Assembly (NCBI RefSeq): GCF_011067135.1
Contig: NZ_JAAMOW010000003.1
Coordinates: 1 to 64,000, forward strand
Direction of reading: 5' to 3'
DNA: 64,000 nt
DNA from: Solimonas terrae
GTDB taxonomy: Bacteria > Pseudomonadota > Gammaproteobacteria > Nevskiales > Nevskiaceae
The notes under the pieces were generated by a model. The model made no database searches. It was not told where the DNA came from and saw nothing but the letters and a program-made list of their open reading frames with translations. The translations under genes were made by a program, and so were the position numbers. Numbering within the stretch: the stretch's first letter is position 1; every line of letters starts with the position of its first letter. Below, piece after piece: positions 1 through 64,000 of the stretch.

Positions 1-2
1 CC

Positions 3-875
3 TACACCGCCAAGGACTACGGCCGCGCGGCGAGTGCGATCCAGCAGTACCAGAGCGCCGGTGGCAACGACGCGCAGACCATCGGCCTGTACGCGCAGTC
101 GCTGTATCTGGCCGGACGCTATCAGGAAGCCGCTGCCGAAATCAGCCGCCAGATTGCCGCCGCCGAACAGGCCGGCCGGCGCCCGGACGACACGCAGCTG
201 CAACTGCTCGCCAGCTGCGCGCTCAAGCAGAACGACATGAATGCGTACCGCCTGGCGCTGGAGAAGATCGTCACCTACACCCCCAAGCCGGATTACTGGC
301 TCGACCTGATCGTGCGCACGGCCGGCCAGCCCGGGTTTTCGACGGCGCTGGACCTCGACGTCTACCGTCTGCGCAAGGCGACCGGCACGATGGACAAGGC
401 CGGCGACTACTCGGAAGCCGCGCAGCTGGCACTGCAGGCCGGGTTCCCGAACGAGGCCAGGGCGTTCGTCGACGAGGGTTATGCGAAGAAGCTGCTCGGT
501 CAGGGGGCGGACGCTTCGCGCGACCAGCGCCTGAGCAAGCTGGTGGTCAAGAAGATCGCCGAGGACAAGGCGACTTTGGCCGACGGCGAGAAGGCCGCCG
601 CCGCACAATCCACGGGCGATGCGCTGGTCGCCACCGGCTTCAATTACGTCACGTACGGACAAGCGGCCAAAGGGATCGCCCTGATGCAGCAGGGCATCGC
701 CAAGGGCGGTCTGAAAAATCCGGACGTGGCCAGGCTCCATCTCGGCTATGCGCAGCTGCTCGCCGGCAAAAAGGCGGATGCGTCGCGAAGCTTTGCCTCG
801 GTGCGCGATCGCGAGGGCGCGAGCAACCTGGCGCGACTGTGGTTGATCGACATGCGCAGCGGCGCTCTTCGCTGA
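3..875 (+). CDS. TPR-repeat protein, C-terminal part (5' end outside window)
   Basis: The reading frame is open from the first bases of the window to the stop at 873-875, so the start lies upstream. About 290 residues are visible, made of alpha-helical, alanine- and leucine-rich repeats of the tetratricopeptide type (for example YAQSLYLAGRYQEAAAEI and LHLGYAQLLAGKKADA). Such proteins are protein-interaction scaffolds. No catalytic motif is visible and no membrane segment is seen in this part. It stops 7 nt before the crotonase start, but its content is unrelated to the catabolic genes that follow, so it probably marks the left edge of the island. The frame and the TPR-like character are seen; the partner and cellular role are unknown. 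Confidence 0.7.
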   Translation, partial: YTAKDYGRAASAIQQYQSAGGNDAQTIGLYAQSLYLAGRYQEAAAEISRQIAAAEQAGRRPDDTQLQLLASCALKQNDMNAYRLALEKIVTYTPKPDYWLDLIVRTAGQPGFSTALDLDVYRLRKATGTMDKAGDYSEAAQLALQAGFPNEARAFVDEGYAKKLLGQGADASRDQRLSKLVVKKIAEDKATLADGEKAAAAQSTGDALVATGFNYVTYGQAAKGIALMQQGIAKGGLKNPDVARLHLGYAQLLAGKKADASRSFASVRDREGASNLARLWLIDMRSGALR

Positions 876-882
876 TCTGCAC

Positions 883-1653
883 ATGTCGACTATCGACGAG
901 ACACTGCTGATTTCGGCCCCCGCGGCGGGTGTCCGGCTGATCACCTTCAATCGGCCGGCGGCACGCAATGCGTTGACGCTGCAGATGCAGGAAGCGCTCG
1001 ACACGGCGCTGACCGCATTCGAGGACGACCGGGATGTGCGTGCGCTTGTGCTCGCCGGAGCCGGCGACCGGGCGTTCTCCGCCGGCTACGACATCCATGA
1101 AATGCAGCACTTCGACGAGGCCACGCTCGACGCTGCGCAGCAGCGCCGCGAAGTCTGGCTCTGGCATCTCGCGAGCTATGCCAAGCCGATCGTCGCGGCC
1201 GTCAATGGTGCCGCTCACGGCGCCGGCGCGATCATCGCCACTGCTGCGGACATCCGCATCGGCTGCGGCGCAAGCGACTTTCGCTACACGGCCGGTGCCT
1301 ACGGCTATGCCAACAACACCTGGCAACTGGCACCGATCGTCGGTCTGGCGAAGGCCAAGGAATATCTGCTGACCGCCGCCCGCATCGATGCCGGTGAAGC
1401 CCTGCAAAGCGGCTTGCTCAACCAGCTTGTCGACGCCGCTTCGGTTCGCGAGCGGGCGATCGACACGGCGGCGATGATCGCCGCCAACCCGCCGGACGGC
1501 GTGCAAGCGACCAAGCGGCTGCTGCATGCGGCGATCGGCGATTCATATGAAGCCGCGTATCGGCGCGAGAACGCACTGATGCACGGCGCACTGCGCCCCG
1601 GCAAGCCGGCGGACATGTTCAAGGGATTTCTCGGCAAGCAATCGAAATCCTGA
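883..1653 (+). CDS. Crotonase-family protein (enoyl-CoA hydratase/isomerase-like) lacking catalytic Glu pair
   Basis: A 256-residue crotonase fold. The two oxyanion-hole segments are recognisable: AFSAGYDI (about residues 64-71) and AAHGAGAII (about 110-118). The two glutamates that activate water in true enoyl-CoA hydratases are not found at their usual places: the stretch FRYTAGAYGYANNTWQLAP (about 133-151) carries no acidic residue. It may therefore be an isomerase, thioesterase or hydrolase-type crotonase rather than a hydratase. It is followed 14 nt later by a P450, so it probably belongs to the same transcript. There is no strong Shine-Dalgarno in front of the ATG. The family call is firm; the exact reaction is open. 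Confidence 0.85.
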   Translation: MSTIDETLLISAPAAGVRLITFNRPAARNALTLQMQEALDTALTAFEDDRDVRALVLAGAGDRAFSAGYDIHEMQHFDEATLDAAQQRREVWLWHLASYAKPIVAAVNGAAHGAGAIIATAADIRIGCGASDFRYTAGAYGYANNTWQLAPIVGLAKAKEYLLTAARIDAGEALQSGLLNQLVDAASVRERAIDTAAMIAANPPDGVQATKRLLHAAIGDSYEAAYRRENALMHGALRPGKPADMFKGFLGKQSKS

Positions 1654-1667
1654 TCAGGAGCCTGACG

Positions 1668-2915
1668 ATGACAGATGAAAACGTGATCCGGAAAATGCGC
1701 GCGTTCGATCACACCTCGCCGCAGCAGATGAACGATCCGTACGCGATGTACGAGGCGTTCCGGACAAAGTGCCCCGTAGGGCGATCCGAGCAGCACGGCG
1801 GCTTTCATGTCGTGTCGCGCTACGCTTCGGCGAAGAAAGTGTTCGAGGACTACGGCAGCTTTTCGTCGACCGACGGCGTCGGCATTCCGCCGCATCCGTT
1901 CAGGATGTTTCCGATCGATCTTGATCCGCCGCTGCAGGCGAAATTCCGCCGTGTGCTGAATCGTCGCTTCACGCCAGAAGCCGTTGCCGAGAAGCGGGCC
2001 GAAATCCAGGGCGTGATCGACACGCTGATCGACGATTTCATCGAAATCGGTTCGGCCGATCTGGCCTCGCAACTGGTGCGTCCGCTGTTGCCGAGAATCG
2101 TGCTGCCGCTGCTCGGCGTGCCGTCGGAGGCACGGCAGCAGATGAGCGACTGGATCGAATATCTGACGCGTGGTCGCGCCACCGACATGCCGGGCGTCAT
2201 CAAGGCCGGTGATGCGATCGGCATGTTTCTCGGCGGACTCGTGGCCACGCGCCGCGCCGCGCCGCCGGCCGATGACGTGCTCGGCATGCTCCTGGAATCG
2301 CAGATTGACGGCCGGCCGTTCACCGACGACGAGATCCTGCGCACCTTGCTGATCATTCTGTTCGGCGGTCTCGATACGACCAGCTCGGTGATGCTCGAAT
2401 CGCTGCTGCATCTGGCCCGCAACCCGGCCGACAAGCAAAGACTGAAATCCGGCGAAGTGTCGTGGCAGATCGCGATCGAGGAGTTCGTCCGTTTCACGTC
2501 GCCGATCCAGGGTCTGCGCAGGACGGTAACGCAGGACACGACGATCGAAGGCGAGACGTTGAAGAAAGGCGACTGGGTATTCGGCCTGCACGGCTCGGCG
2601 AATCGCGACGAGGCGGTTTTTGAAAATGCCGGGCAGTGCCTGCTCGAACGACAACCGAACGCCCATCTCGCGTTCGGCAGCGGCGCGCACATCTGTCTTG
2701 GCCGCAATCTCGCGCGGCTCGAGATCCAGATCCTGCTCAGCACGGTGCTCGAACGTCTTGGTGATTTCGAAGTCGGGCCGCAGTTCACGCCGGACTATCT
2801 GGTCGGCGAAGCGCGCGGCATGAAATCGCTGCCGGTGCGCTTCACGCCGGCGCACAAGGCGGCTGCGGCCGGATTCGATCGCGGGGCGCACGCGGCCGGG
2901 GGCGCGCACGCCTGA
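1668..2915 (+). CDS. Cytochrome P450 (bacterial class I)
   Basis: A soluble 415-residue P450 monooxygenase with no N-terminal anchor. Landmarks are the I-helix oxygen-activation motif FGGLDTT (232-238), the K-helix ExxR at 272-275 and the heme-thiolate loop FGSGAHICLG (336-345) with Cys343 as axial ligand. AGGAGC precedes the ATG at 1668. The next gene is a putidaredoxin-type ferredoxin, the expected electron donor; no dedicated ferredoxin reductase is adjacent. With the aldehyde dehydrogenase and acyl-CoA dehydrogenase downstream, it plausibly hydroxylates a terminal or allylic carbon that is then oxidised to an acid. The substrate cannot be read from sequence. The last 20 or so residues are Ala/His/Gly-rich, beyond the usual end of the fold. 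Confidence 0.95.
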   Translation: MTDENVIRKMRAFDHTSPQQMNDPYAMYEAFRTKCPVGRSEQHGGFHVVSRYASAKKVFEDYGSFSSTDGVGIPPHPFRMFPIDLDPPLQAKFRRVLNRRFTPEAVAEKRAEIQGVIDTLIDDFIEIGSADLASQLVRPLLPRIVLPLLGVPSEARQQMSDWIEYLTRGRATDMPGVIKAGDAIGMFLGGLVATRRAAPPADDVLGMLLESQIDGRPFTDDEILRTLLIILFGGLDTTSSVMLESLLHLARNPADKQRLKSGEVSWQIAIEEFVRFTSPIQGLRRTVTQDTTIEGETLKKGDWVFGLHGSANRDEAVFENAGQCLLERQPNAHLAFGSGAHICLGRNLARLEIQILLSTVLERLGDFEVGPQFTPDYLVGEARGMKSLPVRFTPAHKAAAAGFDRGAHAAGGAHA

Positions 2916-3031
2916 GGTCGCCGCGCGTGCCGTCCGTCTCCCCGGTGCCGGCGATGTCCCATTGCCTGTGCCTTTGCCGCCCCGCTCGCATCGCGAACCG
3001 CGGGCGGCTCTTCTAATTCATCGAGCTTCTC

Positions 3032-3352
3032 ATGGTCCAGATCACTTTCATCGAACACAACGGCAGGCAGCATCGGATCGACGTTCCCGAAGGGGAGTCC
3101 CTGATGCAGGCTGCGCAGAACAACATGGTGCCGGGCATCGACGCCGATTGTGGCGGCGCCTGTGCGTGCGCGACCTGCCACGTTTTCGTTGCCGATGACT
3201 GGATCGCGCGCCTGCCGGCGGTGTCCGACAACGAGGACGCGATGCTGGATGTCGTCGAAACGCGTCTTCCGGGCTCGCGGCTCAGCTGTCAGCTCAAGGC
3301 CGAGCCGTCACTCGATGGCCTGGTTGTCACGCTGCCGGCCAGCCAGCGTTGA
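3032..3352 (+). CDS. [2Fe-2S] ferredoxin, putidaredoxin/adrenodoxin type
   Basis: 106 residues with the vertebrate/putidaredoxin cluster pattern C40-x5-C46-x2-C49 and a distal Cys86 (DADCGGACACATCHV, then RLSCQL). These proteins carry single electrons from an NAD(P)H-dependent reductase to P450s or Rieske oxygenases. It sits 116 nt after the P450 and 30 nt before an aldehyde dehydrogenase, so it is most likely the partner of the upstream P450. It has the same length and cysteine positions as the ferredoxin at 7644-7964, making the two likely paralogues. Confidence 0.95.
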   Translation: MVQITFIEHNGRQHRIDVPEGESLMQAAQNNMVPGIDADCGGACACATCHVFVADDWIARLPAVSDNEDAMLDVVETRLPGSRLSCQLKAEPSLDGLVVTLPASQR

Positions 3353-3382
3353 TGTACAGCACCACTCGCCGAGTGAAATGCC

Positions 3383-4903
3383 ATGACGCTCATCCCTGAG
3401 TCGCCTCGATCCGGCGCTGCTGCGCGTTCCACCGATGCCGACGATCTGCAGAAGCTGCTGCGTCTGCAGCGTGCGGCGGTGATCGCAGAAGGCTACGTTG
3501 CGCAGAACGTTCGCGAGGACCGACTCGATCGCGCCACCGCGATGATGCTCGCGCATCGCAAGCGCTTGCTCGATGCCATCATGCAGGACTTCGGCGCACG
3601 CGGTCGCGACTGGAGCCTGCTGACGGAAGTCTTCCTGCCGGTACAGTTGCTGATGGCGGCGCGCAAGCAGCTCGGAAGCTGGATGCAGGCGGAGCGCCGC
3701 CAGGCACCGATGCCGTTCAGGCTGTTCGGCGCGCGCGCCGAAATCCAGTACCAGCCGCTGGGCGTGATCGGCATCATGGGAGCCTGGAATGCACCGATCA
3801 ATCTGGTGCTGGCGCCGATGGTGACGGCGCTCGCGGCGGGCAATCGCGCAATGCTGTGTCCCTCCGACATGATGCCGGCGAGCGCCGCCGCACTCGCGGC
3901 CGCGGTCGACGACTATTTCGATGCCAGCGAGCTCGCGGTCGTTGCCGGCGGACTCGAAACCAGCAAGGCGTTTTCGGCCCTGCGTTTCGATCACCTGATG
4001 TTCACCGGCAGCCCGGCGGTCGGCGCGCAGGTGATGGCGGCTGCGGCGCCGAACCTGACCCCGGTAACGCTGGAGCTCGGCGGGAAGTGTCCGGTGATTC
4101 TCGGTGACGATGCCGATCTCGACGACAGCGCCGCGCGCCTGATCGCCGCCAAGACGCTCAATGGCGGGCAGGCCTGCCTCGCTCCCGATCTGCTGTTCGT
4201 GCCACGCCGCCGGCTCGATGATTTCATCACGCGGCTCGACGCGAAGATGGCGGCGCTGTATCCCGGTTCCGTGCAGAACCCGGACTACTGCGGCGTCGTC
4301 AATGAACGACATTACCGTCGCCTGGGTTCGCTGCTTGCCGAGGCCGGACAGCTCGGCGCGCGCGTCGTGCCGCTCGGCCTGGCCGGCGCCGACTTGCCGA
4401 CACAGGACGATGCGCAGCGACGCCTGGCGCTGCACGCGATCATCGATCCGCCGGACGGCGCGCGTGCACTGGGTGAAGAATTGTTCGGGCCGGTGATGGT
4501 GATCATTCCGTACGACGACGTCCAGCGCCTCTGCACCCGCTTGCGCGAAATGGAAAAGCCGCTCGGCTTGTATGTGTTCTCCGGACGCAGCCGCTTCGTG
4601 CAGAAAGTGCTCGACGGCAGCTATTCCGGTGGCGTCACCGTCAACGATGCGATGTTCCACTACAGCGTGCCGGACCTGCCCTTCGGCGGTGTCGGCCGCA
4701 GCGGCATGGGCTCGTACAGCTTCGGCATCGAGGGTTTCCGGCGCTTCAGCCATGCGCGCTCGGTCTATCACCAGGCCGGTCCGGCGGCGCTGATGCGCGT
4801 GCTGCAACCTCCCTACGGTCGCCTGTTCGATCTCGCGGTCCGCAAGAATCTCGACCGGCTCGCAAGGCGCTACGAAAAGATCCCCGGACGTACGCGCGCA
4901 TGA
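3383..4903 (+). CDS. Aldehyde dehydrogenase, coniferyl-aldehyde-dehydrogenase-like
   Basis: A 506-residue NAD(P)-dependent aldehyde dehydrogenase. It has the general-base region LELGGK (Glu231) and the nucleophile in GGQACLAP (Cys265). The C-terminal stretch with PFGGVGRSGMG and HYSVPDLPFGG is characteristic of the CalB/coniferyl aldehyde dehydrogenase subgroup. It oxidises an aldehyde to the acid in the cytoplasm, probably the product of the P450/alcohol oxidation step. The stop overlaps the next ATG (ATGA at 4900-4903), giving translational coupling with the acyl-CoA dehydrogenase. Aldehyde dehydrogenase function is secure; coniferyl aldehyde need not be the substrate. Confidence 0.92.
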   Translation: MTLIPESPRSGAAARSTDADDLQKLLRLQRAAVIAEGYVAQNVREDRLDRATAMMLAHRKRLLDAIMQDFGARGRDWSLLTEVFLPVQLLMAARKQLGSWMQAERRQAPMPFRLFGARAEIQYQPLGVIGIMGAWNAPINLVLAPMVTALAAGNRAMLCPSDMMPASAAALAAAVDDYFDASELAVVAGGLETSKAFSALRFDHLMFTGSPAVGAQVMAAAAPNLTPVTLELGGKCPVILGDDADLDDSAARLIAAKTLNGGQACLAPDLLFVPRRRLDDFITRLDAKMAALYPGSVQNPDYCGVVNERHYRRLGSLLAEAGQLGARVVPLGLAGADLPTQDDAQRRLALHAIIDPPDGARALGEELFGPVMVIIPYDDVQRLCTRLREMEKPLGLYVFSGRSRFVQKVLDGSYSGGVTVNDAMFHYSVPDLPFGGVGRSGMGSYSFGIEGFRRFSHARSVYHQAGPAALMRVLQPPYGRLFDLAVRKNLDRLARRYEKIPGRTRA

Positions 4904-6609
4904 CGGCATATCGGGCGCCGTTGACGCAGCTGCGTTACGCACTGCACGAGGTCTTCGACGTCGGAACCGCGCTGGCGGAGATGCCGGCGTACAGCGGTGT
5001 CGATCGCGCACTGATCGACCAGATCATCGACGAAGCGGCGGTGTTTGCCAGCGAAGTGCTGGCGCCGACCCGTGTTGCCGGCGATGCCGGCTGCACGCTG
5101 CGCGACGGCCGCGTCTTTCTGCCGGCCGGCTTCGCCGAAGCTTACCGTCGGTTCGTCGATGCCGGCTGGCCGGCACTGGCCTGTGCCGGCGAACACGGTG
5201 GGCAAGGGCTGCCGATGGTGCTCGGCAATGTCGTGCTCGAAATGCTCAACGCCGCGAATCCGTCGTGGGCGATGTTTCCCGGCATCGCGCACGGTGCCTA
5301 TGATCTGCTGCACGCGCACGCCAGCCCCGAACTGCAAAGCCGATATTTGCCGAAAATCGCCAGCGGTGAATGGACGACCAGCATGTGCCTCACCGAAGCG
5401 CAGGCCGGCAGTGATCTCGGTCTGGTCCGCACGCGCGCCGAGCCCCTCGGTGGTGGCCGCCATGCGATCACCGGCGCCAAGCTGTTCATCTCCGGCGGCG
5501 ATCATGATGCCGCTGCCAACATCGTCCATCTCGTGCTGGCGCGCTTGCCCGACGCGCCGCCCGGCAGTCGCGGACTGTCGCTGTTTCTGGTGCCGCGTCA
5601 TCTTCCGGCGGACGACGATGACGCGACGCTCGCGGCCGCGATCAACGGCATCGACGTGGTCGCGCTCGAGCACAAGATGGGCATGCGCGGCAGCGCGACC
5701 TGCGCGCTCGCCTTCGATCGCGCGCAAGGCTGGCTGATCGGGACGCCGAATCGCGGCCTGGCCTGCATGTTCGTGATGATGAATGCGGCGCGGCTCGCGG
5801 TCGGCCTGCAGTCGGTCGGCGCCGGCGAACTGGCGTGTCAGCACGCGCTCGACTACGCGCAGTCGCGTGCGCAGGGACGCGATGCCGGCAACGCCGCAGT
5901 CACCCTGAGCGAGCACGCCGACGTACGGCGCATGTTGATGGCACAGCGGGCCTGGACGGAAGGCGGGCGCCTGCTGGCCATCTGGTTGTCCTTGCAACTC
6001 GACATCGAACGGCATCACCCGGATGCGGCTGCGCGCGAGCACGCGGCCGAAGTACTGGGTCTGCTGACGCCGATCGCCAAGGCCTTCCTGTCCGACAACG
6101 TGTTCGAGGTCGCGAATCTGGCCTTGCAGATTCACGGCGGACACGGCTACGTCAGCGAGCACGGCGTCGAGCAGATCGTCCGCGACGTGCGCGTGTTCTC
6201 GATCTATGAAGGAGCGAACGGTATTCAGGCTCTGGACCTGCTCGCGCGCAAGCTGCTGTCCGATCGCGGCGCCGCGCTCGGACGCCTGTTCGATGAAATC
6301 GAAAGCACGCTTGCCGGCGGCACCGATCATCTCGAAATCGCGGCGCTCCGGGATCTGCTCGCCGTCCTGCGCCCGCTCGTTGCGCAACTCGATCCGCTGC
6401 GTGCCAACGCTGTCGCGACGCATCTCCTGCGCGCGCTCGGCCTCGCGTTTCTCGGCTGGATGCTGCTGCGTGCCGCCCAGCTTGATGGCGAAGGCAGGCC
6501 CGACGGTCCGCGTGCGTTGATGAAGTTCTATTTCGCGCAGCTGTTTCCCGAGAGCGCCTATCGCATCGCCGTCGTGCGCGGTGCCTCGTTGCAGGAGCCG
6601 GCCACTTGA
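4900..6609 (+). CDS. Acyl-CoA dehydrogenase, long (DmdC/FadE5-like) form
   Basis: 569 residues, longer than the usual 380-400, because it carries the extra C-terminal helical region of DmdC/FadE5-type enzymes. FAD and substrate motifs are present (CLTEAQAGSDLG, EHKMGMRGSATC), and the catalytic glutamate lies in the motif SIYEGANGIQALD. It introduces an alpha,beta double bond into an acyl-CoA. It overlaps the aldehyde dehydrogenase stop by 4 nt and in turn overlaps the downstream reductase start by 4 nt, so the three are a coupled block. Known members take substrates from methylmercaptopropionyl-CoA to long-chain acyl-CoAs; which applies here is unknown. Confidence 0.92.
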   Translation: MTAYRAPLTQLRYALHEVFDVGTALAEMPAYSGVDRALIDQIIDEAAVFASEVLAPTRVAGDAGCTLRDGRVFLPAGFAEAYRRFVDAGWPALACAGEHGGQGLPMVLGNVVLEMLNAANPSWAMFPGIAHGAYDLLHAHASPELQSRYLPKIASGEWTTSMCLTEAQAGSDLGLVRTRAEPLGGGRHAITGAKLFISGGDHDAAANIVHLVLARLPDAPPGSRGLSLFLVPRHLPADDDDATLAAAINGIDVVALEHKMGMRGSATCALAFDRAQGWLIGTPNRGLACMFVMMNAARLAVGLQSVGAGELACQHALDYAQSRAQGRDAGNAAVTLSEHADVRRMLMAQRAWTEGGRLLAIWLSLQLDIERHHPDAAAREHAAEVLGLLTPIAKAFLSDNVFEVANLALQIHGGHGYVSEHGVEQIVRDVRVFSIYEGANGIQALDLLARKLLSDRGAALGRLFDEIESTLAGGTDHLEIAALRDLLAVLRPLVAQLDPLRANAVATHLLRALGLAFLGWMLLRAAQLDGEGRPDGPRALMKFYFAQLFPESAYRIAVVRGASLQEPAT

Positions 6610-7616
6610 AGCTTGCACACTTGTGTCTCCCGGCGACGCTCGACACGCTGAAGATCGTCCAGCGCGACGAGCCGGATGTGCGGCCCGGCCTCGTGAAGGT
6701 CCGCTGGCGTGCATCGACGCTGAATTTTCACGACTACGCGGTCGTCACCGGTCGTCTGCCGAGCGCTGATGGCCGCATCCCGCTGTCCGATGGCGCCGGC
6801 GAGGTGGTCGCAGTCGGCGACGGCGTCACACAGTGGCAAGTGGGCGATCGCGTGATCAGCGTCTTCTTTCCGAACTGGCACGAGGGCAACCCGACGATCG
6901 CCAGGACCTTGACGATGACCGGTGACAGCACCGATGGCTGCGCGACCCAGTACAGTCTCGTCCCGCCTTCGGCGCTGACCGCAATGCCGCCGCATCTCGG
7001 CTTCGCCGAGGCGGCTGCCCTGCCGTGTGCGGCCTTGACCGCGTGGCGCGCGCTGGTCGTCGAATGTGCGATCAAGCCCGGCGATCGGGTGCTGGTACAA
7101 GGCAGTGGCGGCATGTCGCTGTTTGCCCTGCAGTTCGCGGCCATCGCGGGCGCCGAGATCTTTGCGACCTCGTCGTCACCGGAGAAGCTGGAGCGCATGC
7201 GCGCACTCGGCGCGCATCATCTGGTCGACTATCGTCGCGACTCCCGGTGGGGCGACACCGTGCGGCGTCTGGCCGGCGAGGGGGTCGATCATGTCGTCGA
7301 TGTCGGCGGTGCATCGACGCTGGCGCAGTCGCTGAAGGCGACGCGCGTCGGCGCGAACATCGTCATGGTCGGCGTGCTCGGCGGACTCGAAGCCCCGCTG
7401 CAGATCGGCAGGCTGATAGCCAGGCAGCCACGCCTGCTGCCGATCGCCGTCGGCAGCCGGGAGATGCAATTGCAGATGTGCCGCAGCATTGCACTTGATG
7501 GTTTGCGGCCGGTACTGGACCGCAGTTTCGCCCTGTCCGAACTCGCCGAAGCATTTCGTTACCAGGAAAGCGGGCGACACTTCGGCAAGATCGTGATCGA
7601 TCTCGACGCCGGCTGA
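6606..7616 (+). CDS. Zinc-independent MDR alcohol dehydrogenase / quinone-oxidoreductase-like enzyme
   Basis: 336 residues of the medium-chain dehydrogenase/reductase superfamily. A GroES-like N-terminal half (VGDRVISVFFP) is followed by a Rossmann half with the NAD(P) loop VQGSGGMSLFALQ. The four-cysteine structural zinc site is absent, pointing to the quinone-oxidoreductase/enoyl-reductase branch. The start is a TTG at 6606 whose last two bases lie in the TGA stop of the preceding ACAD; GGAG sits upstream (GGAGCCGGCCACTTG), so translation is coupled. Substrate unknown: an enone, an enoyl-CoA or an alcohol are all possible. Confidence 0.88.
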   Translation: MKLAHLCLPATLDTLKIVQRDEPDVRPGLVKVRWRASTLNFHDYAVVTGRLPSADGRIPLSDGAGEVVAVGDGVTQWQVGDRVISVFFPNWHEGNPTIARTLTMTGDSTDGCATQYSLVPPSALTAMPPHLGFAEAAALPCAALTAWRALVVECAIKPGDRVLVQGSGGMSLFALQFAAIAGAEIFATSSSPEKLERMRALGAHHLVDYRRDSRWGDTVRRLAGEGVDHVVDVGGASTLAQSLKATRVGANIVMVGVLGGLEAPLQIGRLIARQPRLLPIAVGSREMQLQMCRSIALDGLRPVLDRSFALSELAEAFRYQESGRHFGKIVIDLDAG

Positions 7617-7643
7617 TCGCGTCGAGCGCGAAGCGCAACAGGT

Positions 7644-7964
7644 TCAGCGCTGCGAGCGCGGGATCGTCAGCTCGATGCCGTCGGTCGCGTCGTCGACCGG
7701 GATCTGGCACGACAGGCGCGCGCGCGGATGCGGTTCCGGGACATAGTCGAGAATTTCCGCTTCCATCGACGACTTCGGCGGCAGTTTCGCCAGCCAGTCC
7801 TCAGGCACATGGACGTGGCAGGTACCGCAGACCATGGAGCCACCGCAGTCGGCGTCGATGCCGGGCACGCCATTGGCGACTGCGACACGCATCATCGACG
7901 GTTCGCTGCCGCAGTCCAGTGCGATGCGCTCGCCTTCGGTCGTGATGAATACGGCACGTGTCAT
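7644..7964 (-). CDS. [2Fe-2S] ferredoxin, putidaredoxin-like (second copy)
   Basis: 106 residues with cluster ligands C40-x5-C46-x2-C49 and C86, the same spacing as the ferredoxin at 3032-3352. It is transcribed leftward, convergent with the MDR gene and divergent from the SDR at 8103. The start is taken at the ATG 7964, which gives a protein of exactly family length; the frame runs much further upstream without support. It is a candidate electron donor for one of the Rieske oxygenases or P450s that lack their own ferredoxin. An ATTAG-core regulatory box lies in the divergent intergenic region. Confidence 0.93.
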   Translation of the reverse strand: MTRAVFITTEGERIALDCGSEPSMMRVAVANGVPGIDADCGGSMVCGTCHVHVPEDWLAKLPPKSSMEAEILDYVPEPHPRARLSCQIPVDDATDGIELTIPRSQR

Positions 7965-8008
7965 GTCGGGGTTCCTTGCAAGCCGTCCGGGTTCTTGTTC
8001 GTGCTGCC

Positions 8009-8028
8009 TAAATCTAATTATATTATAT
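8009..8028 (-). promoter_or_regulatory. ATTAG box 1 (candidate operator)
   Basis: A 20-bp AT-rich element, read on the minus strand as ATATAATATAATTAGATTTA, in otherwise GC-rich DNA between the divergent ferredoxin (start 7964) and SDR (start 8103). It is one of seven similar boxes in the window that share an invariant ATTAG core and an imperfect dyad. Confidence 0.55.
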
Positions 8029-8102
8029 TTACGGTCGACGGCAATGACCAGAGCGTCGCGACACCCGTGAGGGAGGCAGCGGCCCGGAACGAGGAGAAAA
8101 AA

Positions 8103-8840
8103 ATGACGCGCGATGCGGTGATCCGCTACGACTACCGCGGCCGCAGGGTGCTGGTGACAGGCGGTTCGCAGAGCATCGGGCTTGCGGTTGCGTCGGCATT
8201 CGCGGATGCCGGTGCCGACGTGTGCATCACCGGCACGCGCGCGGCAGCCGCCGACTACGATACCGATCTGACGCGCTTTCAGTACCACCGCCTGCGCCTG
8301 CAGGAAGATGAGGATCGCGCGCAGCTTGCGACGGTGCTGGGAAACACACTCGATGTGCTCGTCAACAACGCCGCGCAGGTTGGCGGCGATGAATATCGGA
8401 CGCCGGATTTCGCGGCCACCATCGGCTCGAATCTGATTGGTGTCGCCGATCTCTGCTATCGCTTGCGCGCGAGCCTGGCGGCGCGCAACGGCTGTATCGT
8501 CAATGTCGGGTCGGTGGCGGCGTTCATTGCGCTGCGCCGCACGCCAGCCTACACGGCAAGCAAGGCCGGACTGCTCGGCTTCACCCGGGCGATCGCCGAC
8601 GAATGGTCGCGTGAGGGCGTTCGCGTGAACATGGTGGCGCCCGGCTTCGTCGACACACCGATGACGGACTGGGCACGGCAAGACGAAGCGGCGTTCAAGA
8701 ACCTGCTGCGGACGATTCCGGCGCGCCGATTCGCGCAGCCCGCCGAAGTTGCAGCGGCCGTGATGTTCCTCGCCGCACCGGAGGCAGGCTACATCACCGG
8801 GCAGAGCCTCGTCGTCGACGGTGGCCTGATGCTGCGTTGA
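8103..8840 (+). CDS. Short-chain dehydrogenase/reductase (SDR)
   Basis: 245 residues. The start is the ATG at 8103, directly behind GAGGAG; the frame is open upstream but unsupported. The cofactor loop is TGGSQSIG (19-26), the NNA motif is VNNAAQ (about 88) and the catalytic set is Ser137, Tyr150 and Lys154 (AYTASKAG). The C-terminal YITGQSLVVDGG is typical of FabG-like enzymes. It interconverts a hydroxyl and a keto group with NAD(P)H. It heads a forward block with three acyl-CoA dehydrogenase genes, so a hydroxyacyl-CoA or ring hydroxyl is a reasonable substrate. Confidence 0.92.
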   Translation: MTRDAVIRYDYRGRRVLVTGGSQSIGLAVASAFADAGADVCITGTRAAAADYDTDLTRFQYHRLRLQEDEDRAQLATVLGNTLDVLVNNAAQVGGDEYRTPDFAATIGSNLIGVADLCYRLRASLAARNGCIVNVGSVAAFIALRRTPAYTASKAGLLGFTRAIADEWSREGVRVNMVAPGFVDTPMTDWARQDEAAFKNLLRTIPARRFAQPAEVAAAVMFLAAPEAGYITGQSLVVDGGLMLR

Positions 8841-8853
8841 ACGGGAGACGCCG

Positions 8854-10035
8854 GTGAGCGACGAAGTCTTTACCCGCGATCTGTGTTCATGGCTGGACGC
8901 CAATCTGCCGGCCAGTCTGTGTACAGCCATGCCCGAGGATGAAATTCCCTGGGGCGGCAGTCGGGGAAGGTTTCCGAATCCGGACACGCGGCGCTGGATG
9001 GACGCGATGGCGGCGCGCGGCTGGACGGCGCCGACCTGGCCGCGCATGTATGGCGGCGGCGGTCTCGACGCGACAAGGGCGGCAATCCTGCAGCAGGAAC
9101 TGAGGCGACGGGGCGCGCGCCCTGCGCTGTTCTCTTTCGGTTTGTGGATGCTCGGTCCGGTGCTGCTGGAATACGGAAGCGAGGCTCAGAAGCAGCGCTT
9201 CCTGCCGCCGATCGTGCGCGGCGAAGCGCGCTGGTGCCAGGGCTATTCCGAACCGGATGCAGGCTCCGATCTGGCATCGCTGCGCACGAAAGCCGTCGAT
9301 GCGGGGGATCACTGGCGTGTCGACGGCCGGAAGATCTGGACGAGCTATGCAGACGAAGCGGACTGGATCTTCTGTCTCGTGCGGACCGACACCGGCCGCA
9401 AGCACGGCGGAATTTCCTTCCTGCTGATCGACATGAAAAGCCCGGGCATATCGACGCGGCCGATCCGCCTGATTTCGGGTTCGTCACCGTTCTGCGAGAC
9501 CTTCTTCGATGACGTTGCCGTGCCCAAGGAACATCTCGTCGGGCCGCTGAACGGTGGTTGGGAGATCGCGCGAAAGTTGCTGCAGTACGAGCGGCAGAAT
9601 GTCGCCGCCGCAGGCTTCGGCGGCGAGCTGAAGAGGATCGAAGCGCGTGCCCGGCAGCTGTTCGGCATCGACGCGCAAGGCCGGATCGCCGATGCGGCGC
9701 TGCGCGAGCGGATCGCCCACGCGGACATGTACGAGTACGCGACGCGGCTGACGATGCAGCGTGCGCAGCGCGAGGTCGATGCCGGGCAGGCCAGCTCGGC
9801 ATCGTCGGTCGTCAAGTACGCCGCAGCACATGCCAACCAGCAGCACTACGAGTTGATGATTGAAACGCTCGGCTACGAAGGCCTCGGCTGGCAAGGCGCT
9901 CCCTATGAAACCGAGAGTCTGGAACAGACCCGCAAGTGGCTGCGCTCGAAAGGCAATTCGATCGAGGGCGGCACATCGGAAATCAATCTGAATGTCATTG
10001 CGCGCCGCGTGCTGGGTTTGCCGGGAGGCGCATGA
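8854..10035 (+). CDS. Acyl-CoA dehydrogenase, FadE-like, putative catalytic (alpha-type) subunit
   Basis: 393 residues with a GTG start at 8854, 13 nt after the SDR stop. FAD-contact motifs include GYSEPDAGSDLASLR and the substrate loop DGRKIWTSYADEADW. The C terminus contains SIEGGTSEINLN, which places a glutamate where the catalytic base is expected. It closely resembles the larger subunit of the heteromeric steroid-side-chain ACADs (ChsE type). The next gene, overlapping by 4 nt, is a shorter ACAD without that glutamate, so the two probably form one alpha2beta2 enzyme. Substrate specificity is not deducible. Confidence 0.9.
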   Translation: MSDEVFTRDLCSWLDANLPASLCTAMPEDEIPWGGSRGRFPNPDTRRWMDAMAARGWTAPTWPRMYGGGGLDATRAAILQQELRRRGARPALFSFGLWMLGPVLLEYGSEAQKQRFLPPIVRGEARWCQGYSEPDAGSDLASLRTKAVDAGDHWRVDGRKIWTSYADEADWIFCLVRTDTGRKHGGISFLLIDMKSPGISTRPIRLISGSSPFCETFFDDVAVPKEHLVGPLNGGWEIARKLLQYERQNVAAAGFGGELKRIEARARQLFGIDAQGRIADAALRERIAHADMYEYATRLTMQRAQREVDAGQASSASSVVKYAAAHANQQHYELMIETLGYEGLGWQGAPYETESLEQTRKWLRSKGNSIEGGTSEINLNVIARRVLGLPGGA

Positions 10036-11129
10036 ACGCGATCGACATGCAGGCCGATATCGAGATGTTCGCCGACTCGGTGCGGACGTGGATCAGCGAC
10101 CATGCAGCACTGTCGGCGCAGCGCACGCGTGGCGGAAACGCCGATCGGCAGCGCTGGCACGCGATGGCGGCGCTCGGCTGGGGCGGGCTGACCATCGGTG
10201 CTGAGTACGGTGGTGCCGGTCTCGGTCTTCCCGGCCTGTGCGCGGCGATGACGGCACTGGGCCGTGAATTGCTCGGCGCGCCGCTGCTGTCGACTGCGGT
10301 TTCGAAATCCCTGTTCGAAAACGCCGCGTCCGCCGAGCAGCGCGCCATCTGGCTGCCGCGTCTCCGTGACGGGGCCGTCGTCGCGCTCGCGATCGACGAG
10401 AGCGCTCGGCATGAGCCACAGCGGATCGCGACGATGGCGAGCACCGATCGCCAGGGCTGGCGCCTCGACGGCCGTAAAACCATGGTGATCGATGCCGGGC
10501 TTGCCGATGCCGTCGTCGTCGTCGCCGGCATGACGGGGGAGGCGTCCCGAATCGGCCTGTTTCTGGTTCCGGCAGACGCCCCGACCCGCAATCCGCGCCA
10601 TACCATCGACGAACGCGATTACGCGGATTTGCATTTCGACGGCTTGCGGGTTGCCGCGTCGGCCTTGCTCGGCGGCGCGCCTGTCGACCGCGAAGTGCTG
10701 GATGACGCACTGGACGTCGCGCGCATCGGCCTGGCGGCGGAAATGCTCGGCGTCGGTGCGCGTGCGCTTGATTTGATCGTTGATCATCTATGCACGCGTC
10801 GGCAGTTCGGTCGCGCGATCGGCGAGTTCCAGGCATTGCAGCACCGTGCCGCGATCATCAAGGTCGATCTGGAACTGGCCGGCTCGGCGCTGGCGGCAGC
10901 GGTTGTGGCCGATCGAAGGGAGCGTCCAGCCCATGCCTCGCTCGCAAAGGCGATGGCCGGCGAAGCGCTGCATCGCGCTTCGGTGGAGATCGTGCAGATG
11001 CACGGCGGCATGGGCATGAGCGATGAGCATGTCGCGGGTCTGTTCCTGAAGCGCGCGCGTGTCGCCGAAGCCTTGTACGGCAATCGCAGCTTCCACGCCG
11101 GGCGCTGGGCCGGCCTGCACGGCTATTGA
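10032..11129 (+). CDS. Acyl-CoA dehydrogenase-like protein, putative non-catalytic (beta-type) subunit
   Basis: 365 residues starting at the ATG 10032, which overlaps the TGA of the previous gene. It has the ACAD fold (LTIGAEYGGAGLGLPG, RQFGRAIGEFQALQHR, QMHGGMGMSDEH), but the C-terminal region reads ALYGNRSFHAGR with no catalytic glutamate. In heteromeric ACADs of steroid catabolism one subunit is degenerate in this way and binds FAD jointly with its partner. Size, overlap and missing base support pairing with 8854-10035. Independent activity would be surprising. Confidence 0.88.
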   Translation: MNAIDMQADIEMFADSVRTWISDHAALSAQRTRGGNADRQRWHAMAALGWGGLTIGAEYGGAGLGLPGLCAAMTALGRELLGAPLLSTAVSKSLFENAASAEQRAIWLPRLRDGAVVALAIDESARHEPQRIATMASTDRQGWRLDGRKTMVIDAGLADAVVVVAGMTGEASRIGLFLVPADAPTRNPRHTIDERDYADLHFDGLRVAASALLGGAPVDREVLDDALDVARIGLAAEMLGVGARALDLIVDHLCTRRQFGRAIGEFQALQHRAAIIKVDLELAGSALAAAVVADRRERPAHASLAKAMAGEALHRASVEIVQMHGGMGMSDEHVAGLFLKRARVAEALYGNRSFHAGRWAGLHGY

Positions 11130-11136
11130 GATCGTC

Positions 11137-12252
11137 ATGAACTTCGAACTGGACATGGCGCAGTGCCTGCTGCGCGACAATCTCGACAACTTTCTCGCCA
11201 GGCAGTATCGCTTCGAGGCGAGACGCCAGATCGTGCTTGGCGAGCCTGGCTGGCAGCCGACGCTGTGGCGTCGTTTCGCCGACGAACTGGGCCTGCTCGG
11301 CGCCGGTTTGCCGGAGCAGGCCGGTGGCAGCGGCGGTGGCGCCATCGAGCACATGCTGGTGATGGAGGCCTTCGGCAAGGCGCTGGTCGTCGAACCCTAT
11401 CTCGAATGCTGTGTGCTGGCTGCCGGCGTGTTGGCGCGCTCGCCGGGGGATGCGGCAACGGCGTTGCTTGCGCGAATCGCCGAGGGTTCCGCCATTGTCG
11501 TCCCTGCATGGTCGGAGCCAGTCGGGGGCGTCGCCACGCAGGCGAGGCGCACGCCCGACGGCTGGCAGCTCGACGGCCGCAAAGCGGTGGCGGTGGCGGC
11601 GCCCTGGGCGACGCATCTGATCGTCAGCGCCCAGGTGGAAGGCACAACAGGGACCTCACTGTTCGTTGTGCCGCGGCAGGCGCAAGGTCTGGCGTTGCAG
11701 TCTTATCCGACCATTGACGGGCGGCGCGCCGCCGATCTCGAATGTGCCGGTCTCGCACTGACCGCCGAAGCCTTGCTGGGCACGGCGGGAGCGTCGCAAG
11801 CCCTGCTGGAGCAGATGCTCGACGAAGGCGCCGCAGCGGTCTGTGCAGAAGCCCTGGGCGTGATGGCGCGGCTGCATGCAGACACGCTTGCATACGTTTG
11901 CGAGCGTCGTCAGTTCGGACAGGCGATAGCCGGTTTCCAGGTCATCCAGCATCGTCTGGTGGCGATGCATCTGAAGATCGAACTTGCGCGAGCCGCAACG
12001 GTATTCGCGAGCCTGTCGCTGTCGAAGACAGCGCGCGAACGCGCGCTGGCGGTGTCGACCGCCAAGGTGACGGTGGCCGAGGCCTGCCGCTTCGTCGCCC
12101 AGAACGCCGTGCAGCTGCATGGCGGCATGGGCATGACGGATGAACTGCCGCTCGGCAGCTACTTCAAGCGTGCAACGGCGATCGAGCGCGAGTTCGGCGA
12201 TGTCGATCACCATCTGCGCCGACATGCGCGACTGGAGCGAGTGGCGGCTTAG
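11137..12252 (+). CDS. Acyl-CoA dehydrogenase-like protein (second beta-type subunit)
   Basis: 371 residues starting at the ATG 11137, 7 nt after the preceding stop. ACAD signatures are present (LGLLGAGLPEQAGG, CERRQFGQAIAGFQVIQH, LHGGMGMTDELPLG), while the C terminus FGDVDHHLRR lacks a catalytic glutamate. It is similar in plan to the previous gene. Its likely partner is the 407-residue ACAD encoded convergently at 12249-13472; the two genes overlap by 4 nt at their 3' ends. Which large subunit it pairs with is inferred from adjacency only. Confidence 0.86.
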   Translation: MNFELDMAQCLLRDNLDNFLARQYRFEARRQIVLGEPGWQPTLWRRFADELGLLGAGLPEQAGGSGGGAIEHMLVMEAFGKALVVEPYLECCVLAAGVLARSPGDAATALLARIAEGSAIVVPAWSEPVGGVATQARRTPDGWQLDGRKAVAVAAPWATHLIVSAQVEGTTGTSLFVVPRQAQGLALQSYPTIDGRRAADLECAGLALTAEALLGTAGASQALLEQMLDEGAAAVCAEALGVMARLHADTLAYVCERRQFGQAIAGFQVIQHRLVAMHLKIELARAATVFASLSLSKTARERALAVSTAKVTVAEACRFVAQNAVQLHGGMGMTDELPLGSYFKRATAIEREFGDVDHHLRRHARLERVAA

Positions 12253-13472
12253 AGGCCGAGCGTCGCTTTCGCCAGGATGTTGTACTGAATCTCGGTCGAG
12301 CCGGCGTAGATCGTTCCGGCGCGATCATTGAGATACCGCAGGGGCGCGACCGCAGCGGCAAGCGGCCCCCGGGTCTGGCCGCAGCCGTGCGGCAGCCTGA
12401 CATCGCCGCCCGCCCGGAAAGCTTGCGGTTGATAGGCGCGGCCGTAGGCGCCGGCGGCATCCAGCGCGAGCTCGGTGAGATGCTGGCTGAGTTCGGTGCC
12501 GACAATCTTCATCACCGACGCCGCGAGTCCCGGAGAGCCGCCGGCGGCGATCGTCGAGAGCGCCTGCAGTTCGTACTGCTCGAGCGTGGTGGCACGAATG
12601 CGCGCCGCTGCAAGGCGCGACGCGAACAGCGGATCGTCGAGCAGCGTGCCGCCGGCATCGTGCGGCACGGTCGCCGCGAACGCGCGCAGTTCGTCCAGGC
12701 GCAATTGCAGCTCCGGGGCAGATGCCAGATTGCTGCGCTCGAATTCGAGCTGGAACTTGGCGACGGTCCAGCCGTCGCCGATGGCGCCAAGCACGTTGCG
12801 CTTGGGAACGCGGACCCGATCGAAGAACACCTGGTTCTGGATGTGTTCGCCGGACGACATGACGATCGGCCGCACGCTGATACCCGGGCTGTGCATGTCG
12901 AGCAGGACGAAACTGATGCCGCGCTGCGGTTTCGCTTCGCGCGATGTGCGCACCAGTGCGAACATCCAGTTCGACACGTGTGCGTGCGTGGTCCAGATCT
13001 TCGAGCCGGTGCAGACCAGATCATCGCCGTCGTCGATCGCCGGCATTTGCAGTGACGCGAGGTCCGAGCCGGACTCGGGTTCGGAATAGCCCTGACTCCA
13101 GAGGACGTCGCCACTCAGTGTGCCGGGCAGAAAGCGCGCGTGCTGGTCCGGCGTGCCGAAGCGGATGATCGCCGGGCCGACCATGTGCACGCCGAGCGGC
13201 GGTGGTGGCGCGCCGGCAGCGAGTCGCTCGCGGGTGAAGAGGTAGCGCTGCACGGCGCTCCATTCGCAGCCGCCGTGTTCGCGCGGCCAGCTCGGTGCCC
13301 CCCAGCCACGTGCGGCGAGCTTCTTCTGGAAGGCAATCGATGCGTGATGATCGGGATAGACGCTGGTCATGCGCGTGCCGGCGGCACGTAGTTCGTCATC
13401 GACTGCATCCGCGAGAAACGCGCGGACTTCGTCACGGAACGCAAGATCGGCATCGCGCCAGTCCAGATACAT
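12249..13472 (-). CDS. Acyl-CoA dehydrogenase (large subunit type, 407 aa)
   Basis: Reverse-strand gene with ATG at 13472. FAD/substrate motifs are GYSEPESGSDLASLQ and TGSKIWTTHAHVSNWMF; the C terminus reads TIYAGSTEIQYNILAK. At the position of the usual catalytic glutamate (YEG in MCAD-like enzymes) there is Ala-Gly, as in many actinobacterial-type FadE proteins whose base lies elsewhere. It forms a reverse block with the downstream-transcribed neighbours at 13482-15824 and 15811-17961, of which it is the last gene. It probably works with the short ACAD at 11137-12252. Confidence 0.9.
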   Translation of the reverse strand: MYLDWRDADLAFRDEVRAFLADAVDDELRAAGTRMTSVYPDHHASIAFQKKLAARGWGAPSWPREHGGCEWSAVQRYLFTRERLAAGAPPPPLGVHMVGPAIIRFGTPDQHARFLPGTLSGDVLWSQGYSEPESGSDLASLQMPAIDDGDDLVCTGSKIWTTHAHVSNWMFALVRTSREAKPQRGISFVLLDMHSPGISVRPIVMSSGEHIQNQVFFDRVRVPKRNVLGAIGDGWTVAKFQLEFERSNLASAPELQLRLDELRAFAATVPHDAGGTLLDDPLFASRLAAARIRATTLEQYELQALSTIAAGGSPGLAASVMKIVGTELSQHLTELALDAAGAYGRAYQPQAFRAGGDVRLPHGCGQTRGPLAAAVAPLRYLNDRAGTIYAGSTEIQYNILAKATLGL

Positions 13473-13481
13473 CGCCGGCCC

Positions 13482-15824
13482 TTACTCGCCTTTCCAGCGC
13501 GGCGCGCGCTTCTGCGCGAACGCCAGTGGCCCTTCGCGGAAGTCCGGCGAGCGAAACATGTCGCGCACCGCGTCGTAGCGCAATTGCCTGCGGTAGGCGT
13601 CGGCCTGCGTCGCTTCGTCAGCACCTTCGCGGACGATGGCTTTCGACGCGCGGATCGACATCGGGCTGCAGGCCAGCATTTCGGAAGCCCAGCGCCGCGC
13701 CTCTTTCATCAGGTTCGCCGCATCGGTGACTTCATTGACGAAGCCGAGTTTGAGTCCTTCTTCGGCGCCAACGCGTCGGCCGGTCAGGATCATGCCCATC
13801 GCCTGCTTCAGCGGAATCTGCTGTGTCAGCCGCAGCAGACCGCCTTCGAGCGCGGCGAGGCCGACTTTCGGCTCGGGCAATGCGAACACCGCGCTGTCAA
13901 CGGCAACGATGATGTCGCAGGCCAGCGCGATCTCGAAGCCGCCGCCCATGGCGGTTCCGTTGACGGCGGCAATCACCGGTTTGTCGAGATTGAAGCGGCC
14001 GGTCAGGCCGGCGAAACCCTTCAACGGCGGCGCAAAGCTCTCGCCGCGTGCCATTGCCGTGGCGGTGAATTTCAGATCGTTGCCCGTACAGAACGCGCGT
14101 TCGCCGGCGCCGGTGATGATCGCGACCCACTGCGACGGATCGGCGGCGAAGTCATCGAAGATTTCCGTGAGTTCCGCATTGGCCGCCGGATGCAGTGCGT
14201 TCATCGCCTCCGGGCGATTCATCGTGACGATGGTCAGGGGGCCTTCGCGCTCCACCGTGCAGTAGCGCCTCGGCAGGGCGCGGCGATCGCGCGGTGTGTC
14301 GCCGATTTCCCAGACCGGCAGGCCGAAGGTGTCGATGCGCACCTGGCCGACGGTGCCGATCGCGTTTCGTTCAGTCGACAGCAGCGGCGCCATCGACGCC
14401 TCGTCATCGGCTATGACCTTGGCCATCACGCGCTGACCCGTGGGTGTGCGTGCGACGACGATGCCGTGCAGCGGGGCGCCGTCGCGCGCGTAGAGAACGG
14501 TGTAGGTCTCGATCGTCGCCGCGCCGACGTAGTCGTCGGCGAGCGCCGGCACCGCATCGCCGGCGCGATCCGCAAGGTCCTGCACCGAATAGTCGAGTGC
14601 GAGCGCGGCCGGCGCCGGCCGCTGGCTCAGCACCAGCGTGTGATGTTTGTTGACGTAGCCGCCCTGGCCGTACAGCAGGCCGATGTCCTGTGGCGTCGCG
14701 CGCAGGATGCGCACCATGGAGCAGACGGCATGCGACATGTAGTTGTTGAGCGGACCACCGAAGAAGGTCAGCCCTCCCGCGACGGTCGGCGTGCAGGTCT
14801 TCGCGTCGAGGCCGAGCGTGCGCAGCGCCATCTTCGGCACCACCGGGAAACAGCTGTACAACTCGACGTGATCGAAGCGTTTGACGTCGCCACCCACCAG
14901 TTCGACGCTTTTGCGAAGCACCGCCTCCTGCGCCGTGCTGTGCGTGTAGGCGTCTCGCTTCAGATAGTCCTCGGATTCCTTCGCGGCTGCGCCGCCCCAG
15001 ACATGGATCATGCGATCGTCCGCGACACCGGCGGCGCGCGCGAACGCGAGGCTGGTGACGATCACGCCGGCCGCCTGGTTGACCGACGGATTGGCGACCA
15101 TGAACTTCGGGTACGGCCAGTTGATCAAACGATTCTGATCGCCGATGGCGGCGATCGTCGCGGCGTCGGGCGCCTTGCGGATCCAGGCCCGCTCGTTGCC
15201 GGCAGCGACCGCTGCGTATTGCGCCCACAGCTGCGCGGACTCGGCATGTGCCTGCGCCGGCGTCTGTTGCCAGGCGGCCTGGGTCGCCATCTCGTACAGC
15301 GGATAGATTTGTGCGGGATCGGTGACGCCCAGCTTTTTTGCGACGGCGCTCATTTCGAAGCGGCTGGAAGGGAAGCTGACAGCGGCTTCCCTGGATGCGG
15401 CCGGTGTCCACGCCAGCTTCGCCTTTTCCTTCATGGCGCGATTGCGCGCGTGCATCGCTTCGCCGCCGACGATCGCCGCCGCCTGTTGTTCGCCGCGTGC
15501 GATCCGCACGGCCGCCTCGTGGATCAGGCGGATCGGGGTTTCGCCGCCCATGCTGGCATTGACTTTGCGCGCCGGCGCGATGCCGAGCCGCTCGCAGAGC
15601 AATGACACCGGATCGGCGTAGCGCCAGCTGATCAGGCCGATCAGTTCGATCGAATCGATGCGCTTCAGCAGTGCCGCGCCGGCATCCTGCTCGGCGGCGC
15701 GCAGCGCGCGTTCCATCAGCGCGACCGGTTCCAGCGCGTCCGCCGGCTGCGTCGGACGATCGACGAATTCGCCGACTCCGACGATGACCGGAATGTGTTC
15801 GGCGTTCATCTCAGTGCTGCTCAC
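13482..15824 (-). CDS. Thiolase-like protein fused to enoyl-CoA hydratase (780 aa)
   Basis: A single uninterrupted frame encodes two enzymes. Residues 1 to about 505 are a thiolase-like (TLP1-type) fold with the extra C-terminal domain (IETYTVLYARDGAPLHGIVV). Its nucleophile region reads VNASMGGETPIRL with no cysteine, as in other type-1 thiolase-like proteins, so it probably binds or cleaves acyl-CoA without a Cys. Residues from about 515 to 780 are a complete crotonase with both catalytic glutamates (FALPEPKVGLAALEGG) and oxyanion-hole motif AFCTGNDL. The start is a GTG at 15824 with GGGAGGA upstream, overlapping the previous stop by 14 nt; an ATG at 15809 is an alternative. The fusion suggests substrate channelling of an enoyl-CoA through hydration and a thiolase-like step. 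Confidence 0.88.
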   Translation of the reverse strand: MSSTEMNAEHIPVIVGVGEFVDRPTQPADALEPVALMERALRAAEQDAGAALLKRIDSIELIGLISWRYADPVSLLCERLGIAPARKVNASMGGETPIRLIHEAAVRIARGEQQAAAIVGGEAMHARNRAMKEKAKLAWTPAASREAAVSFPSSRFEMSAVAKKLGVTDPAQIYPLYEMATQAAWQQTPAQAHAESAQLWAQYAAVAAGNERAWIRKAPDAATIAAIGDQNRLINWPYPKFMVANPSVNQAAGVIVTSLAFARAAGVADDRMIHVWGGAAAKESEDYLKRDAYTHSTAQEAVLRKSVELVGGDVKRFDHVELYSCFPVVPKMALRTLGLDAKTCTPTVAGGLTFFGGPLNNYMSHAVCSMVRILRATPQDIGLLYGQGGYVNKHHTLVLSQRPAPAALALDYSVQDLADRAGDAVPALADDYVGAATIETYTVLYARDGAPLHGIVVARTPTGQRVMAKVIADDEASMAPLLSTERNAIGTVGQVRIDTFGLPVWEIGDTPRDRRALPRRYCTVEREGPLTIVTMNRPEAMNALHPAANAELTEIFDDFAADPSQWVAIITGAGERAFCTGNDLKFTATAMARGESFAPPLKGFAGLTGRFNLDKPVIAAVNGTAMGGGFEIALACDIIVAVDSAVFALPEPKVGLAALEGGLLRLTQQIPLKQAMGMILTGRRVGAEEGLKLGFVNEVTDAANLMKEARRWASEMLACSPMSIRASKAIVREGADEATQADAYRRQLRYDAVRDMFRSPDFREGPLAFAQKRAPRWKGE

Positions 15825-17961
15825 GCGCGTCCTCCCAGACCGTCAGACCGTCGAGTGCCTCGATGCCGCCATCGAACGCCAGCAGCGGATTGATTTCAAG
15901 CGAGACCAGGTCGGGGCCCAGCGCCAGCGCGGCGTCGCCGATCGCGACGATGATCTTCGCCAGTGCCGCGCGATCGACTGCCGGCGCACCGCGGAAGCCG
16001 TCCAGCAAGGCGCTGCCGCGCAATTCGCTCAGCATGGTCAGTGCATCGTCCTCGCACACCGGCAACAGCCGCAGACTGGTGTCTTTCAGCACTTCGACGA
16101 ACACGCCGCCGAGCCCGACGGCGATCGCCGGACCCCACTGCGGATCGCGCATGGTGCCGACGAACAGTTCGACACCGCTGCCGCGCATCGGCGAGACAAT
16201 CACGCCGTCGAGCCGGGCGTCGGGCCGCGCCGCCTGCACGCGCTGCATCATCTGCTCGTACGCCGCGCGCACAGCCTCGGCGTCGCCGAGCCCGAGCGCG
16301 ACGCCGCCGACTTCGGTCTTGTGCCGGATGTCCGGTGACGCGATCTTCAGCACGACCGGCGTCGCGAGCTTCTGCGCACATGCCGCCGCGGCTTCGGCCG
16401 ACGTGACGACCTGCGCGGGGATCACCGGCACGCCCCGGTCGGCGAGAAAATCGAGCACGGCGCGCTCGCTGTCCGGACGCAGCGCCGCTTCCGGCACCAC
16501 GTTGCGTGCCGTGCGGGCGCTGCGCTGCCAGGCGCCATGGCGCAGCAGCTGGCCGAGCGCATTGAGGCCGTGGCGAACGCCGCCGCCGCTGTAGATCACG
16601 CCCAGCTCTTCGGTCAGCGCACGCGCCTCGCCGGTGACGCCGCTGAAGGTGTGGCTGAACATCACGCAGGGCTTGCCGGACTCGCGGAAGCCGGCGCCGA
16701 CCTGGCCGATGAAGCGCCGTGCGAAGCCGCGCGCGTCTTCCTTCGGCGGGGTATCGAAGACGAAGCTCAGTGCGGCGATCTTCGGGTCCTGCGCCAATGT
16801 CCGCAGCGAGCGGGCAATCAGTTCCGGTTCGACCATGGCGGCGCCCGTGACGTCGAGCGGATTGTTCGGCGTCGCGAGCGGCGGCAGCACCTCGCGCAGC
16901 GCCCTGCCGGTGTCCGCCGACAGGGTCGGCAGCTCGATGGCCTCGGCCTCGGCCTGGTCGGTGATGATTTCGCACATGCCGCCGGACATTGCGATGAACG
17001 CGACACCGCCGCCGTGAATCGCGCCAAGCCTGGCGAACAGATCGCTGGTGACGACCAGTTCCTCCAGCGAATGCACACGCGACAGGCCGAGCTTGCGGCA
17101 CAGCGCATCGAACACGCGATCGTTGCCGACCAGCGAACCGGTATGCGCCTGTGCGGCTTTCGCCGAAGCCTCGCTGGACCCGACCTTGAGCACGACCACC
17201 GGTTTGCCGGCAGCATTGGCCGCATCGATCGCGTGTTCGAAGCGGACCGGATCGCGGACCGATTCGAGAAACAGCGCGATCGCCCTCGGTTCCGGCTGAG
17301 CCGCGAGATATTCGATGGCGTCGGCGACCTGCACGTCGGCTTCGTTGCCGGTCGAGATCATGTGCGTCAGACCGACACGCTGCTGATGGGCGAACTGCTC
17401 CAGCTGACTGGCGAGCGCACCACTCTGCGAAACCAGCGCGACCTGCGGCGTGCCGCCGGCCCGCCGCAGCGGTGTCGTCCAGATCGGCGTACCGGCGACG
17501 AAGTTCGCATAGCCGAGGCAGTTCGGGCCGAGCATGCGAATGCCGGCGACGCGTGCCTTGTCGGCGATCTGCTGCTGGCGCTGGCGGCCGCCGTCACCGG
17601 TCTCGGCGAAGCCGCCGGAGAGGATCACCGCACCGCCGATGCCGGCGTTGTGCAGGTCGTCGAAGACTTCGAGCATTTTCGACTCCGGCACCATCAGCAG
17701 GGCTGCGTCGATCGGCTCGCCGACGGCCGAGCAGGTCGGCGCCGCCTCGCTGCCGAAGATCGTGCCGCCCTTGGGGTTGATCATGTGGACCCTGCCGGCG
17801 TAGCCGAAACGCCGCAGGTTGTCGACCGCGGCGATCGACCAGACCGAGCGTTCGGTGGCGCCGACCAGGGCGATCGAGCGGGGATTGAACAGCGGCTCCA
17901 GCGAACCGGCGGACGGCCGGGCAGGCGTCACCGGTGCGGACGGTGCAGGGGATTTCGACAA
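15811..17961 (-). CDS. Acyl-CoA synthetase, ADP/NDP-forming, alpha-beta fusion
   Basis: 716 residues. The N-terminal CoA-binding domain (FNPRSIALVGATERS, about 25-39) is followed by two succinyl-CoA-ligase-like domains with the phosphohistidine in AQAHTGSLVG (His273), then a C-terminal ATP-grasp domain (from about 480; LKIASPDIRHKTEVGGVALG). It makes acyl-CoA from acid, ATP and CoA via acyl phosphate and releases ADP, unlike the AMP-forming ligases elsewhere in the window. The start is taken at TTG 17961, which has GGAGA at proper spacing; no ATG is available in frame nearby. It is divergent from the aldehyde dehydrogenase at 18094, with an ATTAG box between them. Confidence 0.9.
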   Translation of the reverse strand: MSKSPAPSAPVTPARPSAGSLEPLFNPRSIALVGATERSVWSIAAVDNLRRFGYAGRVHMINPKGGTIFGSEAAPTCSAVGEPIDAALLMVPESKMLEVFDDLHNAGIGGAVILSGGFAETGDGGRQRQQQIADKARVAGIRMLGPNCLGYANFVAGTPIWTTPLRRAGGTPQVALVSQSGALASQLEQFAHQQRVGLTHMISTGNEADVQVADAIEYLAAQPEPRAIALFLESVRDPVRFEHAIDAANAAGKPVVVLKVGSSEASAKAAQAHTGSLVGNDRVFDALCRKLGLSRVHSLEELVVTSDLFARLGAIHGGGVAFIAMSGGMCEIITDQAEAEAIELPTLSADTGRALREVLPPLATPNNPLDVTGAAMVEPELIARSLRTLAQDPKIAALSFVFDTPPKEDARGFARRFIGQVGAGFRESGKPCVMFSHTFSGVTGEARALTEELGVIYSGGGVRHGLNALGQLLRHGAWQRSARTARNVVPEAALRPDSERAVLDFLADRGVPVIPAQVVTSAEAAAACAQKLATPVVLKIASPDIRHKTEVGGVALGLGDAEAVRAAYEQMMQRVQAARPDARLDGVIVSPMRGSGVELFVGTMRDPQWGPAIAVGLGGVFVEVLKDTSLRLLPVCEDDALTMLSELRGSALLDGFRGAPAVDRAALAKIIVAIGDAALALGPDLVSLEINPLLAFDGGIEALDGLTVWEDAREQH

Positions 17962-18030
17962 CGCGGTTCTCCAGTGGCGGCGTGCGCAACCGGCAATCCG
18001 AAGGGCCGGGGCTTCACGCGGTCTCGTTTT

Positions 18031-18050
18031 GTCTATTACCATTAGATAAT
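18031..18050 (+). promoter_or_regulatory. ATTAG box 2 (candidate operator)
   Basis: GTCTATTACCATTAGATAAT, in the divergent region between the ADP-forming ligase (start 17961) and the aldehyde dehydrogenase (start 18094). It is also part of a perfect 7-bp inverted repeat, TCTATTA (18032-18038) and TAATAGA (18047-18053) separated by 8 nt. It is one of the two best-conserved members of the seven-box family. Confidence 0.6.
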
Positions 18051-18093
18051 AGAGTCGGCCGACGGCCGGCACAAGACAGCCGAGGAGAAGCGG

Positions 18094-19542
18094 ATGCAGA
18101 ACAACCAGACCGGTGCCCCCGTCTACAGCATGACGATCGGCGGCGAGCCGGTGATGACGACGGCGACGATACCGGTGATCAACCCGGCGACCGGCTCGGT
18201 GTTTGCCGCCGCCCCCGATGCCGGTGCCGCCGAGCTCGATCGCGCGGTGTCGGCCGCCCGCGCCGCGTTCGCCGGCTGGCGCGCGACGCCGTTGGCGGAG
18301 CGCCGCGCACGGCTGATCGGCGCGGCCGAGCGGATAGAACAGAACGCCAGGGAACTGGGCGCGCTGTTCACCCGCGAGCAGGGCCGTCCGGCCGGCTTCG
18401 CCCGGCAGGAAATCCACGCCGCTGCGTACTGGTTTCGTGCGATGGCGGCGATCGATGTGCCGGTGGAGATCGCCGAGGACAGCGAGACCCGCCGCATCGA
18501 GGTTCATCACGAACCGCTCGGTGTGGTCTGCGCGATCGTGCCGTGGAATTTCCCGGTGCTGCTGGCCGCCTGGAAGATCGCGCCGGCCCTGGTGGCCGGC
18601 AATACGATGGTGCTGAAGCCGTCGCCGTTCACGCCACTGTGCATGCTGCGTATCGCCGAACTGCTGCGCGACGTGCTGCCGCCCGGCGTGCTCAACGTGA
18701 TCAGCGGTGGCGATGCGCTCGGGCCCATGATGACCGCCCATCCGGGGTTCGCGAAGATCAGCTTCACCGGCTCGACCGCGACCGGCAAGCGGGTGATGGA
18801 ATCGGCGGCCCGCGATCTCAAGCGCGTGACGCTGGAGCTCGGCGGCAATGATGCGGCGATCGTGCTGCCGGATGTCGACGTCGATGCGGTGGCCGAGGCG
18901 CTGTTCTTCGGCGCGTTCTACAACACGGCGCAGGTCTGCATCGCAACCAAGCGCCTGTACATCCATGACGACATCTACGACGCCTTGCGCGACCGCCTGC
19001 ATGCCATCGCCAGGAGCGCCCGGGTCGGCGACGGCGCGCTCAAGGAGACTCAGTTCGGGCCGCTGCAGAATGCGCCGCAGTACCGGCGCGTCAAGCAGTT
19101 GATCGAGGAGACCAGGGCCGCCGGTCACGTATTGCTCGAGGGCGGACCGGTACCGGAGCAGGGCTACTTCCTGCCGTTGACCCTGGTCGACAACCCGCCG
19201 GACGATTCACGGGTGGTCGTCGAGGAAGCGTTCGGCCCGATCCTGCCGCTGCTGCGCTACCGGTCGATCGACGAGGTCGTGGCCCGCGCCAACGCCAGCG
19301 AATACGGACTTGCCGGCGCGGTCTGGTCGGCCGACGTGGACAGGGCGCTTGAAGTTGCCCGACGCCTTGATACCGGCACCGTCTGGATCAACCAGAACCT
19401 GCAATCGACGCCGCAGGCGCCGCTGGGCGGACACAAGCATTCCGGCATCGGCGTCGAAAACGGCCTGGTCGGCCTGCTCGAGTTCACGCAGACCAAGTCG
19501 ATCTACATCCCCAGGCAGGCCGGCTACAAGACCGGTTTCTGA
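18094..19542 (+). CDS. Aldehyde dehydrogenase (NAD(P)-dependent)
   Basis: 482 residues, ATG at 18094 behind GAGGAG. The fold markers are VPWNFPVLLAAWKIAPAL, the cofactor segment FTGSTATGKRVM, the general base in LELGGND and the nucleophile in NTAQVCIATKR. The C terminus has PLGGHKHSGIGVENG. It oxidises an aldehyde intermediate to the acid in the cytoplasm. It heads the long forward run that continues with a Rieske oxygenase and a GMC oxidoreductase, and shares a divergent control region with the ADP-forming acyl-CoA ligase, which could activate the resulting acid. Confidence 0.92.
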   Translation: MQNNQTGAPVYSMTIGGEPVMTTATIPVINPATGSVFAAAPDAGAAELDRAVSAARAAFAGWRATPLAERRARLIGAAERIEQNARELGALFTREQGRPAGFARQEIHAAAYWFRAMAAIDVPVEIAEDSETRRIEVHHEPLGVVCAIVPWNFPVLLAAWKIAPALVAGNTMVLKPSPFTPLCMLRIAELLRDVLPPGVLNVISGGDALGPMMTAHPGFAKISFTGSTATGKRVMESAARDLKRVTLELGGNDAAIVLPDVDVDAVAEALFFGAFYNTAQVCIATKRLYIHDDIYDALRDRLHAIARSARVGDGALKETQFGPLQNAPQYRRVKQLIEETRAAGHVLLEGGPVPEQGYFLPLTLVDNPPDDSRVVVEEAFGPILPLLRYRSIDEVVARANASEYGLAGAVWSADVDRALEVARRLDTGTVWINQNLQSTPQAPLGGHKHSGIGVENGLVGLLEFTQTKSIYIPRQAGYKTGF

Positions 19543-19565
19543 GCGGCGCGGGCCACGGGCACGGT

Positions 19566-19594
19566 TTGACGCGTGACACGTGGCGGCATAATCT
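19566..19594 (+). promoter_or_regulatory. Candidate sigma-70 promoter for the Rieske gene
   Basis: TTGACG at 19566-19571 is separated by 17 nt from TAATCT at 19589-19594, which lies inside ATTAG box 3. The spacing is ideal and the -35 is good; the -10 is a moderate match. Transcription would start close to the ATG at 19624. Confidence 0.4.
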
Positions 19595-19607
19595 AATGAA
19601 GTAAGAT
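19588..19607 (-). promoter_or_regulatory. ATTAG box 3 (candidate operator)
   Basis: Read on the minus strand as ATCTTACTTCATTAGATTAT, ending 17 nt before the Rieske gene start at 19624. Its dyad is the clearest of the set: ATCT at one end and AGAT at the other of a 17-bp segment. It overlaps the candidate -10 element, so occupancy would block transcription. Confidence 0.6.
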
Positions 19608-19623
19608 AAAAGAACGGAATCCC

Positions 19624-20802
19624 ATGTCAGATACCGCAAGCATGAGCGAGTCGCAGCAGGCGTCCGACGGCCAGTACGAGGCCGCGCTGCACCTGACGCG
19701 CCCGGAAATGGCGCACATCGAGCCGTGCACGACCTACGTCGACGCGCGCACCTATCTCGATGATGCCGTGTTCAAGCACGAGCAGACCGTCTTGTTCACG
19801 CAGTTGCCGGTACCGGTCGCGGTGTCGCAGGACCTGCCGAGGCCCGGTTCCTACCTCGGTGTCGAAGTCGCCGGCGTGCCGGTGATCCTGACGCGGCCCA
19901 AGGACGGGACCGTCAAGGCATTCCTGAACGCCTGCATGCATCGCGGCACCCGACTGCTGGAAAAGGGTGAATGCGGCGCGGCACTGAAGCTGAGCTGCCC
20001 CTATCACGCATGGACGTACAACCTGCAGGGCAAGCTGATCGGGGTGCCGCGCGAGGAAATCTTCGACAAGCTCGACAAGACCCGTTACCAGCTCAGCGAA
20101 CTGCCGTGCTTCGAAGGCGGCGGCCTGATCTGGGTCAGTCTCGACCGCAGCGCGAGAGTCGATGCCGAAGCCGTCGGCGCGGAACTGATCGGCGATTTCG
20201 AGGCGATCGGCCTGCCGGCCATGCGGATATTCAAGACGCAGGACTACGACCTGCAGGCAAACTGGAAGCTGATCTCGGACGCATTTCTCGAGGGCTACCA
20301 CGTCACGCGCCTGCATGCCAAGACACTGGCACGCTTCTTCGTCGACGCGCCGCAGATGATCGAGCGCATCGGCCGCCATCTGCGCCAGACATCCGGCAGC
20401 CGCCGCGGCTTCAGCGGCGCCGATGTCAGCCGCAGCTGGAACGAGTTGCGCAAGGCCGTCGTCTACGCCTACATCGCGTTTCCGAACGTCATCGTCGTCA
20501 CCAGTCCGGTCTATGTCAGCGTGGTGATCCTGACGCCGCTGGCGACCGGCCGCACGCTCGCGCGCTACGTGATGCTGGTCGACGACGCCGAGCCGACGCC
20601 GCAGTTGCAGGGCGTCTACGAGCGTTCCTTCAAGCTGATGGCGGACGCGTTCGGCGACGAGGACTTCCGCGCCGCCGAACTCAGCCAGGAAGGCCTGCGC
20701 AGCGGCGCGCTGAAAACGCTGACGCTGGGCGGCATGGAGCAGGGCGTACGGCATTTCCACGATGTCATCGAGGAATGTTCGGGCGTGCCGACGGCGGCTT
20801 GA
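19624..20802 (+). CDS. Rieske non-heme iron oxygenase, alpha subunit
   Basis: 392 residues. The Rieske cluster ligands are C104-x-H106 and C125-x2-H128 (ACMHRGTRL, SCPYHAWTY). The mononuclear iron site is in LEGYHVTRLH, with His226 and His231, and an upstream Asp219 as the likely electron bridge. The enzyme uses O2 and electrons from a ferredoxin to hydroxylate or dihydroxylate its substrate. No beta subunit, ferredoxin or reductase gene is adjacent, so it is probably a homotrimeric alpha-only enzyme fed by shared electron carriers. It is preceded by an ATTAG box. Substrate unknown. Confidence 0.92.
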   Translation: MSDTASMSESQQASDGQYEAALHLTRPEMAHIEPCTTYVDARTYLDDAVFKHEQTVLFTQLPVPVAVSQDLPRPGSYLGVEVAGVPVILTRPKDGTVKAFLNACMHRGTRLLEKGECGAALKLSCPYHAWTYNLQGKLIGVPREEIFDKLDKTRYQLSELPCFEGGGLIWVSLDRSARVDAEAVGAELIGDFEAIGLPAMRIFKTQDYDLQANWKLISDAFLEGYHVTRLHAKTLARFFVDAPQMIERIGRHLRQTSGSRRGFSGADVSRSWNELRKAVVYAYIAFPNVIVVTSPVYVSVVILTPLATGRTLARYVMLVDDAEPTPQLQGVYERSFKLMADAFGDEDFRAAELSQEGLRSGALKTLTLGGMEQGVRHFHDVIEECSGVPTAA

Positions 20803-20863
20803 GGCATCGACGCCGGCAGGTTCCGACAGCAAGTGTGGGCATCGCATCCACGCAGAGGAGAGC

Positions 20864-22462
20864 ATGGACAGTTTCGATTACGTGATCGTCGGGGCCGGAG
20901 CCGCGGGCTGCGTGCTCGCGCATCGGCTGTCCGAGGATCCGGCGGTCCGCGTGGCGCTGCTCGAAGCCGGGCCGAGCCACAAGCATCCGATGATCGCGAT
21001 GCCGAAAGGTCTCGGCGTGATGATCAAGAACCCGAAGTACACCTGGCCCTTCCCGACTGCGCCGGAAGCCAGTACCGGCGGCAAGTCCGAGCCGTGGACG
21101 AGGGGCAAGGTGCTCGGCGGGTCGACCTCCGTCAACGGCCTGATGTACGTTCGCGGCCAGCCGGCGGACTTCGACGAAATTGCCGAACAGACCAGCGCCG
21201 ACTGGTCGTGGCAACACATCGGCGCGGCCTATCGCGCGATGGAATGCCACGAGCTCGGCGGCGACGCGACGCGCGGTGACGCCGGCCCGCTGCGCATCAC
21301 GATGCCGGGCGAGAAGAGCGTGCTGACCGAGGCGATGATCGCCGCCGGCGTTTCGATGGGCCTGTCGCGGCGCGGCGATCCGAATGCGCCGGATGGCGGC
21401 GAAGGCATCGGTTACGCGGCGCGCAACATCTTCGATGGCCGCCGCCAGGACGCGGCGACGGCATTCCTCGATCCGATACGCGCGCGACCGAATCTGAGCA
21501 TCGTCACCGAGGCGCCGGTGCAGCGCATCCGCTTCGATCAGTGCCGGGCCGTTGCCGCGCAGGTGGTGCGCGACGGCAGGATCACCGAATACCTGGCGCG
21601 CCGCGAGGTCGTCGTGGCCGGAGGCGCACTGTCGTCACCCGGCCTGCTGCAGCGCTCCGGCATCGGCCCGGCTCGCCTGCTGCAGACGCTCGGTATTCCG
21701 CTGGTGTGCGATGTTCCCGAGGTTGGTCAGAACCTGATCGAGCATCGCGCGATCCTGATGTCCTGGAAGCTGCGGAAACCGGTGTCGCAGAACCCGAGCT
21801 TCGGCGGCTGGCGGCTGTTGCGTTCGGTTGGCCGGTATTTCTTGTCGCGGTCCGGGCCCATGGCGGCGGCGACCTACGAGGTCGGCGCCTGGCTGAAATC
21901 GCGACCCGAGCTGGTGCGGCCCGATCTGCAGTTCCTGATCGCGCCGTTTTCGCTCGATCCCGAATCCGGCCGCACGCGCCCCGAGCGATTCCACGGCTTT
22001 CACATGGTCGCCTATCCGTTGCGACCGACTTCGTGCGGCGAGATCAACATCGACTCGACCGATGTGCAGGCGATGCCGGTGCTGCGACCGAACCATCACG
22101 CGACCGCGCACGACCGCGAGCTGATGATCGCCATCGTGAACAGCGCGCGCGCCTATGCGGCGCAGCCGGCGCTGCGCGAGCTGATCGAGATCGAGACCTA
22201 CCCGGGTCCGGATTGCCGCAGCGAGGACGAGATGATCGCCGCCTACGACAGCGGCGGCAGTTGCGGCTATCACGCGGTCGGCAGCTGCCGCATGGGACGC
22301 GACGAGCGTTCGGTCGTCGATCCCGAACTGCGCGTGCGCGGCGTCGACGGCCTGCGCGTGATGGACACTTCGATCATGCCGCAGATCCCGGCCGGCAATA
22401 CCAACGGGCCGACAATGGCGATGGCCTGGCGCGCCGCCGACATCATCCGCCGGGCGGCCTGA
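20864..22462 (+). CDS. GMC-family FAD oxidoreductase (choline-dehydrogenase-like)
   Basis: 532 residues starting at the ATG 20864, close behind AGAGGAG; an upstream in-frame extension is not supported. The FAD-binding Rossmann motif VIVGAGAAGCVLAHRL lies at the N terminus and the GMC signature GGSTSVNGLMYVRGQP near residue 90. The C-terminal active-site histidine is in CGYHAVGSCRMG, with the partner asparagine in PAGNTNGPT. GMC enzymes oxidise primary or secondary alcohols. Placed between a Rieske oxygenase and thiolase-like genes, it could oxidise the hydroxylated product. A related enzyme lies at 36718-38364. Confidence 0.9.
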   Translation: MDSFDYVIVGAGAAGCVLAHRLSEDPAVRVALLEAGPSHKHPMIAMPKGLGVMIKNPKYTWPFPTAPEASTGGKSEPWTRGKVLGGSTSVNGLMYVRGQPADFDEIAEQTSADWSWQHIGAAYRAMECHELGGDATRGDAGPLRITMPGEKSVLTEAMIAAGVSMGLSRRGDPNAPDGGEGIGYAARNIFDGRRQDAATAFLDPIRARPNLSIVTEAPVQRIRFDQCRAVAAQVVRDGRITEYLARREVVVAGGALSSPGLLQRSGIGPARLLQTLGIPLVCDVPEVGQNLIEHRAILMSWKLRKPVSQNPSFGGWRLLRSVGRYFLSRSGPMAAATYEVGAWLKSRPELVRPDLQFLIAPFSLDPESGRTRPERFHGFHMVAYPLRPTSCGEINIDSTDVQAMPVLRPNHHATAHDRELMIAIVNSARAYAAQPALRELIEIETYPGPDCRSEDEMIAAYDSGGSCGYHAVGSCRMGRDERSVVDPELRVRGVDGLRVMDTSIMPQIPAGNTNGPTMAMAWRAADIIRRAA

Positions 22463-22465
22463 GCG

Positions 22466-22903
22466 ATGAGTACCGACAAGCACTCCGCTGTCCGACACAC
22501 CGCCGGTGCCGACGGACCGTACTGGCAGGCGCTTGCCGAAGACCGGCTCGAACTGCCGCGCTGCGAAGGCTGCGGTCGCTGGCACTGGCCGGCGGTGTTC
22601 CGCTGTGGCGAATGCGGCAGCTGGACGCAGCACTGGCACGCGGTACCGGCGGAAGGCACGATTTTCAGCTGGACACGCAGCTGGCATGCCTTTGATGGCA
22701 GCGAGGGCATCGGCGTGCCGTATGTGTCGCTGATCGTCGAATTGCCGCAGGCCGGTGGCCGCCGCCTGCTCGGCCTGCTGGAAGGCGATGCCGCGGCGCT
22801 GCGCATCGGTGCGCGCGTGCGGGGCCGCATCGCCGTCACCGAGATCTGGGGCGAGCGCATTCCGTCGCTGCGCTGGAACCTGGTCGACGGGGGCGCCGCA
22901 TGA
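22466..22903 (+). CDS. DUF35 OB-fold protein with zinc ribbon (acyl-CoA-binding partner of thiolase-like enzyme)
   Basis: 145 residues. An N-terminal zinc ribbon, C33-x2-C36 and C47-x2-C50, is followed by an OB fold (ESWTRSW-like segment FSWTRSWHAFDG). In steroid catabolism DUF35 domains (as in ChsH2) bind and activate Ltp2-type thiolase-like aldolases. The gene stops 1 nt into the start region of the next gene (ATGA overlap at 22900-22903), which encodes exactly such a thiolase-like protein. Overlap plus the family pairing makes a complex very likely. Confidence 0.88.
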   Translation: MSTDKHSAVRHTAGADGPYWQALAEDRLELPRCEGCGRWHWPAVFRCGECGSWTQHWHAVPAEGTIFSWTRSWHAFDGSEGIGVPYVSLIVELPQAGGRRLLGLLEGDAAALRIGARVRGRIAVTEIWGERIPSLRWNLVDGGAA

Positions 22904-24066
22904 GCGCCGGCTTCAAGGCGTCGGTGTCGGTGGCCGGTGTCGGCCTGCGTCAGTACCGACGCGCCCGGGCACCGCTGCCGGAACGCGGTGTGCTGGTGCG
23001 GGCGATCGTCGATGCCTGCGAGGACGCCGGCTTCGATCCGGCCGACGTCGACGGTTTCGTTGCCTATGGCGACGACAAGAACGAGCCCGTGCGCCTGATG
23101 TCCGATCTCGGCACGAAGGAGCTGTGCTGGTCCTCGCAGGTCTGGGGCGGCGGCGGCGGTGGCATCGCGGCGGCGTTCGGCAATGCCGCGGCGGCGATCG
23201 CCAGCGGTCAGGCTGGCGCGGTGATCGTGTTCCGCACGCTGGTGCAGGACGACAGCGGCCGCCTGTCCGGTGCGGTAATGCGCCACCATCTCAATGATCA
23301 CATCCTCGGCGCCGGCCTGGTCTCGCCGGCGCAGCTCTGCGCGCTGCGTGCGCAACGCATGTTCGAGCATCACCGCGTGCCGCCATCGGTTGCCGAGCAG
23401 CTGGTGCGGGCTTCGTACTACCACGGCGCGCGCAATCCGAACGCCGTCAGCTACGGCAAGGAGCTCGATCTCGACGCCTATCGGAGCGCACGCTGGATCG
23501 CCGAACCGTTCCGGCTGTTCGACTGCTCGCGCGAGAATGACGGTGCCGGTGCCTTGCTGATGGTGTCGACCGAACGCGCACGCGATCTCAGGAAGAAGCC
23601 CGTACAGTTGCTCGGTGTCGCGCAGGGGGCGGGCAAAGGCTGGGGCGATCTGCTCGAAAACGACGACGACTACGCCTCGGCCGGATTCGCGTCGGTCGCA
23701 CGCCGGCTGTGGGCACAGACCGGCCTGACGCCGGCCGACATCGATTGCGCGCAGCTTTACGAGAACTTCAGTGCGCAGGGCATCGCCTCGCTGATCGATC
23801 ACGGCTTCTGCACGTACGAAAACGTCGCCGAGTTCGTGCGTTTCGACAATCTGATCGCGCCGGACGGAACGCTGCCGATCAATACCGCAGGCGGCAATTT
23901 CGCCGAAGGCTTCATCCACGGCATCGGCATGGCCGTCGAGGCCGTGCGTCAGCTGCGCGGCGAATCGGCGAACCCGGTGCCGAACGCGAAGACCTGTCTG
24001 CTCGCCGGTGGTCCCGGAGCGCCGACGGTCAGCTCGGCGATCTTCAGCAACGAGGTCGTGTCATGA
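22900..24066 (+). CDS. Thiolase-like lipid-transfer protein without nucleophilic Cys (Ltp2-type retro-aldolase candidate)
   Basis: 388 residues of the SCP-x/Ltp thiolase-like family. Where a true thiolase has its active cysteine, the chain reads QVWGGGGGGIAAAFG (about 80-94), with no cysteine. Downstream motifs LYENFSAQG and GGNFAEGFIHGIGMAVEA are family-typical. Ltp2-type enzymes without the cysteine cleave a beta-hydroxyacyl-CoA at a tertiary carbon by a retro-aldol reaction and need a DUF35 partner, which is encoded by the overlapping upstream gene. The reaction is inferred from that combination; it could also be a simple lipid carrier. Confidence 0.88.
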   Translation: MSAGFKASVSVAGVGLRQYRRARAPLPERGVLVRAIVDACEDAGFDPADVDGFVAYGDDKNEPVRLMSDLGTKELCWSSQVWGGGGGGIAAAFGNAAAAIASGQAGAVIVFRTLVQDDSGRLSGAVMRHHLNDHILGAGLVSPAQLCALRAQRMFEHHRVPPSVAEQLVRASYYHGARNPNAVSYGKELDLDAYRSARWIAEPFRLFDCSRENDGAGALLMVSTERARDLRKKPVQLLGVAQGAGKGWGDLLENDDDYASAGFASVARRLWAQTGLTPADIDCAQLYENFSAQGIASLIDHGFCTYENVAEFVRFDNLIAPDGTLPINTAGGNFAEGFIHGIGMAVEAVRQLRGESANPVPNAKTCLLAGGPGAPTVSSAIFSNEVVS

Positions 24067-24076
24067 GCGCACCGGC

Positions 24077-24976
24077 ATGAGCAGCGAGTATCGGTGCATT
24101 CGTTACGACGTCAGCGACGGCATCGCCACGCTGTGCTATCGGCGGCCTGACAAGCTCAATGCGTTCACGGCGCAGATGACCCGTGAAGTCATCGACGCCT
24201 TCGATCGCAGCGACGCCGACGATGCCGTGCGTGCCGTCATCGTCACCGGCGCGGGCCGCGCTTTCTCGGCCGGTGCCGACCTGTCCGGTGGCGCCGATAC
24301 GTTCGCCTCGTTTTCGCTGCAGGGTGAAGACTCGCCGCTGCGGCCCGACGGCAGTTTCGACTACGGCCGCGAGTGCGCGCGCGACATCGGCGGTCTGCTG
24401 ACCCTGCGCATCTTCCGCAGCCTCAAGCCGGTGATCGCCGCGATCAACGGCGTCGCTGCCGGCATGGGCGTGACCGCGACCCTCGCCATGGATTTCCGGC
24501 TCGCCGTGCCCGGTGTCAAATTCGCGTTGCCGTTCGCGCGTCGCGGCATCGTGCCGGAATCGGCCTCGGCGTATTTCCTGCCACGACTCGTCGGCCTGCC
24601 GAAAGCACTGGAATGGTGCTACGGCGGCAACGCCTTCCTGTCGGACGAAGCGCATGAGGCCGGCCTCGTGCAGTCGCTGTACGCGCCGGACGAGCTGTTG
24701 CCGGCCGCGCGTGCGCTGGCCCGCCGCCTGACGGAAGGCTCGGCGCCGGTGTCGGTCGCGCTGACCCGGCAGATGCTGTGGCGCGGTCTCGACATGACGC
24801 ATCCGATGGAGGCGCATCGCATCGACAGCCGCGGCGTGGTTTCGCGCTCGCGCAGTGCCGACGCGCGCGAGGGCGTGCAATCGTTTCTCGACAAACGCGC
24901 GGCCTGCTATCCCGACCGCGTTTCCACGGATATGCCGGACTTCTTTCCGTGGTGGCAGGAACCGCCGTATCACTGA
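24077..24976 (+). CDS. Enoyl-CoA hydratase/isomerase family protein
   Basis: 299 residues starting at the ATG 24077; the frame is open upstream but the extension is only antisense-like sequence overlapping the previous gene. Oxyanion motifs are AFSAGADL and GVAAGMGVTATL. The active-site region ALPFARRGIVPESASAYFLPR keeps the second glutamate (VPES) while the first is not at the usual place. This arrangement fits an enoyl-CoA hydratase or isomerase of moderate similarity. It follows the retro-aldolase pair and would supply its hydroxyacyl-CoA substrate. An 18-nt ATG-to-stop frame (24063-24080) lies between the genes and is not considered real. Confidence 0.88.
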   Translation: MSSEYRCIRYDVSDGIATLCYRRPDKLNAFTAQMTREVIDAFDRSDADDAVRAVIVTGAGRAFSAGADLSGGADTFASFSLQGEDSPLRPDGSFDYGRECARDIGGLLTLRIFRSLKPVIAAINGVAAGMGVTATLAMDFRLAVPGVKFALPFARRGIVPESASAYFLPRLVGLPKALEWCYGGNAFLSDEAHEAGLVQSLYAPDELLPAARALARRLTEGSAPVSVALTRQMLWRGLDMTHPMEAHRIDSRGVVSRSRSADAREGVQSFLDKRAACYPDRVSTDMPDFFPWWQEPPYH

Positions 24977-25056
24977 CGACATGAACCCGTTCCGACATTT
25001 CGCGGCGGCCCGCCACGGCGCGCCATTTTCGCAACACTGATGGGAGTGGTAGATCG

Positions 25057-26565
25057 ATGGCTCAGACGCTGATCAGCGCACTGCAATGGTGGTCGCGCGA
25101 AACGCCGGACCATGTCGCGCTGCGTGTCGCCGATACGGCGGTCACGTTCGCGGAACTCGATCGCTGGACCGCGCGGGTCGCGGCCTGGCTGCGTGACGAC
25201 GGTGTGCAGCCGGGCGACCGCGTCGGCACCATCGCCGGCACTTCGCTGGCGCACTGTGCGCTGCTGATCGGCAGCGTCCGGGCCGGCGCGATCGCTTCGC
25301 CGCTGAGTCCGCGCCTGTCGGCACGTGAAACCATCGAGTTCTGCGAGGACACCGCGCCGCGATGGGTGCTGACCGACGCCGATCAGGCCGGCAAGCACGA
25401 AGGCCTGAACGCGATCGGCTGCCGCACGGCGACGCTGGCGCCGATCGCCGCGTTGCGCGACGGCGGCGGCCCCGCCTTCACCGCCGACGCGGCGCCGGAC
25501 GATGCCGTTGTCATCATTGCCACCAGTGGTTCGACCGCGCGGCCCAAGGGCGTGGTCTACACGCATCGCTCGATGCTGGCCTATGCGCAGGAGTTCGCGA
25601 TCGAGGAGCCGTTCATCGGCTCCAGTGCGCGCATCCTTGCGCTGCCGCCGCTGTCGACCTCCGGTGGTTTCGTGCAGTTGATGGAATTCATGGTGCTCGG
25701 TGCCACCGCCCGCTTCGAGTCGGGGTTCGACGCCGAGCGTGCGCTCAAGCTGCTGCAGGACGAGCGCATCAATGCCTTCCAGGGCGTGCCACTGTTCTTC
25801 GAGCGCATTGCCGCCTGCGAGGGCTTTGCCGCCGCGGATCTTTCGGAGCTGAAGTTCACCAGCGTCGGCGGCGCGCCGGTGTCGCGTGCGCTGCTCGACA
25901 TCTGGCAGCAGAAGGGGTGCCTGTTGCGTCAGATCTACGGCCAGACCGAAGCGGGCGGGGCGATCAGCATCATGAGCAAGCAGGATGCCGCGCAGCATCC
26001 GGAGAAGGCCGGCCGCGGCGGCATGTTCACCGAGCTGCGCGTCGTCGATCCCGAAGGCCGCAGCCTGCCGCCGAACGAACTCGGCCAGATCCTGATCCGC
26101 GGCCCGTCGGTCATGAAGGAATACTGGAACAACCCCGAAGCGACCGCGAAGACGCTGATCGACGGCTGGCTACACACGGGCGACCTCGGGCGCATCGACG
26201 AGAACGGCAACCTGAGTTTCGTCGACCGCATGAAGGACATCATCATCTCCGGCGGCCTCAACATCTCGGCCGCGGAAGTCGAGCGCGTGGTCGCCGGCTT
26301 CGATGGCGTGTTCGAGGTGGCGGTGATCGGCGCGGCCGATGCGAAGTTCGGCGAGACACCGCTGGCGATCATCCATTCGACGCTGCCGCTGCAGATCGAG
26401 CAGATCGTCGCCCATTGCAACCGCAACCTCGCCGACTACAAGGTGCCGCGCTACATCGTCGTCGAGGCAGAACCGCTGCCGCGGTTGCCGACCGGCAAGA
26501 TCGCCAAGCCGGCGCTGCGCGCGCGCTTCGCTGCGCTGCTGCCGAACCTGCCACGCGTGCGCTGA
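25057..26565 (+). CDS. AMP-forming acyl-CoA synthetase (ANL superfamily)
   Basis: 502 residues. The ATP/AMP loop is IATSGSTARPKGV (about 150-162), followed by YGQTEAGG, the hinge region GWLHTGDLGRIDENG and the C-terminal PTGKIAK with the catalytic lysine. The enzyme activates a carboxylic acid to its CoA thioester through an acyl-adenylate. It starts 80 nt after the hydratase stop with GGGAGTGG upstream. A second ANL ligase lies at 35178-36695, and with the ADP-forming enzyme at 15811 the island has three independent activation routes, probably for different intermediates. Chain specificity cannot be read. Confidence 0.93.
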   Translation: MAQTLISALQWWSRETPDHVALRVADTAVTFAELDRWTARVAAWLRDDGVQPGDRVGTIAGTSLAHCALLIGSVRAGAIASPLSPRLSARETIEFCEDTAPRWVLTDADQAGKHEGLNAIGCRTATLAPIAALRDGGGPAFTADAAPDDAVVIIATSGSTARPKGVVYTHRSMLAYAQEFAIEEPFIGSSARILALPPLSTSGGFVQLMEFMVLGATARFESGFDAERALKLLQDERINAFQGVPLFFERIAACEGFAAADLSELKFTSVGGAPVSRALLDIWQQKGCLLRQIYGQTEAGGAISIMSKQDAAQHPEKAGRGGMFTELRVVDPEGRSLPPNELGQILIRGPSVMKEYWNNPEATAKTLIDGWLHTGDLGRIDENGNLSFVDRMKDIIISGGLNISAAEVERVVAGFDGVFEVAVIGAADAKFGETPLAIIHSTLPLQIEQIVAHCNRNLADYKVPRYIVVEAEPLPRLPTGKIAKPALRARFAALLPNLPRVR

Positions 26566-26591
26566 GCATGCCAGACGACCGGAGACCGGCC

Positions 26592-27755
26592 ATGTATTTC
26601 ACGCCCGAGCGCAACGAACGGCTGGCCCGCAAGCTGTTCCGCCACATCGCCGAGACCACGACCGATCGCCTCGACGACATCTTCGAATACGAGCTGTCGA
26701 TCTACAGTTGTCCGGAAATCGCGAAGCGCGAGTGCACGCAGATCTTCGAACAGGTGCCGATGATGGCGGCGCACGCCAGCCAGATCGCGACGCCGGGGTC
26801 GTTCATCACCGTCCAGCTCAATCGCAGCAGCGTCATCGTCACGCGCAGGGCCGACGGCAGTGTCGGGGCCTATCTCAATGTCTGCCGCCATCGCGGCTCG
26901 CGTCTGGTCAGCGTCGCCGGCGGCCAGCGCAACCGTTTCACGTGCCCGTATCACGGCTGGACCTACGGCAACGACGGCAAGCTGCGCGGCATCGGTTTCG
27001 CCGACTCGTTCGGCATGAAGCCCAATGACGACCGGAATCTCGTCGCGCTGCCGGTCGAGGAGCGTCACGGCTTCATCTGGATCGTCGAGAACCCGGCCGG
27101 CACGATCGATGTCAAGGCGCATCTCGGCGCCGGCATGGATCAGGCGCTGGGTGAATACGGGCTCGACAAGTGGTTCTTCTACAAGGACCACGTCTTCGAC
27201 TTTCCACAGAACTGGAAAGTGATGATGGACGGTCTGATCGACGGTTATCACGTGCAATTCCTGCACGGCGCGACCATCAGCCCGTACTTCTATCCGAACA
27301 TGATGGGCATCGAGGTGTTCGGCAACAACGCGCTGTGGGGCAATCCGCGACGCAAGATGCAGGAGCTGGCCGACCAGCCGCCGGAACAGGCGCCGCCGCT
27401 CGACCGCTACGCGATCATCGGCAATCTGTTCGTGCCGAACGCCGTGATGGTGATGCACCCGCATCACATCGAGTTCTGGACGATCTACCAGAACCCGGAC
27501 AACGTCGCCGCCTGCCGTGTGCACCTGCGCTACCTGACGCCGAAGGCCGAGCACGATGCGCGCGGCGTCGAGATCCTCGACAAGAACTGGAAGATCGCGA
27601 CCGACGCGATCATCAACGAGGACGTGCCGGTCGGCAACGGCATCCAGGCCTCGGCCCGGATGCCGCACACCGGCACGGTCTGCCTCGGCCGCAACGAGGT
27701 GACGAACCAGTTGTTCCATCGCGCGTACCGGGCCTACATGGACGCGCCGCGCTGA
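26592..27755 (+). CDS. Rieske non-heme iron oxygenase, alpha subunit (second)
   Basis: 387 residues from the ATG 26592, with GGAGA 8 nt upstream; an ATG at 26568 would add eight residues. Rieske ligands are C98-x-H100 and C118-x2-H121 (VCRHRGSRL, CPYHGWTYG). Mononuclear iron histidines are 220 and 225 in IDGYHVQFLH. No beta subunit or dedicated electron carriers are adjacent. It looks closer in layout to the Rieske protein at 33996-35162 than to the one at 19624. It lies between an AMP-forming ligase and a molybdopterin oxidoreductase in one forward run, so the substrate may already be a CoA ester or acid. Confidence 0.92.
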   Translation: MYFTPERNERLARKLFRHIAETTTDRLDDIFEYELSIYSCPEIAKRECTQIFEQVPMMAAHASQIATPGSFITVQLNRSSVIVTRRADGSVGAYLNVCRHRGSRLVSVAGGQRNRFTCPYHGWTYGNDGKLRGIGFADSFGMKPNDDRNLVALPVEERHGFIWIVENPAGTIDVKAHLGAGMDQALGEYGLDKWFFYKDHVFDFPQNWKVMMDGLIDGYHVQFLHGATISPYFYPNMMGIEVFGNNALWGNPRRKMQELADQPPEQAPPLDRYAIIGNLFVPNAVMVMHPHHIEFWTIYQNPDNVAACRVHLRYLTPKAEHDARGVEILDKNWKIATDAIINEDVPVGNGIQASARMPHTGTVCLGRNEVTNQLFHRAYRAYMDAPR

Positions 27756-27846
27756 GCAGCGGCGGCCGCGTCCATGGACCGGCCGCGACGGATCGAAGGA
27801 AGTCCGCGCCATCGTGACGCGGACCGTGATCGAGGAGGAGCGCGCG

Positions 27847-30078
27847 ATGCAGCTCGAAACGCCAGGGCGCGACACAAGGCGTGGCGCCAATCCGCCGACC
27901 GGCGCCGACGGCGAGCACGCGACCTTCTGTCGCCTGTGCGAGGCGCATTGCGGCCTGGTCGCGACCGTGCGCGAAGGCCGCGTCGTCAAGCTCGCACCCG
28001 ACCGCGACAATCCGCACTCGCTAGGCCATGTCTGCGTGAAGGGCACGTCGGCCGCGCAGATCACCTACGATCCGGATCGCGTGCTGAAGCCGCTCAAACG
28101 CGTCGGTGGCGCCGGCGAATTCGTCGAGGTCGGCTGGGACCAGGCACTCGATGACATCGCGGCAACGCTGAAGCGCATCCGCCGCGAACACGGTGCGGAG
28201 GCGATCGCCTCGTATCTCGGCAACCCGACCTCGTTCGCCAGCGAGAACTTCATCACCCAGCTCGAATTGATGGCGGCCATGGGCAGCACGCGCCAGTACG
28301 GCGCCAGCTCGCAGGACACCAGCGCGCGCCTGCTCGCCAATCATCTGGCCTATGGTGCGCCGTGGACCACCGGCATGCCGGACCTGCCGTCCTGCGATTT
28401 CCTGCTCATCATGGGCGGCAATCCGATGGTTTCGAATGGCTCGCTGATGTGGGCGCCGCGCATTGCTCACGATCTCGACGCGATCGCCGCGCGTGGCCGC
28501 GTGGTCGTCGTCGATCCGCGTCGTTCGGAAACGGCGGCACGCTACGAACACCTGCCGATCCAGCCGAACGGCGACGTCTGGCTGCTGCTCGGCCTGCTAC
28601 GCGTGCTGCTCGACGAGACCCTGCTCGACGAGGCACTGCTCGCGGCCAGCGTCAGCGGCTGGCCGGCGTTGCGCGGCGAAGTATCGAGGCGCGACGTCGA
28701 GCATTGTGCGGTGGCCTGCGGCGTGCCGGCGCAGGCGATCCGCGAGCTCGCGCGCGGCTTCGTCACCGCGCGGCGCGCCTCGATCTACGGCCGCATCGGC
28801 ATCTGCCGGGGTCCGTATGCGACGCTGGTGAACTTCCTGCTGACCGCATTCAATGCGATCACCGGCAGCTACGACCGCGAAGGCGGCACGATGTTCGGCC
28901 GCGAAGTATTCCCGCGCGAGAAGCCGGTCGTCGGCGGCTATGGCGAAGCCCGCACGCGCATCGGCGGCGTGCCGGCGGTCGCCGGTTTTCTCGCCAGCGC
29001 GACGATGCCCGACGACATTCTCGTCGACGGACCGGACAAGGTCCGCGCCCTGCTCGTCACCTGCGGCAATCCGCTGCTCAGCGCACCGGGCGGCGAGCGT
29101 CTGGAGGAGGCCTTGCAGGCGCTGGAGCTGATGGTGTCGTTCGATCTCTACGTCAACGAAACCAATCGGCTCGCGCACTACATCCTGCCCGGCACGAGCT
29201 TCCTCGAACGCGCCGACGCGCCGGTCATCGGCTTCGGCTTCATGATCCGGCCGTTCCTGCAGTACAGCGACGCCGTGATCAAGCCGCTGGGCGAGGCGCG
29301 CGACGAGTTCGACAGCTATCTGGCGATCGTGCGACGCATGGGTCTCGGCGCCCCGGCGGCCTCGAAATGGCGTCGCCGCCTCGGCAAGTGGCTGCGCTGG
29401 ACGCCGCGGCCGCTGACGCTGGTCGACATCGGTCTGCGCCTCGGCCCGGTCGGTGACCGCTTCGGCCTGCGCCGCGACGGCTGGTCGTTCAAGCGTCTGC
29501 GCGCACATCCGCACGGCGTGATGGTCGATCTGCCGCACCCGTCGAAGGACTGGCGCGAACGCATCGCCTGGCCGGACCGGCGCATTCACGTCTGGCATGA
29601 AGTGATCGAGCGCGAGTTCGCGCGGCTCGGCGCCGACGTCGCGCCGCGCGAGAAATTCCGCCTGCTCAGCGTGCGCGAGATCCGCTCGCTGAATTCGTGG
29701 ATGCACAACGTCGGCCGCCTCGTGCGCTCGCAGAAGCCGAAATTGACGATGCACCCGGAGGATGCACGCGAGCTTGGCGTCGGCGAGGGGGATGCCGTGT
29801 GGATCAGCACGGCGGTGGCGCGCCTGCAGGTGCCGGTGACGCTGTCCGACGAGGTCGTGCGCGGTGCGGTCTGCTATCCGCACGGCTGGGGCCATCGCGG
29901 CGGCAGCTGGCAGACGGCGAACCGCACCGAGGGCGTCAACATCAATCGTCTGCTCGGTCTCGGACTGGACGCGATCGAGTTCGTGTCCGGTTCGTCCCTG
30001 ATCGACGGCCTGCCGGTCTCGATCGAGCGCGTCGGGCCGGCGCAGGCCGACGTCAAGATCCAAGACAGGGCAGCCTGA
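27847..30078 (+). CDS. Molybdopterin oxidoreductase (DMSO-reductase family), orphan
   Basis: 743 residues from the ATG 27847, which follows GAGGAGG; a GTG at 27814 is an alternative. An N-terminal [4Fe-4S] site C28-x2-C31-x3-C35-x27-C63 is followed by molybdopterin domains and a C-terminal dinucleotide-binding domain with RSLNSWMHNV and YPHGWGHRGGS. No twin-arginine signal is seen, so it is cytoplasmic. The expected metal-ligand region (GASSQDTSARLL, about residue 150) has no cysteine or selenocysteine. No small electron-transfer subunit is adjacent. It sits amid Rieske, crotonase and SDR genes. A paralogue of the same subfamily at 42779 has its own ferredoxin and reductase. Redox chemistry on a catabolic intermediate is inferred; the reaction is unknown. 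Confidence 0.88.
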   Translation: MQLETPGRDTRRGANPPTGADGEHATFCRLCEAHCGLVATVREGRVVKLAPDRDNPHSLGHVCVKGTSAAQITYDPDRVLKPLKRVGGAGEFVEVGWDQALDDIAATLKRIRREHGAEAIASYLGNPTSFASENFITQLELMAAMGSTRQYGASSQDTSARLLANHLAYGAPWTTGMPDLPSCDFLLIMGGNPMVSNGSLMWAPRIAHDLDAIAARGRVVVVDPRRSETAARYEHLPIQPNGDVWLLLGLLRVLLDETLLDEALLAASVSGWPALRGEVSRRDVEHCAVACGVPAQAIRELARGFVTARRASIYGRIGICRGPYATLVNFLLTAFNAITGSYDREGGTMFGREVFPREKPVVGGYGEARTRIGGVPAVAGFLASATMPDDILVDGPDKVRALLVTCGNPLLSAPGGERLEEALQALELMVSFDLYVNETNRLAHYILPGTSFLERADAPVIGFGFMIRPFLQYSDAVIKPLGEARDEFDSYLAIVRRMGLGAPAASKWRRRLGKWLRWTPRPLTLVDIGLRLGPVGDRFGLRRDGWSFKRLRAHPHGVMVDLPHPSKDWRERIAWPDRRIHVWHEVIEREFARLGADVAPREKFRLLSVREIRSLNSWMHNVGRLVRSQKPKLTMHPEDARELGVGEGDAVWISTAVARLQVPVTLSDEVVRGAVCYPHGWGHRGGSWQTANRTEGVNINRLLGLGLDAIEFVSGSSLIDGLPVSIERVGPAQADVKIQDRAA

Positions 30079-30079
30079 G

Positions 30080-30865
30080 ATGCAGGATTCGCACTATCGC
30101 TTCGAGCGCATCATCGTCGAACGCCGCGAAGGCGGCGTGGTGCTGTTCACCATCAATCGTCCGGAGCGCATGAACGCGACCGACGACGTGCTGCATCGCG
30201 AGTTTGCGCTGCTGCCGCGACTTTTCGACGAAGACGAAGAAGGCACGATCGCGATCATCACCGGTGCCGGTCGCGCATTCAGTGCCGGCGGCGACTATGC
30301 GACGATCGCATCCGACGACAACGACTACGCGCGCAAACTGGCGATGACGCGCGAAACGCTGCAGCTCGTCGGCAGCCTGCTCGACTGTCGCAAGCCGATC
30401 ATCTCCGCGATCAATGGGCCGGCGGCCGGGGCCGGCCTCGCGCTCGCGTTGCTCGCCGACATCTCGATCGCCAACGAAGACGCCGTGCTGTGCGACGGCC
30501 ATACGCGCATCGGCCTCGCCGCCGGCGATCATGCGGTGCTGATCTGGCCGCTGTTGTGCGGACTCGCCAAGGCCAGGCTGCATCTGCTGACCTGCCGCAG
30601 GATCAAGGGTCGGGAGGCCGAGCGTATCGGCCTGGTGTCCGAAGCCGTGCCGCCTGCCGATGTCTTGCCGCGGGCGTTCGAGATCGCCGCCGAACTCGCG
30701 GCACTGCCGCCACTCGGCATCGAGTTCACCAAGCGTTCGCTGAACCTGTGGCTGTGCCAGGCCATGCCGGCGTTCGAGGCATCGCTCGGTTACGAGCTGC
30801 TGACCTCGTTCAATCCGCAGCTCCAGGCGCGCGTGGGTCAGGTCGCCGGCGGCGCCGCGCGATGA
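30080..30865 (+). CDS. Enoyl-CoA hydratase/isomerase family protein
   Basis: 261 residues starting 1 nt after the molybdoenzyme stop. Oxyanion segments are AFSAGGDY and GPAAGAGLALAL. The active-site stretch reads CDGHTRIGLAAGDHAVLIWP, a subgroup pattern in which the canonical glutamates are replaced by His/Asp-containing residues, as in several crotonases of alicyclic and terpenoid catabolism. It overlaps the next gene by 4 nt. Hydration or isomerisation of a ring-derived enoyl-CoA is plausible; the exact reaction is unknown. Confidence 0.88.
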   Translation: MQDSHYRFERIIVERREGGVVLFTINRPERMNATDDVLHREFALLPRLFDEDEEGTIAIITGAGRAFSAGGDYATIASDDNDYARKLAMTRETLQLVGSLLDCRKPIISAINGPAAGAGLALALLADISIANEDAVLCDGHTRIGLAAGDHAVLIWPLLCGLAKARLHLLTCRRIKGREAERIGLVSEAVPPADVLPRAFEIAAELAALPPLGIEFTKRSLNLWLCQAMPAFEASLGYELLTSFNPQLQARVGQVAGGAAR

Positions 30866-31704
30866 ACGGCCGACTGCAGGACAAGGTCGCGATCATCACC
30901 GGCGGCGCCAGCGGCATCGGTCTGGCGAGCGCCGAACGTTTCGTCGCCGAGGGCGCGAAGGTCGTCATCGCCGACATCAACGATGCCGCCGGCCGGCAGG
31001 TCGAGGCGCGCCACGCCGGCGCCTTGCGTTTCCGGTCCTGCGATGTCGCGGTCGATGCCGATGTCGAAGCACTCGTCGCGTTCGCCATTGAAACCTTCGG
31101 CCGGCTCGACATCATGTTCAACAACGCCGGCATCCAGGGCGATCGCGCCGGCTTCACCGAGATCGAGGCGACCTCGTTCGATGCGATGCTGCGCCTGCTG
31201 ACCGGCTCCGTGCTGTCGGGCCACAAGTACGCGGCGCGGCAATTCCGTCGACAGAACAGCGGCGGCGCGATCCTCTCGACCACCAGCGCCGCCGGTCTGC
31301 TCGGTGGGTACAGCAATCTCGGCTACACGGCGGCCAAGCACGCGATCGTCGGCATCGTGCGCGCGGCGACCTTCGAGCTGGCGCCGTACGGCATCCGCAG
31401 CAACGCGATCGCGCCGGGCGTGACGGTGTCGCCGATCATGGCGAGCAGCTTCGGCGTGCCGGCCGAACATGCCGATGCGTTCCAGGATTTCATCGCCGAG
31501 CGCTGCGCGGTGCTGCAACCGGTACCGCGCGCCGGACGACCGCGCGACATCGCCAATGCCGCGCTGTTCCTGTGCAGCGACGAGGCCGAGTGGATCAGCG
31601 GTGTCGTGCTGCCGGTCGACGGCGGCGGCACCGCGATCACGCATTGCGATCCGACCACGGTCGTCGCGCAGGCCGGCATGGAATTCATGAAGACGGCCTC
31701 CTGA
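30862..31704 (+). CDS. Short-chain dehydrogenase/reductase
   Basis: 280 residues from the ATG 30862, overlapping the previous stop. Cofactor loop TGGASGIG (13-20), an acidic Asp38 after beta-2 (VVIADIND) that favours NAD, FNNAG near 86-90, and catalytic Ser142, Tyr155 and Lys159 (GYTAAKHA). The C-terminal WISGVVLPVDGGGTA is standard. It likely oxidises a secondary alcohol formed by the upstream crotonase or oxygenase. It is followed after 1 nt by an APH-type kinase. Confidence 0.92.
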   Translation: MNGRLQDKVAIITGGASGIGLASAERFVAEGAKVVIADINDAAGRQVEARHAGALRFRSCDVAVDADVEALVAFAIETFGRLDIMFNNAGIQGDRAGFTEIEATSFDAMLRLLTGSVLSGHKYAARQFRRQNSGGAILSTTSAAGLLGGYSNLGYTAAKHAIVGIVRAATFELAPYGIRSNAIAPGVTVSPIMASSFGVPAEHADAFQDFIAERCAVLQPVPRAGRPRDIANAALFLCSDEAEWISGVVLPVDGGGTAITHCDPTTVVAQAGMEFMKTAS

Positions 31705-31705
31705 G

Positions 31706-32758
31706 ATGTCGGAGTCGATGACGATCCGCTTCGAGCTGGTCACGCCGGAGCTGCTGACGCGCATGCTCGCGCTGCGCTGGCCCGGCATCCACCTCACCGA
31801 TGTCGAAGTGCTGCGCGCCATTCCCGGCACCGCAACCAAGCTGCATCTGCGTCTGCGCTATGAGAAGGAGATGCCGGGCGCGCCGGCCACGCTGTGGCTC
31901 AAGGGCGGTCTCGAAGCGCACTCGGCCGACTACGCTTCGCTGTACGCGACCGAAGGCGGTTTCTACCGCGAGTTCGCTGCGATCATCGCGCCCGGCTGTC
32001 CACGTAGCTGGTATGCGCCGCCGCTCACCGGTGACGCGCCGCCGTATCTGCTGCTCGAAGATCTGGTCGCACGCGGCGCGCGCTTCGGCGATGCGCGCGA
32101 GGCGCTGAGCGTCGCCGAGGCGGAGCAGGTACTCGACAACCTCGCGCATGTGCACGCCGCGCGTTCGGTACACGAACTGGCGGAACATCCATGGTTGCCC
32201 GATGCAGCGACACAGGTATTTCCGACGCTGATCGAGGCGTGGACGACGCCGGCGCACTGGACCGCGCATCTGGCTTTGCCGCGCGGGCAGGCGGTCACGC
32301 CGGCCTTGCGCGATGTCGATCGCATCCGCGCGGCGCTGATGGCCTTGGTCGGCATCTCGCGCGCCGCGAGCAGCGGGCTCGTTCACGGCGACGCCCACGT
32401 CGGCAACCTGTACTTCGATGCCGATGGCGGTGCCGGTTATCTGGACTGGCAGACCGTGATGCGGGGCTGCTGGGCGCACGATATCGCCGAATTTCTCGGC
32501 TCGGCGCTGGCCGTCGAAACGCGGCGCGAGCACGAGCGTGCCTTGCTCGACCGCTATCTGCGCACCCTGGAGGCGCTGGGCGGCGCCGCACCGTCGTTCG
32601 ACACGGCCTGGCTGTTGTATCGCCAGCACATGATCTGGGCGTACATGTGGGTGCTGTGTCCGGTGCAGCTGCAGCCGGAAGCGATCTGCACGAGCAACGC
32701 CGCGCGCGCCGTCGCCGCGCTCGAAGACCTCGATACGCTGCGTGCGCTCGGCGCCTGA
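31706..32758 (+). CDS. APH-fold phosphotransferase (aminoglycoside/ecdysteroid-kinase-like)
   Basis: 350 residues of the APH kinase fold. The catalytic loop is LVHGDAHVGNLYF (Asp as base, Asn as metal ligand), followed by YLDWQTVMRG with the DFG-equivalent aspartate. Members of this fold phosphorylate hydroxyl groups of small molecules and, in LvaA/ACAD10-11-type systems, hydroxyacyl-CoAs. It ends the forward run beginning at 18094. It is not closely similar by eye to the other APH protein at 51640. Antibiotic resistance is unlikely given the company; phosphorylation of a hydroxylated catabolic intermediate is the better guess. Confidence 0.82.
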   Translation: MSESMTIRFELVTPELLTRMLALRWPGIHLTDVEVLRAIPGTATKLHLRLRYEKEMPGAPATLWLKGGLEAHSADYASLYATEGGFYREFAAIIAPGCPRSWYAPPLTGDAPPYLLLEDLVARGARFGDAREALSVAEAEQVLDNLAHVHAARSVHELAEHPWLPDAATQVFPTLIEAWTTPAHWTAHLALPRGQAVTPALRDVDRIRAALMALVGISRAASSGLVHGDAHVGNLYFDADGGAGYLDWQTVMRGCWAHDIAEFLGSALAVETRREHERALLDRYLRTLEALGGAAPSFDTAWLLYRQHMIWAYMWVLCPVQLQPEAICTSNAARAVAALEDLDTLRALGA

Positions 32759-32782
32759 AGCCGTCTGGGCCAGCGGGCGACG

Positions 32783-33994
32783 CTAGCCGAGCAGCGCGCC
32801 GCTGTCGCGATACGGCTGCGCCGCCTGCGCATCGAGGCCGAGCCAGTCGCGCAGCACTTCGTCGGAGTGCTGGAACTGCGCCGGTGCCGCGGCCGGCGCG
32901 AAGGTCTGACCCGAGGTCTTCACCGGCGTGCCGGTCAGGCGCACGGTGCCGATGCCGGGATGCTCGGTTTCGTAGACATTGCCGCGTGCGACAAAGTGCG
33001 GATCGCGCGCGAGTTCGGCGCGCGTGTTGGCGGGACCGCCCGGCACGTCGTGTTCGGTGAACAGCTGCATCCACGCCGCGCGCGGACGCGTCGCGAAGAT
33101 CGCTGTCAGCTCGCGGTGGATCGCATCGTCGGTCGCGGCGGTATCGCCTTCGTTGCGCGCCAGCAGATCTTCGCGGCCGATCGCCGTGCAGAAGCGTTTC
33201 CAGAACTTCGGCGACAGGCCCTGGAAGAAGACCTTGCTGCCGTCCTGCGTCTGGTAGGCACAGAGCCGCGACCAGCCGGCCATCTTGCCGGCGCCGTTGG
33301 CAAAGCCCGGCCGCTCGTGCAGCAGGTCCGGATTGAGTTCGACGTTGACGCCTTCGGGTAACCAGTGCGCTGCCGATTCCGCGCCGCTGACTTCGATCTG
33401 CGCGCCGATGCCGCTGCGCTGTGCACGCACGACGGCCGACAGCACGCCGACTGCGGCATACAGGCCCATTGCATGCATGCCGACCGGATTGCGGCCTTCG
33501 CGCTCGCGCGCTTCGAGTGCGTACGGATTGAGCGACGACAGCGCGCCGAACGCATCGAACGACGGCCCGTGCGAGCCCAGGCTGTGGTATGGCCCCGTCA
33601 GGCCGAGGCCGGACAGCGAGCAGAACACGAGCCGCGGATTGTCGGCGCGCAGTGCGTCATAGCCGAGGCCGAGGCGCTGCAGCACGCCGGCGCGCATGCC
33701 CTCGATGACGACATCGGCCTGTGCCGCCAGGCGGCGAAACAGGGTGCGGCCGTCGTCGGTCTTCAGATCGAGGCCGATGCTCTTCTTGCCGCGATTCCAG
33801 CGCAGATGCAGAAAGCTGGGCCCGTCTGGCGCGCCAACGGCCGGCGAACTGCTATGGCGCAGCGGCTCGCCGTCATGGCCTTCGATCTTGACGACTTCGG
33901 CGCCCATGTCGGCGAGATAACCGCCGAGGCTGGACGGACCGAGCTGTGCCAGTTCGACGACGCGGATGCCGGCGAGAAAGTCGTAGCCGGACAC
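32783..33994 (-). CDS. CaiB/BaiF CoA-transferase family protein (possible alpha-methylacyl-CoA racemase)
   Basis: 403 residues. The start is taken at GTG 33994, next to the TGA of the upstream gene; this gives the family length and begins with GYDFLAGIRVVELAQLGP. Type III CoA-transferase hallmarks are GADVV-like MGAEVVKIEGHDGE, NRGKKSIGLDLK, and the loop GSHGPSFDAFGAL with the likely catalytic aspartate. The family includes CoA-transferases and 2-methylacyl-CoA racemases (AMACR). A racemase would fit catabolism of a 2-methyl-branched side chain, but sequence alone cannot separate the two. Confidence 0.87.
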   Translation of the reverse strand: MSGYDFLAGIRVVELAQLGPSSLGGYLADMGAEVVKIEGHDGEPLRHSSSPAVGAPDGPSFLHLRWNRGKKSIGLDLKTDDGRTLFRRLAAQADVVIEGMRAGVLQRLGLGYDALRADNPRLVFCSLSGLGLTGPYHSLGSHGPSFDAFGALSSLNPYALEAREREGRNPVGMHAMGLYAAVGVLSAVVRAQRSGIGAQIEVSGAESAAHWLPEGVNVELNPDLLHERPGFANGAGKMAGWSRLCAYQTQDGSKVFFQGLSPKFWKRFCTAIGREDLLARNEGDTAATDDAIHRELTAIFATRPRAAWMQLFTEHDVPGGPANTRAELARDPHFVARGNVYETEHPGIGTVRLTGTPVKTSGQTFAPAAAPAQFQHSDEVLRDWLGLDAQAAQPYRDSGALLG

Positions 33995-33995
33995 C

Positions 33996-35162
33996 TCAGG
34001 CCGCCCCGTCGAGATCGCGCGCCAGCTGGCGATGCAGATGTGCACAGGCCAGCTCGCTGCGGCCGTAGCGGAAACTGCCCTGCGGCCAGGCCTGCGCGTT
34101 CTGCTGGATCCAGCGCTCCATCGGCCAGTCTTCCTGCGTCGCCGCCTGTTCGAGAATCTCCCAGCTCTTGTGCACGCGCTTCTCGATCTGCTCGTCGAGG
34201 ATGTCGCTGCGTACCAGGAAGCGGATCTGCACGGTGCAGCGCGTCGCACGGTCGAGCGCCGGCCAGACCGTCCAGAACTCCACGTGCTCGGGCGCGCCGA
34301 TCATCATCGAGTTCGGATACAGCACGAGGTTGGAGCCGATGTACCTGGAGCCACCGTCGAGGGCGCTGCCGTCCTTGGCCATCGTGCGCAGCTTGGTGCG
34401 CGCGCCGAAGTGCTTGCCGTGGCGGCCGTACTCGCGGAACACGCCGACGTTGGTTTCGATCAGCTTGCCGACGCCGTTCTGATGGAGGAAGCGGGGGTGG
34501 ATGATGTCGATCGCGCCGTCCATCACCAGCTTCCAGTTGATGTCCATCGTGAACGACTTGTCGATGACGATCCGCGAATCCTGCAGCCGCCAGGGCGCGA
34601 TCTGGGCATCGACCTGCGGACCGAACCAGTCGGCCAGTGTGCGCGTCGCATCGTTGGCGAGATCGACGTAGACGAGGCCGTGACGTTCTTCGCATCTGAA
34701 TGCGATCAGACGGCTCTGTTCGCGTTCGATGCTGCCGAACGAGGTCTCGTACGGCACATGGCGCAGGCCGCCGCCGTCGCGTTCGTAGGACCAGCCGTGA
34801 TAGCGGCACATGAACACGCGCTTGTTGCCGGCGGCGTCCTGCTCGACGCGGCCGCCGCGGTGGCGGCACATGTTGAGATAGGCGCGCACGCCGCCGTCGC
34901 TCTGTCGCGAGATGATCAGCGGCAGGCCGAGAATCTCGCGCGTCACGAAGTCGCCGGGGCTCGGCAGCTCCGAGCAATGCGCGACCAGCAGCGGCAGGCG
35001 CTTCATCAACGCGATCTCGGCCCTGGCGCGCTGCGCATCGACGAAATGCGAAACCGGCACGAACAGATCGTCGGCGGCGAGATCGGTCGTGTCGCGACGC
35101 AGATGCTCGATGAGCTGGGAGACCACATCGGCATCGACCTCGATATCGAGATTGCTGTTCAT
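33996..35162 (-). CDS. Rieske non-heme iron oxygenase, alpha subunit (third)
   Basis: 388 residues, ATG at 35162. Rieske ligands C99-x-H101 and C119-x2-H122 (MCRHRGGRV, CRYHGWSYE); mononuclear iron His222 and His227 in AIDIIHPRFLH. The N-terminal helix region is similar in plan to that of the enzyme at 26592-27755. It lies between the CaiB-type gene and an AMP-forming ligase in a reverse operon of four genes led by the GMC oxidoreductase. No beta subunit, ferredoxin or reductase is adjacent. It is probably an alpha-only monooxygenase or dioxygenase. Confidence 0.92.
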   Translation of the reverse strand: MNSNLDIEVDADVVSQLIEHLRRDTTDLAADDLFVPVSHFVDAQRARAEIALMKRLPLLVAHCSELPSPGDFVTREILGLPLIISRQSDGGVRAYLNMCRHRGGRVEQDAAGNKRVFMCRYHGWSYERDGGGLRHVPYETSFGSIEREQSRLIAFRCEERHGLVYVDLANDATRTLADWFGPQVDAQIAPWRLQDSRIVIDKSFTMDINWKLVMDGAIDIIHPRFLHQNGVGKLIETNVGVFREYGRHGKHFGARTKLRTMAKDGSALDGGSRYIGSNLVLYPNSMMIGAPEHVEFWTVWPALDRATRCTVQIRFLVRSDILDEQIEKRVHKSWEILEQAATQEDWPMERWIQQNAQAWPQGSFRYGRSELACAHLHRQLARDLDGAA

Positions 35163-35177
35163 GTCAGGGGTCCGGGC

Positions 35178-36695
35178 TCAGGGCGCCAGCTGCGCAAACA
35201 GTTCGGCCAGCTGCGTGCGCGCGATCTTGTTCGAGGGGGTCTTCGGCAATGGCTGGTCACTGAGGCGCAGCTGCTTGGGGGCCTTGTAGGTGCCGAGCAG
35301 CGTGCGTGCATGGTCGAGGACGATGGCCGCATCCTTGAGCGTCGGTGCATGCACGATCGCCGCGACTTCCTGACCCCAGCGCTCGCTCGGCAGGCCGAGC
35401 ACGACGCATTCGATGACGCCGGGGATCTGCGCCATTGCGCGCTCGACTTCGGCAGGGTAGATGTTGACGCCGCCGGAGATCAGCATGTTCTTCTTGCGAT
35501 CGACGATGGTGAAGCAGCCGTGCTCGTCGATGCGCGCGAGATCGCCGGTGCGGTACCAGTCACCGTGGAAGGCGGCGCGTGTTTCCTCCGGCTTGTTCCA
35601 GTAGCCCGACATCAGTTGCGGACCGCGCGCAAGCACTTCGCCGACCTCGCCGTCGACGACCGGGCGGCCGTCGCTGTCGCAGATGCGCAGCTCGATGCCC
35701 GGCAGCGATTCGCCGCAGGAGGCCGGAAAACGCACTGCCTCCTCGAGGCTCGGCGACGAGACGCCGGCACAGCCTTCGGTGAAGCCGTATTGCTGGCGAA
35801 TCGTCACGCCCTTGCTGCGGAACTGCTCCAGCAGCGGACGCGGCACCGGCGCGCCGCCGGTATAGGCGCTGCGCAGTTGCGACAGATCGGCCTGCGCGAA
35901 ATCCGGTGCCTGCGCGATGCGCTCCCACAGCGCCGGCACGCCGCCGAAAAAGGTGATGCGTTCGTCGCGCAACAGTCGGTATGCGCGCATCGGGTCGACG
36001 GCCTTCTCGACCCAGGCCGTGCCGCCGCAGACCAGCCATGGTGCGAGATTGGAGATCACGCCGCCGGTGAACGCCAGCGGCGCCAGAATCAGCATCCGTT
36101 CTTCGCCGCCACGCAGCGCGAAGTTGAGGATCAGGCCCTGCATCGCCGCATCGACGGCACGATGCGTCATGGTCGCGCCCTTGGGGACGCCGGTGGTGCC
36201 CGACGTGTAGCAGATCGCCATCACGTCGTCGTCGCCGAGTTGCGCGTCGGCACAACGCTGGCCGCTGGCGATGACCGCTTCGTAGGCAGTGGATGATCCC
36301 GCTGCGCGCAAGTCGAACACGCGCAGTTCGTCGGCCGCTGCGTCGCCGGCATCGATGCCGAGCTTGGCGATCAGCGCCGCGGTCGACAGCACCGCGACAC
36401 AGGCGGCGTCGGCGGCGATCTGTTCGAGCTCGAAGCGGCCGAACATGACGTTGAGCGGCACGAAGATCGCTCCCATGCGCAGCGACGCGAGAAACTGCAC
36501 GCACCAGGGCAGCGAATTGCCGAGCAGTACACCGACCCGGTCGCCCCGGCGAACGCCGATGTCCTGCAGGTGCGCCGCCAGCGCCGAGGATGCACGGTCG
36601 ACGTCGGCCCAGCTCAGGGTCTGGTCTTCGCAATGCAGCGCCGGCGCCTCGCCGCGACGCTGGCTCCAGAATCTCAGATAGCGGGAGAGATGCAC
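35178..36695 (-). CDS. AMP-forming acyl-CoA synthetase (second)
   Basis: 505 residues with a GTG start at 36695 behind GGAG. The phosphate-binding loop is CYTSGTTGVPKGATMTH, then YGFTEGCAG, the hinge YRTGDLARIDEHG with VDRKKNMLISGGVNIYP, and the C-terminal lysine in TPSNKIAR. It forms an acyl-CoA via acyl-AMP. It lies 15 nt upstream of the Rieske gene and 22 nt after the GMC gene, in one reverse operon. The substrate is unknown; the context suggests a carboxylic acid derived from a hydroxylated alicycle or side chain. Confidence 0.93.
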   Translation of the reverse strand: MHLSRYLRFWSQRRGEAPALHCEDQTLSWADVDRASSALAAHLQDIGVRRGDRVGVLLGNSLPWCVQFLASLRMGAIFVPLNVMFGRFELEQIAADAACVAVLSTAALIAKLGIDAGDAAADELRVFDLRAAGSSTAYEAVIASGQRCADAQLGDDDVMAICYTSGTTGVPKGATMTHRAVDAAMQGLILNFALRGGEERMLILAPLAFTGGVISNLAPWLVCGGTAWVEKAVDPMRAYRLLRDERITFFGGVPALWERIAQAPDFAQADLSQLRSAYTGGAPVPRPLLEQFRSKGVTIRQQYGFTEGCAGVSSPSLEEAVRFPASCGESLPGIELRICDSDGRPVVDGEVGEVLARGPQLMSGYWNKPEETRAAFHGDWYRTGDLARIDEHGCFTIVDRKKNMLISGGVNIYPAEVERAMAQIPGVIECVVLGLPSERWGQEVAAIVHAPTLKDAAIVLDHARTLLGTYKAPKQLRLSDQPLPKTPSNKIARTQLAELFAQLAP

Positions 36696-36717
36696 GGCTC
36701 AGGCTCCGTTTCGTGTT

Positions 36718-38364
36718 TCAGTGGCCGGCGTCGGCGCGGATCAGGTCCGCCGCCTTCTCGGCGATCATGAAGGTGGCGGCATTGGTGTTGCCGCTGGTAA
36801 TCGTCGGCATCACCGAAGCATCGATCACGCGCAGGGCGCCGATGCCGCGCACGCGCAGTTGCGGATCGGTGACGGCACCCTCGTCGCTGCCCATGCGACA
36901 GGTTCCGACCGGGTGATAGGCCGGCGCCGCCTTTGCGCGGATGTAGGCCGCCCAGTCGGCGTCGCTGCGCGGCAGCGGATCGGGCCGACGGTCGGCGATC
37001 ACCAGCTTTTCCAGCGAAGGCGTGCGGAACAGCCGCGCGATCAGTTTCTGACCGTCGATCATGGTCTGCAGGTCGCGTTCGTCGGCAAAGAACTGGTGAA
37101 CGATGCGCGGCTTGCCGTCGACATCGAGTTCGACGCGGCCGCGACTCCTGGGCTGGCACAGTGTCGCCAGCACGGTTGCCGTCGGTTCCTTCGGCATCGC
37201 GGCGCTTGCCGTCGATTGCGTGTCCGGCTCGATGTCGTAGGCCAGCGGCAGAAAGTGCAGCTGCACGTCGGGTTCCTGCAGGCCGGCACGGCTGCGTGCG
37301 AGCGCCATCGCCTGCACTGCGGGGGCGCCGAACGCGCCGCGGCGGCCGAACACGAACTGGCCGGCCATGCTCAGCATGCCGAGCGGATGCATCTGCGAAT
37401 TCAGGCTCGGACGATTGATGAATTTGTTCTGGCCGACGCCCGCGTGTTCCTGGAGATTGGCGCCGACACCCGGCAGGTGATGGTGGCTGGCGACACCGAC
37501 TGCCTGCAGGGCGGCGCCGGGGCCGACGCCGGAACGCAGCAGCAGTGCGGCGCTGCCGACCGTCCCGGCGCAGATCAGCAGCTCGCGATTTGCGCGCACC
37601 GTGCGCAGCTCGCCGTTGCGCGCGACCAGCACACCGTTCGCGCGACGTCCGTCGAAACGTATCGAGCGGGCTTCGGTGCGCGTCATCACGGTGAGATTCG
37701 CTCGACTGCGGGCCGGTCTCAGGAACGCCTTTTCGGTGCTGCAGCGCCAGCCGTCGCGCTGTGTCGCGTCAGTGAGAAAGGCACCTTCCATGTTGCCGCC
37801 GTGATAGTCGGCGAGCCGCGGCATGCCGGCCTCGCCACAGGCCGACAGGAAGCTGTCGCACAGCGGGTGCGCTTCGCGCATCGGCGAGACTGTCATCGGG
37901 CCGCCGCGGCCGTGGGCGGGATGCGGGCTTCCCGCCCAGTCCTCGGATTTGAGGAAGTAGGGCAGTACGGCGTCAAAGCCCCAGCCGCTCGCGCCGGCAG
38001 ATTCCCAGCGATCGAAGTCCTGACGCGTGCCGCGAATGTAGACCTGGCCGTTGATCGAGCTGCCGCCGCCGAGCAGTTTGCCGGCCGACCACAGAAAGCG
38101 GCGGTTGTTGATCGAGGGGTCCGGTTCCTGCAGGTAACGCCAGTCGTAGGCGGGATGGCCGACCAGCCGCGCGAAGCCGACCGGCAACTGCACGAGCATC
38201 GATTTCGCTTCGCCGCCTGCTTCGATCAGGATCACGGAGGTCCGCGGATCTTCGCTGAGGCGCGCGGCCAGCAGCGCACCGGCGCTGCCGGCGCCGACGA
38301 TCACGTAGTCGGCCGCCGGGGCGTCGGCAGTGCTGGTCGCAGCCGTCGGGATGCGATCGTCCAT
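36718..38364 (-). CDS. GMC-family FAD oxidoreductase (second)
   Basis: 548 residues, ATG at 38364 with GGAGAGA upstream. FAD motif VIVGAGSAGALLAARL, GMC signature GGGSSINGQVYIRGTR, and active-site histidine in AYHPVGTCRMG with asparagine in TSGNTNAAT. It oxidises an alcohol, reducing FAD. First gene of the reverse operon that continues with a ligase, a Rieske oxygenase and a CaiB-type enzyme. It shares a 293-bp divergent control region, with two ATTAG boxes, with the P450 at 38658. Confidence 0.9.
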   Translation of the reverse strand: MDDRIPTAATSTADAPAADYVIVGAGSAGALLAARLSEDPRTSVILIEAGGEAKSMLVQLPVGFARLVGHPAYDWRYLQEPDPSINNRRFLWSAGKLLGGGSSINGQVYIRGTRQDFDRWESAGASGWGFDAVLPYFLKSEDWAGSPHPAHGRGGPMTVSPMREAHPLCDSFLSACGEAGMPRLADYHGGNMEGAFLTDATQRDGWRCSTEKAFLRPARSRANLTVMTRTEARSIRFDGRRANGVLVARNGELRTVRANRELLICAGTVGSAALLLRSGVGPGAALQAVGVASHHHLPGVGANLQEHAGVGQNKFINRPSLNSQMHPLGMLSMAGQFVFGRRGAFGAPAVQAMALARSRAGLQEPDVQLHFLPLAYDIEPDTQSTASAAMPKEPTATVLATLCQPRSRGRVELDVDGKPRIVHQFFADERDLQTMIDGQKLIARLFRTPSLEKLVIADRRPDPLPRSDADWAAYIRAKAAPAYHPVGTCRMGSDEGAVTDPQLRVRGIGALRVIDASVMPTITSGNTNAATFMIAEKAADLIRADAGH

Positions 38365-38440
38365 GTTCTCTCTCCATGTCGGTCGGTCGCCGACTGTGCA
38401 TGCCGGGGGTGCCGGCTCGGGCGGGCGGAATCATGCGATA

Positions 38441-38460
38441 TAAATCTAATGATGTAAAAT
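38441..38460 (-). promoter_or_regulatory. ATTAG box 4 (candidate operator)
   Basis: Read on the minus strand as ATTTTACATCATTAGATTTA. It lies 77 nt upstream of the GMC start (38364), in the 293-bp divergent region (38365-38657), which is the longest gene-free stretch of the window. Otherwise that region holds only AT-rich sequence and box 5. Confidence 0.58.
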
Positions 38461-38586
38461 AAAAACCGGAACCGATTGCCACCGGCTTACGCATGTCCGG
38501 TATTGTCCATGAGCAATTGCGTTGACGATTTGTGAAATGGACGAAAGCAACGCGAGACAAATTTTGGATTTTGTTCTATTCTTCGA

Positions 38587-38606
38587 TTTACCTAATGTCG
38601 TAAGGC
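38587..38606 (-). promoter_or_regulatory. ATTAG box 5 (candidate operator)
   Basis: Read on the minus strand as GCCTTACGACATTAGGTAAA, ending 52 nt before the P450 start at 38658. It is the second box of the divergent GMC/P450 region, so each of the two transcription units has one. Confidence 0.52.
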
Positions 38607-38657
38607 CGTCGGTCGCCGCCTCGAGACGCGGCCGTCCCAGAACATAGAGAGACCCGG

Positions 38658-39884
38658 ATGGAGACCACCCTGAAGCCGAAGGTTCCGGACCACGTTCCCG
38701 CGGAACTGGTGCACGACTTCGATATCTACAACGACGAGCAGATCAAGCGTGATCTGCATGCGGCATATGCACGCCTGCATCGCGAAGCGCCGCCGGTTTT
38801 CTACACGCCCGCCAATGGCGGTCACTGGCTGATCACGCGCCACGATCTGATGTCCGAAGTCGTGCGCGACTTCGAGACTTTCTCGGCGCGCGAATCGCAG
38901 ATTCCGCGCGTCGAGAACGCGCCGCTGCTGATTCCGCTGAACCTCGATCCGCCGGAGCACACCTGGTATCGGCAGGCGGTGGCGCCGTTCTTCGGGCCGC
39001 GCTCGGTCGCGGCGCGTGAAGCCGAGCTGCGCGATTTCGCGCGCGAGGTGGTCGGCAAGGTTGCGGCGAAGGGAAGTTGCGACTTCGTGCGCGATGTCGC
39101 CGCCCCGTTTCCGGTCACGGTCTTCATGCGCATGATGGGGTTCCCGCCGGAACGCTTCGACGACTTCCGGGCGCTTGCCGACCGCTTCTTCAATGCGCGC
39201 GAGCCGCAGGAGATCGGCGCCGTGTCGCAGGCCATCATCGGCGAGCTGATGGGCTTGATCGAGGTCAAACGTGCGCAGGCCGCAGCCGGCGGCGAGAAGG
39301 TCGATCTGCTGTCGCAGCTGCTCGACGCAAAGATCAACGGCGGACCGATCCAGGCCGACAAGCTCATCGCGCTGTGCTTCCTGCTGTTTCTCGGCGGACT
39401 CGACACTGTCACCAATGCCCTGAGTTTCGCGATCCGCTATCTGGCCGGCGACAAGCCGCTGCAGAAGCGCCTGCGTGAAGATCCGGATGCCTTGATGCCG
39501 TTCGTCGAAGAGGCGATCCGCCTGTACGGCGTCGTCAACACGCCGCGGCTGGTCACGCACGACTGCGAGAAGCTCGGCGTCAAGTTCCGCGCCGGCGACA
39601 TGGTCCTGTGTCTGCTGCCGATGGCGGGCTGGGATGCGATGAAGAACGACAGTCCGGAGAAGTTCGACATCGACCGCAAGGCGCGGTCCTATCTGACCTT
39701 CTCGACCGGCCCGCATCTGTGCCTCGGCCACTTTCTCGCACGCCTGGAACTGCGGATTCTCTACGCGGAGTGGATCAGGCAGATCGGCGAGTTCTCGCTG
39801 GCAGACGGCTACCTGCCGAGCTATCGCGCCGGCATGGTGATGTCGCTGGAGTCGCTGCCACTGACCTGGAAGACGGCAGGCTGA
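38658..39884 (+). CDS. Cytochrome P450 (second)
   Basis: 408 residues, ATG at 38658. I-helix GGLDT (246-250), K-helix ExxR at 285-288, heme loop FSTGPHLCLGHFLARLE with Cys355 as ligand. The heme loop has Ser in place of the more common Gly after Phe, which is tolerated in the P450cam/CYP111 neighbourhood. Soluble, class I, needing a ferredoxin; none is adjacent, so one of the shared [2Fe-2S] ferredoxins at 3032 or 7644 probably serves. It is monocistronic, convergent with the TetR gene and controlled from the box-containing region upstream. Confidence 0.95.
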   Translation: METTLKPKVPDHVPAELVHDFDIYNDEQIKRDLHAAYARLHREAPPVFYTPANGGHWLITRHDLMSEVVRDFETFSARESQIPRVENAPLLIPLNLDPPEHTWYRQAVAPFFGPRSVAAREAELRDFAREVVGKVAAKGSCDFVRDVAAPFPVTVFMRMMGFPPERFDDFRALADRFFNAREPQEIGAVSQAIIGELMGLIEVKRAQAAAGGEKVDLLSQLLDAKINGGPIQADKLIALCFLLFLGGLDTVTNALSFAIRYLAGDKPLQKRLREDPDALMPFVEEAIRLYGVVNTPRLVTHDCEKLGVKFRAGDMVLCLLPMAGWDAMKNDSPEKFDIDRKARSYLTFSTGPHLCLGHFLARLELRILYAEWIRQIGEFSLADGYLPSYRAGMVMSLESLPLTWKTAG

Positions 39885-39913
39885 GCGGTCCGCTGGTCGA
39901 CGGTGCTGCGCCG

Positions 39914-40603
39914 TCAGCGCCCGGTCACGCGCCGGCGGGTGGCGGGCTTCTTTGCCGGCGCCTTTTTCGCAACGGCTTTGCCGGCCTTGCCGACGGCCTT
40001 CGGCACCGTGGAGGTGAAACCGTCCAGATAGTGGCGGACCGTTGCGACGAACAGGGCTTCGCCGTCGAGGTGATTGGCTCGCAGCGCCTCCGACAACTGC
40101 GGCAGGCGGCTGCGATCGAACTGCGGCATCGGTTCGATGCCGCGCGAGCGATAGGCCGCTTCGAACAGGGCCGAGCCGAAGGTCAGTTTCTCCAGGCCTT
40201 CGACCAGCACCATGCGTTGCTCCATCGGGATCGGGTACAGGCCGATCCAGTGATCGTAGGCGCCAAGCAGCAGATGCCTGGGGAAGAACTGCAGCAGCAG
40301 CGGCGCCGCGTTCGGATGCTGCAGGATGGAACGGCGCACGGCGATGTTCAGCGCGAGCATTGCCTCCTTCCAGTCCGGCGAGGGGTCCCTGGGCAGCTTG
40401 GCGTCCATCAGGATCAGGCGCGCGACTTCCGCCATCAACTCCGCCTTGTGCCGGAAGTGGTAGTACAACGAGGGGGCCTTCACTCCCAGACGTTGCGCGA
40501 CCAGTTCCAGGCTCAGCGCGTCCAGACCGTGGATGTCGATTGCGCCCAGAGCCGCACGCGCGGCGCGCTCTCGTGAAATCAGCGGTTTTGCAGGTCTGCC
40601 CAC
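39914..40603 (-). CDS. TetR-family transcriptional regulator with basic C-terminal tail
   Basis: 229 residues. The start is taken at GTG 40603, preceded by AAGGGAAG, so the protein begins with GRPAKPLISRERAARAAL. The helix-turn-helix covers SLELVAQRLGVKAPSLYYHF (about 35-54), followed by a helical ligand-binding domain. The last 28 or so residues are Lys/Ala/Pro/Arg-rich (KAVAKKAPAKKPATRRR), like histone-H1 or AlgP tails, which is unusual for TetR proteins and may add non-specific DNA affinity. It lies among the ATTAG-boxed operons and is the best candidate for the protein that binds those boxes; this is inference from position. Confidence 0.9.
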   Translation of the reverse strand: MGRPAKPLISRERAARAALGAIDIHGLDALSLELVAQRLGVKAPSLYYHFRHKAELMAEVARLILMDAKLPRDPSPDWKEAMLALNIAVRRSILQHPNAAPLLLQFFPRHLLLGAYDHWIGLYPIPMEQRMVLVEGLEKLTFGSALFEAAYRSRGIEPMPQFDRSRLPQLSEALRANHLDGEALFVATVRHYLDGFTSTVPKAVGKAGKAVAKKAPAKKPATRRRVTGR

Positions 40604-40724
40604 GGTCTTCCCTTGATCGGATGAATTTGCGCGATTGCGGCGGCGCCGCCGCGATCTGCCGCAGCTTTGGATTCCCGGCAAGCGCTGTCAAGCGAGGCCG
40701 GCGATCGTGGCACGGCGCCGGCGC

Positions 40725-41369
40725 TCAGGCCGCCGGTACCAGGCTCGCCATCGCCACCTTCTGCGCTGCTCTTGCCGCCAGATAGGCCGGCCGTTGCTGC
40801 AAGCGGCCCCAGTACGCCTGCAGGGCCGGCGACAGGTCGCCCAGCAGCTTGAGCATGCGTGCGAGGACGAAGGCATAGCCGACACTGATGTCGGCCACCG
40901 TGAAGCGGTCGGCCACCAGATATTCGCGATCCTGCAGTGCACGCTCCACGAGTTGCAGGCGATCGAGGAAGATCGTCCGATGGTCGGCAACGACGGCCGG
41001 CTGCCGTCGCGGCTCCGGCTCGAAATGGGCGTAGCGCATCATCGTGGCGAGCGGCGTGGTCAACGAAGCCTCGCCGAAATGCAGCCAGTTCAGCCAGGCG
41101 CCGAAATGCGGATCATCACTCGCCACGGCCAGTCCGCGGCTGCGGTCGCGGCATGCCAGGTATTCGAGGCAGGCCGCCGATTCGAACAGGATCTGCTCGC
41201 CGTCGAGCAGCAGCGGCACGGTCCCGGTCGGATGCAGGCTCAGCAACTCCGGTGCGTGCACGCGCGGCGGGAACGCCATGGCCTTGAGTTCGTACGGCAA
41301 CTGCAGTTCCTCCAGCGCCCACAGGCAACGCAGCGAACGTGCATCCTGGCAGTGATAGAGCGTGATCAT
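40725..41369 (-). CDS. Glutathione S-transferase family protein
   Basis: 214 residues from the ATG 41369; the frame is open far upstream without support. An N-terminal thioredoxin-like domain (LYHCQDARSLRCLWALEE, then HPTGTVPLLLDGEQILFESAA, with the cis-proline and the ES glutathione contact) is followed by the all-helical domain (VADRFTVADISVGYAF, the N-capping box). It conjugates or isomerises with glutathione, perhaps detoxifying epoxides or enones produced by the oxygenases. It is divergent from the alcohol dehydrogenase, with an ATTAG box between. Confidence 0.9.
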   Translation of the reverse strand: MITLYHCQDARSLRCLWALEELQLPYELKAMAFPPRVHAPELLSLHPTGTVPLLLDGEQILFESAACLEYLACRDRSRGLAVASDDPHFGAWLNWLHFGEASLTTPLATMMRYAHFEPEPRRQPAVVADHRTIFLDRLQLVERALQDREYLVADRFTVADISVGYAFVLARMLKLLGDLSPALQAYWGRLQQRPAYLAARAAQKVAMASLVPAA

Positions 41370-41422
41370 GATCTGGCCGTCTCCCCCGGCGCATGCCACT
41401 CGTCGATATGATGCTTGATTGT

Positions 41423-41442
41423 ATCTATCATTATTAGTTATA
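41423..41442 (+). promoter_or_regulatory. ATTAG box 6 (candidate operator)
   Basis: ATCTATCATTATTAGTTATA in the 207-bp divergent region between the GST (start 41369) and the alcohol dehydrogenase (start 41577). It fits the left half of the consensus well; the right half deviates at one core-flanking base. Confidence 0.52.
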
Positions 41443-41576
41443 ACAAAGTCGATCGGCGACCGGACGAGCACGATGCAGCGACTGGATGGCATGAAGGGCA
41501 CGATGGCGCGAGCGTGCAGCGGCCTGGCCCGGCAGGCGCGCCTGTTCGTTGCCATGCGGTGGGCCGGCATGCCGCG

Positions 41577-42674
41577 ATGACGCCGATCACCGCCGCCGTC
41601 GTCCGCGAGCCTCGCGGGCGCTTCACGCTTGAGACCCTGCAGCTCGACGAGCCGCGCGACGATGAAGTGCGGGTCCGCATCGCCGGCACCGGGCTTTGCC
41701 ATACCGACCTGAGCATCCGCGATCAGCAGGTTCCGTTTCCCTTGCCGGCGGTGCTCGGCCACGAAGGTGCCGGCGTGGTCGAAGCGGTCGGCACCGCGGT
41801 CAGGAGCGTGCGGCCCGGCGATCACGTGGTGCTCAGCTTCGCGTCCTGCGGCCGTTGCGCCGCCTGCGACGACGGCAGACCACCGTATTGCGAATCGGGC
41901 CGGACGCTGAACTTCTCCGGCCGACGCGGCGATGGCAGCGGAGTGTTCAGTGGCGCATCGGCTGCGGTGACCGGCCGCTTCTTCGGCCAGTCTTCGTTCG
42001 CCAGCCACGCGCTCGTGCAGCAGAGCGGCGTTGTCAGGATCGCCGACGATGTGCCGCTGCAGCTGATGGGGCCGCTGGCCTGCGGTCTGCAAACCGGTGC
42101 CGGCGCGATATTCAATGTGCTGAAGCCGGTACGCGGCAGTTCGATCGCGATATTCGGTGTCGGCACGGTAGGCCTGGCAGCGGTGATGGCGGCGCGCATA
42201 GCCGGCTGCGCGCGCATCATCGCCGTCGATCAGCACGCCGGACGCCTGGCCCTCGCGCGCGAACTCGGTGCGACCGATGCCATCGACGCGTCGACCGCAA
42301 AGGTCGTGCGCGAAATCCTGGCCTTGAGCGGCGGCGGCGTGCATTGCAGTGTCGAATGCACGGCACAAGCCTCCGTGCTGGAGCAGGCCGTACGCGTGCT
42401 GCGGCCGGCCGGCAGCTGCGTACTGCTCGGCATGGCGGCCCCGGACGCCGAGGTCCGGCTCAACATGCTGAGTCTGCTCAACGGCCGCTGCCTGCGCGGC
42501 GTGATGGAGGGCGACAGCGTGCCGCAGACCTTCATTCCGCGGCTGATCGAACTCTGGCGATGCGGCGAATTCCCGTTCGAGCGCCTGGTCCGTTACTTTC
42601 CGTTGTCCGACATCAACGAGGCGGTTGCGGCCGCCGAGCGCGGCGAGCTGATCAAGGCCATCCTGACGCCCTGA
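41577..42674 (+). CDS. Zinc-dependent alcohol dehydrogenase, MDR family (benzyl/aryl-alcohol-type)
   Basis: 365 residues from the ATG 41577; the frame extends 54 codons upstream but the protein aligns to the family from here. Catalytic-zinc Cys in GTGLCHTDLSIRDQ, GHEGAGVVEAVG, and a structural-zinc cysteine cluster in SCGRCAACDDGRPPYC. The NAD loop is GVGTVGLAAVMAA. It belongs with the XylB/benzyl-alcohol and class III-like dehydrogenases that oxidise primary alcohols to aldehydes. It would feed the aldehyde dehydrogenases in the window. It is separated from the molybdoenzyme operon by 104 nt containing another box. Confidence 0.92.
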   Translation: MTPITAAVVREPRGRFTLETLQLDEPRDDEVRVRIAGTGLCHTDLSIRDQQVPFPLPAVLGHEGAGVVEAVGTAVRSVRPGDHVVLSFASCGRCAACDDGRPPYCESGRTLNFSGRRGDGSGVFSGASAAVTGRFFGQSSFASHALVQQSGVVRIADDVPLQLMGPLACGLQTGAGAIFNVLKPVRGSSIAIFGVGTVGLAAVMAARIAGCARIIAVDQHAGRLALARELGATDAIDASTAKVVREILALSGGGVHCSVECTAQASVLEQAVRVLRPAGSCVLLGMAAPDAEVRLNMLSLLNGRCLRGVMEGDSVPQTFIPRLIELWRCGEFPFERLVRYFPLSDINEAVAAAERGELIKAILTP

Positions 42675-42705
42675 GCGCCGCGCGCATGGCTCCGCGGCGC
42701 GTTGT

Positions 42706-42734
42706 TTTACGTGTCTATTGTCATTAGGTATAGT
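42706..42734 (+). promoter_or_regulatory. Candidate promoter of the molybdoenzyme operon
   Basis: TTTACG at 42706-42711 and TATAGT at 42729-42734 are 17 nt apart, a fair sigma-70 match. ATTAG box 7 fills the spacer and overlaps the -10, consistent with repression. The operon start codon is 45 nt downstream of the -10. Confidence 0.4.
42713..42732 (+). promoter_or_regulatory. ATTAG box 7 (candidate operator)
   Basis: GTCTATTGTCATTAGGTATA, ending 47 nt before the GTG start of the molybdopterin oxidoreductase at 42779. It matches box 2 at 15 of 20 positions. Confidence 0.6.
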
Positions 42735-42778
42735 GACGCGACAGACTGCCTGAAGGCGGCGCCCGAGGAGGTCTTGCG

Positions 42779-44971
42779 GTGAGCGAAACGATCTACAGCT
42801 ACTGCCAGTACTGCATGTGCATGTGCGGCACGAAGATCGTGGTCGATGGCAATCGGGTAGTCGATATCGAGCCCGACCGCGAGAATCCGTTCAGCTGGCG
42901 CGATTTCTGCCGCAAGGGCAAGACCGCCGCGCAGGTCATCGATCATCCGCAGCGGTTGACCCGGCCGATGAAACGGGTCGGCGATCGCTACGTCGAAGCC
43001 AGCTACGAGGAAGCGATCACCGACATTGCCGCGCGCCTGCAACGGATCATCGAGCAGCACGGTGCGGACGCCGTCGGCAGCTACAGCGGCAATCCGCTCG
43101 GCTTCAATTTCGCCGGCACGATGTTCTGGAACGGTCTGCTCGATGCGATCGGCACCGGCAATCGCTACTGGGTCGGCTCTGTCGACCAGAACAATACGCA
43201 CGTCGTGCAGGAGCAGATGTACGGCACCGAGCTGATGGCGCTGATCGGCGATGTCGACGATGCGAAGTGTTTCCTGTTCATCGGCATGGACCCCGCGCAG
43301 AGCAAGTTCGTCTGGATGGAAACCGTGCCGGACGGCTGGAACCGGGTGCTCGAAGCGCAGCGCAAGGGCGCCGAGCTGATCGTCGTCGATCCGCGTCGCT
43401 CGACGACGGCGGAGCGTGCCGACACGCATGTCGCGATCCTGCCGGGCCAGGACTGGGCCTTCCTGCTGGGCTTGCTGCACGTGATCTTCAGCGAACGGCT
43501 GGAATGCACCGATACCGCCGTGCCGCTGTCCGGTGTCGCCGAGATTCGGGCGATGGCGATGTCGGCGCCGCTCGATGACCTGGCCGATCGCTGCGGTGTC
43601 GCGGTCGAGCTGATCCGCGATGTCGCACGCCGTTTCGCGACTGCCGAGCGTGGCATGTGCATCACGCACACCGGCGTTTCGCATACGCCGACCGGGACCA
43701 TCGCCGAATGGCTGGCGGCGGTGCTCAATGCGGTCACCAATCGTCTCGACCAGCCGGGCGGCAAGCGTATCGAACCGGGTTACATCGATCTGATCGCGAT
43801 CTGGTCGAAATTCGCGCCGCCGGGCAAGCACCGCACACGCCTGCGCGACCAGCCGACGGTTGCCGGCTTTCACTCGCTCGCCGAACTGGCCGACGAGATC
43901 ACGGTACCCGGCGCTGGCCAGATCAGGGCAATGCTGATCGCGGCCGGCAATCCGGTCACTTCCGGGCCGGACGGTGATGCGCTCGATCAGGCGCTGTCGC
44001 AGCTGGACCTGCTGGTGTCGATCGACTTCGTGCAGCGCGAAAGCCATCGGCATGCGCACTGGCTGATTCCCGGCACGCACTTTCTCGAGCGAGAGGGCCT
44101 GCACGTGCTGTTCGCCGGCCTGGTCGAGCTGCCGTTTGCGCAATACGCAAGGCGGGCCGTCAAGCCGCCGGACGGCGTCATGGAGGAGTGGCAGTTCTTC
44201 ACCGAGCTGGCGCTGGCGCTGAACCGCAATCTGTTCGGCAAGCCCGGTGTCAACAAGATCATTCGCGCCAGCCGCTGGCTTGCGCGACTCAGCGGCAAGC
44301 CGGGCTGGGCGCTCAATCCGCGCTGGATCGAACGCCTGCTGGTGAAGAGCGGCAAGCGGCTCAAGTACGACGATATCCTCAGGCATCCGCATGGCTGGCT
44401 GTACGGCAAGAAGGAATACGGACATCTCGCGCGCGCCTTGCGCACGCCCGACAAGACCGTGCATTGCGCGCCGCCGCGGTTCCTGTTTGCGCTGCGGCGC
44501 GAACTCACCGAGCACCGCACCCGGACCAGCGCCGCGTTCCCGATGCTGATGGTCAACCGCCGCGTCCGCGAATCGATGAATTCCTGGCTCAACGAGACGC
44601 CGGGATTGTTCGAGCAGCACCGCAGCAATGCGGTCGAAATGCATCCGGACGACGCGGCCGCGCTCGGGCTCGAAAGCGGGCAATGGGCACGCGTCAGCTC
44701 GGCGACCGGCACCGTCGAACTGCCGGTCGTGATCGTTGCCGGTGGGCGGGCCGGTGTCGTGGCGATTCCGCATGGCTGGGGTTCCCGCATCTTCGATCCG
44801 CGGGCAGCAGGCCGGACCCGGACATTCGGCGTCAACCGCAATCTGCTGGTCGACCGACGCGAGCTTGATCCGTTCTCGCAGATTCCGTCGCTCAACGCGA
44901 CGCCGGTACGGGTCGAGGCGCTGGCGGTGCGGCCGCAACACGCCGCGCCGGCAACTTCCGCGGTTCACTGA
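42779..44971 (+). CDS. Molybdopterin oxidoreductase (DMSO-reductase family) with adjacent ferredoxin and reductase
   Basis: 730 residues with a GTG start at 42779, behind GAGGAGG. The [4Fe-4S] site is C9-x2-C12-x3-C16-x27-C44, with an extra Cys14. Molybdopterin domains follow (IVVDPRRSTTAERADTH), and the C-terminal part has ESMNSWLNET and IPHGWGSRIFD, the same subfamily signatures as the enzyme at 27847. The likely metal-ligand region (VGSVDQNNTHVV) has no cysteine or selenocysteine. No twin-arginine signal, so cytoplasmic. It is followed by a di-cluster ferredoxin and an NADPH-ferredoxin reductase, suggesting a three-part NAD(P)H-linked redox system. The substrate is unknown. Confidence 0.9.
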   Translation: MSETIYSYCQYCMCMCGTKIVVDGNRVVDIEPDRENPFSWRDFCRKGKTAAQVIDHPQRLTRPMKRVGDRYVEASYEEAITDIAARLQRIIEQHGADAVGSYSGNPLGFNFAGTMFWNGLLDAIGTGNRYWVGSVDQNNTHVVQEQMYGTELMALIGDVDDAKCFLFIGMDPAQSKFVWMETVPDGWNRVLEAQRKGAELIVVDPRRSTTAERADTHVAILPGQDWAFLLGLLHVIFSERLECTDTAVPLSGVAEIRAMAMSAPLDDLADRCGVAVELIRDVARRFATAERGMCITHTGVSHTPTGTIAEWLAAVLNAVTNRLDQPGGKRIEPGYIDLIAIWSKFAPPGKHRTRLRDQPTVAGFHSLAELADEITVPGAGQIRAMLIAAGNPVTSGPDGDALDQALSQLDLLVSIDFVQRESHRHAHWLIPGTHFLEREGLHVLFAGLVELPFAQYARRAVKPPDGVMEEWQFFTELALALNRNLFGKPGVNKIIRASRWLARLSGKPGWALNPRWIERLLVKSGKRLKYDDILRHPHGWLYGKKEYGHLARALRTPDKTVHCAPPRFLFALRRELTEHRTRTSAAFPMLMVNRRVRESMNSWLNETPGLFEQHRSNAVEMHPDDAAALGLESGQWARVSSATGTVELPVVIVAGGRAGVVAIPHGWGSRIFDPRAAGRTRTFGVNRNLLVDRRELDPFSQIPSLNATPVRVEALAVRPQHAAPATSAVH

Positions 44972-44994
44972 GCGACAAGGCGGACGCATCGAAA

Positions 44995-45264
44995 ATGGCC
45001 TACGTGATTCTCGGCACCTGCATCAACGACGCCGCCTGCGTCGACGTCTGTCCGGTCGCTTGCATTCACCCGGCGCCGGCCGAAGCGGGGTTCGCGACCG
45101 CCGACATGCTGTATATCGATCCGCAGATCTGCATCGACTGCAACGCCTGCGCGGAAGCCTGTCCGATCAATGCCATCGTGCGCGAGCAGGACTTGACACC
45201 GAAGCTGCTGCGCTACAAGACGCTGAACGCGGAAATGGCCCTGGCGCGGAGCAAGGTCGCATGA
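44995..45264 (+). CDS. Di-cluster (7Fe/8Fe-type) ferredoxin
   Basis: 89 residues. The first cysteine set is C9-x5-C15-x3-C19-P-x2-C23 (CINDAACVDVCPVAC), the second is the regular CIDCNACAEACP. The wider spacing of the first set, lacking the compact CxxC, recalls seven-iron ferredoxins (FdxA/FdI), where one cluster is [3Fe-4S]. The 3' end overlaps the reductase ATG by 4 nt and the gene follows the molybdoenzyme by 23 nt. It most likely shuttles electrons between the molybdoenzyme and the downstream flavoprotein, though actinobacterial relatives also serve P450s. Confidence 0.92.
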   Translation: MAYVILGTCINDAACVDVCPVACIHPAPAEAGFATADMLYIDPQICIDCNACAEACPINAIVREQDLTPKLLRYKTLNAEMALARSKVA

Positions 45265-46646
45265 GCGTGCCGAACCAGGCCGCGGCGCTGCGCGTTGCCA
45301 TCGTCGGTGCCGGTCCGTCCGGCCTGTATGCCGCGGTCGAGCTTCTGCGTCGCGACGCGCGGGCGACGGTGGAACTGTACGACCGCCAGCCGTGCTTCGG
45401 CGGACTCGTGCGCTCCGGTGTCTCGCCGGATCATGCCGAGCGTCGTCGGGTCTCCGCGTTCTACGAACGCCTGGCGCTGGCGTCCGGACGCTTCCGCTTT
45501 CACGGCAATGTCGAAATCGGCGAGCGGATTTCGCACGCCGACCTGTGCCACCACCATGACGCCGTGATCTACGCCAGCGGCCTGTCGGCCGACCGCTCGC
45601 TGGGCATCGCCGGCGAGGATCTGCCGGGCAGTCACGCCGCCAGCGACTTCGTCGCCTGGTACAACGGGCATCCTGATCATGCGCAGCGACACTACGACTT
45701 CGACCACGAACGCGCCGTCGTGGTCGGCAATGGCAATGTCGCGCTCGATGTCGCGCGCATGCTGCTGCTTGGCGCGGCGCGGTTGCGACACACCGACATC
45801 GCCGAGCACGCGCTGCAGGCGCTGGCCGGCAGCCGGATTCGCGAAGTCGTGATCCTCGGTCGCCGCGGTCCGGCGCAGGCGTCGTTCACGGCGCCGGAAC
45901 TGCTCGAGCTGATCGAGCAGGACGAATTCGAGGTCGTCATCGAGAACGACAATTCCTTTCAGCATCCGGCCGAAGCAGACCCCGGCATTGCACTGCGCCT
46001 GCGCCTGTTCGAGGAAATCCGGCGGCGTCCCGGCAGCGCCGGCGCGCGCCGTCTGGTCCTGCGGTTTCTCGCGACACCGCTGGAGATCGTCGGCGGCGAG
46101 CGCGTCACGGCGATTCGCGTCGCCGACAACGAACTCGTGGCGCACGCCGACGGCGCGCTGCGCGCCAGGGCCGGCACTTCGACGCACGTGATCGACGCCG
46201 GGCTCGTGTTCCGCTCCGTCGGCTATCGCGGGCGCCCGCCCGCAGGTTTGCCGTTCGATGCGGCGACCGGCGTCGTGCCGAATCGCGCCGGGCGCGTGTT
46301 CGATCCGCGCGGCGGCGATCAATACCGTGGCGTCTATGTCGCCGGCTGGTTGAAGCGCGGGCCGCGCGGCGTGATCGGCAGCAACAAGCCGTGTTCGCGC
46401 GAAACCGTCGATGCCCTGTTGCAGGACGCCGCAGCCGGGAAGCTCGAATGCGTGGCGGATCGCGATGCGCTCGATGCGCTGCTCGCCGAATGCGGCGCGG
46501 ATCGCGTCGACTACAAGGGCTGGAAGGCGATCGACGAACAGGAGCGGCTGAACGGACTGGCCTGCGGTCGTCCGCGCGTGAAGCTGGTCGAGATGACCGA
46601 TCTGCTCGCCGCGGCGCGCGCGCCGGCAAGACGTCGTGCCGCGTGA
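45261..46646 (+). CDS. NADPH-ferredoxin reductase, adrenodoxin-reductase/FprA type
   Basis: 461 residues from the ATG 45261. FAD motif VAIVGAGPSGLYAAVELL at the N terminus, then a second nucleotide-binding motif VVVGNGNVALDVARMLL and LGRRGPAQASFTAPEL, hallmarks of the adrenodoxin-reductase/FprA branch. The C-terminal YVAGWLKRGPRGVIGSNK is also family-typical. It passes electrons from NADPH to ferredoxin. It is the only ferredoxin reductase in the window, so besides serving the molybdoenzyme it may supply the P450s and three Rieske oxygenases. Confidence 0.92.
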   Translation: MSVPNQAAALRVAIVGAGPSGLYAAVELLRRDARATVELYDRQPCFGGLVRSGVSPDHAERRRVSAFYERLALASGRFRFHGNVEIGERISHADLCHHHDAVIYASGLSADRSLGIAGEDLPGSHAASDFVAWYNGHPDHAQRHYDFDHERAVVVGNGNVALDVARMLLLGAARLRHTDIAEHALQALAGSRIREVVILGRRGPAQASFTAPELLELIEQDEFEVVIENDNSFQHPAEADPGIALRLRLFEEIRRRPGSAGARRLVLRFLATPLEIVGGERVTAIRVADNELVAHADGALRARAGTSTHVIDAGLVFRSVGYRGRPPAGLPFDAATGVVPNRAGRVFDPRGGDQYRGVYVAGWLKRGPRGVIGSNKPCSRETVDALLQDAAAGKLECVADRDALDALLAECGADRVDYKGWKAIDEQERLNGLACGRPRVKLVEMTDLLAAARAPARRRAA

Positions 46647-46758
46647 CGGATTGGCCGGCGCGGCCATTCGTCGGCGAGCCGGAAACATCGGGTATCAACG
46701 GGTGCCGTGGTCATGGTGACCGCCGCGAATCTGAACACTGGAGCGAGGAGAACGAATC

Positions 46759-47589
46759 ATGAGTGGTGGACTGGAACTGGACACGGGCGCCGGAAAGGCG
46801 AAATTCATCGTGCTGGGCGCGATCGCGCTGGCTTTCGGCGTCGTCGGCTACCTGGTCGCCGGCCATGGCGCCAAGGCCCAGGCCGCGCCGAAGGTGGTTG
46901 CGACGGTGGCCGCAGCGCCCACCGCGACGCCTGCGTCGGCGCCGACTTCCGTCGCGGCGCCTGATCCGCTTGCGGCCGATGCGGGCTCGTCTGCGCAGCG
47001 TGCCGACACGTCGGCGGCCGACGCCGGCCTCGCGGCGACTGAAACCACGGCCGCGCCCGCGGCCATGACCGCGACGTCGGAGCCCGCGAGCGACGTGGCA
47101 CCGTCTCCTGCGCCGAGTTCGCAGGCTGCGGTGAGCGACGTCGACGCCGATCAGCTGTTCGCGGCCGGTGCCGACACGCCGGCGGCGGCTCGCGAGGTGT
47201 CGAGTGCTGCAGCCCCGCATTCCACTCCGCGCCTTGCCGTCAGGGCACCGGCGCCGCCGGCGCTCGACGCGCTGCACGCCTGGTGGGCGGACGCCTCGAC
47301 GCATGACTTCAATGTGCAGTACGTCGGGCAGGCAGCCGGCACCGATGCGCTGGTGTTCCGTTTCTCGAAGAACATTGCCGATTCGGCTGCGGCCGCGCAG
47401 CACATCAGCGTCATGTCGGACAGCGGTGCGGCAGTCGGCGGTACCTGGAAAGCCGGCAGCAATCCGTACGTGCTGGTCTATGAAGGCGTGGCGCCGGGCC
47501 GCTATCTCGTGCGCATCGACCCGCAGCTGGCGAGTGCCGGTGGCAAGCGACTGGGCGAGCCGCTGCAGGGCGCGGTCTACGTGCAGTAG
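46759..47589 (+). CDS. Membrane-anchored Ala/Pro-rich protein with C-terminal Ig-like domain
   Basis: 276 residues, function not recognised. Residues of about 13-36 form one hydrophobic segment (KFIVLGAIALAFGVVGYLVA), probably a signal anchor. Residues of about 40-165 are a low-complexity Ala/Thr/Pro/Ser linker. The last 100 residues resemble a small beta-sandwich (VFRFSKNIADS, then GRYLVRIDPQLASAGGKRLG), similar in pattern to SbsA-type Ig-like Big_5 modules. It would sit in the periplasm tethered to the inner membrane. It lies 112 nt after the reductase gene and its role in catabolism, if any, is not evident. GAGGAG precedes the ATG. Confidence 0.75.
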   Translation: MSGGLELDTGAGKAKFIVLGAIALAFGVVGYLVAGHGAKAQAAPKVVATVAAAPTATPASAPTSVAAPDPLAADAGSSAQRADTSAADAGLAATETTAAPAAMTATSEPASDVAPSPAPSSQAAVSDVDADQLFAAGADTPAAAREVSSAAAPHSTPRLAVRAPAPPALDALHAWWADASTHDFNVQYVGQAAGTDALVFRFSKNIADSAAAAQHISVMSDSGAAVGGTWKAGSNPYVLVYEGVAPGRYLVRIDPQLASAGGKRLGEPLQGAVYVQ

Positions 47590-47594
47590 GAAAA

Positions 47595-47625
47595 AGCCGC
47601 CAGCCACATGACGTGGCTGGCGGCT
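47595..47625 (-). terminator. Rho-independent terminator of the six-gene reverse operon
   Basis: A perfect 13-bp stem (47595-47607 with 47613-47625) closes a 5-nt loop. On the minus strand the hairpin is followed immediately by TTTTT (47595-47591), giving a textbook intrinsic terminator for the leftward operon ending at 47648. On the plus strand it could also stop read-through from the gene ending at 47589, although no T-run follows there. Confidence 0.85.
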
Positions 47626-47647
47626 CGGCTGCAGCCGGTTCGTGGCG

Positions 47648-48430
47648 TCAGCGCGGCGCCATGCGGATCGAACCGTCGAGGCGCACCACCTCGCCGTTGA
47701 AATAGCCATTGCGGCACATCTCCAGCGCCAGCGACGCAAACTCCGGCGGATTGCCGAGGCGCCTGGGGAACGGTACCGAAGCGGCGAGCGCCGCCTTGAC
47801 GTTGTCGGGCGCCGCGTTCATCAGCGGTGTCGCGAAGATGCCGGGCAGGATGGTGTTGATGCGCACGCCTTCGCTGGACAGGTCGCGTGCGATCGTCAGC
47901 GTCATGCCGGCGATGCCGGCTTTCGATGCGGAGTAGGCCGCCTGACCGATCTGGCCGTCCTGCGCGGCGACCGAACCGGTGTTGATGATCACGCCGCGTT
48001 CGCCGTCGTCGAGGCCCGGCAGGCTCAGCATGCCGGCCGCCGACTTGGCGATGCAGCGGAAGGTGCCGACGAGGTTGATCTGGATGATCCTGTCGAAGGC
48101 GTCGAGCGGGAAGTGCTTGATCTCGCCGCTGTCCTTGCTGCGTGACGCGGTCTTGATCGCGTTGCCGATGCCGGCGCAGTTGACGAGGATGCGTTCCTGG
48201 CCGATCGCGGCACGCGACCTGGCGAACGCGGCGTCGACATCCGCGTCCGAGGTGACGTTGACCTTGCAGAACACGCCGCCCAGTTCGCGGGCGATGGCTT
48301 CGCCCTTTTCCTCGTTGAGATCGAACAGCGCGACCTTGACGCCCTGCGCGGCCAGCGCGCGTGCGGTGGCTTCGCCGAGGCCGGAAGCGCCACCGGTGAT
48401 GACGGCGGAAACGGATGCGTCGAGCTTCAT
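47648..48430 (-). CDS. HSD10-like 3-hydroxyacyl-CoA dehydrogenase (SDR)
   Basis: 260 residues. Cofactor loop TGGASGLG (12-19), NCAGIG (84-89) and catalytic Ser153, Tyr166, Lys170 (AAYSASKAGIAG). The internal stretch with KHFPLDAFDRIIQINLVGTF and the C-terminal YFNGEVVRLDGSIRMAPR are typical of type-2 3-hydroxyacyl-CoA dehydrogenases/17beta-HSD10. It oxidises L-3-hydroxyacyl-CoA to 3-ketoacyl-CoA with NAD, directly before the thiolase encoded 24 nt upstream. Last gene of the operon, ahead of the terminator. Confidence 0.93.
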   Translation of the reverse strand: MKLDASVSAVITGGASGLGEATARALAAQGVKVALFDLNEEKGEAIARELGGVFCKVNVTSDADVDAAFARSRAAIGQERILVNCAGIGNAIKTASRSKDSGEIKHFPLDAFDRIIQINLVGTFRCIAKSAAGMLSLPGLDDGERGVIINTGSVAAQDGQIGQAAYSASKAGIAGMTLTIARDLSSEGVRINTILPGIFATPLMNAAPDNVKAALAASVPFPRRLGNPPEFASLALEMCRNGYFNGEVVRLDGSIRMAPR

Positions 48431-48454
48431 GGTGTGTATTCCTCGATTGATGGA

Positions 48455-49636
<1,182 letters not shown>

Positions 49637-49674
49637 GGGGAACTCCGGTCATGAGGAGGTGGCTTGGGGGTCGG

Positions 49675-50457
49675 TCAGAGAGTGTTGCAGAGGTGGCCGC
49701 CATCGACGACGATCTCGGCGCCGCTGATGTAGGCGCCGGCACCGGACGCGAGCAGCAGCAGCGGCCCATCGAGTTCGTGCTGTTCGCCGAAACGCTGTGC
49801 GGGTACGCGCGCGCGCAGCCGCTGGCCCGCCTCGCTGGCGAGAAAGTCGCGGTTGAGATCGGTCGCCACGTAACCCGGCGCGATCGCATTGACGCGAATG
49901 CCGAAGCGCGCGAATTCCAGTGCCAGCACCTTGGTCAGATGCTTGAGGCCTGCCTTCGACACGGTGTAGGGCACGACGCCCGGCGAGACGCGGCTGGCGT
50001 AGATCGAGCTGATGTTGACGATGTTGCCGGGCTGTCCGGCCGCCACCAGCCGTTTCGCCGCTTCCTGCGCGACGATCCAGGCGCCGCGCAGATTGGTGTC
50101 CATCACCGCGTTCCAGTCGTCGTCGCCGTATTCGAGCACACGCCTGGTCGCGGTGACGCCGGCGTTGTTGACGATGATGTCGATCGTGCCGAGCTGCGCC
50201 GCCGCGGCGTCGAGTGCAGCCTCGATGCTCGGGCGTGCGGCGACGTCCATGCCGACCGCGACGGCGCGACCACCGCTGTCGCGGATTTCGGCAACGAGCT
50301 CGGCGAGCTTGTCGGCGCGTCGTGCGGCGACGGCGACCGCGGCGCCGGCCCTGGCCAGCGTCAGCGCGAAGTGACGGCCAAGACCGCCGGACGCACCGGT
50401 GACCAGCGCCGCATGGCCGGACAGATCGAACAGGCGGTCGGCAAAGTGTGCCTGCAT
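49675..50457 (-). CDS. Short-chain dehydrogenase/reductase
   Basis: 260 residues. Cofactor loop TGASGGLG (20-27) with Arg46-Arg47 after beta-2, suggesting NADP preference; VNNAG (96-100); catalytic Ser151, Tyr164, Lys168 (VPYTVSKAGLKH). It lies between the ACAD10/11-like dehydrogenase and the thiolase. In the levulinate (lva) pathway an SDR (LvaD) accompanies the kinase and ACAD and interconverts the 4-keto and 4-hydroxy acyl-CoA; a like role is possible here. FabG-type oxidation is the alternative. Confidence 0.9.
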   Translation of the reverse strand: MQAHFADRLFDLSGHAALVTGASGGLGRHFALTLARAGAAVAVAARRADKLAELVAEIRDSGGRAVAVGMDVAARPSIEAALDAAAAQLGTIDIIVNNAGVTATRRVLEYGDDDWNAVMDTNLRGAWIVAQEAAKRLVAAGQPGNIVNISSIYASRVSPGVVPYTVSKAGLKHLTKVLALEFARFGIRVNAIAPGYVATDLNRDFLASEAGQRLRARVPAQRFGEQHELDGPLLLLASGAGAYISGAEIVVDGGHLCNTL

Positions 50458-50461
50458 GGCC

Positions 50462-51625
50462 TTAGTGCTTCTCGCTCAGAATCTTCCGGGCGATGCTCCA
50501 GCGGTGCACTTCGCTGGGGCCGTCGTAGATGCGGAACGCCCGCATGTCGCGGAAGATGCGCATGACCACGGTTTCCGAGGTCACACCCTGACCGCCGAGC
50601 ATCTGCACGCAGCGATCGACGACGCGCCAGACTGCTTCGGAGACGAAGACCTTGCTGACGCTCGATTCGAAGTTGCCGCGGCTGCCCTGATCGAGTGCCC
50701 AGGCCGTGTGCCAGATCGACAGGCGCGAGGTGTGCAGGTCGAGTTCGTTGTCGGCGAGCATGAAGCCGACGCCTTCGTGTTCGCCCAGCGGCTTGCCGAA
50801 GGCCTGACGCCTGCGTACATAGGCCAGGGCCACATCGTTGGCGCGCCGCGCCTGGCCGAGCCAGCGCATGCAGTGCGTCAGGCGCGCCGGCGCCAGGCGC
50901 ACCTGGGCATAACGAAAGCCCTTGCCGATTTCGCCGAGCACATCGTTCGCCGGCACACGCAGCCGGTCGAAATGCAGTACGCCGTGTCCGCCGGTGAAGC
51001 AGGCGTCCAGCGAATCCATCAGGCGTTCGAGGCGGATGCCCGGCTGGTCCATGTCGGCGAGGAACATCGTCGCCGAACCGTCTTCCATCTTCGCCATGAT
51101 GATCGCGAAGCGCGCACCCTCGGCGCCGGTGATGAACCACTTGGTGCCACTGATCAGGTAGTCGTCGCCGTCTTTCACCGCCATGGTCTGCAGCATCGCC
51201 GGATCGGCGCCGGCACCCGGTGCCGGTTCGGTCATCGCAAAGCAGGAGCGCGTGTGGCCGGCGACCAGCGGCTGCAACCAACGCGCTTTCTGTGCCTCGG
51301 TCGCGACCGCTTCCATCAGATGGATGTTGCCTTCGTCCGGTGCATGAATGTTCAGCGCCACCGGACCGAGCGGTGAGTAGCCGGCTTCCTCGAAGACGAT
51401 GGCCTTCTCGACGTGACTGAGGCCCATGCCGCCGAGTTCGGGCGATGCGTGCGGCGTCAGCAGGCCGGCGCGTCGCGCGCGTGCAACGAGTTCGTCGCGC
51501 AGTTCCTCGGCGGGGCCGTGCGCGCCTTGACGCGCGTCGTTCTCCAGCGGAATCACCTGCTCGGCGATGAAGGCGCGCGTGCGCTGCTGCAGGTCGACGA
51601 GCTTCGGAGAAAGCGAGAAATCCAT
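50462..51625 (-). CDS. Acyl-CoA dehydrogenase, ACAD10/ACAD11-like
   Basis: 387 residues, ATG at 51625. FAD motif FAMTEPAPGAGADPAMLQT, GTKWFITGAEGARF, and C-terminal FRIYDGPSEVHRWSIARKIL. The YDGP-S/D-EVH pattern, with Asp in place of the usual catalytic Glu, is the signature of the ACAD10/ACAD11 branch, whose eukaryotic members are fused to an APH kinase. Here the kinase is the separate gene immediately upstream (14 nt). Such pairs handle phosphorylated 4-hydroxyacyl-CoA intermediates. The substrate in this organism is inferred only. Confidence 0.9.
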   Translation of the reverse strand: MDFSLSPKLVDLQQRTRAFIAEQVIPLENDARQGAHGPAEELRDELVARARRAGLLTPHASPELGGMGLSHVEKAIVFEEAGYSPLGPVALNIHAPDEGNIHLMEAVATEAQKARWLQPLVAGHTRSCFAMTEPAPGAGADPAMLQTMAVKDGDDYLISGTKWFITGAEGARFAIIMAKMEDGSATMFLADMDQPGIRLERLMDSLDACFTGGHGVLHFDRLRVPANDVLGEIGKGFRYAQVRLAPARLTHCMRWLGQARRANDVALAYVRRRQAFGKPLGEHEGVGFMLADNELDLHTSRLSIWHTAWALDQGSRGNFESSVSKVFVSEAVWRVVDRCVQMLGGQGVTSETVVMRIFRDMRAFRIYDGPSEVHRWSIARKILSEKH

Positions 51626-51639
51626 ACGATCGGAACCGG

Positions 51640-52719
51640 TCAGAAGAAGCGGTCGGCGGCGACATCGAGCGCCAGACCCATCAGGTCTTCGGCGATGCGC
51701 GCGAATTGTTCGTAGCGTGGGTCGGATGTCGCACCCGAGCGGAAGCGCAGATGCAGCTGCTGCAGGATCACGGCGGTCTTGAACATCGCCAGCACGCGGT
51801 GGAAACGGAAGTCCGAAACATCGAAGCCGGTGGCGCTGGCGTAGGCGTCGACGACCTCGCGGCGCGACAGGAAGCCCGGCTGGGCGGTCGGCATCTGCTG
51901 CAGCGCATGCATCACCGGCGGATCATCGGCCTGCGTCCACCACGACAGCAGTGCGGCAAGATCGAACAGGCCGTCGCCGCGCGTACCCTGATCCCAGTCG
52001 ACCACCGCGACCGGAGCCAGCGTGTCGGGGGCGAGCAGGATGTTGTCGAGCTTGTAGTCGTTGTGCAGCAGGACGATGTTTTTGTCGGGCACCACGTTGG
52101 CGCGCATCCAGCGGCCGAGTTCGGTGATCAGCGCGTCGGTGCGGGTACGTCCCCAGTCCGCGGTCGCCAGCGTCGCGCGCTTGATCCAGCCTTCGACCGC
52201 GCGATGGAGAAAACCGTGCGGCTTGCCGAGATCGCCGAGGCCGACGGATTCGGGATCGATGCGATGCAGCCGTGCCAGCACTTCGACCATCATGTTGCTG
52301 AGCTGAAGCCCGATGTCGGCTTTTCCGGCAAAGGCCGCAGGCAGTTCGTCGCGCACCGACAGGCCGCGCCGGAATTCGCTGATCTGGAACGGCGCGCCGA
52401 GCACGCTCGCGTCCTGGCACAGATGCAAGGCGCGCGGCGCCAGCGGAAACTGCGGGCCGATGTGCGAGAGGATCTTCGCTTCGCGTGCCATGTCGTAGGC
52501 ACCCGGCGGCAGCGGCCCCATCGGCGGGCGGCGCAGCACGGCCTCGTGACCGTCGATCATCACCAGATAGTTGAGATTGGCGAAGCCGCCGGCGAACTGC
52601 CGCGGCGCCGGTTCGATCGCGAGCTGCAGGCCGTGAGTGGCCAGATAGTCGCGCAGCCGCGGCCAGTCCTGCACGACCGTGTCGGTGGCACTGCGCAACT
52701 GGATCGTCGCCGTGTCCAT
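51640..52719 (-). CDS. APH-fold phosphotransferase, ACAD10/11 kinase-domain-like (LvaA-like)
   Basis: 359 residues from the ATG 52719, which overlaps the stop of the preceding gene by one base (TGATG). The nucleotide region (FAGGFANLNYLVMI, then AVLRRPPMGPLPPGAYDM) and the catalytic loop LLHNDYKLDNILL with VVDWDQGTRGDGLFDLA match the APH kinase domain found at the N terminus of ACAD10/11 and in LvaA. These phosphorylate the 4-hydroxyl of acyl-CoAs so that it can be eliminated. Its immediate neighbour is the matching ACAD, which strongly supports this role over aminoglycoside or choline phosphorylation. Confidence 0.88.
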   Translation of the reverse strand: MDTATIQLRSATDTVVQDWPRLRDYLATHGLQLAIEPAPRQFAGGFANLNYLVMIDGHEAVLRRPPMGPLPPGAYDMAREAKILSHIGPQFPLAPRALHLCQDASVLGAPFQISEFRRGLSVRDELPAAFAGKADIGLQLSNMMVEVLARLHRIDPESVGLGDLGKPHGFLHRAVEGWIKRATLATADWGRTRTDALITELGRWMRANVVPDKNIVLLHNDYKLDNILLAPDTLAPVAVVDWDQGTRGDGLFDLAALLSWWTQADDPPVMHALQQMPTAQPGFLSRREVVDAYASATGFDVSDFRFHRVLAMFKTAVILQQLHLRFRSGATSDPRYEQFARIAEDLMGLALDVAADRFF

Positions 52720-53486
52720 CAGCGCCCCTCGAAGACGGCGGCGCGGCGCTCGCCGAAGGCCTTGATGCCTTCCGCGAAATCGGCGGTTCCGACCATCAGC
52801 GACTGGGTGTCCGCTTCCCAGGCGAGCATGGTGTCGAGCGGCATCGGCAGGCGCGAGAGCACGGCCTTGGTCGTCGCCACGCTGGCCGGCGGCAGCGCGG
52901 CCAGCTTTTCGGCCAGCGCGACGGCGCCGGCCAGGACCTGACCCGGTTCGGCGAGGCGATCGGCGAGGCCGATGGCCTTGGCCTGTTCGCCGCGGACCGG
53001 CTCGCAGAACATCAGGATCTCGCGCGTCATGCCGATGCCGACACGCTGCGGGAGACTCCACATCAAGCCGTAGTCGGGTGCCAGGCCGACACGCGCGAAG
53101 GCGGCGCCGAACGTGCTGTTGGCATCGACGACGATGAAGTCGCAGGCCAGTGCGAGCGAGAAGCCGGCGCCGAACGCGGTGCCTTGCACGGCTGCAACGA
53201 CCGGCAGCCGACCGCCGGTCAAGCTGCGCACGCTGCGCTGGCCGCCGAGCATCGCTTTGCGCATCTCCAGCGCGGGAACCGACAGATCGCCGAGGTCGCC
53301 GCCGGCGCTGAAGTGCTCGCCGCCGCTCAGCACCAGCGCGCGCAGCGTCGTGTCGTCCTGCAAGTCCGCAAGGGTCTGCGCGAGCGCACTCGACAGCGCG
53401 CGATTCAGCGCATTGCGCCGGCGCGGCTGATTGAGGGTCACGATGGCCACGTTGCCGCGGCGTTCCACGAGTACCAGGTCGCTCAC
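52719..53486 (-). CDS. Enoyl-CoA hydratase/isomerase family protein
   Basis: 255 residues with a GTG start at 53486 behind a strong GGAGGAG. Oxyanion segments are HFSAGGDL and GTAFGAGFSLAL. The active-site region is AAFARVGLAPDYGLMWSLP: the second catalytic position is Asp rather than Glu, as in many enoyl-CoA isomerase-like members. First gene of the six-gene reverse operon and divergent from the TetR gene at 53592. It may hydrate or shift the double bond left after phosphate elimination. Confidence 0.9.
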   Translation of the reverse strand: MSDLVLVERRGNVAIVTLNQPRRRNALNRALSSALAQTLADLQDDTTLRALVLSGGEHFSAGGDLGDLSVPALEMRKAMLGGQRSVRSLTGGRLPVVAAVQGTAFGAGFSLALACDFIVVDANSTFGAAFARVGLAPDYGLMWSLPQRVGIGMTREILMFCEPVRGEQAKAIGLADRLAEPGQVLAGAVALAEKLAALPPASVATTKAVLSRLPMPLDTMLAWEADTQSLMVGTADFAEGIKAFGERRAAVFEGR

Positions 53487-53591
53487 GTCTCCTCCGGAGA
53501 GCCGCGGCCACGCCTTGTCTGCCGGCGAGGTCGTTGACGATCGATGGGTGTCGAGTATAAGTTGCGTGTCACCAACAAGTAAATATCGACG

Positions 53592-54221
53592 ATGCCCGAT
53601 CCGGTTCCCGCCCGCCGCACGCAGGAAGAGCGCACTGCCTTGTCCGATCAGCGCATGACGGACGCGGCGGTTGCGCTGATCGTCGAGCACGGCATCGCCG
53701 CGGCGACGCTGGCGGCGATCGGCGAACGCGCCGGCTATTCGCGCGGACTGGTCACGCATCGCTACGGCACCAAGGCGAAATTGCTCGCGCACCTGCACGA
53801 CACCTTCGTGGCGGACTGGATCGCGCGCGTGCAGCAGGCGGTCGGCGAGCACAGCGGCGTCGAGGCGCTGAGCCGGGTCGCCGACGCGCTGTACGGTTTC
53901 ATCGAGGAGGCGCCGGACGAGATGCGCGTGATGTATCTGCTGCGCTACGCAAGCATCGATCCCGGCGCAGCGTTCCGCACCAGCGTGGCCAGGGCCCACA
54001 AGGCGCAGCGCCGCGACGTGCAGCGCTGGATCGAAGGCGGGCAGAAGGCCGGCACGGTGGACCGGCGCGTCGACGCGGCGCTGTCGTCGGAGCTGTTCTG
54101 CGCGACCGTCGATGGCCTGATCTATCGCTGGCTGGTCAATCCGAAGATCGCGAGCCGCGCGCTGCACGAGCTGCTGAAGAAGCAGATCACGCTGGCGATC
54201 GCCGCGCGCGAATCGACCTGA
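53592..54221 (+). CDS. TetR-family transcriptional regulator
   Basis: 209 residues. The N-terminal helix-turn-helix covers TLAAIGERAGYSRGLVTHRY (about 38-57), followed by a helical effector domain with a late acidic/aromatic stretch. It is divergent from the six-gene operon starting at 53486; the 105-bp gap holds an AT-rich stretch with a weak partial dyad around GTGTCAC (53568-53574). Classical arrangement suggests it represses that operon and itself and senses an acyl-CoA. FadB follows 95 nt downstream and may be co-controlled. Confidence 0.9.
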   Translation: MPDPVPARRTQEERTALSDQRMTDAAVALIVEHGIAAATLAAIGERAGYSRGLVTHRYGTKAKLLAHLHDTFVADWIARVQQAVGEHSGVEALSRVADALYGFIEEAPDEMRVMYLLRYASIDPGAAFRTSVARAHKAQRRDVQRWIEGGQKAGTVDRRVDAALSSELFCATVDGLIYRWLVNPKIASRALHELLKKQITLAIAAREST

Positions 54222-54316
54222 TCCGTCACGGCTCGCAGCAAACAAGGCCGTTGCATGAATACCGCTGCCGCGCCCGGCCAGGGCGCGGCGCAAACGAACG
54301 AGGAGACATCGGGCAG

Positions 54317-56473
<2,157 letters not shown>

Positions 56474-56567
56474 ACAGTCCTTCGCGCTCGCCGGCATCGT
56501 GAATGCCTGCCGCGCCGTCCGAGCCGCGCCCGGTATCCGCCGGCGTGAACGGTGATTAGTCCTGTAA

Positions 56568-56596
56568 TTGACTAGGCAATAATTTGCCTATATTGT
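56568..56596 (+). promoter_or_regulatory. Sigma-70 promoter with palindromic operator in its spacer (nitronate monooxygenase/PadR)
   Basis: TTGACT (56568-56573) and TATTGT (56591-56596) are 17 nt apart, a good sigma-70 promoter. The spacer is filled by a perfect palindrome, TAGGCAA-TAAT-TTGCCTA (56573-56590). A second overlapping inverted repeat, TAGTC (56557-56561) and GACTA (56570-56574), spans the -35. Bound repressor would occlude RNA polymerase; the PadR protein encoded second in this operon is the likely binder. Confidence 0.7.
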
Positions 56597-56634
56597 CCGG
56601 TCCCGAAATCCATCGTCGTCACGAGTTCCTCGTC

Positions 56635-57600
56635 ATGTCCCTGCCTCCCGTTCTCGCCAAGGGGCTGCGCCTGCCGGCCATGGCGGCGCCGCTGTTCATC
56701 GTTTCCAATCCGGATCTGGTCATTGCGCAATGCAAGGCCGGCATCGTCGGCTCGTTCCCTGCGTTGAATGCACGGCCGGCCGGGCAGCTGGAGGTCTGGC
56801 TGCAGAAAATCACGGAGGAACTGGATCGCCACAACCAGCAGCATCCGGACCGGCCGGCGGCGCCGTTCGCGGTCAACCAGATCGTGCATCGCTCCAATGA
56901 CCGTCTGGAGCGCGATCTCGAAACCTGCATCCGCTACCGGGTGCCGATCATCATCACCTCGCTGGGCGCACGCGAAGATCTCAACCAGGCCGTGCATGCC
57001 TATGGCGGCATCACCCTGCATGACGTCATCAATAACCAGTTCGCGCGCAAGGCGATCGAGAAGGGCGCCGACGGCCTGATCGCGGTGGCCGCGGGCGCGG
57101 GCGGCCACGCCGGCTCGATGTCGCCGATGGCGCTGATTCACGAAATCCGCGAATGGTTCGATGGTCCGCTGCTGTTGTCGGGCGCGATCGGCAGCGGCGA
57201 CGGCATTCTCGCAGCGCAGGCGATGGGGGCCGACCTTGCGTACATCGGTTCGGTGTTCATCGCCACCAACGAAGCCAATGCCGATGCCCGCTACAAGCAG
57301 GCGATCGTCGAGGGCTCGGGCGCGGACATCGTGTACTCGAACCTGTTCACCGGTGTGCACGGCAACTATCTGCGGCCCTCGATCGTCGCCGCCGGACTGA
57401 ACCCGGACGATCTGCCGCAGTCCGATCCGTCGAAGATGAATTTCGGCTCCGAAGGTGGCGTCGCCGCCAAGGCCTGGAAGGACATCTGGGGCTGCGGTCA
57501 GGGCATTGCCGGCGTCAAGGCCGTGCTGCCGGCCGCCGAGCTGGTCGCACGACTGCAGGCGGAATACCAGCGCGCCAGAACGCGGCTGCTCGCCGCCTGA
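56635..57600 (+). CDS. Nitronate monooxygenase / 2-nitropropane dioxygenase family
   Basis: 321 residues; the ATG 56635 is chosen because it lies just downstream of the promoter and starts at the conserved SLPPVLAKGLRLPAMAAPL. TIM-barrel FMN enzyme: substrate-gate and FMN regions FAVNQIVHRSNDR, LIAVAAGAGGHAG, and GAIGSGDGILAAQAMGADLAYIGSVF. The family oxidises alkyl nitronates, but several members are enoyl-reductase-like or detoxify propionate-3-nitronate. The catalytic His of class I enzymes would be that in GGHAG. It is co-transcribed with a PadR regulator 3 nt downstream. Confidence 0.9.
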   Translation: MSLPPVLAKGLRLPAMAAPLFIVSNPDLVIAQCKAGIVGSFPALNARPAGQLEVWLQKITEELDRHNQQHPDRPAAPFAVNQIVHRSNDRLERDLETCIRYRVPIIITSLGAREDLNQAVHAYGGITLHDVINNQFARKAIEKGADGLIAVAAGAGGHAGSMSPMALIHEIREWFDGPLLLSGAIGSGDGILAAQAMGADLAYIGSVFIATNEANADARYKQAIVEGSGADIVYSNLFTGVHGNYLRPSIVAAGLNPDDLPQSDPSKMNFGSEGGVAAKAWKDIWGCGQGIAGVKAVLPAAELVARLQAEYQRARTRLLAA

Positions 57601-57603
57601 GCG

Positions 57604-58158
57604 ATGGCGCTTTCGCACGCCATTCTGGTGACGCTGCTCGATCGGCCGCACAGCGGCTACGAGATCAGCAAGCGCTTCGACAAGACCGTCGGTTTTTTCT
57701 GGCGTGCCCGCAAGCAGCAGATCTACTCGGAGCTGCACAAGCTCGCCGAAGACGGGCTGATCAGCGCCGAGATCATCGAGCAGATCGAGCGACCGAACCG
57801 CATCGTCTATTCGATCACCGCCGACGGGCGCAAGGCGCTTGATCACTGGGTCCGCGAACCGACGCCGTATCCGTCGGTGAAGGAAGAACTGCTGGTCAAG
57901 CTGTTTTCGCTCGGTGACGTCGAGACCGCCGTGCTGGTCGATCAGGTCGGCCAGCGGCTTGCCGAACATCGCGAACGGCTCGCGTACTTTCACGCGCTGA
58001 TGAAGACCCACTACCCGAAGCCGGCAACCCTGACCGGCAGAAAGCTCGGGCATTACCTCGGCCTGCGCTGCGGCGTGCTCAACGAGGAGTCGGGCATTGC
58101 CTGGTGCACCGAAGCGCTGGGTCTGCTGGAGACGCGTCGCAGGCCGGCCGCGCGTTGA
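57604..58158 (+). CDS. PadR-family transcriptional regulator
   Basis: 184 residues. Winged helix with LVTLLDRPHSGYEISKRFDK and the wing LAEDGLISAEIIEQIERPNRIVY-like segment, followed by a helical C-terminal dimerisation domain (subfamily 2 length). PadR proteins are repressors relieved by phenolic or lipophilic ligands. It lies 3 nt after the nitronate monooxygenase, whose promoter carries perfect palindromes, so autoregulation of this two-gene unit is likely. The P450 downstream (95 nt away) may also respond. Confidence 0.92.
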   Translation: MALSHAILVTLLDRPHSGYEISKRFDKTVGFFWRARKQQIYSELHKLAEDGLISAEIIEQIERPNRIVYSITADGRKALDHWVREPTPYPSVKEELLVKLFSLGDVETAVLVDQVGQRLAEHRERLAYFHALMKTHYPKPATLTGRKLGHYLGLRCGVLNEESGIAWCTEALGLLETRRRPAAR

Positions 58159-58252
58159 CGCTGCTGCGCCGGTCCAGTCCGTTGCAGAAAGGGGCGGGCA
58201 TCGCCGGGCAATGAAACCGGGTGCGCTGCCTCGGAACGAGAGGAGACAGGAA

Positions 58253-59488
58253 ATGGGCAACACGGCGTCAATCATCGAGATGCTGAGCAGTCCGGAGTTC
58301 ATCGAGAACCCGTATCCCGCGTTCGCGCAGATCCGGCAACAGGAGCCCGTGTGTTTTCTTGAGCCGTTCAATGCCTGGCTGCTGACGCGCTTCGAAGACG
58401 TGCAGACGGCATTCACCGACGATCGCTTCCTGTTCCAGTACGAGAAGAACCAGATCAATCGTCTGGGGCCGCGAGCCGTCGAGCAGGACTACTTCAGGAT
58501 CGGCCGGGAATTTCTCGTCGTCACCGATCCGCCCAGACACACGCAGCTCAAGCGCATCTTCAGCCAGCCGTTCACGCCGAGGCGCGTGGCCGAACTGGCC
58601 GATTCGACGAAGGCGTTGGTCGACTCGACGATCGATCGCTTCGTGGAAAAGGGCAGGGTCGATATCGTCAGCGAGTTTTCGCATCGCGTGCCGCTGGCGA
58701 TCATCAGCCGCCTGCTCGGCATCGACAGTTCGTACGAGGAGCAGATCCTCGGCTGGGTGTCGGCGTTCTACGCGATCCTGTTCGTCAGTCCGATGTCGGA
58801 CGAGGAACTGGGCAAGGCCAATGCGACGGCAGCCGAAGCACGCGACTTCTTCCTGGCTTCAATTCGGCGGCGGCGCGCCAATCCAGGCGACGACTTCATC
58901 AGCGACCTGATCGTCGTCAACGACCAGGACGACGAGCCGCTGTCGGACGAGCAGATCGCCATCAACGCCTTCCTGCTGTATTTCGCCGGACACGACACCC
59001 AGCAGAGCCAGTTCTCGCTGCTCATCGATACGCTGGATCGGAATCCGGACGCGCTGGCCTATCTGCGCGATCACCCGGAACAGATCCGGCAGGCCGCGCC
59101 CGAGCTGTACCGCTATGACGCGACCGGCATGTTCATGCCGAGAACGGTGGCGGAAGACCTCGTGCTCAACGGGCGCAGCCTGAAGAAAGGACAGAACCTG
59201 ATGTGCTCGATGACTGCGGCGAACCGCGATCCGGAAGCCTTCGAGGATCCGGACCGCCTGAAATTCGATCGCAGGCCGGTCAGCAGCGGCGGGCTGCGCA
59301 ACATGAGCTTCGGCGCCGGCCGCCACCGCTGCCTCGGCGCCAATCTGGCACAGGCCAATCTTCCGATCATGCTGGCCGGTGTGCTCGACCGGCTGAAGAA
59401 CCTGCGGGTCGAGTGGGCCGGCGCACAACGACTTCCGACCTTCGAGGTGCGCGGATTCGCGCATCTGCCGCTGAGTTGGGATCTCTGA
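58253..59488 (+). CDS. Cytochrome P450 (third)
   Basis: 411 residues from the ATG 58253, directly behind GAGAGGAGACAGG; the frame is open upstream without support. I-helix AGHDT (245-249), K-helix ExxR 284-287 (ELYR), heme loop FGAGRHRCLG with Cys360 as ligand. Soluble class I enzyme without adjacent ferredoxin. It is paired with an SDR of 2,4-dienoyl-CoA-reductase type 23 nt downstream. The rather polar segment before the I-helix and absence of a membrane anchor fit a cytosolic monooxygenase for an acid or CoA ester; the substrate is unknown. Confidence 0.94.
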   Translation: MGNTASIIEMLSSPEFIENPYPAFAQIRQQEPVCFLEPFNAWLLTRFEDVQTAFTDDRFLFQYEKNQINRLGPRAVEQDYFRIGREFLVVTDPPRHTQLKRIFSQPFTPRRVAELADSTKALVDSTIDRFVEKGRVDIVSEFSHRVPLAIISRLLGIDSSYEEQILGWVSAFYAILFVSPMSDEELGKANATAAEARDFFLASIRRRRANPGDDFISDLIVVNDQDDEPLSDEQIAINAFLLYFAGHDTQQSQFSLLIDTLDRNPDALAYLRDHPEQIRQAAPELYRYDATGMFMPRTVAEDLVLNGRSLKKGQNLMCSMTAANRDPEAFEDPDRLKFDRRPVSSGGLRNMSFGAGRHRCLGANLAQANLPIMLAGVLDRLKNLRVEWAGAQRLPTFEVRGFAHLPLSWDL

Positions 59489-59511
59489 TTTGCAGTGAGC
59501 GCAGCGATTTC

Positions 59512-60306
59512 ATGAACATCGATTTTTCCAATGCCAATGTCTTCGTTGCCGGCGGCACGTCCGGCATCAATCTCGGCATCGCGCTGGCTTTCGCCGAAGC
59601 CGGCGCCAACGTCGGCGTGATGAGCCGCAAGCAGGCGAACATCGATACCGCGCTGACGCGCTTGCGTGCCTGCGGTCGCGGCTGGTTCGCCGGGTACGCG
59701 GCCGATGTGCGCTATCCCGAGCAGGTCGAAAAGGCCCTGACCGATTTCGCCCGGGCCCGCGGCCCCATCACGGTGCTGGTGTCCGGTGCGGCCGGCAACT
59801 TTCCGGCGCTGGCCCGCGATCTGTCTCCGAACGGCTTCAAGACCGTCGTCGACATCGATCTGATGGGCACTTTCAACGTGATGAATCGCGCCTATCCGCT
59901 ACTGAAGAAGCCGGGCGCCTGCCTGATCAATATCTCCGCGCCGCAGGCCTGTCAGGCGGTCGCGTACCAGATTCATGCAAACGCCGCGAAGGCCGGCGTC
60001 GACCAGGTCACGCGTACCCTGGCCAAGGAATGGGGCAGCGACGGCATACGCGTCAATTCAATCACGCCTGGCCTGATCGCCGGCACCGAAGGGGTCGATC
60101 GCCTGCTGCCGAAGAATGGGGCCAGCGAAGATTCGTGCGCCGACATTGCCAGGCAGGTGCCGCTGGGGCGAGCCGGCCAGATCCGGGATGTCGCCAATGC
60201 CGCGCTGTTCCTCGCGTCCGACGCCGGCAGCTATATCTCCGGTGCCGTGTTGCCGGTGGACGGGGCGTGGGGCCTGACCGAAATTCGTCTCGGGCCGTCG
60301 AGCTGA
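59512..60306 (+). CDS. 2,4-dienoyl-CoA-reductase-like SDR lacking the catalytic tyrosine
   Basis: 264 residues from the ATG 59512. Cofactor loop AGGTSGINLG (13-22). The stretch GAAGNFPALARDLS followed by NGFKTVVDIDLMGTFN is diagnostic of the mitochondrial/peroxisomal dienoyl-CoA reductase (DECR) branch. The normal YxxxK tyrosine position is Ala156; the motif reads QIHANAAKAG with Lys160 retained, just like peroxisomal DECR2 (QVHAxxAK). It would reduce 2,4-dienoyl-CoA (or a similar conjugated enoyl-CoA) with NADPH, an auxiliary step for unsaturated chains. Located right after a P450. Confidence 0.88.
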   Translation: MNIDFSNANVFVAGGTSGINLGIALAFAEAGANVGVMSRKQANIDTALTRLRACGRGWFAGYAADVRYPEQVEKALTDFARARGPITVLVSGAAGNFPALARDLSPNGFKTVVDIDLMGTFNVMNRAYPLLKKPGACLINISAPQACQAVAYQIHANAAKAGVDQVTRTLAKEWGSDGIRVNSITPGLIAGTEGVDRLLPKNGASEDSCADIARQVPLGRAGQIRDVANAALFLASDAGSYISGAVLPVDGAWGLTEIRLGPSS

Positions 60307-60468
60307 TTTCGAACACGGCAGCAAGGGCGGATCGCGGGCGCGCGGGTCCTTTGTCGGACTGCGTGCGCGGCGCCGCTTCGGCCCTGCCGCCCGGCGGTTG
60401 TGCAACGACGGCCTATTCCACCGTCCGGCGTTTCGACGACCGCTTGCGCGGCGGTCCCTCGCGCGCTC

Positions 60469-60497
60469 TTGCGATCATATGGTTGTATGTATACAAT
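60469..60497 (+). promoter_or_regulatory. Promoter of the MFS/MarR operon, possibly leaderless
   Basis: TTGCGA (60469-60474) and TACAAT (60492-60497) are 17 nt apart. The predicted transcription start, six to seven bases after the -10, falls on or next to the ATG at 60504, and no Shine-Dalgarno sequence exists between them. This suggests a leaderless mRNA. The -10 lies inside the first operator copy. Confidence 0.6.
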
Positions 60498-60513
60498 TAT
60501 TGTATGAATACAA
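60483..60513 (+). promoter_or_regulatory. Tandem palindromic operators (MarR type)
   Basis: Two near-identical perfect 6-bp inverted repeats, TTGTATGTATACAA (60483-60496) and TTGTATGAATACAA (60500-60513), lie 17 bp apart start to start. The first covers the -10 element and the second covers the ATG of the exporter gene. The spacing puts the two sites on nearly opposite or adjacent helical faces over about 1.6 turns, suited to two regulator dimers. The MarR protein encoded as the second gene of the operon is the obvious ligand. Confidence 0.75.
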
Positions 60514-61937
60514 CTGTTCGAGTTGCCGCGCCCGCGCGGCGCGGCGTGATTCTCGCCACTTGCTGTCTGAGCCTGCTGGTCGTGTCGATGGATGCAAGCA
60601 TCGTCAACGTGGCATTGCCGGCGATTCGCGACGATCTGAATGCTTCGCTGTCCGGCCTGCAATGGGTGATCGATGCCTACACCATCGTGCTGGCGAGCTT
60701 TCTCATGCTCGGCGGTGCCACGGCCGATCGCTTCGGGCGTCGCCGGGTGTTTCAGTTCGGCATGGTCTTGTTCGTCGCCGGCTCCCTGCTGTGCAGCCTG
60801 GCGGGCAGCGTGACGTCGCTGGTCGCTGCCCGTGTCGTGCAGGCGCTCGGCGGCTCGATGCTCAATCCGGTGGCGATGTCGATCGTCGTCAACACCTTCA
60901 CCGAACCGAAGGCGCGGGCGCGGGCGATCGGCATCTGGGGCGCGGTGGCCGGCATCTCGATGGCGCTGGGACCGCTGGCTGGGGGTGCGCTGACGCAGGG
61001 GCTGGGCTGGCATGCGATCTTCTGGATCAATGTACCGATCGGCGCGCTCGCCCTGTTTCTCACGGCGCGTTACGTGCCGGAATCGCGCGCACCGCAGCCG
61101 CGGCGGCCTGACCCGATCGGGCAACTGCTGTTGCTGGTCGGACTCGGCGCACTGGTGTTCAGCCTGATCGAGGGTCCGAGGCTCGGCGGGGCGCTGGTGT
61201 TCACCGTGCTGCTGGCGCTCGCCGCCTTCGTCGCCTTGCTGGTCTACGAGCCACGCCGGCCGGAACCCTTGCTGGATCTGCGCTTTTTCCACAGCCTGCC
61301 GTTCAGCAGTGCCACGCTGATTGCGGTCTGCATGTTTGCGGCGATGGGCGCGTATCTGTTCCTCGGCTCGATCTACCTGCAGGAAGTGCGCGGGCTGTCG
61401 GCCTTCCACGCCGGGCTGTGCATCCTGCCGATGGCACTGGCGATCATGGCGCTCTCGCCACTGTCCGGTCGTCTCGTTGCCGCACATGGCGCGCGGCCCT
61501 CGCTGCTGATCAGCGGCACGATGCTGTGCATCAGCGCCCTGCTGATGACCGATCTCGGTGTCGACACGCCGCTGTCGTCGCTGCTGCTGAATTTTTGCCT
61601 GTTCGGCATCGGCTTCGGCATGGTCAACGCGCCGGTCACCTACGCCGCCGTCTCCGGCATGCCGCGCGCGCAGGCCGGGCTGGCCTCGGCGATCGCGTCG
61701 ACCAGTCGACAGATCGGGATTTCGCTGGGCGTGGCGATTGCCGGCGCGCTGGTCGGTGGCCATGGTGCGTCGACTTCCTGGGCCGCGTATCCGGCCGCCA
61801 CGCATCCGATGTGGTGGCTGCTGCTTGGCGCCGGCGTGCTGATCCTGGGGCTGGGCCTGCTCTCGACCGGCGCGCGCGGCCGCGCCAGTGTCGAACGCAT
61901 CGCGCATCTGCTGCAGGAACCGAGGACCGCATCATGA
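60504..61937 (+). CDS. MFS exporter, DHA2 (EmrB/QacA) family
   Basis: 477 residues from the ATG 60504, the only start before the first membrane helix. About 14 hydrophobic segments are visible. DHA2 landmarks are LDxxIVNVALP-like VSMDASIVNVALPAIRDDL in TM1, the loop GGATADRFGRRRVF between TM2 and TM3, and motif C-like GIWGAVAGISMALGPLAGG in TM5. It exports drugs or toxic lipophilic compounds with the proton gradient. The start codon is within an operator palindrome and the gene overlaps its MarR regulator by 4 nt. It probably expels a toxic substrate or intermediate. Confidence 0.93.
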   Translation: MNTTVRVAAPARRGVILATCCLSLLVVSMDASIVNVALPAIRDDLNASLSGLQWVIDAYTIVLASFLMLGGATADRFGRRRVFQFGMVLFVAGSLLCSLAGSVTSLVAARVVQALGGSMLNPVAMSIVVNTFTEPKARARAIGIWGAVAGISMALGPLAGGALTQGLGWHAIFWINVPIGALALFLTARYVPESRAPQPRRPDPIGQLLLLVGLGALVFSLIEGPRLGGALVFTVLLALAAFVALLVYEPRRPEPLLDLRFFHSLPFSSATLIAVCMFAAMGAYLFLGSIYLQEVRGLSAFHAGLCILPMALAIMALSPLSGRLVAAHGARPSLLISGTMLCISALLMTDLGVDTPLSSLLLNFCLFGIGFGMVNAPVTYAAVSGMPRAQAGLASAIASTSRQIGISLGVAIAGALVGGHGASTSWAAYPAATHPMWWLLLGAGVLILGLGLLSTGARGRASVERIAHLLQEPRTAS

Positions 61938-62359
61938 AGCCGTCGACGGGCAAGGACGCGGATCGTGTCTGGCAGCTGCTGGTTTCGCTGGTCATGGAAA
62001 CCCGCGGCGACTGGCGGCGCCAGGTCAGCGCCGAAACGGGCCTGCCGTTCAGTCGCGCGCGCGCCTTGTGGCGTCTCGAACACGAGGCGCGGACGCTGAG
62101 CGAACTCGCCTGCGAAATGGGCACCGATGCGCCGGCGGCGACCGTCATCATCAACGACCTCGAGCGTCGCGGTCTGGTCGAGCGGCGGCCGCACCCGGAC
62201 AATCGCCGCGCCAAGCTGGTGTCGCTGACGGCCGCGGGGCGCAAGCTGCTGGCGATCGTCAACCGCATCAGCGACCAGCCGCCTGCACCGATCGCTGCGC
62301 TGCCGGCGGCTCAGCTCGCAAGCTTGCGCCGGGTTCTGGAAGCAGACGCGAAGCGATGA
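61934..62359 (+). CDS. MarR-family transcriptional regulator
   Basis: 141 residues starting at ATG 61934, overlapping the exporter stop. Winged helix: LSELACEMGTDAPAATVIIN as recognition part and the wing ERRGLVERRPHPDNRRAKLV with the conserved D-x-R pair. MarR proteins repress efflux operons and release DNA on binding lipophilic ligands. The tandem palindromes over the exporter promoter and start codon are its probable operator, making a self-contained sensor-exporter cassette. Confidence 0.93.
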   Translation: MKPSTGKDADRVWQLLVSLVMETRGDWRRQVSAETGLPFSRARALWRLEHEARTLSELACEMGTDAPAATVIINDLERRGLVERRPHPDNRRAKLVSLTAAGRKLLAIVNRISDQPPAPIAALPAAQLASLRRVLEADAKR

Positions 62360-62578
62360 TCGGCGCCGGGCGACGCTTGCGTCGCGAGCGATCATGGCGC
62401 ATTGCGAGTGCACGACGAGGGCCGGGCGCGGGCTGCGTCGCCGGCAAGCGGATTACAATCCCGGGTTCGCAGATGGCGCATCCGGTCGACTGATCCCGGA
62501 TGAGGACGCCCCCGTCGGTCAGATCACGCCCCGGCAAGTGGCTCGGCACCAGCTGCAGGCGCCGCGCGGGCCCGGACG

Positions 62579-63460
62579 ATGTCAACGAAAACTCGAATGA
62601 ATATCCAGACTGAAGTGCGCCGTTTCCCTGTGCCGGGCGGCATCGAAGTCGTGGCCGATGTCGGCGGCGACCCGTCGCGGCCGGCGGTCATCCTGATGCA
62701 TGGCGGCGGGCAGACGCGTCATTCCTGGGGCGGCGCGATGCAGGAGCTGCTGCGGCGCGGCTATCAGGTACTCAATCTCGATGCGCGTGGACACGGCGAC
62801 AGCGACTGGGCGCCCGATGCGGATTATTCGCTGCAGGCGATGGCCGGCGATCTGCGCGCGGTGATCGCGACGCTGTCGTCGCCGCCGGCGCTGGTCGGTG
62901 CGTCGATGGGCGGCATCACCTCGCTGTATGCGGTCGGCAACGGCGAGCCGACGCTGGCCAGCGCGCTGGTGCTGGTCGATGTCGTGCCGCGCGTCGATGC
63001 CGCCGGCGGCAAGAAGATCGGCGATTTCATGCGCGCGCGGCCGGACGGCTTCGCGACGATCGAGGAAGCGGCGGACGCGGTCAGCGCCTACAACCCGCAT
63101 CGGCCGCGGCCGAAGGACATTTCCGGGCTGATGAAGAATCTGCGCCTGCGCGAGGACGGCCGCCTGCACTGGCACTGGGACCCGCGCTTCGTGAAGAACG
63201 AGGCGCGCGTCGAGCCGCCGCAGTTTGCCGAGGTTCTGCTCGACGCCGCCGATCGCGTGCGGATTCCGACGCTGCTGGTGCGCGGCATGCAGAGCGATAT
63301 CGTGTCCGAAGCCGGTGTCGCGGAATTCCGTCAGCGCCTGCCCGCGCTTGAGGTCTACGACGTGGTCGGTGCCGGCCACATGGTCGCCGGCGACCGCAAC
63401 GACGCGTTCAATGACGGCGTGATCGGCTTCCTGCAGAAGCATCTGCCGGGTTCCGTCTGA
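62579..63460 (+). CDS. Alpha/beta hydrolase
   Basis: 293 residues; ATG 62579 is used, and an ATG six codons later is an alternative. Oxyanion strand motif LMHGGGQTRHSW, nucleophile elbow VGASMGGITSL (Ser), acid in RGMQSDIVSEAG and catalytic His in GAGHMVAGDRND. The sequence belongs to the peroxidase/epoxide-hydrolase/esterase-like branch. It may hydrolyse a lactone, ester or ring-cleavage product. The 219-bp gap upstream holds no gene; GATTACAAT at 62451-62459 could be part of a weak promoter. It is convergent with the carboxylase gene at the window end. Confidence 0.88.
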   Translation: MSTKTRMNIQTEVRRFPVPGGIEVVADVGGDPSRPAVILMHGGGQTRHSWGGAMQELLRRGYQVLNLDARGHGDSDWAPDADYSLQAMAGDLRAVIATLSSPPALVGASMGGITSLYAVGNGEPTLASALVLVDVVPRVDAAGGKKIGDFMRARPDGFATIEEAADAVSAYNPHRPRPKDISGLMKNLRLREDGRLHWHWDPRFVKNEARVEPPQFAEVLLDAADRVRIPTLLVRGMQSDIVSEAGVAEFRQRLPALEVYDVVGAGHMVAGDRNDAFNDGVIGFLQKHLPGSV

Positions 63461-63511
63461 GCGTCGGACAAGGCGCGCAACGCCCGTGAAAAAGCCGTAG
63501 CGAGCGACGGG

Positions 63512-63591
63512 CGTTTGCGCGTCGCCGGAGCACGGCAGGCGCAGCGTACTCCGGTACGCCGGGATTGCCGGCACCCCCCGGCGCGCAAACG
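63512..63591. repeat. Nested inverted repeat between convergent genes (possible bidirectional terminator)
   Basis: An outer perfect 10-bp inverted repeat, CGTTTGCGCG (63512-63521) and CGCGCAAACG (63582-63591), encloses an inner perfect hairpin GCGTACTCCGGTACGC (63544-63559). The inner hairpin has a C(UCCG)G loop, the exceptionally stable UNCG tetraloop type. It lies between genes that converge at 63460 and 63620. No T-tract follows, so factor-independent termination is uncertain; an mRNA-stabilising or interspersed repeat element is the alternative. Confidence 0.6.
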
Positions 63592-63619
63592 GCCGAGCGC
63601 GGCAGCCTGGTTCGCAAAC

Positions 63620-64000
63620 TCAGTCGCCGAGCACCACCAGCAGATCCTTGCCGTTCACCGTCACGCCCGAGGCGACGAGCACCTGCTTGATGCTCGCATC
63701 GCGCGGCGCGGCGATCACGGTTTCCATCTTCATCGCTTCCAGCGAAATCAGCGGGTCGCCCTTGCGCACGCTGTCGCCGACCTTGACCGCGACGCGTGAC
63801 ACCATGCCCGGCATCGGCGCGCCGATCTGGTTGGCATCGCCCTCGGCTGCCACCGGTCGCGCATGCGCCGCCTTGGCGCCGGCCTTGTCGATGCGCACCG
63901 CGCGTGGCTGGCCGTTGAGTTCGTAGAACAGCTTCTCGCTGTCGTCGGCGTCGGCGCGACCCTGCAGGCGGATCACCAGCGACTTGCCCTGGTCGATCTC
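63620..64000 (-). CDS. Biotin-dependent carboxylase, C-terminal biotin-carrier domain (pyruvate-carboxylase-like; 5' end outside window)
   Basis: 127 C-terminal residues are visible; the frame runs off the right edge. The motif EAMKME marks the biotinylated lysine, in a lipoyl/biotinyl domain (IGAPMPGMVSRVAVKVGD, then VLVASGVTVNGKDLLVVLGD). Upstream, GKSLVIRLQGRADADDSEKL and FYELNGQPRAVRI are characteristic of the pyruvate carboxylase carboxyltransferase-to-biotin linker. The enzyme would make oxaloacetate from pyruvate, anaplerotic to the acetyl-CoA flux of the island; an oxaloacetate-decarboxylase-type alpha chain cannot be excluded from this fragment. Confidence 0.88.
   Translation of the reverse strand, partial: EIDQGKSLVIRLQGRADADDSEKLFYELNGQPRAVRIDKAGAKAAHARPVAAEGDANQIGAPMPGMVSRVAVKVGDSVRKGDPLISLEAMKMETVIAAPRDASIKQVLVASGVTVNGKDLLVVLGD

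Follow-up and report, generated by a model that had tools for sequence, protein, structure and literature searches.

Seven palindromic boxes in Solimonas terrae as predicted operators of a local TetR-family regulator of catabolic genes

Seven short boxes lie among catabolic genes in a 64-kb stretch of DNA from the soil bacterium Solimonas terrae (64,000 nucleotides, referred to here as the window), and the question they raise is whether they are operators of a single regulon and, if so, which protein reads them. The first-pass annotation had described them as 20-bp boxes with an invariant ATTAG, distinct from the operators of KstR and PsrA, which are repressor operators of lipid or steroid catabolism. 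All seven 20-mers were found where they had been placed. The ATTAG core is present in every one, on the + strand at 18031, 41423 and 42713 and on the - strand at 8009, 19588, 38441 and 38587, but the 20-bp consensus proposed for them fits none exactly (2, 2, 1, 1, 2, 3 and 1 mismatches, in coordinate order). Searching both strands with this 20-mer at up to 5 mismatches gave 12 matches, 11 of them at the seven places and one, with 5 mismatches, at 47575. A better description is a palindrome of 15 bp, YCTAWY-N3-RWTAGR, flanked by A/T. The palindromes are as follows, with counterparts in Solimonas soli and in a Hydrocarboniphaga relative given by locus and position.

8013..8027, no strand: predicted operator site 1, TCTAATTATATTATA, between ferredoxin 7644-7964 (-) and SDR 8103-8840 (+); in S. 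soli before the ferredoxin orthologue (L099:15295); overlapped by two promoter-like matches on the - strand
18032..18046, no strand: predicted operator site 2, TCTATTACCATTAGA, between acyl-CoA synthetase (-) and aldehyde dehydrogenase (+); the same 15-mer, as reverse complement, lies between the S. soli orthologues (L099:8079)
19592..19606, no strand: predicted operator site 3, TCTAATGAAGTAAGA, before Rieske oxygenase 19624; also before the orthologue in S. soli (L099:6514) and Hydrocarboniphaga (L047:19748)
38445..38459, no strand: predicted operator site 4, TCTAATGATGTAAAA, GMC side of the GMC/P450 intergenic region; footprint in S. soli; overlapped by a promoter-like match on the - strand
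38591..38605, no strand: predicted operator site 5, CCTAATGTCGTAAGG, P450 side of the same region; weakest leave-one-out score
41424..41438, no strand: predicted operator site 6, TCTATCATTATTAGT, between GST (-) and zinc alcohol dehydrogenase (+); S. soli L101:9304; overlapped by promoter-like matches on both strands
42714..42728, no strand: predicted operator site 7, TCTATTGTCATTAGG, before molybdopterin oxidoreductase 42779; S. soli L101:6892; lies between the two hexamers of a promoter-like match

The genes concerned are these.

7644..7964, -: 2Fe-2S ferredoxin
8103..8840, +: short-chain dehydrogenase (SDR)
15811 to about 18018, -: NDP-forming acyl-CoA synthetase (CoA-binding, CoA-ligase and ATP-grasp domains; start codon inferred), followed by a thiolase-like/ECH fusion (13482) and ACAD (12249)
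18094..19542, +: aldehyde dehydrogenase
19624..20802, +: Rieske oxygenase alpha subunit
36718..38364, -: GMC alcohol oxidoreductase
38658..39884, +: cytochrome P450, nearest solved named relatives CYP101D1 and P450cam
39914..40603, -: TetR-family regulator, proposed repressor, 229 aa
40725..41369, -: glutathione S-transferase (GST), on the same strand as tetR and 121 bp before it
about 41577..42674, +: zinc alcohol dehydrogenase (start inferred)
42779..44971, +: molybdopterin oxidoreductase
53592-54221: second TetR, BetI-type C-domain
57604-58158: PadR-like protein

As had been claimed, the boxes are intergenic: no base of any of the seven sites falls inside a listed gene. By the gene list 7.8% of 237-44971 is intergenic, which is an overestimate because two further genes were found in apparent gaps. 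A symmetric weight matrix built from the seven window sites scored them at 17.5 to 24.2 bits in training and 14.1 to 20.8 bits when each was left out in turn. In second-order Markov simulations of 60 windows of 64 kb, the top score was 9.7 on average and at most 16.5, and none held a site of 17 bits. Five of the seven leave-one-out scores exceed the simulated maximum; 41424 (16.4) falls just below it and 38591 (14.1) clearly below, and these two are supported by their counterparts in S. soli. Random AT-rich words were rejected on this comparison with simulated windows.

Genome-wide, 6 of 11 matches to YCTWAYNNNRTWAGR (at most one mismatch) fell within the window, which is 1.4% of the genome; the binomial P of 4e-9 is optimistic, since the pattern was derived from the window sites themselves. 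For YCTAWYNNNRWTAGR the figure was 6 of 32, the remainder being mostly low-scoring. Random scatter, including inside genes, had been named as what would speak against a regulon. The window sites avoid genes throughout; outside the window, among the matches listed for the two patterns, to which matrix scoring was confined, two of the best-scoring lie in regions that resemble operators of other regulators. Matches rejected as regulon members were C20:245398 (18.6 bits), which precedes a PadR-like regulator gene, as judged by eye, and stands beside another palindrome; C11:132392 (17.5), which sits within a longer TGTCAG...CTGACA palindrome; C11:670596, one of two tandem copies preceding another TetR; and C17:22426, which resembles 16S rRNA. 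Further matches outside the window are at C18:36529 (15.5) and C19:2277 (15.1).

The proposal of an unrecognised local catabolic regulon gained support from S. soli, in which all seven sites recur at corresponding positions, with the genes spread over three contigs and the P450/tetR unit over 50 kb away from the end of its contig. The counterpart of site 7 precedes an N-terminal remnant of the molybdopterin 42779 orthologue (93 of 730 residues found). At site 5 the left half and flank, TTTACCTAAT, are identical in S. soli and the right half is not. When the GMC/P450 gap was compared between the two species, the three longest identical runs were 10 bp each, and two of them fall in sites. In the Hydrocarboniphaga relative five sites were found, upstream of the genes orthologous to GST/OB, Rieske 19624, thiolase-ECH, P450 and ferredoxin; no good site was found there before the molybdopterin 42779 orthologue or the best match to aldehyde dehydrogenase 18094, and the GMC 36718 orthologue has only a weak one upstream (11.0). 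Among 58 family genomes, the Rieske 19624 orthologue occurs only in the same three as the TetR at 39914-40603. A plasmid search (133 records) gave none above 60% identity, and a class-wide search gave 1 of 369, the genome itself.

Further evidence came from 33 other proteobacterial and actinobacterial loci (L053-L085) encoding orthologues of this TetR at 38 to 59% identity. The orthologues were collected partly via the peptide KAPSLY[YH]H, so that conservation of this stretch is partly due to selection. In an unbiased enumeration, ATCTA-N7-TAGAT was the top inverted repeat of 5357 observed half-site and spacing combinations (20 seen, 0.15 expected, 14 loci). A 3-bp centre gave 19 exact matches in the 33 loci and the eight other spacings tried (0 to 8) gave 0 to 3 each, in keeping with the dimer-type operator that had been suggested from the imperfect dyad. 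Of 360 column permutations, the pattern came first when loci with an exact match were counted (12 of 33) and second when one mismatch was allowed (28 versus 29). The matrix scan found 50 sites in 23 of the 33 loci, against 12 sites in 8 loci in the reversed-sequence control. Forty-one of the 50 lie within 350 bp upstream of a window-gene homologue and one inside such a homologue; upstream counts were taken from alignment starts, with homologues accepted at E up to 1e-15 and often belonging to large enzyme families. Eight of the upstream sites, in eight loci, precede tetR itself. The flanks outside the matrix are likewise biased (TTA..TAA, with A at position -8 in 83%). Six of the 33 loci have a match with at most one mismatch in the 300 bp upstream of tetR (permuted mean 0.7, maximum 5); at two mismatches the 12 of 33 loci are unexceptional (permuted maximum 16). 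In 10 of the 33 loci no site of at least 13 bits was found, and in five (L068, L069, L078, L079 and L084) none within one mismatch.

The palindrome is the top repeat around orthologues of this TetR and lies upstream of tetR in eight loci, and the TetR is co-distributed with Rieske 19624, all of which favours the TetR at 39914-40603 as the regulator, as first proposed. On this comparative evidence we are highly confident in predicting that the seven boxes are operators of this one TetR-family protein, and the same control circuit very probably operates in other bacterial groups too.

Three promoter scans, covering all seven sites, returned seven promoter-like matches, every one of which overlaps a site. 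Five of the seven sites are overlapped; sites 18032 and 38591 have no overlapping match, and for 19592 the strand that matches points away from the gene. These two uncovered sites could also be read as a sign that the TetR is an activator, or no longer represses at some sites, the set then not being one on/off unit. Both Solimonas genomes moreover have no good site directly before tetR; for the window tetR, the sole site that could serve is the one before the same-strand GST. We regard this alternative as unlikely: the overlap at the other five sites is as expected of repressor operators, and most TetR-family members studied are repressors, as stated in PMC3511530.

Another protein might bind the boxes instead, either the second TetR or the PadR-like protein, both encoded in the window, or a TetR elsewhere in the genome, such as the sibling at C11:670218, whose operator-like tandem has the related half-site YCTTAC. 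This is very improbable, given that the motif emerges across phyla around orthologues of the first TetR. That protein was found in 37 of 46 relative loci searched and the second TetR in 1 of 46; no PadR homologue was found in these 46. The second TetR also occurs in 8 of the 58 family genomes, five of which are without the P450/Rieske/TetR set (G004 has a 40% P450). The second TetR and the PadR-like protein were rejected as the regulator on this lack of association in the relative loci and family genomes searched.

That the boxes are merely core-promoter sequence, AT-rich -10 regions common to a set of promoters, is extremely unlikely: all seven promoter-like matches do overlap sites, and AT-rich promoters stand out in a genome of 67% GC, but a palindrome with a fixed 3-bp centre is not a promoter feature, ATTAG points either way with respect to the genes, and just 15 matches to YCTAAYNNNRTTAGR (at most one mismatch) turn up in the nine other genomes of the genus, none of which has the TetR, apart from one recurrent word that we take to be 16S rRNA. 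Plain promoter elements were rejected on this fixed spacing and scarcity.

The best reading is a local TetR-type repressor regulon for a probably cyclic substrate. Sequence comparison supplies the sites, their conservation at matching places, their association with this TetR clade and the clade's likeness to the tetracycline repressor; binding, repression and response to an inducer we infer for the TetR at 39914-40603. Each 15-bp palindrome, with its YCTAWY half-sites, 3-bp centre and A/T flanks, would be occupied by a dimer that covers the -35 and -10 elements or lies between them and shuts out RNA polymerase. A pathway substrate or early intermediate entering the C-terminal pocket would cause the two DNA-binding heads to separate, and the whole set would be derepressed: P450, ferredoxin, the GMC and zinc alcohol dehydrogenases, aldehyde dehydrogenase, CoA ligases, Rieske oxygenase, GST and the molybdopterin enzyme. 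The CYP101-like P450, together with an Ltp2-like thiolase with an OB-fold partner, suggests a cyclic terpenoid- or steroid-like substrate. Literature searches for the motif or the gene cluster found no description of either. The proposal gives a catabolic gene set found in several bacterial groups a named regulator, operator and regulon. The operator would provide a handle on further pathway genes and a means of telling them from the many surrounding acyl-CoA enzymes, and the substrate could be sought by screening inducers of the repressor.

Parallels were drawn with three described regulators. EdcR of Caenibius tardaugens is a TetR-family repressor of a steroid (estradiol) catabolic cluster whose operator overlaps -10 boxes (PMC8700777); its published consensus, TnnCnnTACnAnTnGTAnnGnnA, is a different palindrome from the seven sites. 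QsdR of Rhodococcus erythropolis, a 186-residue TetR-family repressor of a catabolic operon, is released by a pathway-related ligand (PMC6262395), as is proposed here; the operon on which it acts is a different one. AmtR of Corynebacterium glutamicum, also of the TetR family, has an AT-rich palindromic box with outer CTA...TAG, tttCTATN6AtAGat/aA (PMC2723105), but its CTA and TAG are separated by 8 bp, as against 7 bp here, where the N3 spacing is specific; AmtR serves nitrogen control and gave only a weak helix-turn-helix match (5e57, E 2e-4).

The tetracycline repressor resembles the window system in both protein and operator. The window protein carries the TetR_N helix-turn-helix (PF00440, 39.6 bits against a cut-off of 24), and its AlphaFold model (mean pLDDT 89.1, ten helices) shows the all-helical body, with a helical ligand/dimer domain, that is expected of the family, and has TetR class D entries as its best PDB matches by E-value. 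Similarity to the tetracycline repressor is full-length (NF010319, E 4e-15; class D aligned over residues 9-200), at 56.2 bits against that model's membership cut-off of 265. Like the window motif, tetO is a 15-bp palindrome with T at +4 and outer YCTA...TAGR. The motif differs from tetO in having mostly A at +2 and T at +3. In TetR, the residues that recognise G(+2) and A(+3) of tetO are Arg28 and Gln38 (PMC7102968); the aligned residues here are Glu33 and Ala43, an argument that is only partial because residue 33 varies widely among the orthologues. Tentatively, and with confidence a little short of even, we propose that repressor and operator form a lineage that spans phyla and was not described before. 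As a sister branch of TetR, it would have kept the tetO-like 15-bp architecture (outer YCTA/TAGR, 3-bp centre) while its +2/+3 code and residues 28/38 changed together, and it would accompany a modular CYP101-P450/Rieske/Ltp2-type pathway for one cyclic terpenoid- or steroid-like substrate class in Gammaproteobacteria, Alphaproteobacteria and Actinobacteria. A change at exactly the bases read by the two changed residues would make this a testable case of repressor-operator co-divergence. The setting also differs from that of the tetracycline repressor: the proposed targets are catabolic genes, a tetracycline efflux gene was not found beside tetR, and its neighbours are P450 38658 and GST 40725.

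To examine the sites at base level, we returned to the window sequence, in which all seven 20-mers of the first-pass annotation are present. ATTAG, described there as invariant, was found in every one, on the plus strand in three and on the minus strand in four. No site matches the 20-mer consensus exactly; each deviates from it by one to three bases. When aligned by symmetry, the sites are 15-bp palindromes, YCTAWY-N3-RWTAGR, with unequal halves: the CTAAT/ATTAG half is constant and the other looser. The intergenic placement claimed for them was borne out, all seven lying outside genes in the gene list used for the window.

Gene context of the seven window sites
Divergent gaps (five sites, four gaps): ferredoxin/SDR; acyl-CoA synthetase/ALDH; GMC/P450 (two sites); GST/ADH
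Before single genes (two sites): Rieske 19624; molybdopterin enzyme 42779

A symmetric weight matrix was built from the seven sites and used to score 60 windows simulated with a second-order Markov model of the window. All seven real sites reached at least 17 bits, compared with none in the simulated windows, and with leave-one-out scoring five of the seven remained above the simulated maximum of 16.5. Three promoter scans gave seven promoter-like matches, all overlapping sites. Two stretches left blank by the composition-based gene list encode a third Rieske oxygenase (25362-27755, C-terminal half) and a short-chain dehydrogenase (30490-31704).

In Solimonas soli the genes lie on three contigs, the P450/tetR unit being over 50 kb from the end of its own, and counterparts were found for all seven window sites.

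Matrix scores of the Solimonas soli counterparts
Ferredoxin: 26.8 bits
Synthetase/ALDH: 23.2 bits (15-mer identical to that of the window)
Rieske 19624 orthologue: 21.0 bits
GST/ADH operon: 24.1 bits
Molybdopterin 42779 counterpart: 14.0 bits
Pair between GMC and P450: 16.0 and 13.8 bits

In the stretch L101:4474-6842, the molybdopterin 42779 counterpart is reduced to an N-terminal remnant of 93 of 730 residues, with the predicted operator retained; a further motif-like site of 16.7 bits lies at 4474. Across the GMC/P450 gap the two species are 70% identical, and the longest identical runs are three of 10 bp, two of them within sites. The third, GAGACAAATT, lies between the two predicted operators at about 38552-38563 and is the same in the S. 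soli counterpart (L043); it may belong to a promoter or be bound by a different protein. Another S. soli motif match (L100:6131-6161), between ORFs that resemble a CRISPR cas operon by eye, is possibly due to chance. A Hydrocarboniphaga genome has five sites, each preceding an orthologue: OB-fold/GST, Rieske 19624, the thiolase-ECH fusion, P450 and ferredoxin. For its molybdopterin 42779 orthologue and its match to ALDH 18094, no notable upstream site was seen.

Three regulators encoded in the window were considered.

39914-40603, minus strand: first TetR-family protein
53592-54221: second TetR, with a BetI-type C-domain
57604-58158: PadR-like regulator

The PadR-like protein had no homologue in the 46 relative loci searched. 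The second TetR was found in one of these loci and in eight of 58 family genomes, five of the eight being without the P450/Rieske/TetR set. Both were rejected as regulators of the motif, since the distribution of neither follows it.

A close relative of the first TetR occurs in three of the 85 genomes of the order: its own, S. soli and Hydrocarboniphaga. When 58 family genomes were compared, the orthologue of Rieske 19624 was confined to the same three; the P450 occurs in these three, with a 40% relative in one more. In Hydrocarboniphaga, two divergent TetR copies neighbour each other (G008:C82:81993-83622; L014, L050), 65% and 60% identical to the window protein. Inverted repeats were then enumerated, blind to the window motif, around 33 previously unused TetR-orthologue loci from named genomes. 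The first of 5357 repeats was ATCTA-N7-TAGAT, the core of the window motif. The 3-bp centre was specific, with 19 exact matches in 12 loci as against 0 to 3 for spacings of 0, 1, 2 and 4 to 8 bp. The matrix detected 50 sites in 23 of the 33 loci, compared with 12 sites in eight loci in the reversed-sequence control; 41 of the 50 are upstream of window-gene homologues, the gene being tetR in eight cases. No matrix site was present at ten of the 33, and five lacked a match even at one mismatch. In 13 loci with TetR likeness in the HTH only (L086-L098), five sites were found in five loci, against two in the control. Nine other Solimonas-genus genomes, without the TetR, gave 15 one-mismatch matches in total, an rRNA-like word excluded. 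In genome G038, the stronger-looking of two inspected one-mismatch matches sits where a short AT-rich stretch separates two ORFs, which by eye we take to be dnaA and dnaN. Co-distribution and the motif at its orthologues' loci thus support the earlier proposal of the protein at 39914-40603 as the regulator, on comparative grounds.

Among the HTH-only loci, two from Anaerolineae contain ACTAATATCATTAGT and GCTAATATCATTAGT (L086:2841, L094:9524) within ~500 bp of tetR. Exact half-sites at 8-bp spacing occur in six of the 13, and are perhaps a separate motif of those TetR proteins.

The window TetR passes the TetR_N cut-off. It can be aligned with the tetracycline repressor over almost its full length, but at 56 bits falls well short of that family's curated cut-off of 265. 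Its predicted structure, based on 30 sequences, has a mean pLDDT of 89, and the best structural matches by E-value are TetR class D entries. In TetR, whose operator is 15 bp long, only the side chains of Arg28 and Gln38 form hydrogen bonds with bases, namely G(+2) and A(+3), while Tyr42 contacts T(+4) (PMC7102968). The aligned residues are Glu33, Ala43 and Tyr47 (a numbering offset of one being inferred). In an alignment of 35 orthologues (L051-L085) read by eye, none has Arg at the first contact place, where some have Gln, and none has Gln at the second. In the matrix sites, +2 is A or G, +3 is mostly T and +4 is T in 93%. The changed +2 and +3 bases fit the changed contact residues, as an argument rather than a test.

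In the simplest mechanism, a dimeric repressor would cover the site-bearing promoters and leave them once it is bound by a compound of the pathway. The closest solved named relatives of the P450 are CYP101D1 and P450cam; the closest entry to the thiolase at 22900 is the lipid-transfer-protein aldolase 6ok1, and an OB-fold partner is present. Around them are Rieske oxygenases, GMC enzymes, molybdopterin enzymes, CoA ligases and acyl-CoA dehydrogenases. From these likenesses and neighbours, our guess is a cyclic terpenoid- or steroid-like substrate.

A text search with six written forms of the motif, with subscription literature mostly outside its reach, found no paper, and searches on the organism, P450 and cluster found no account of the regulon, including in the accessible portions of PMC8700777, PMC13273656 and PMC6262395. 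The system is placed with a kind already known, as a predicted TetR-family repressor with a palindromic operator. Judged by sequence comparison, its footprint is unusually wide and consistent.

The window opens a contig of 491 kb, of which it makes up the initial 64 kb; the whole genome measures 4.42 Mb. Two degenerate patterns gave 11 and 32 matches genome-wide, six of each inside the window. Of the pattern matches outside, two scored at least 17 bits (18.6 and 17.5), both in stretches resembling control regions of other regulators, and for this reason the regulon seems local to the window. At G000:C11:670596 (L001:1501) and ~30 bp upstream, two tandem CTTAC-N3-GTAAG-type palindromes precede another TetR-family gene, whose product shares 38% identity with the window TetR across ~100 residues; they are probably that gene's own operator. 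The match at G000:C11:132392 (L004:1501) is enclosed by a longer intergenic palindrome, TGTCAG...CTGACA, which is probably a different regulator's operator, the match itself being taken as due to chance.
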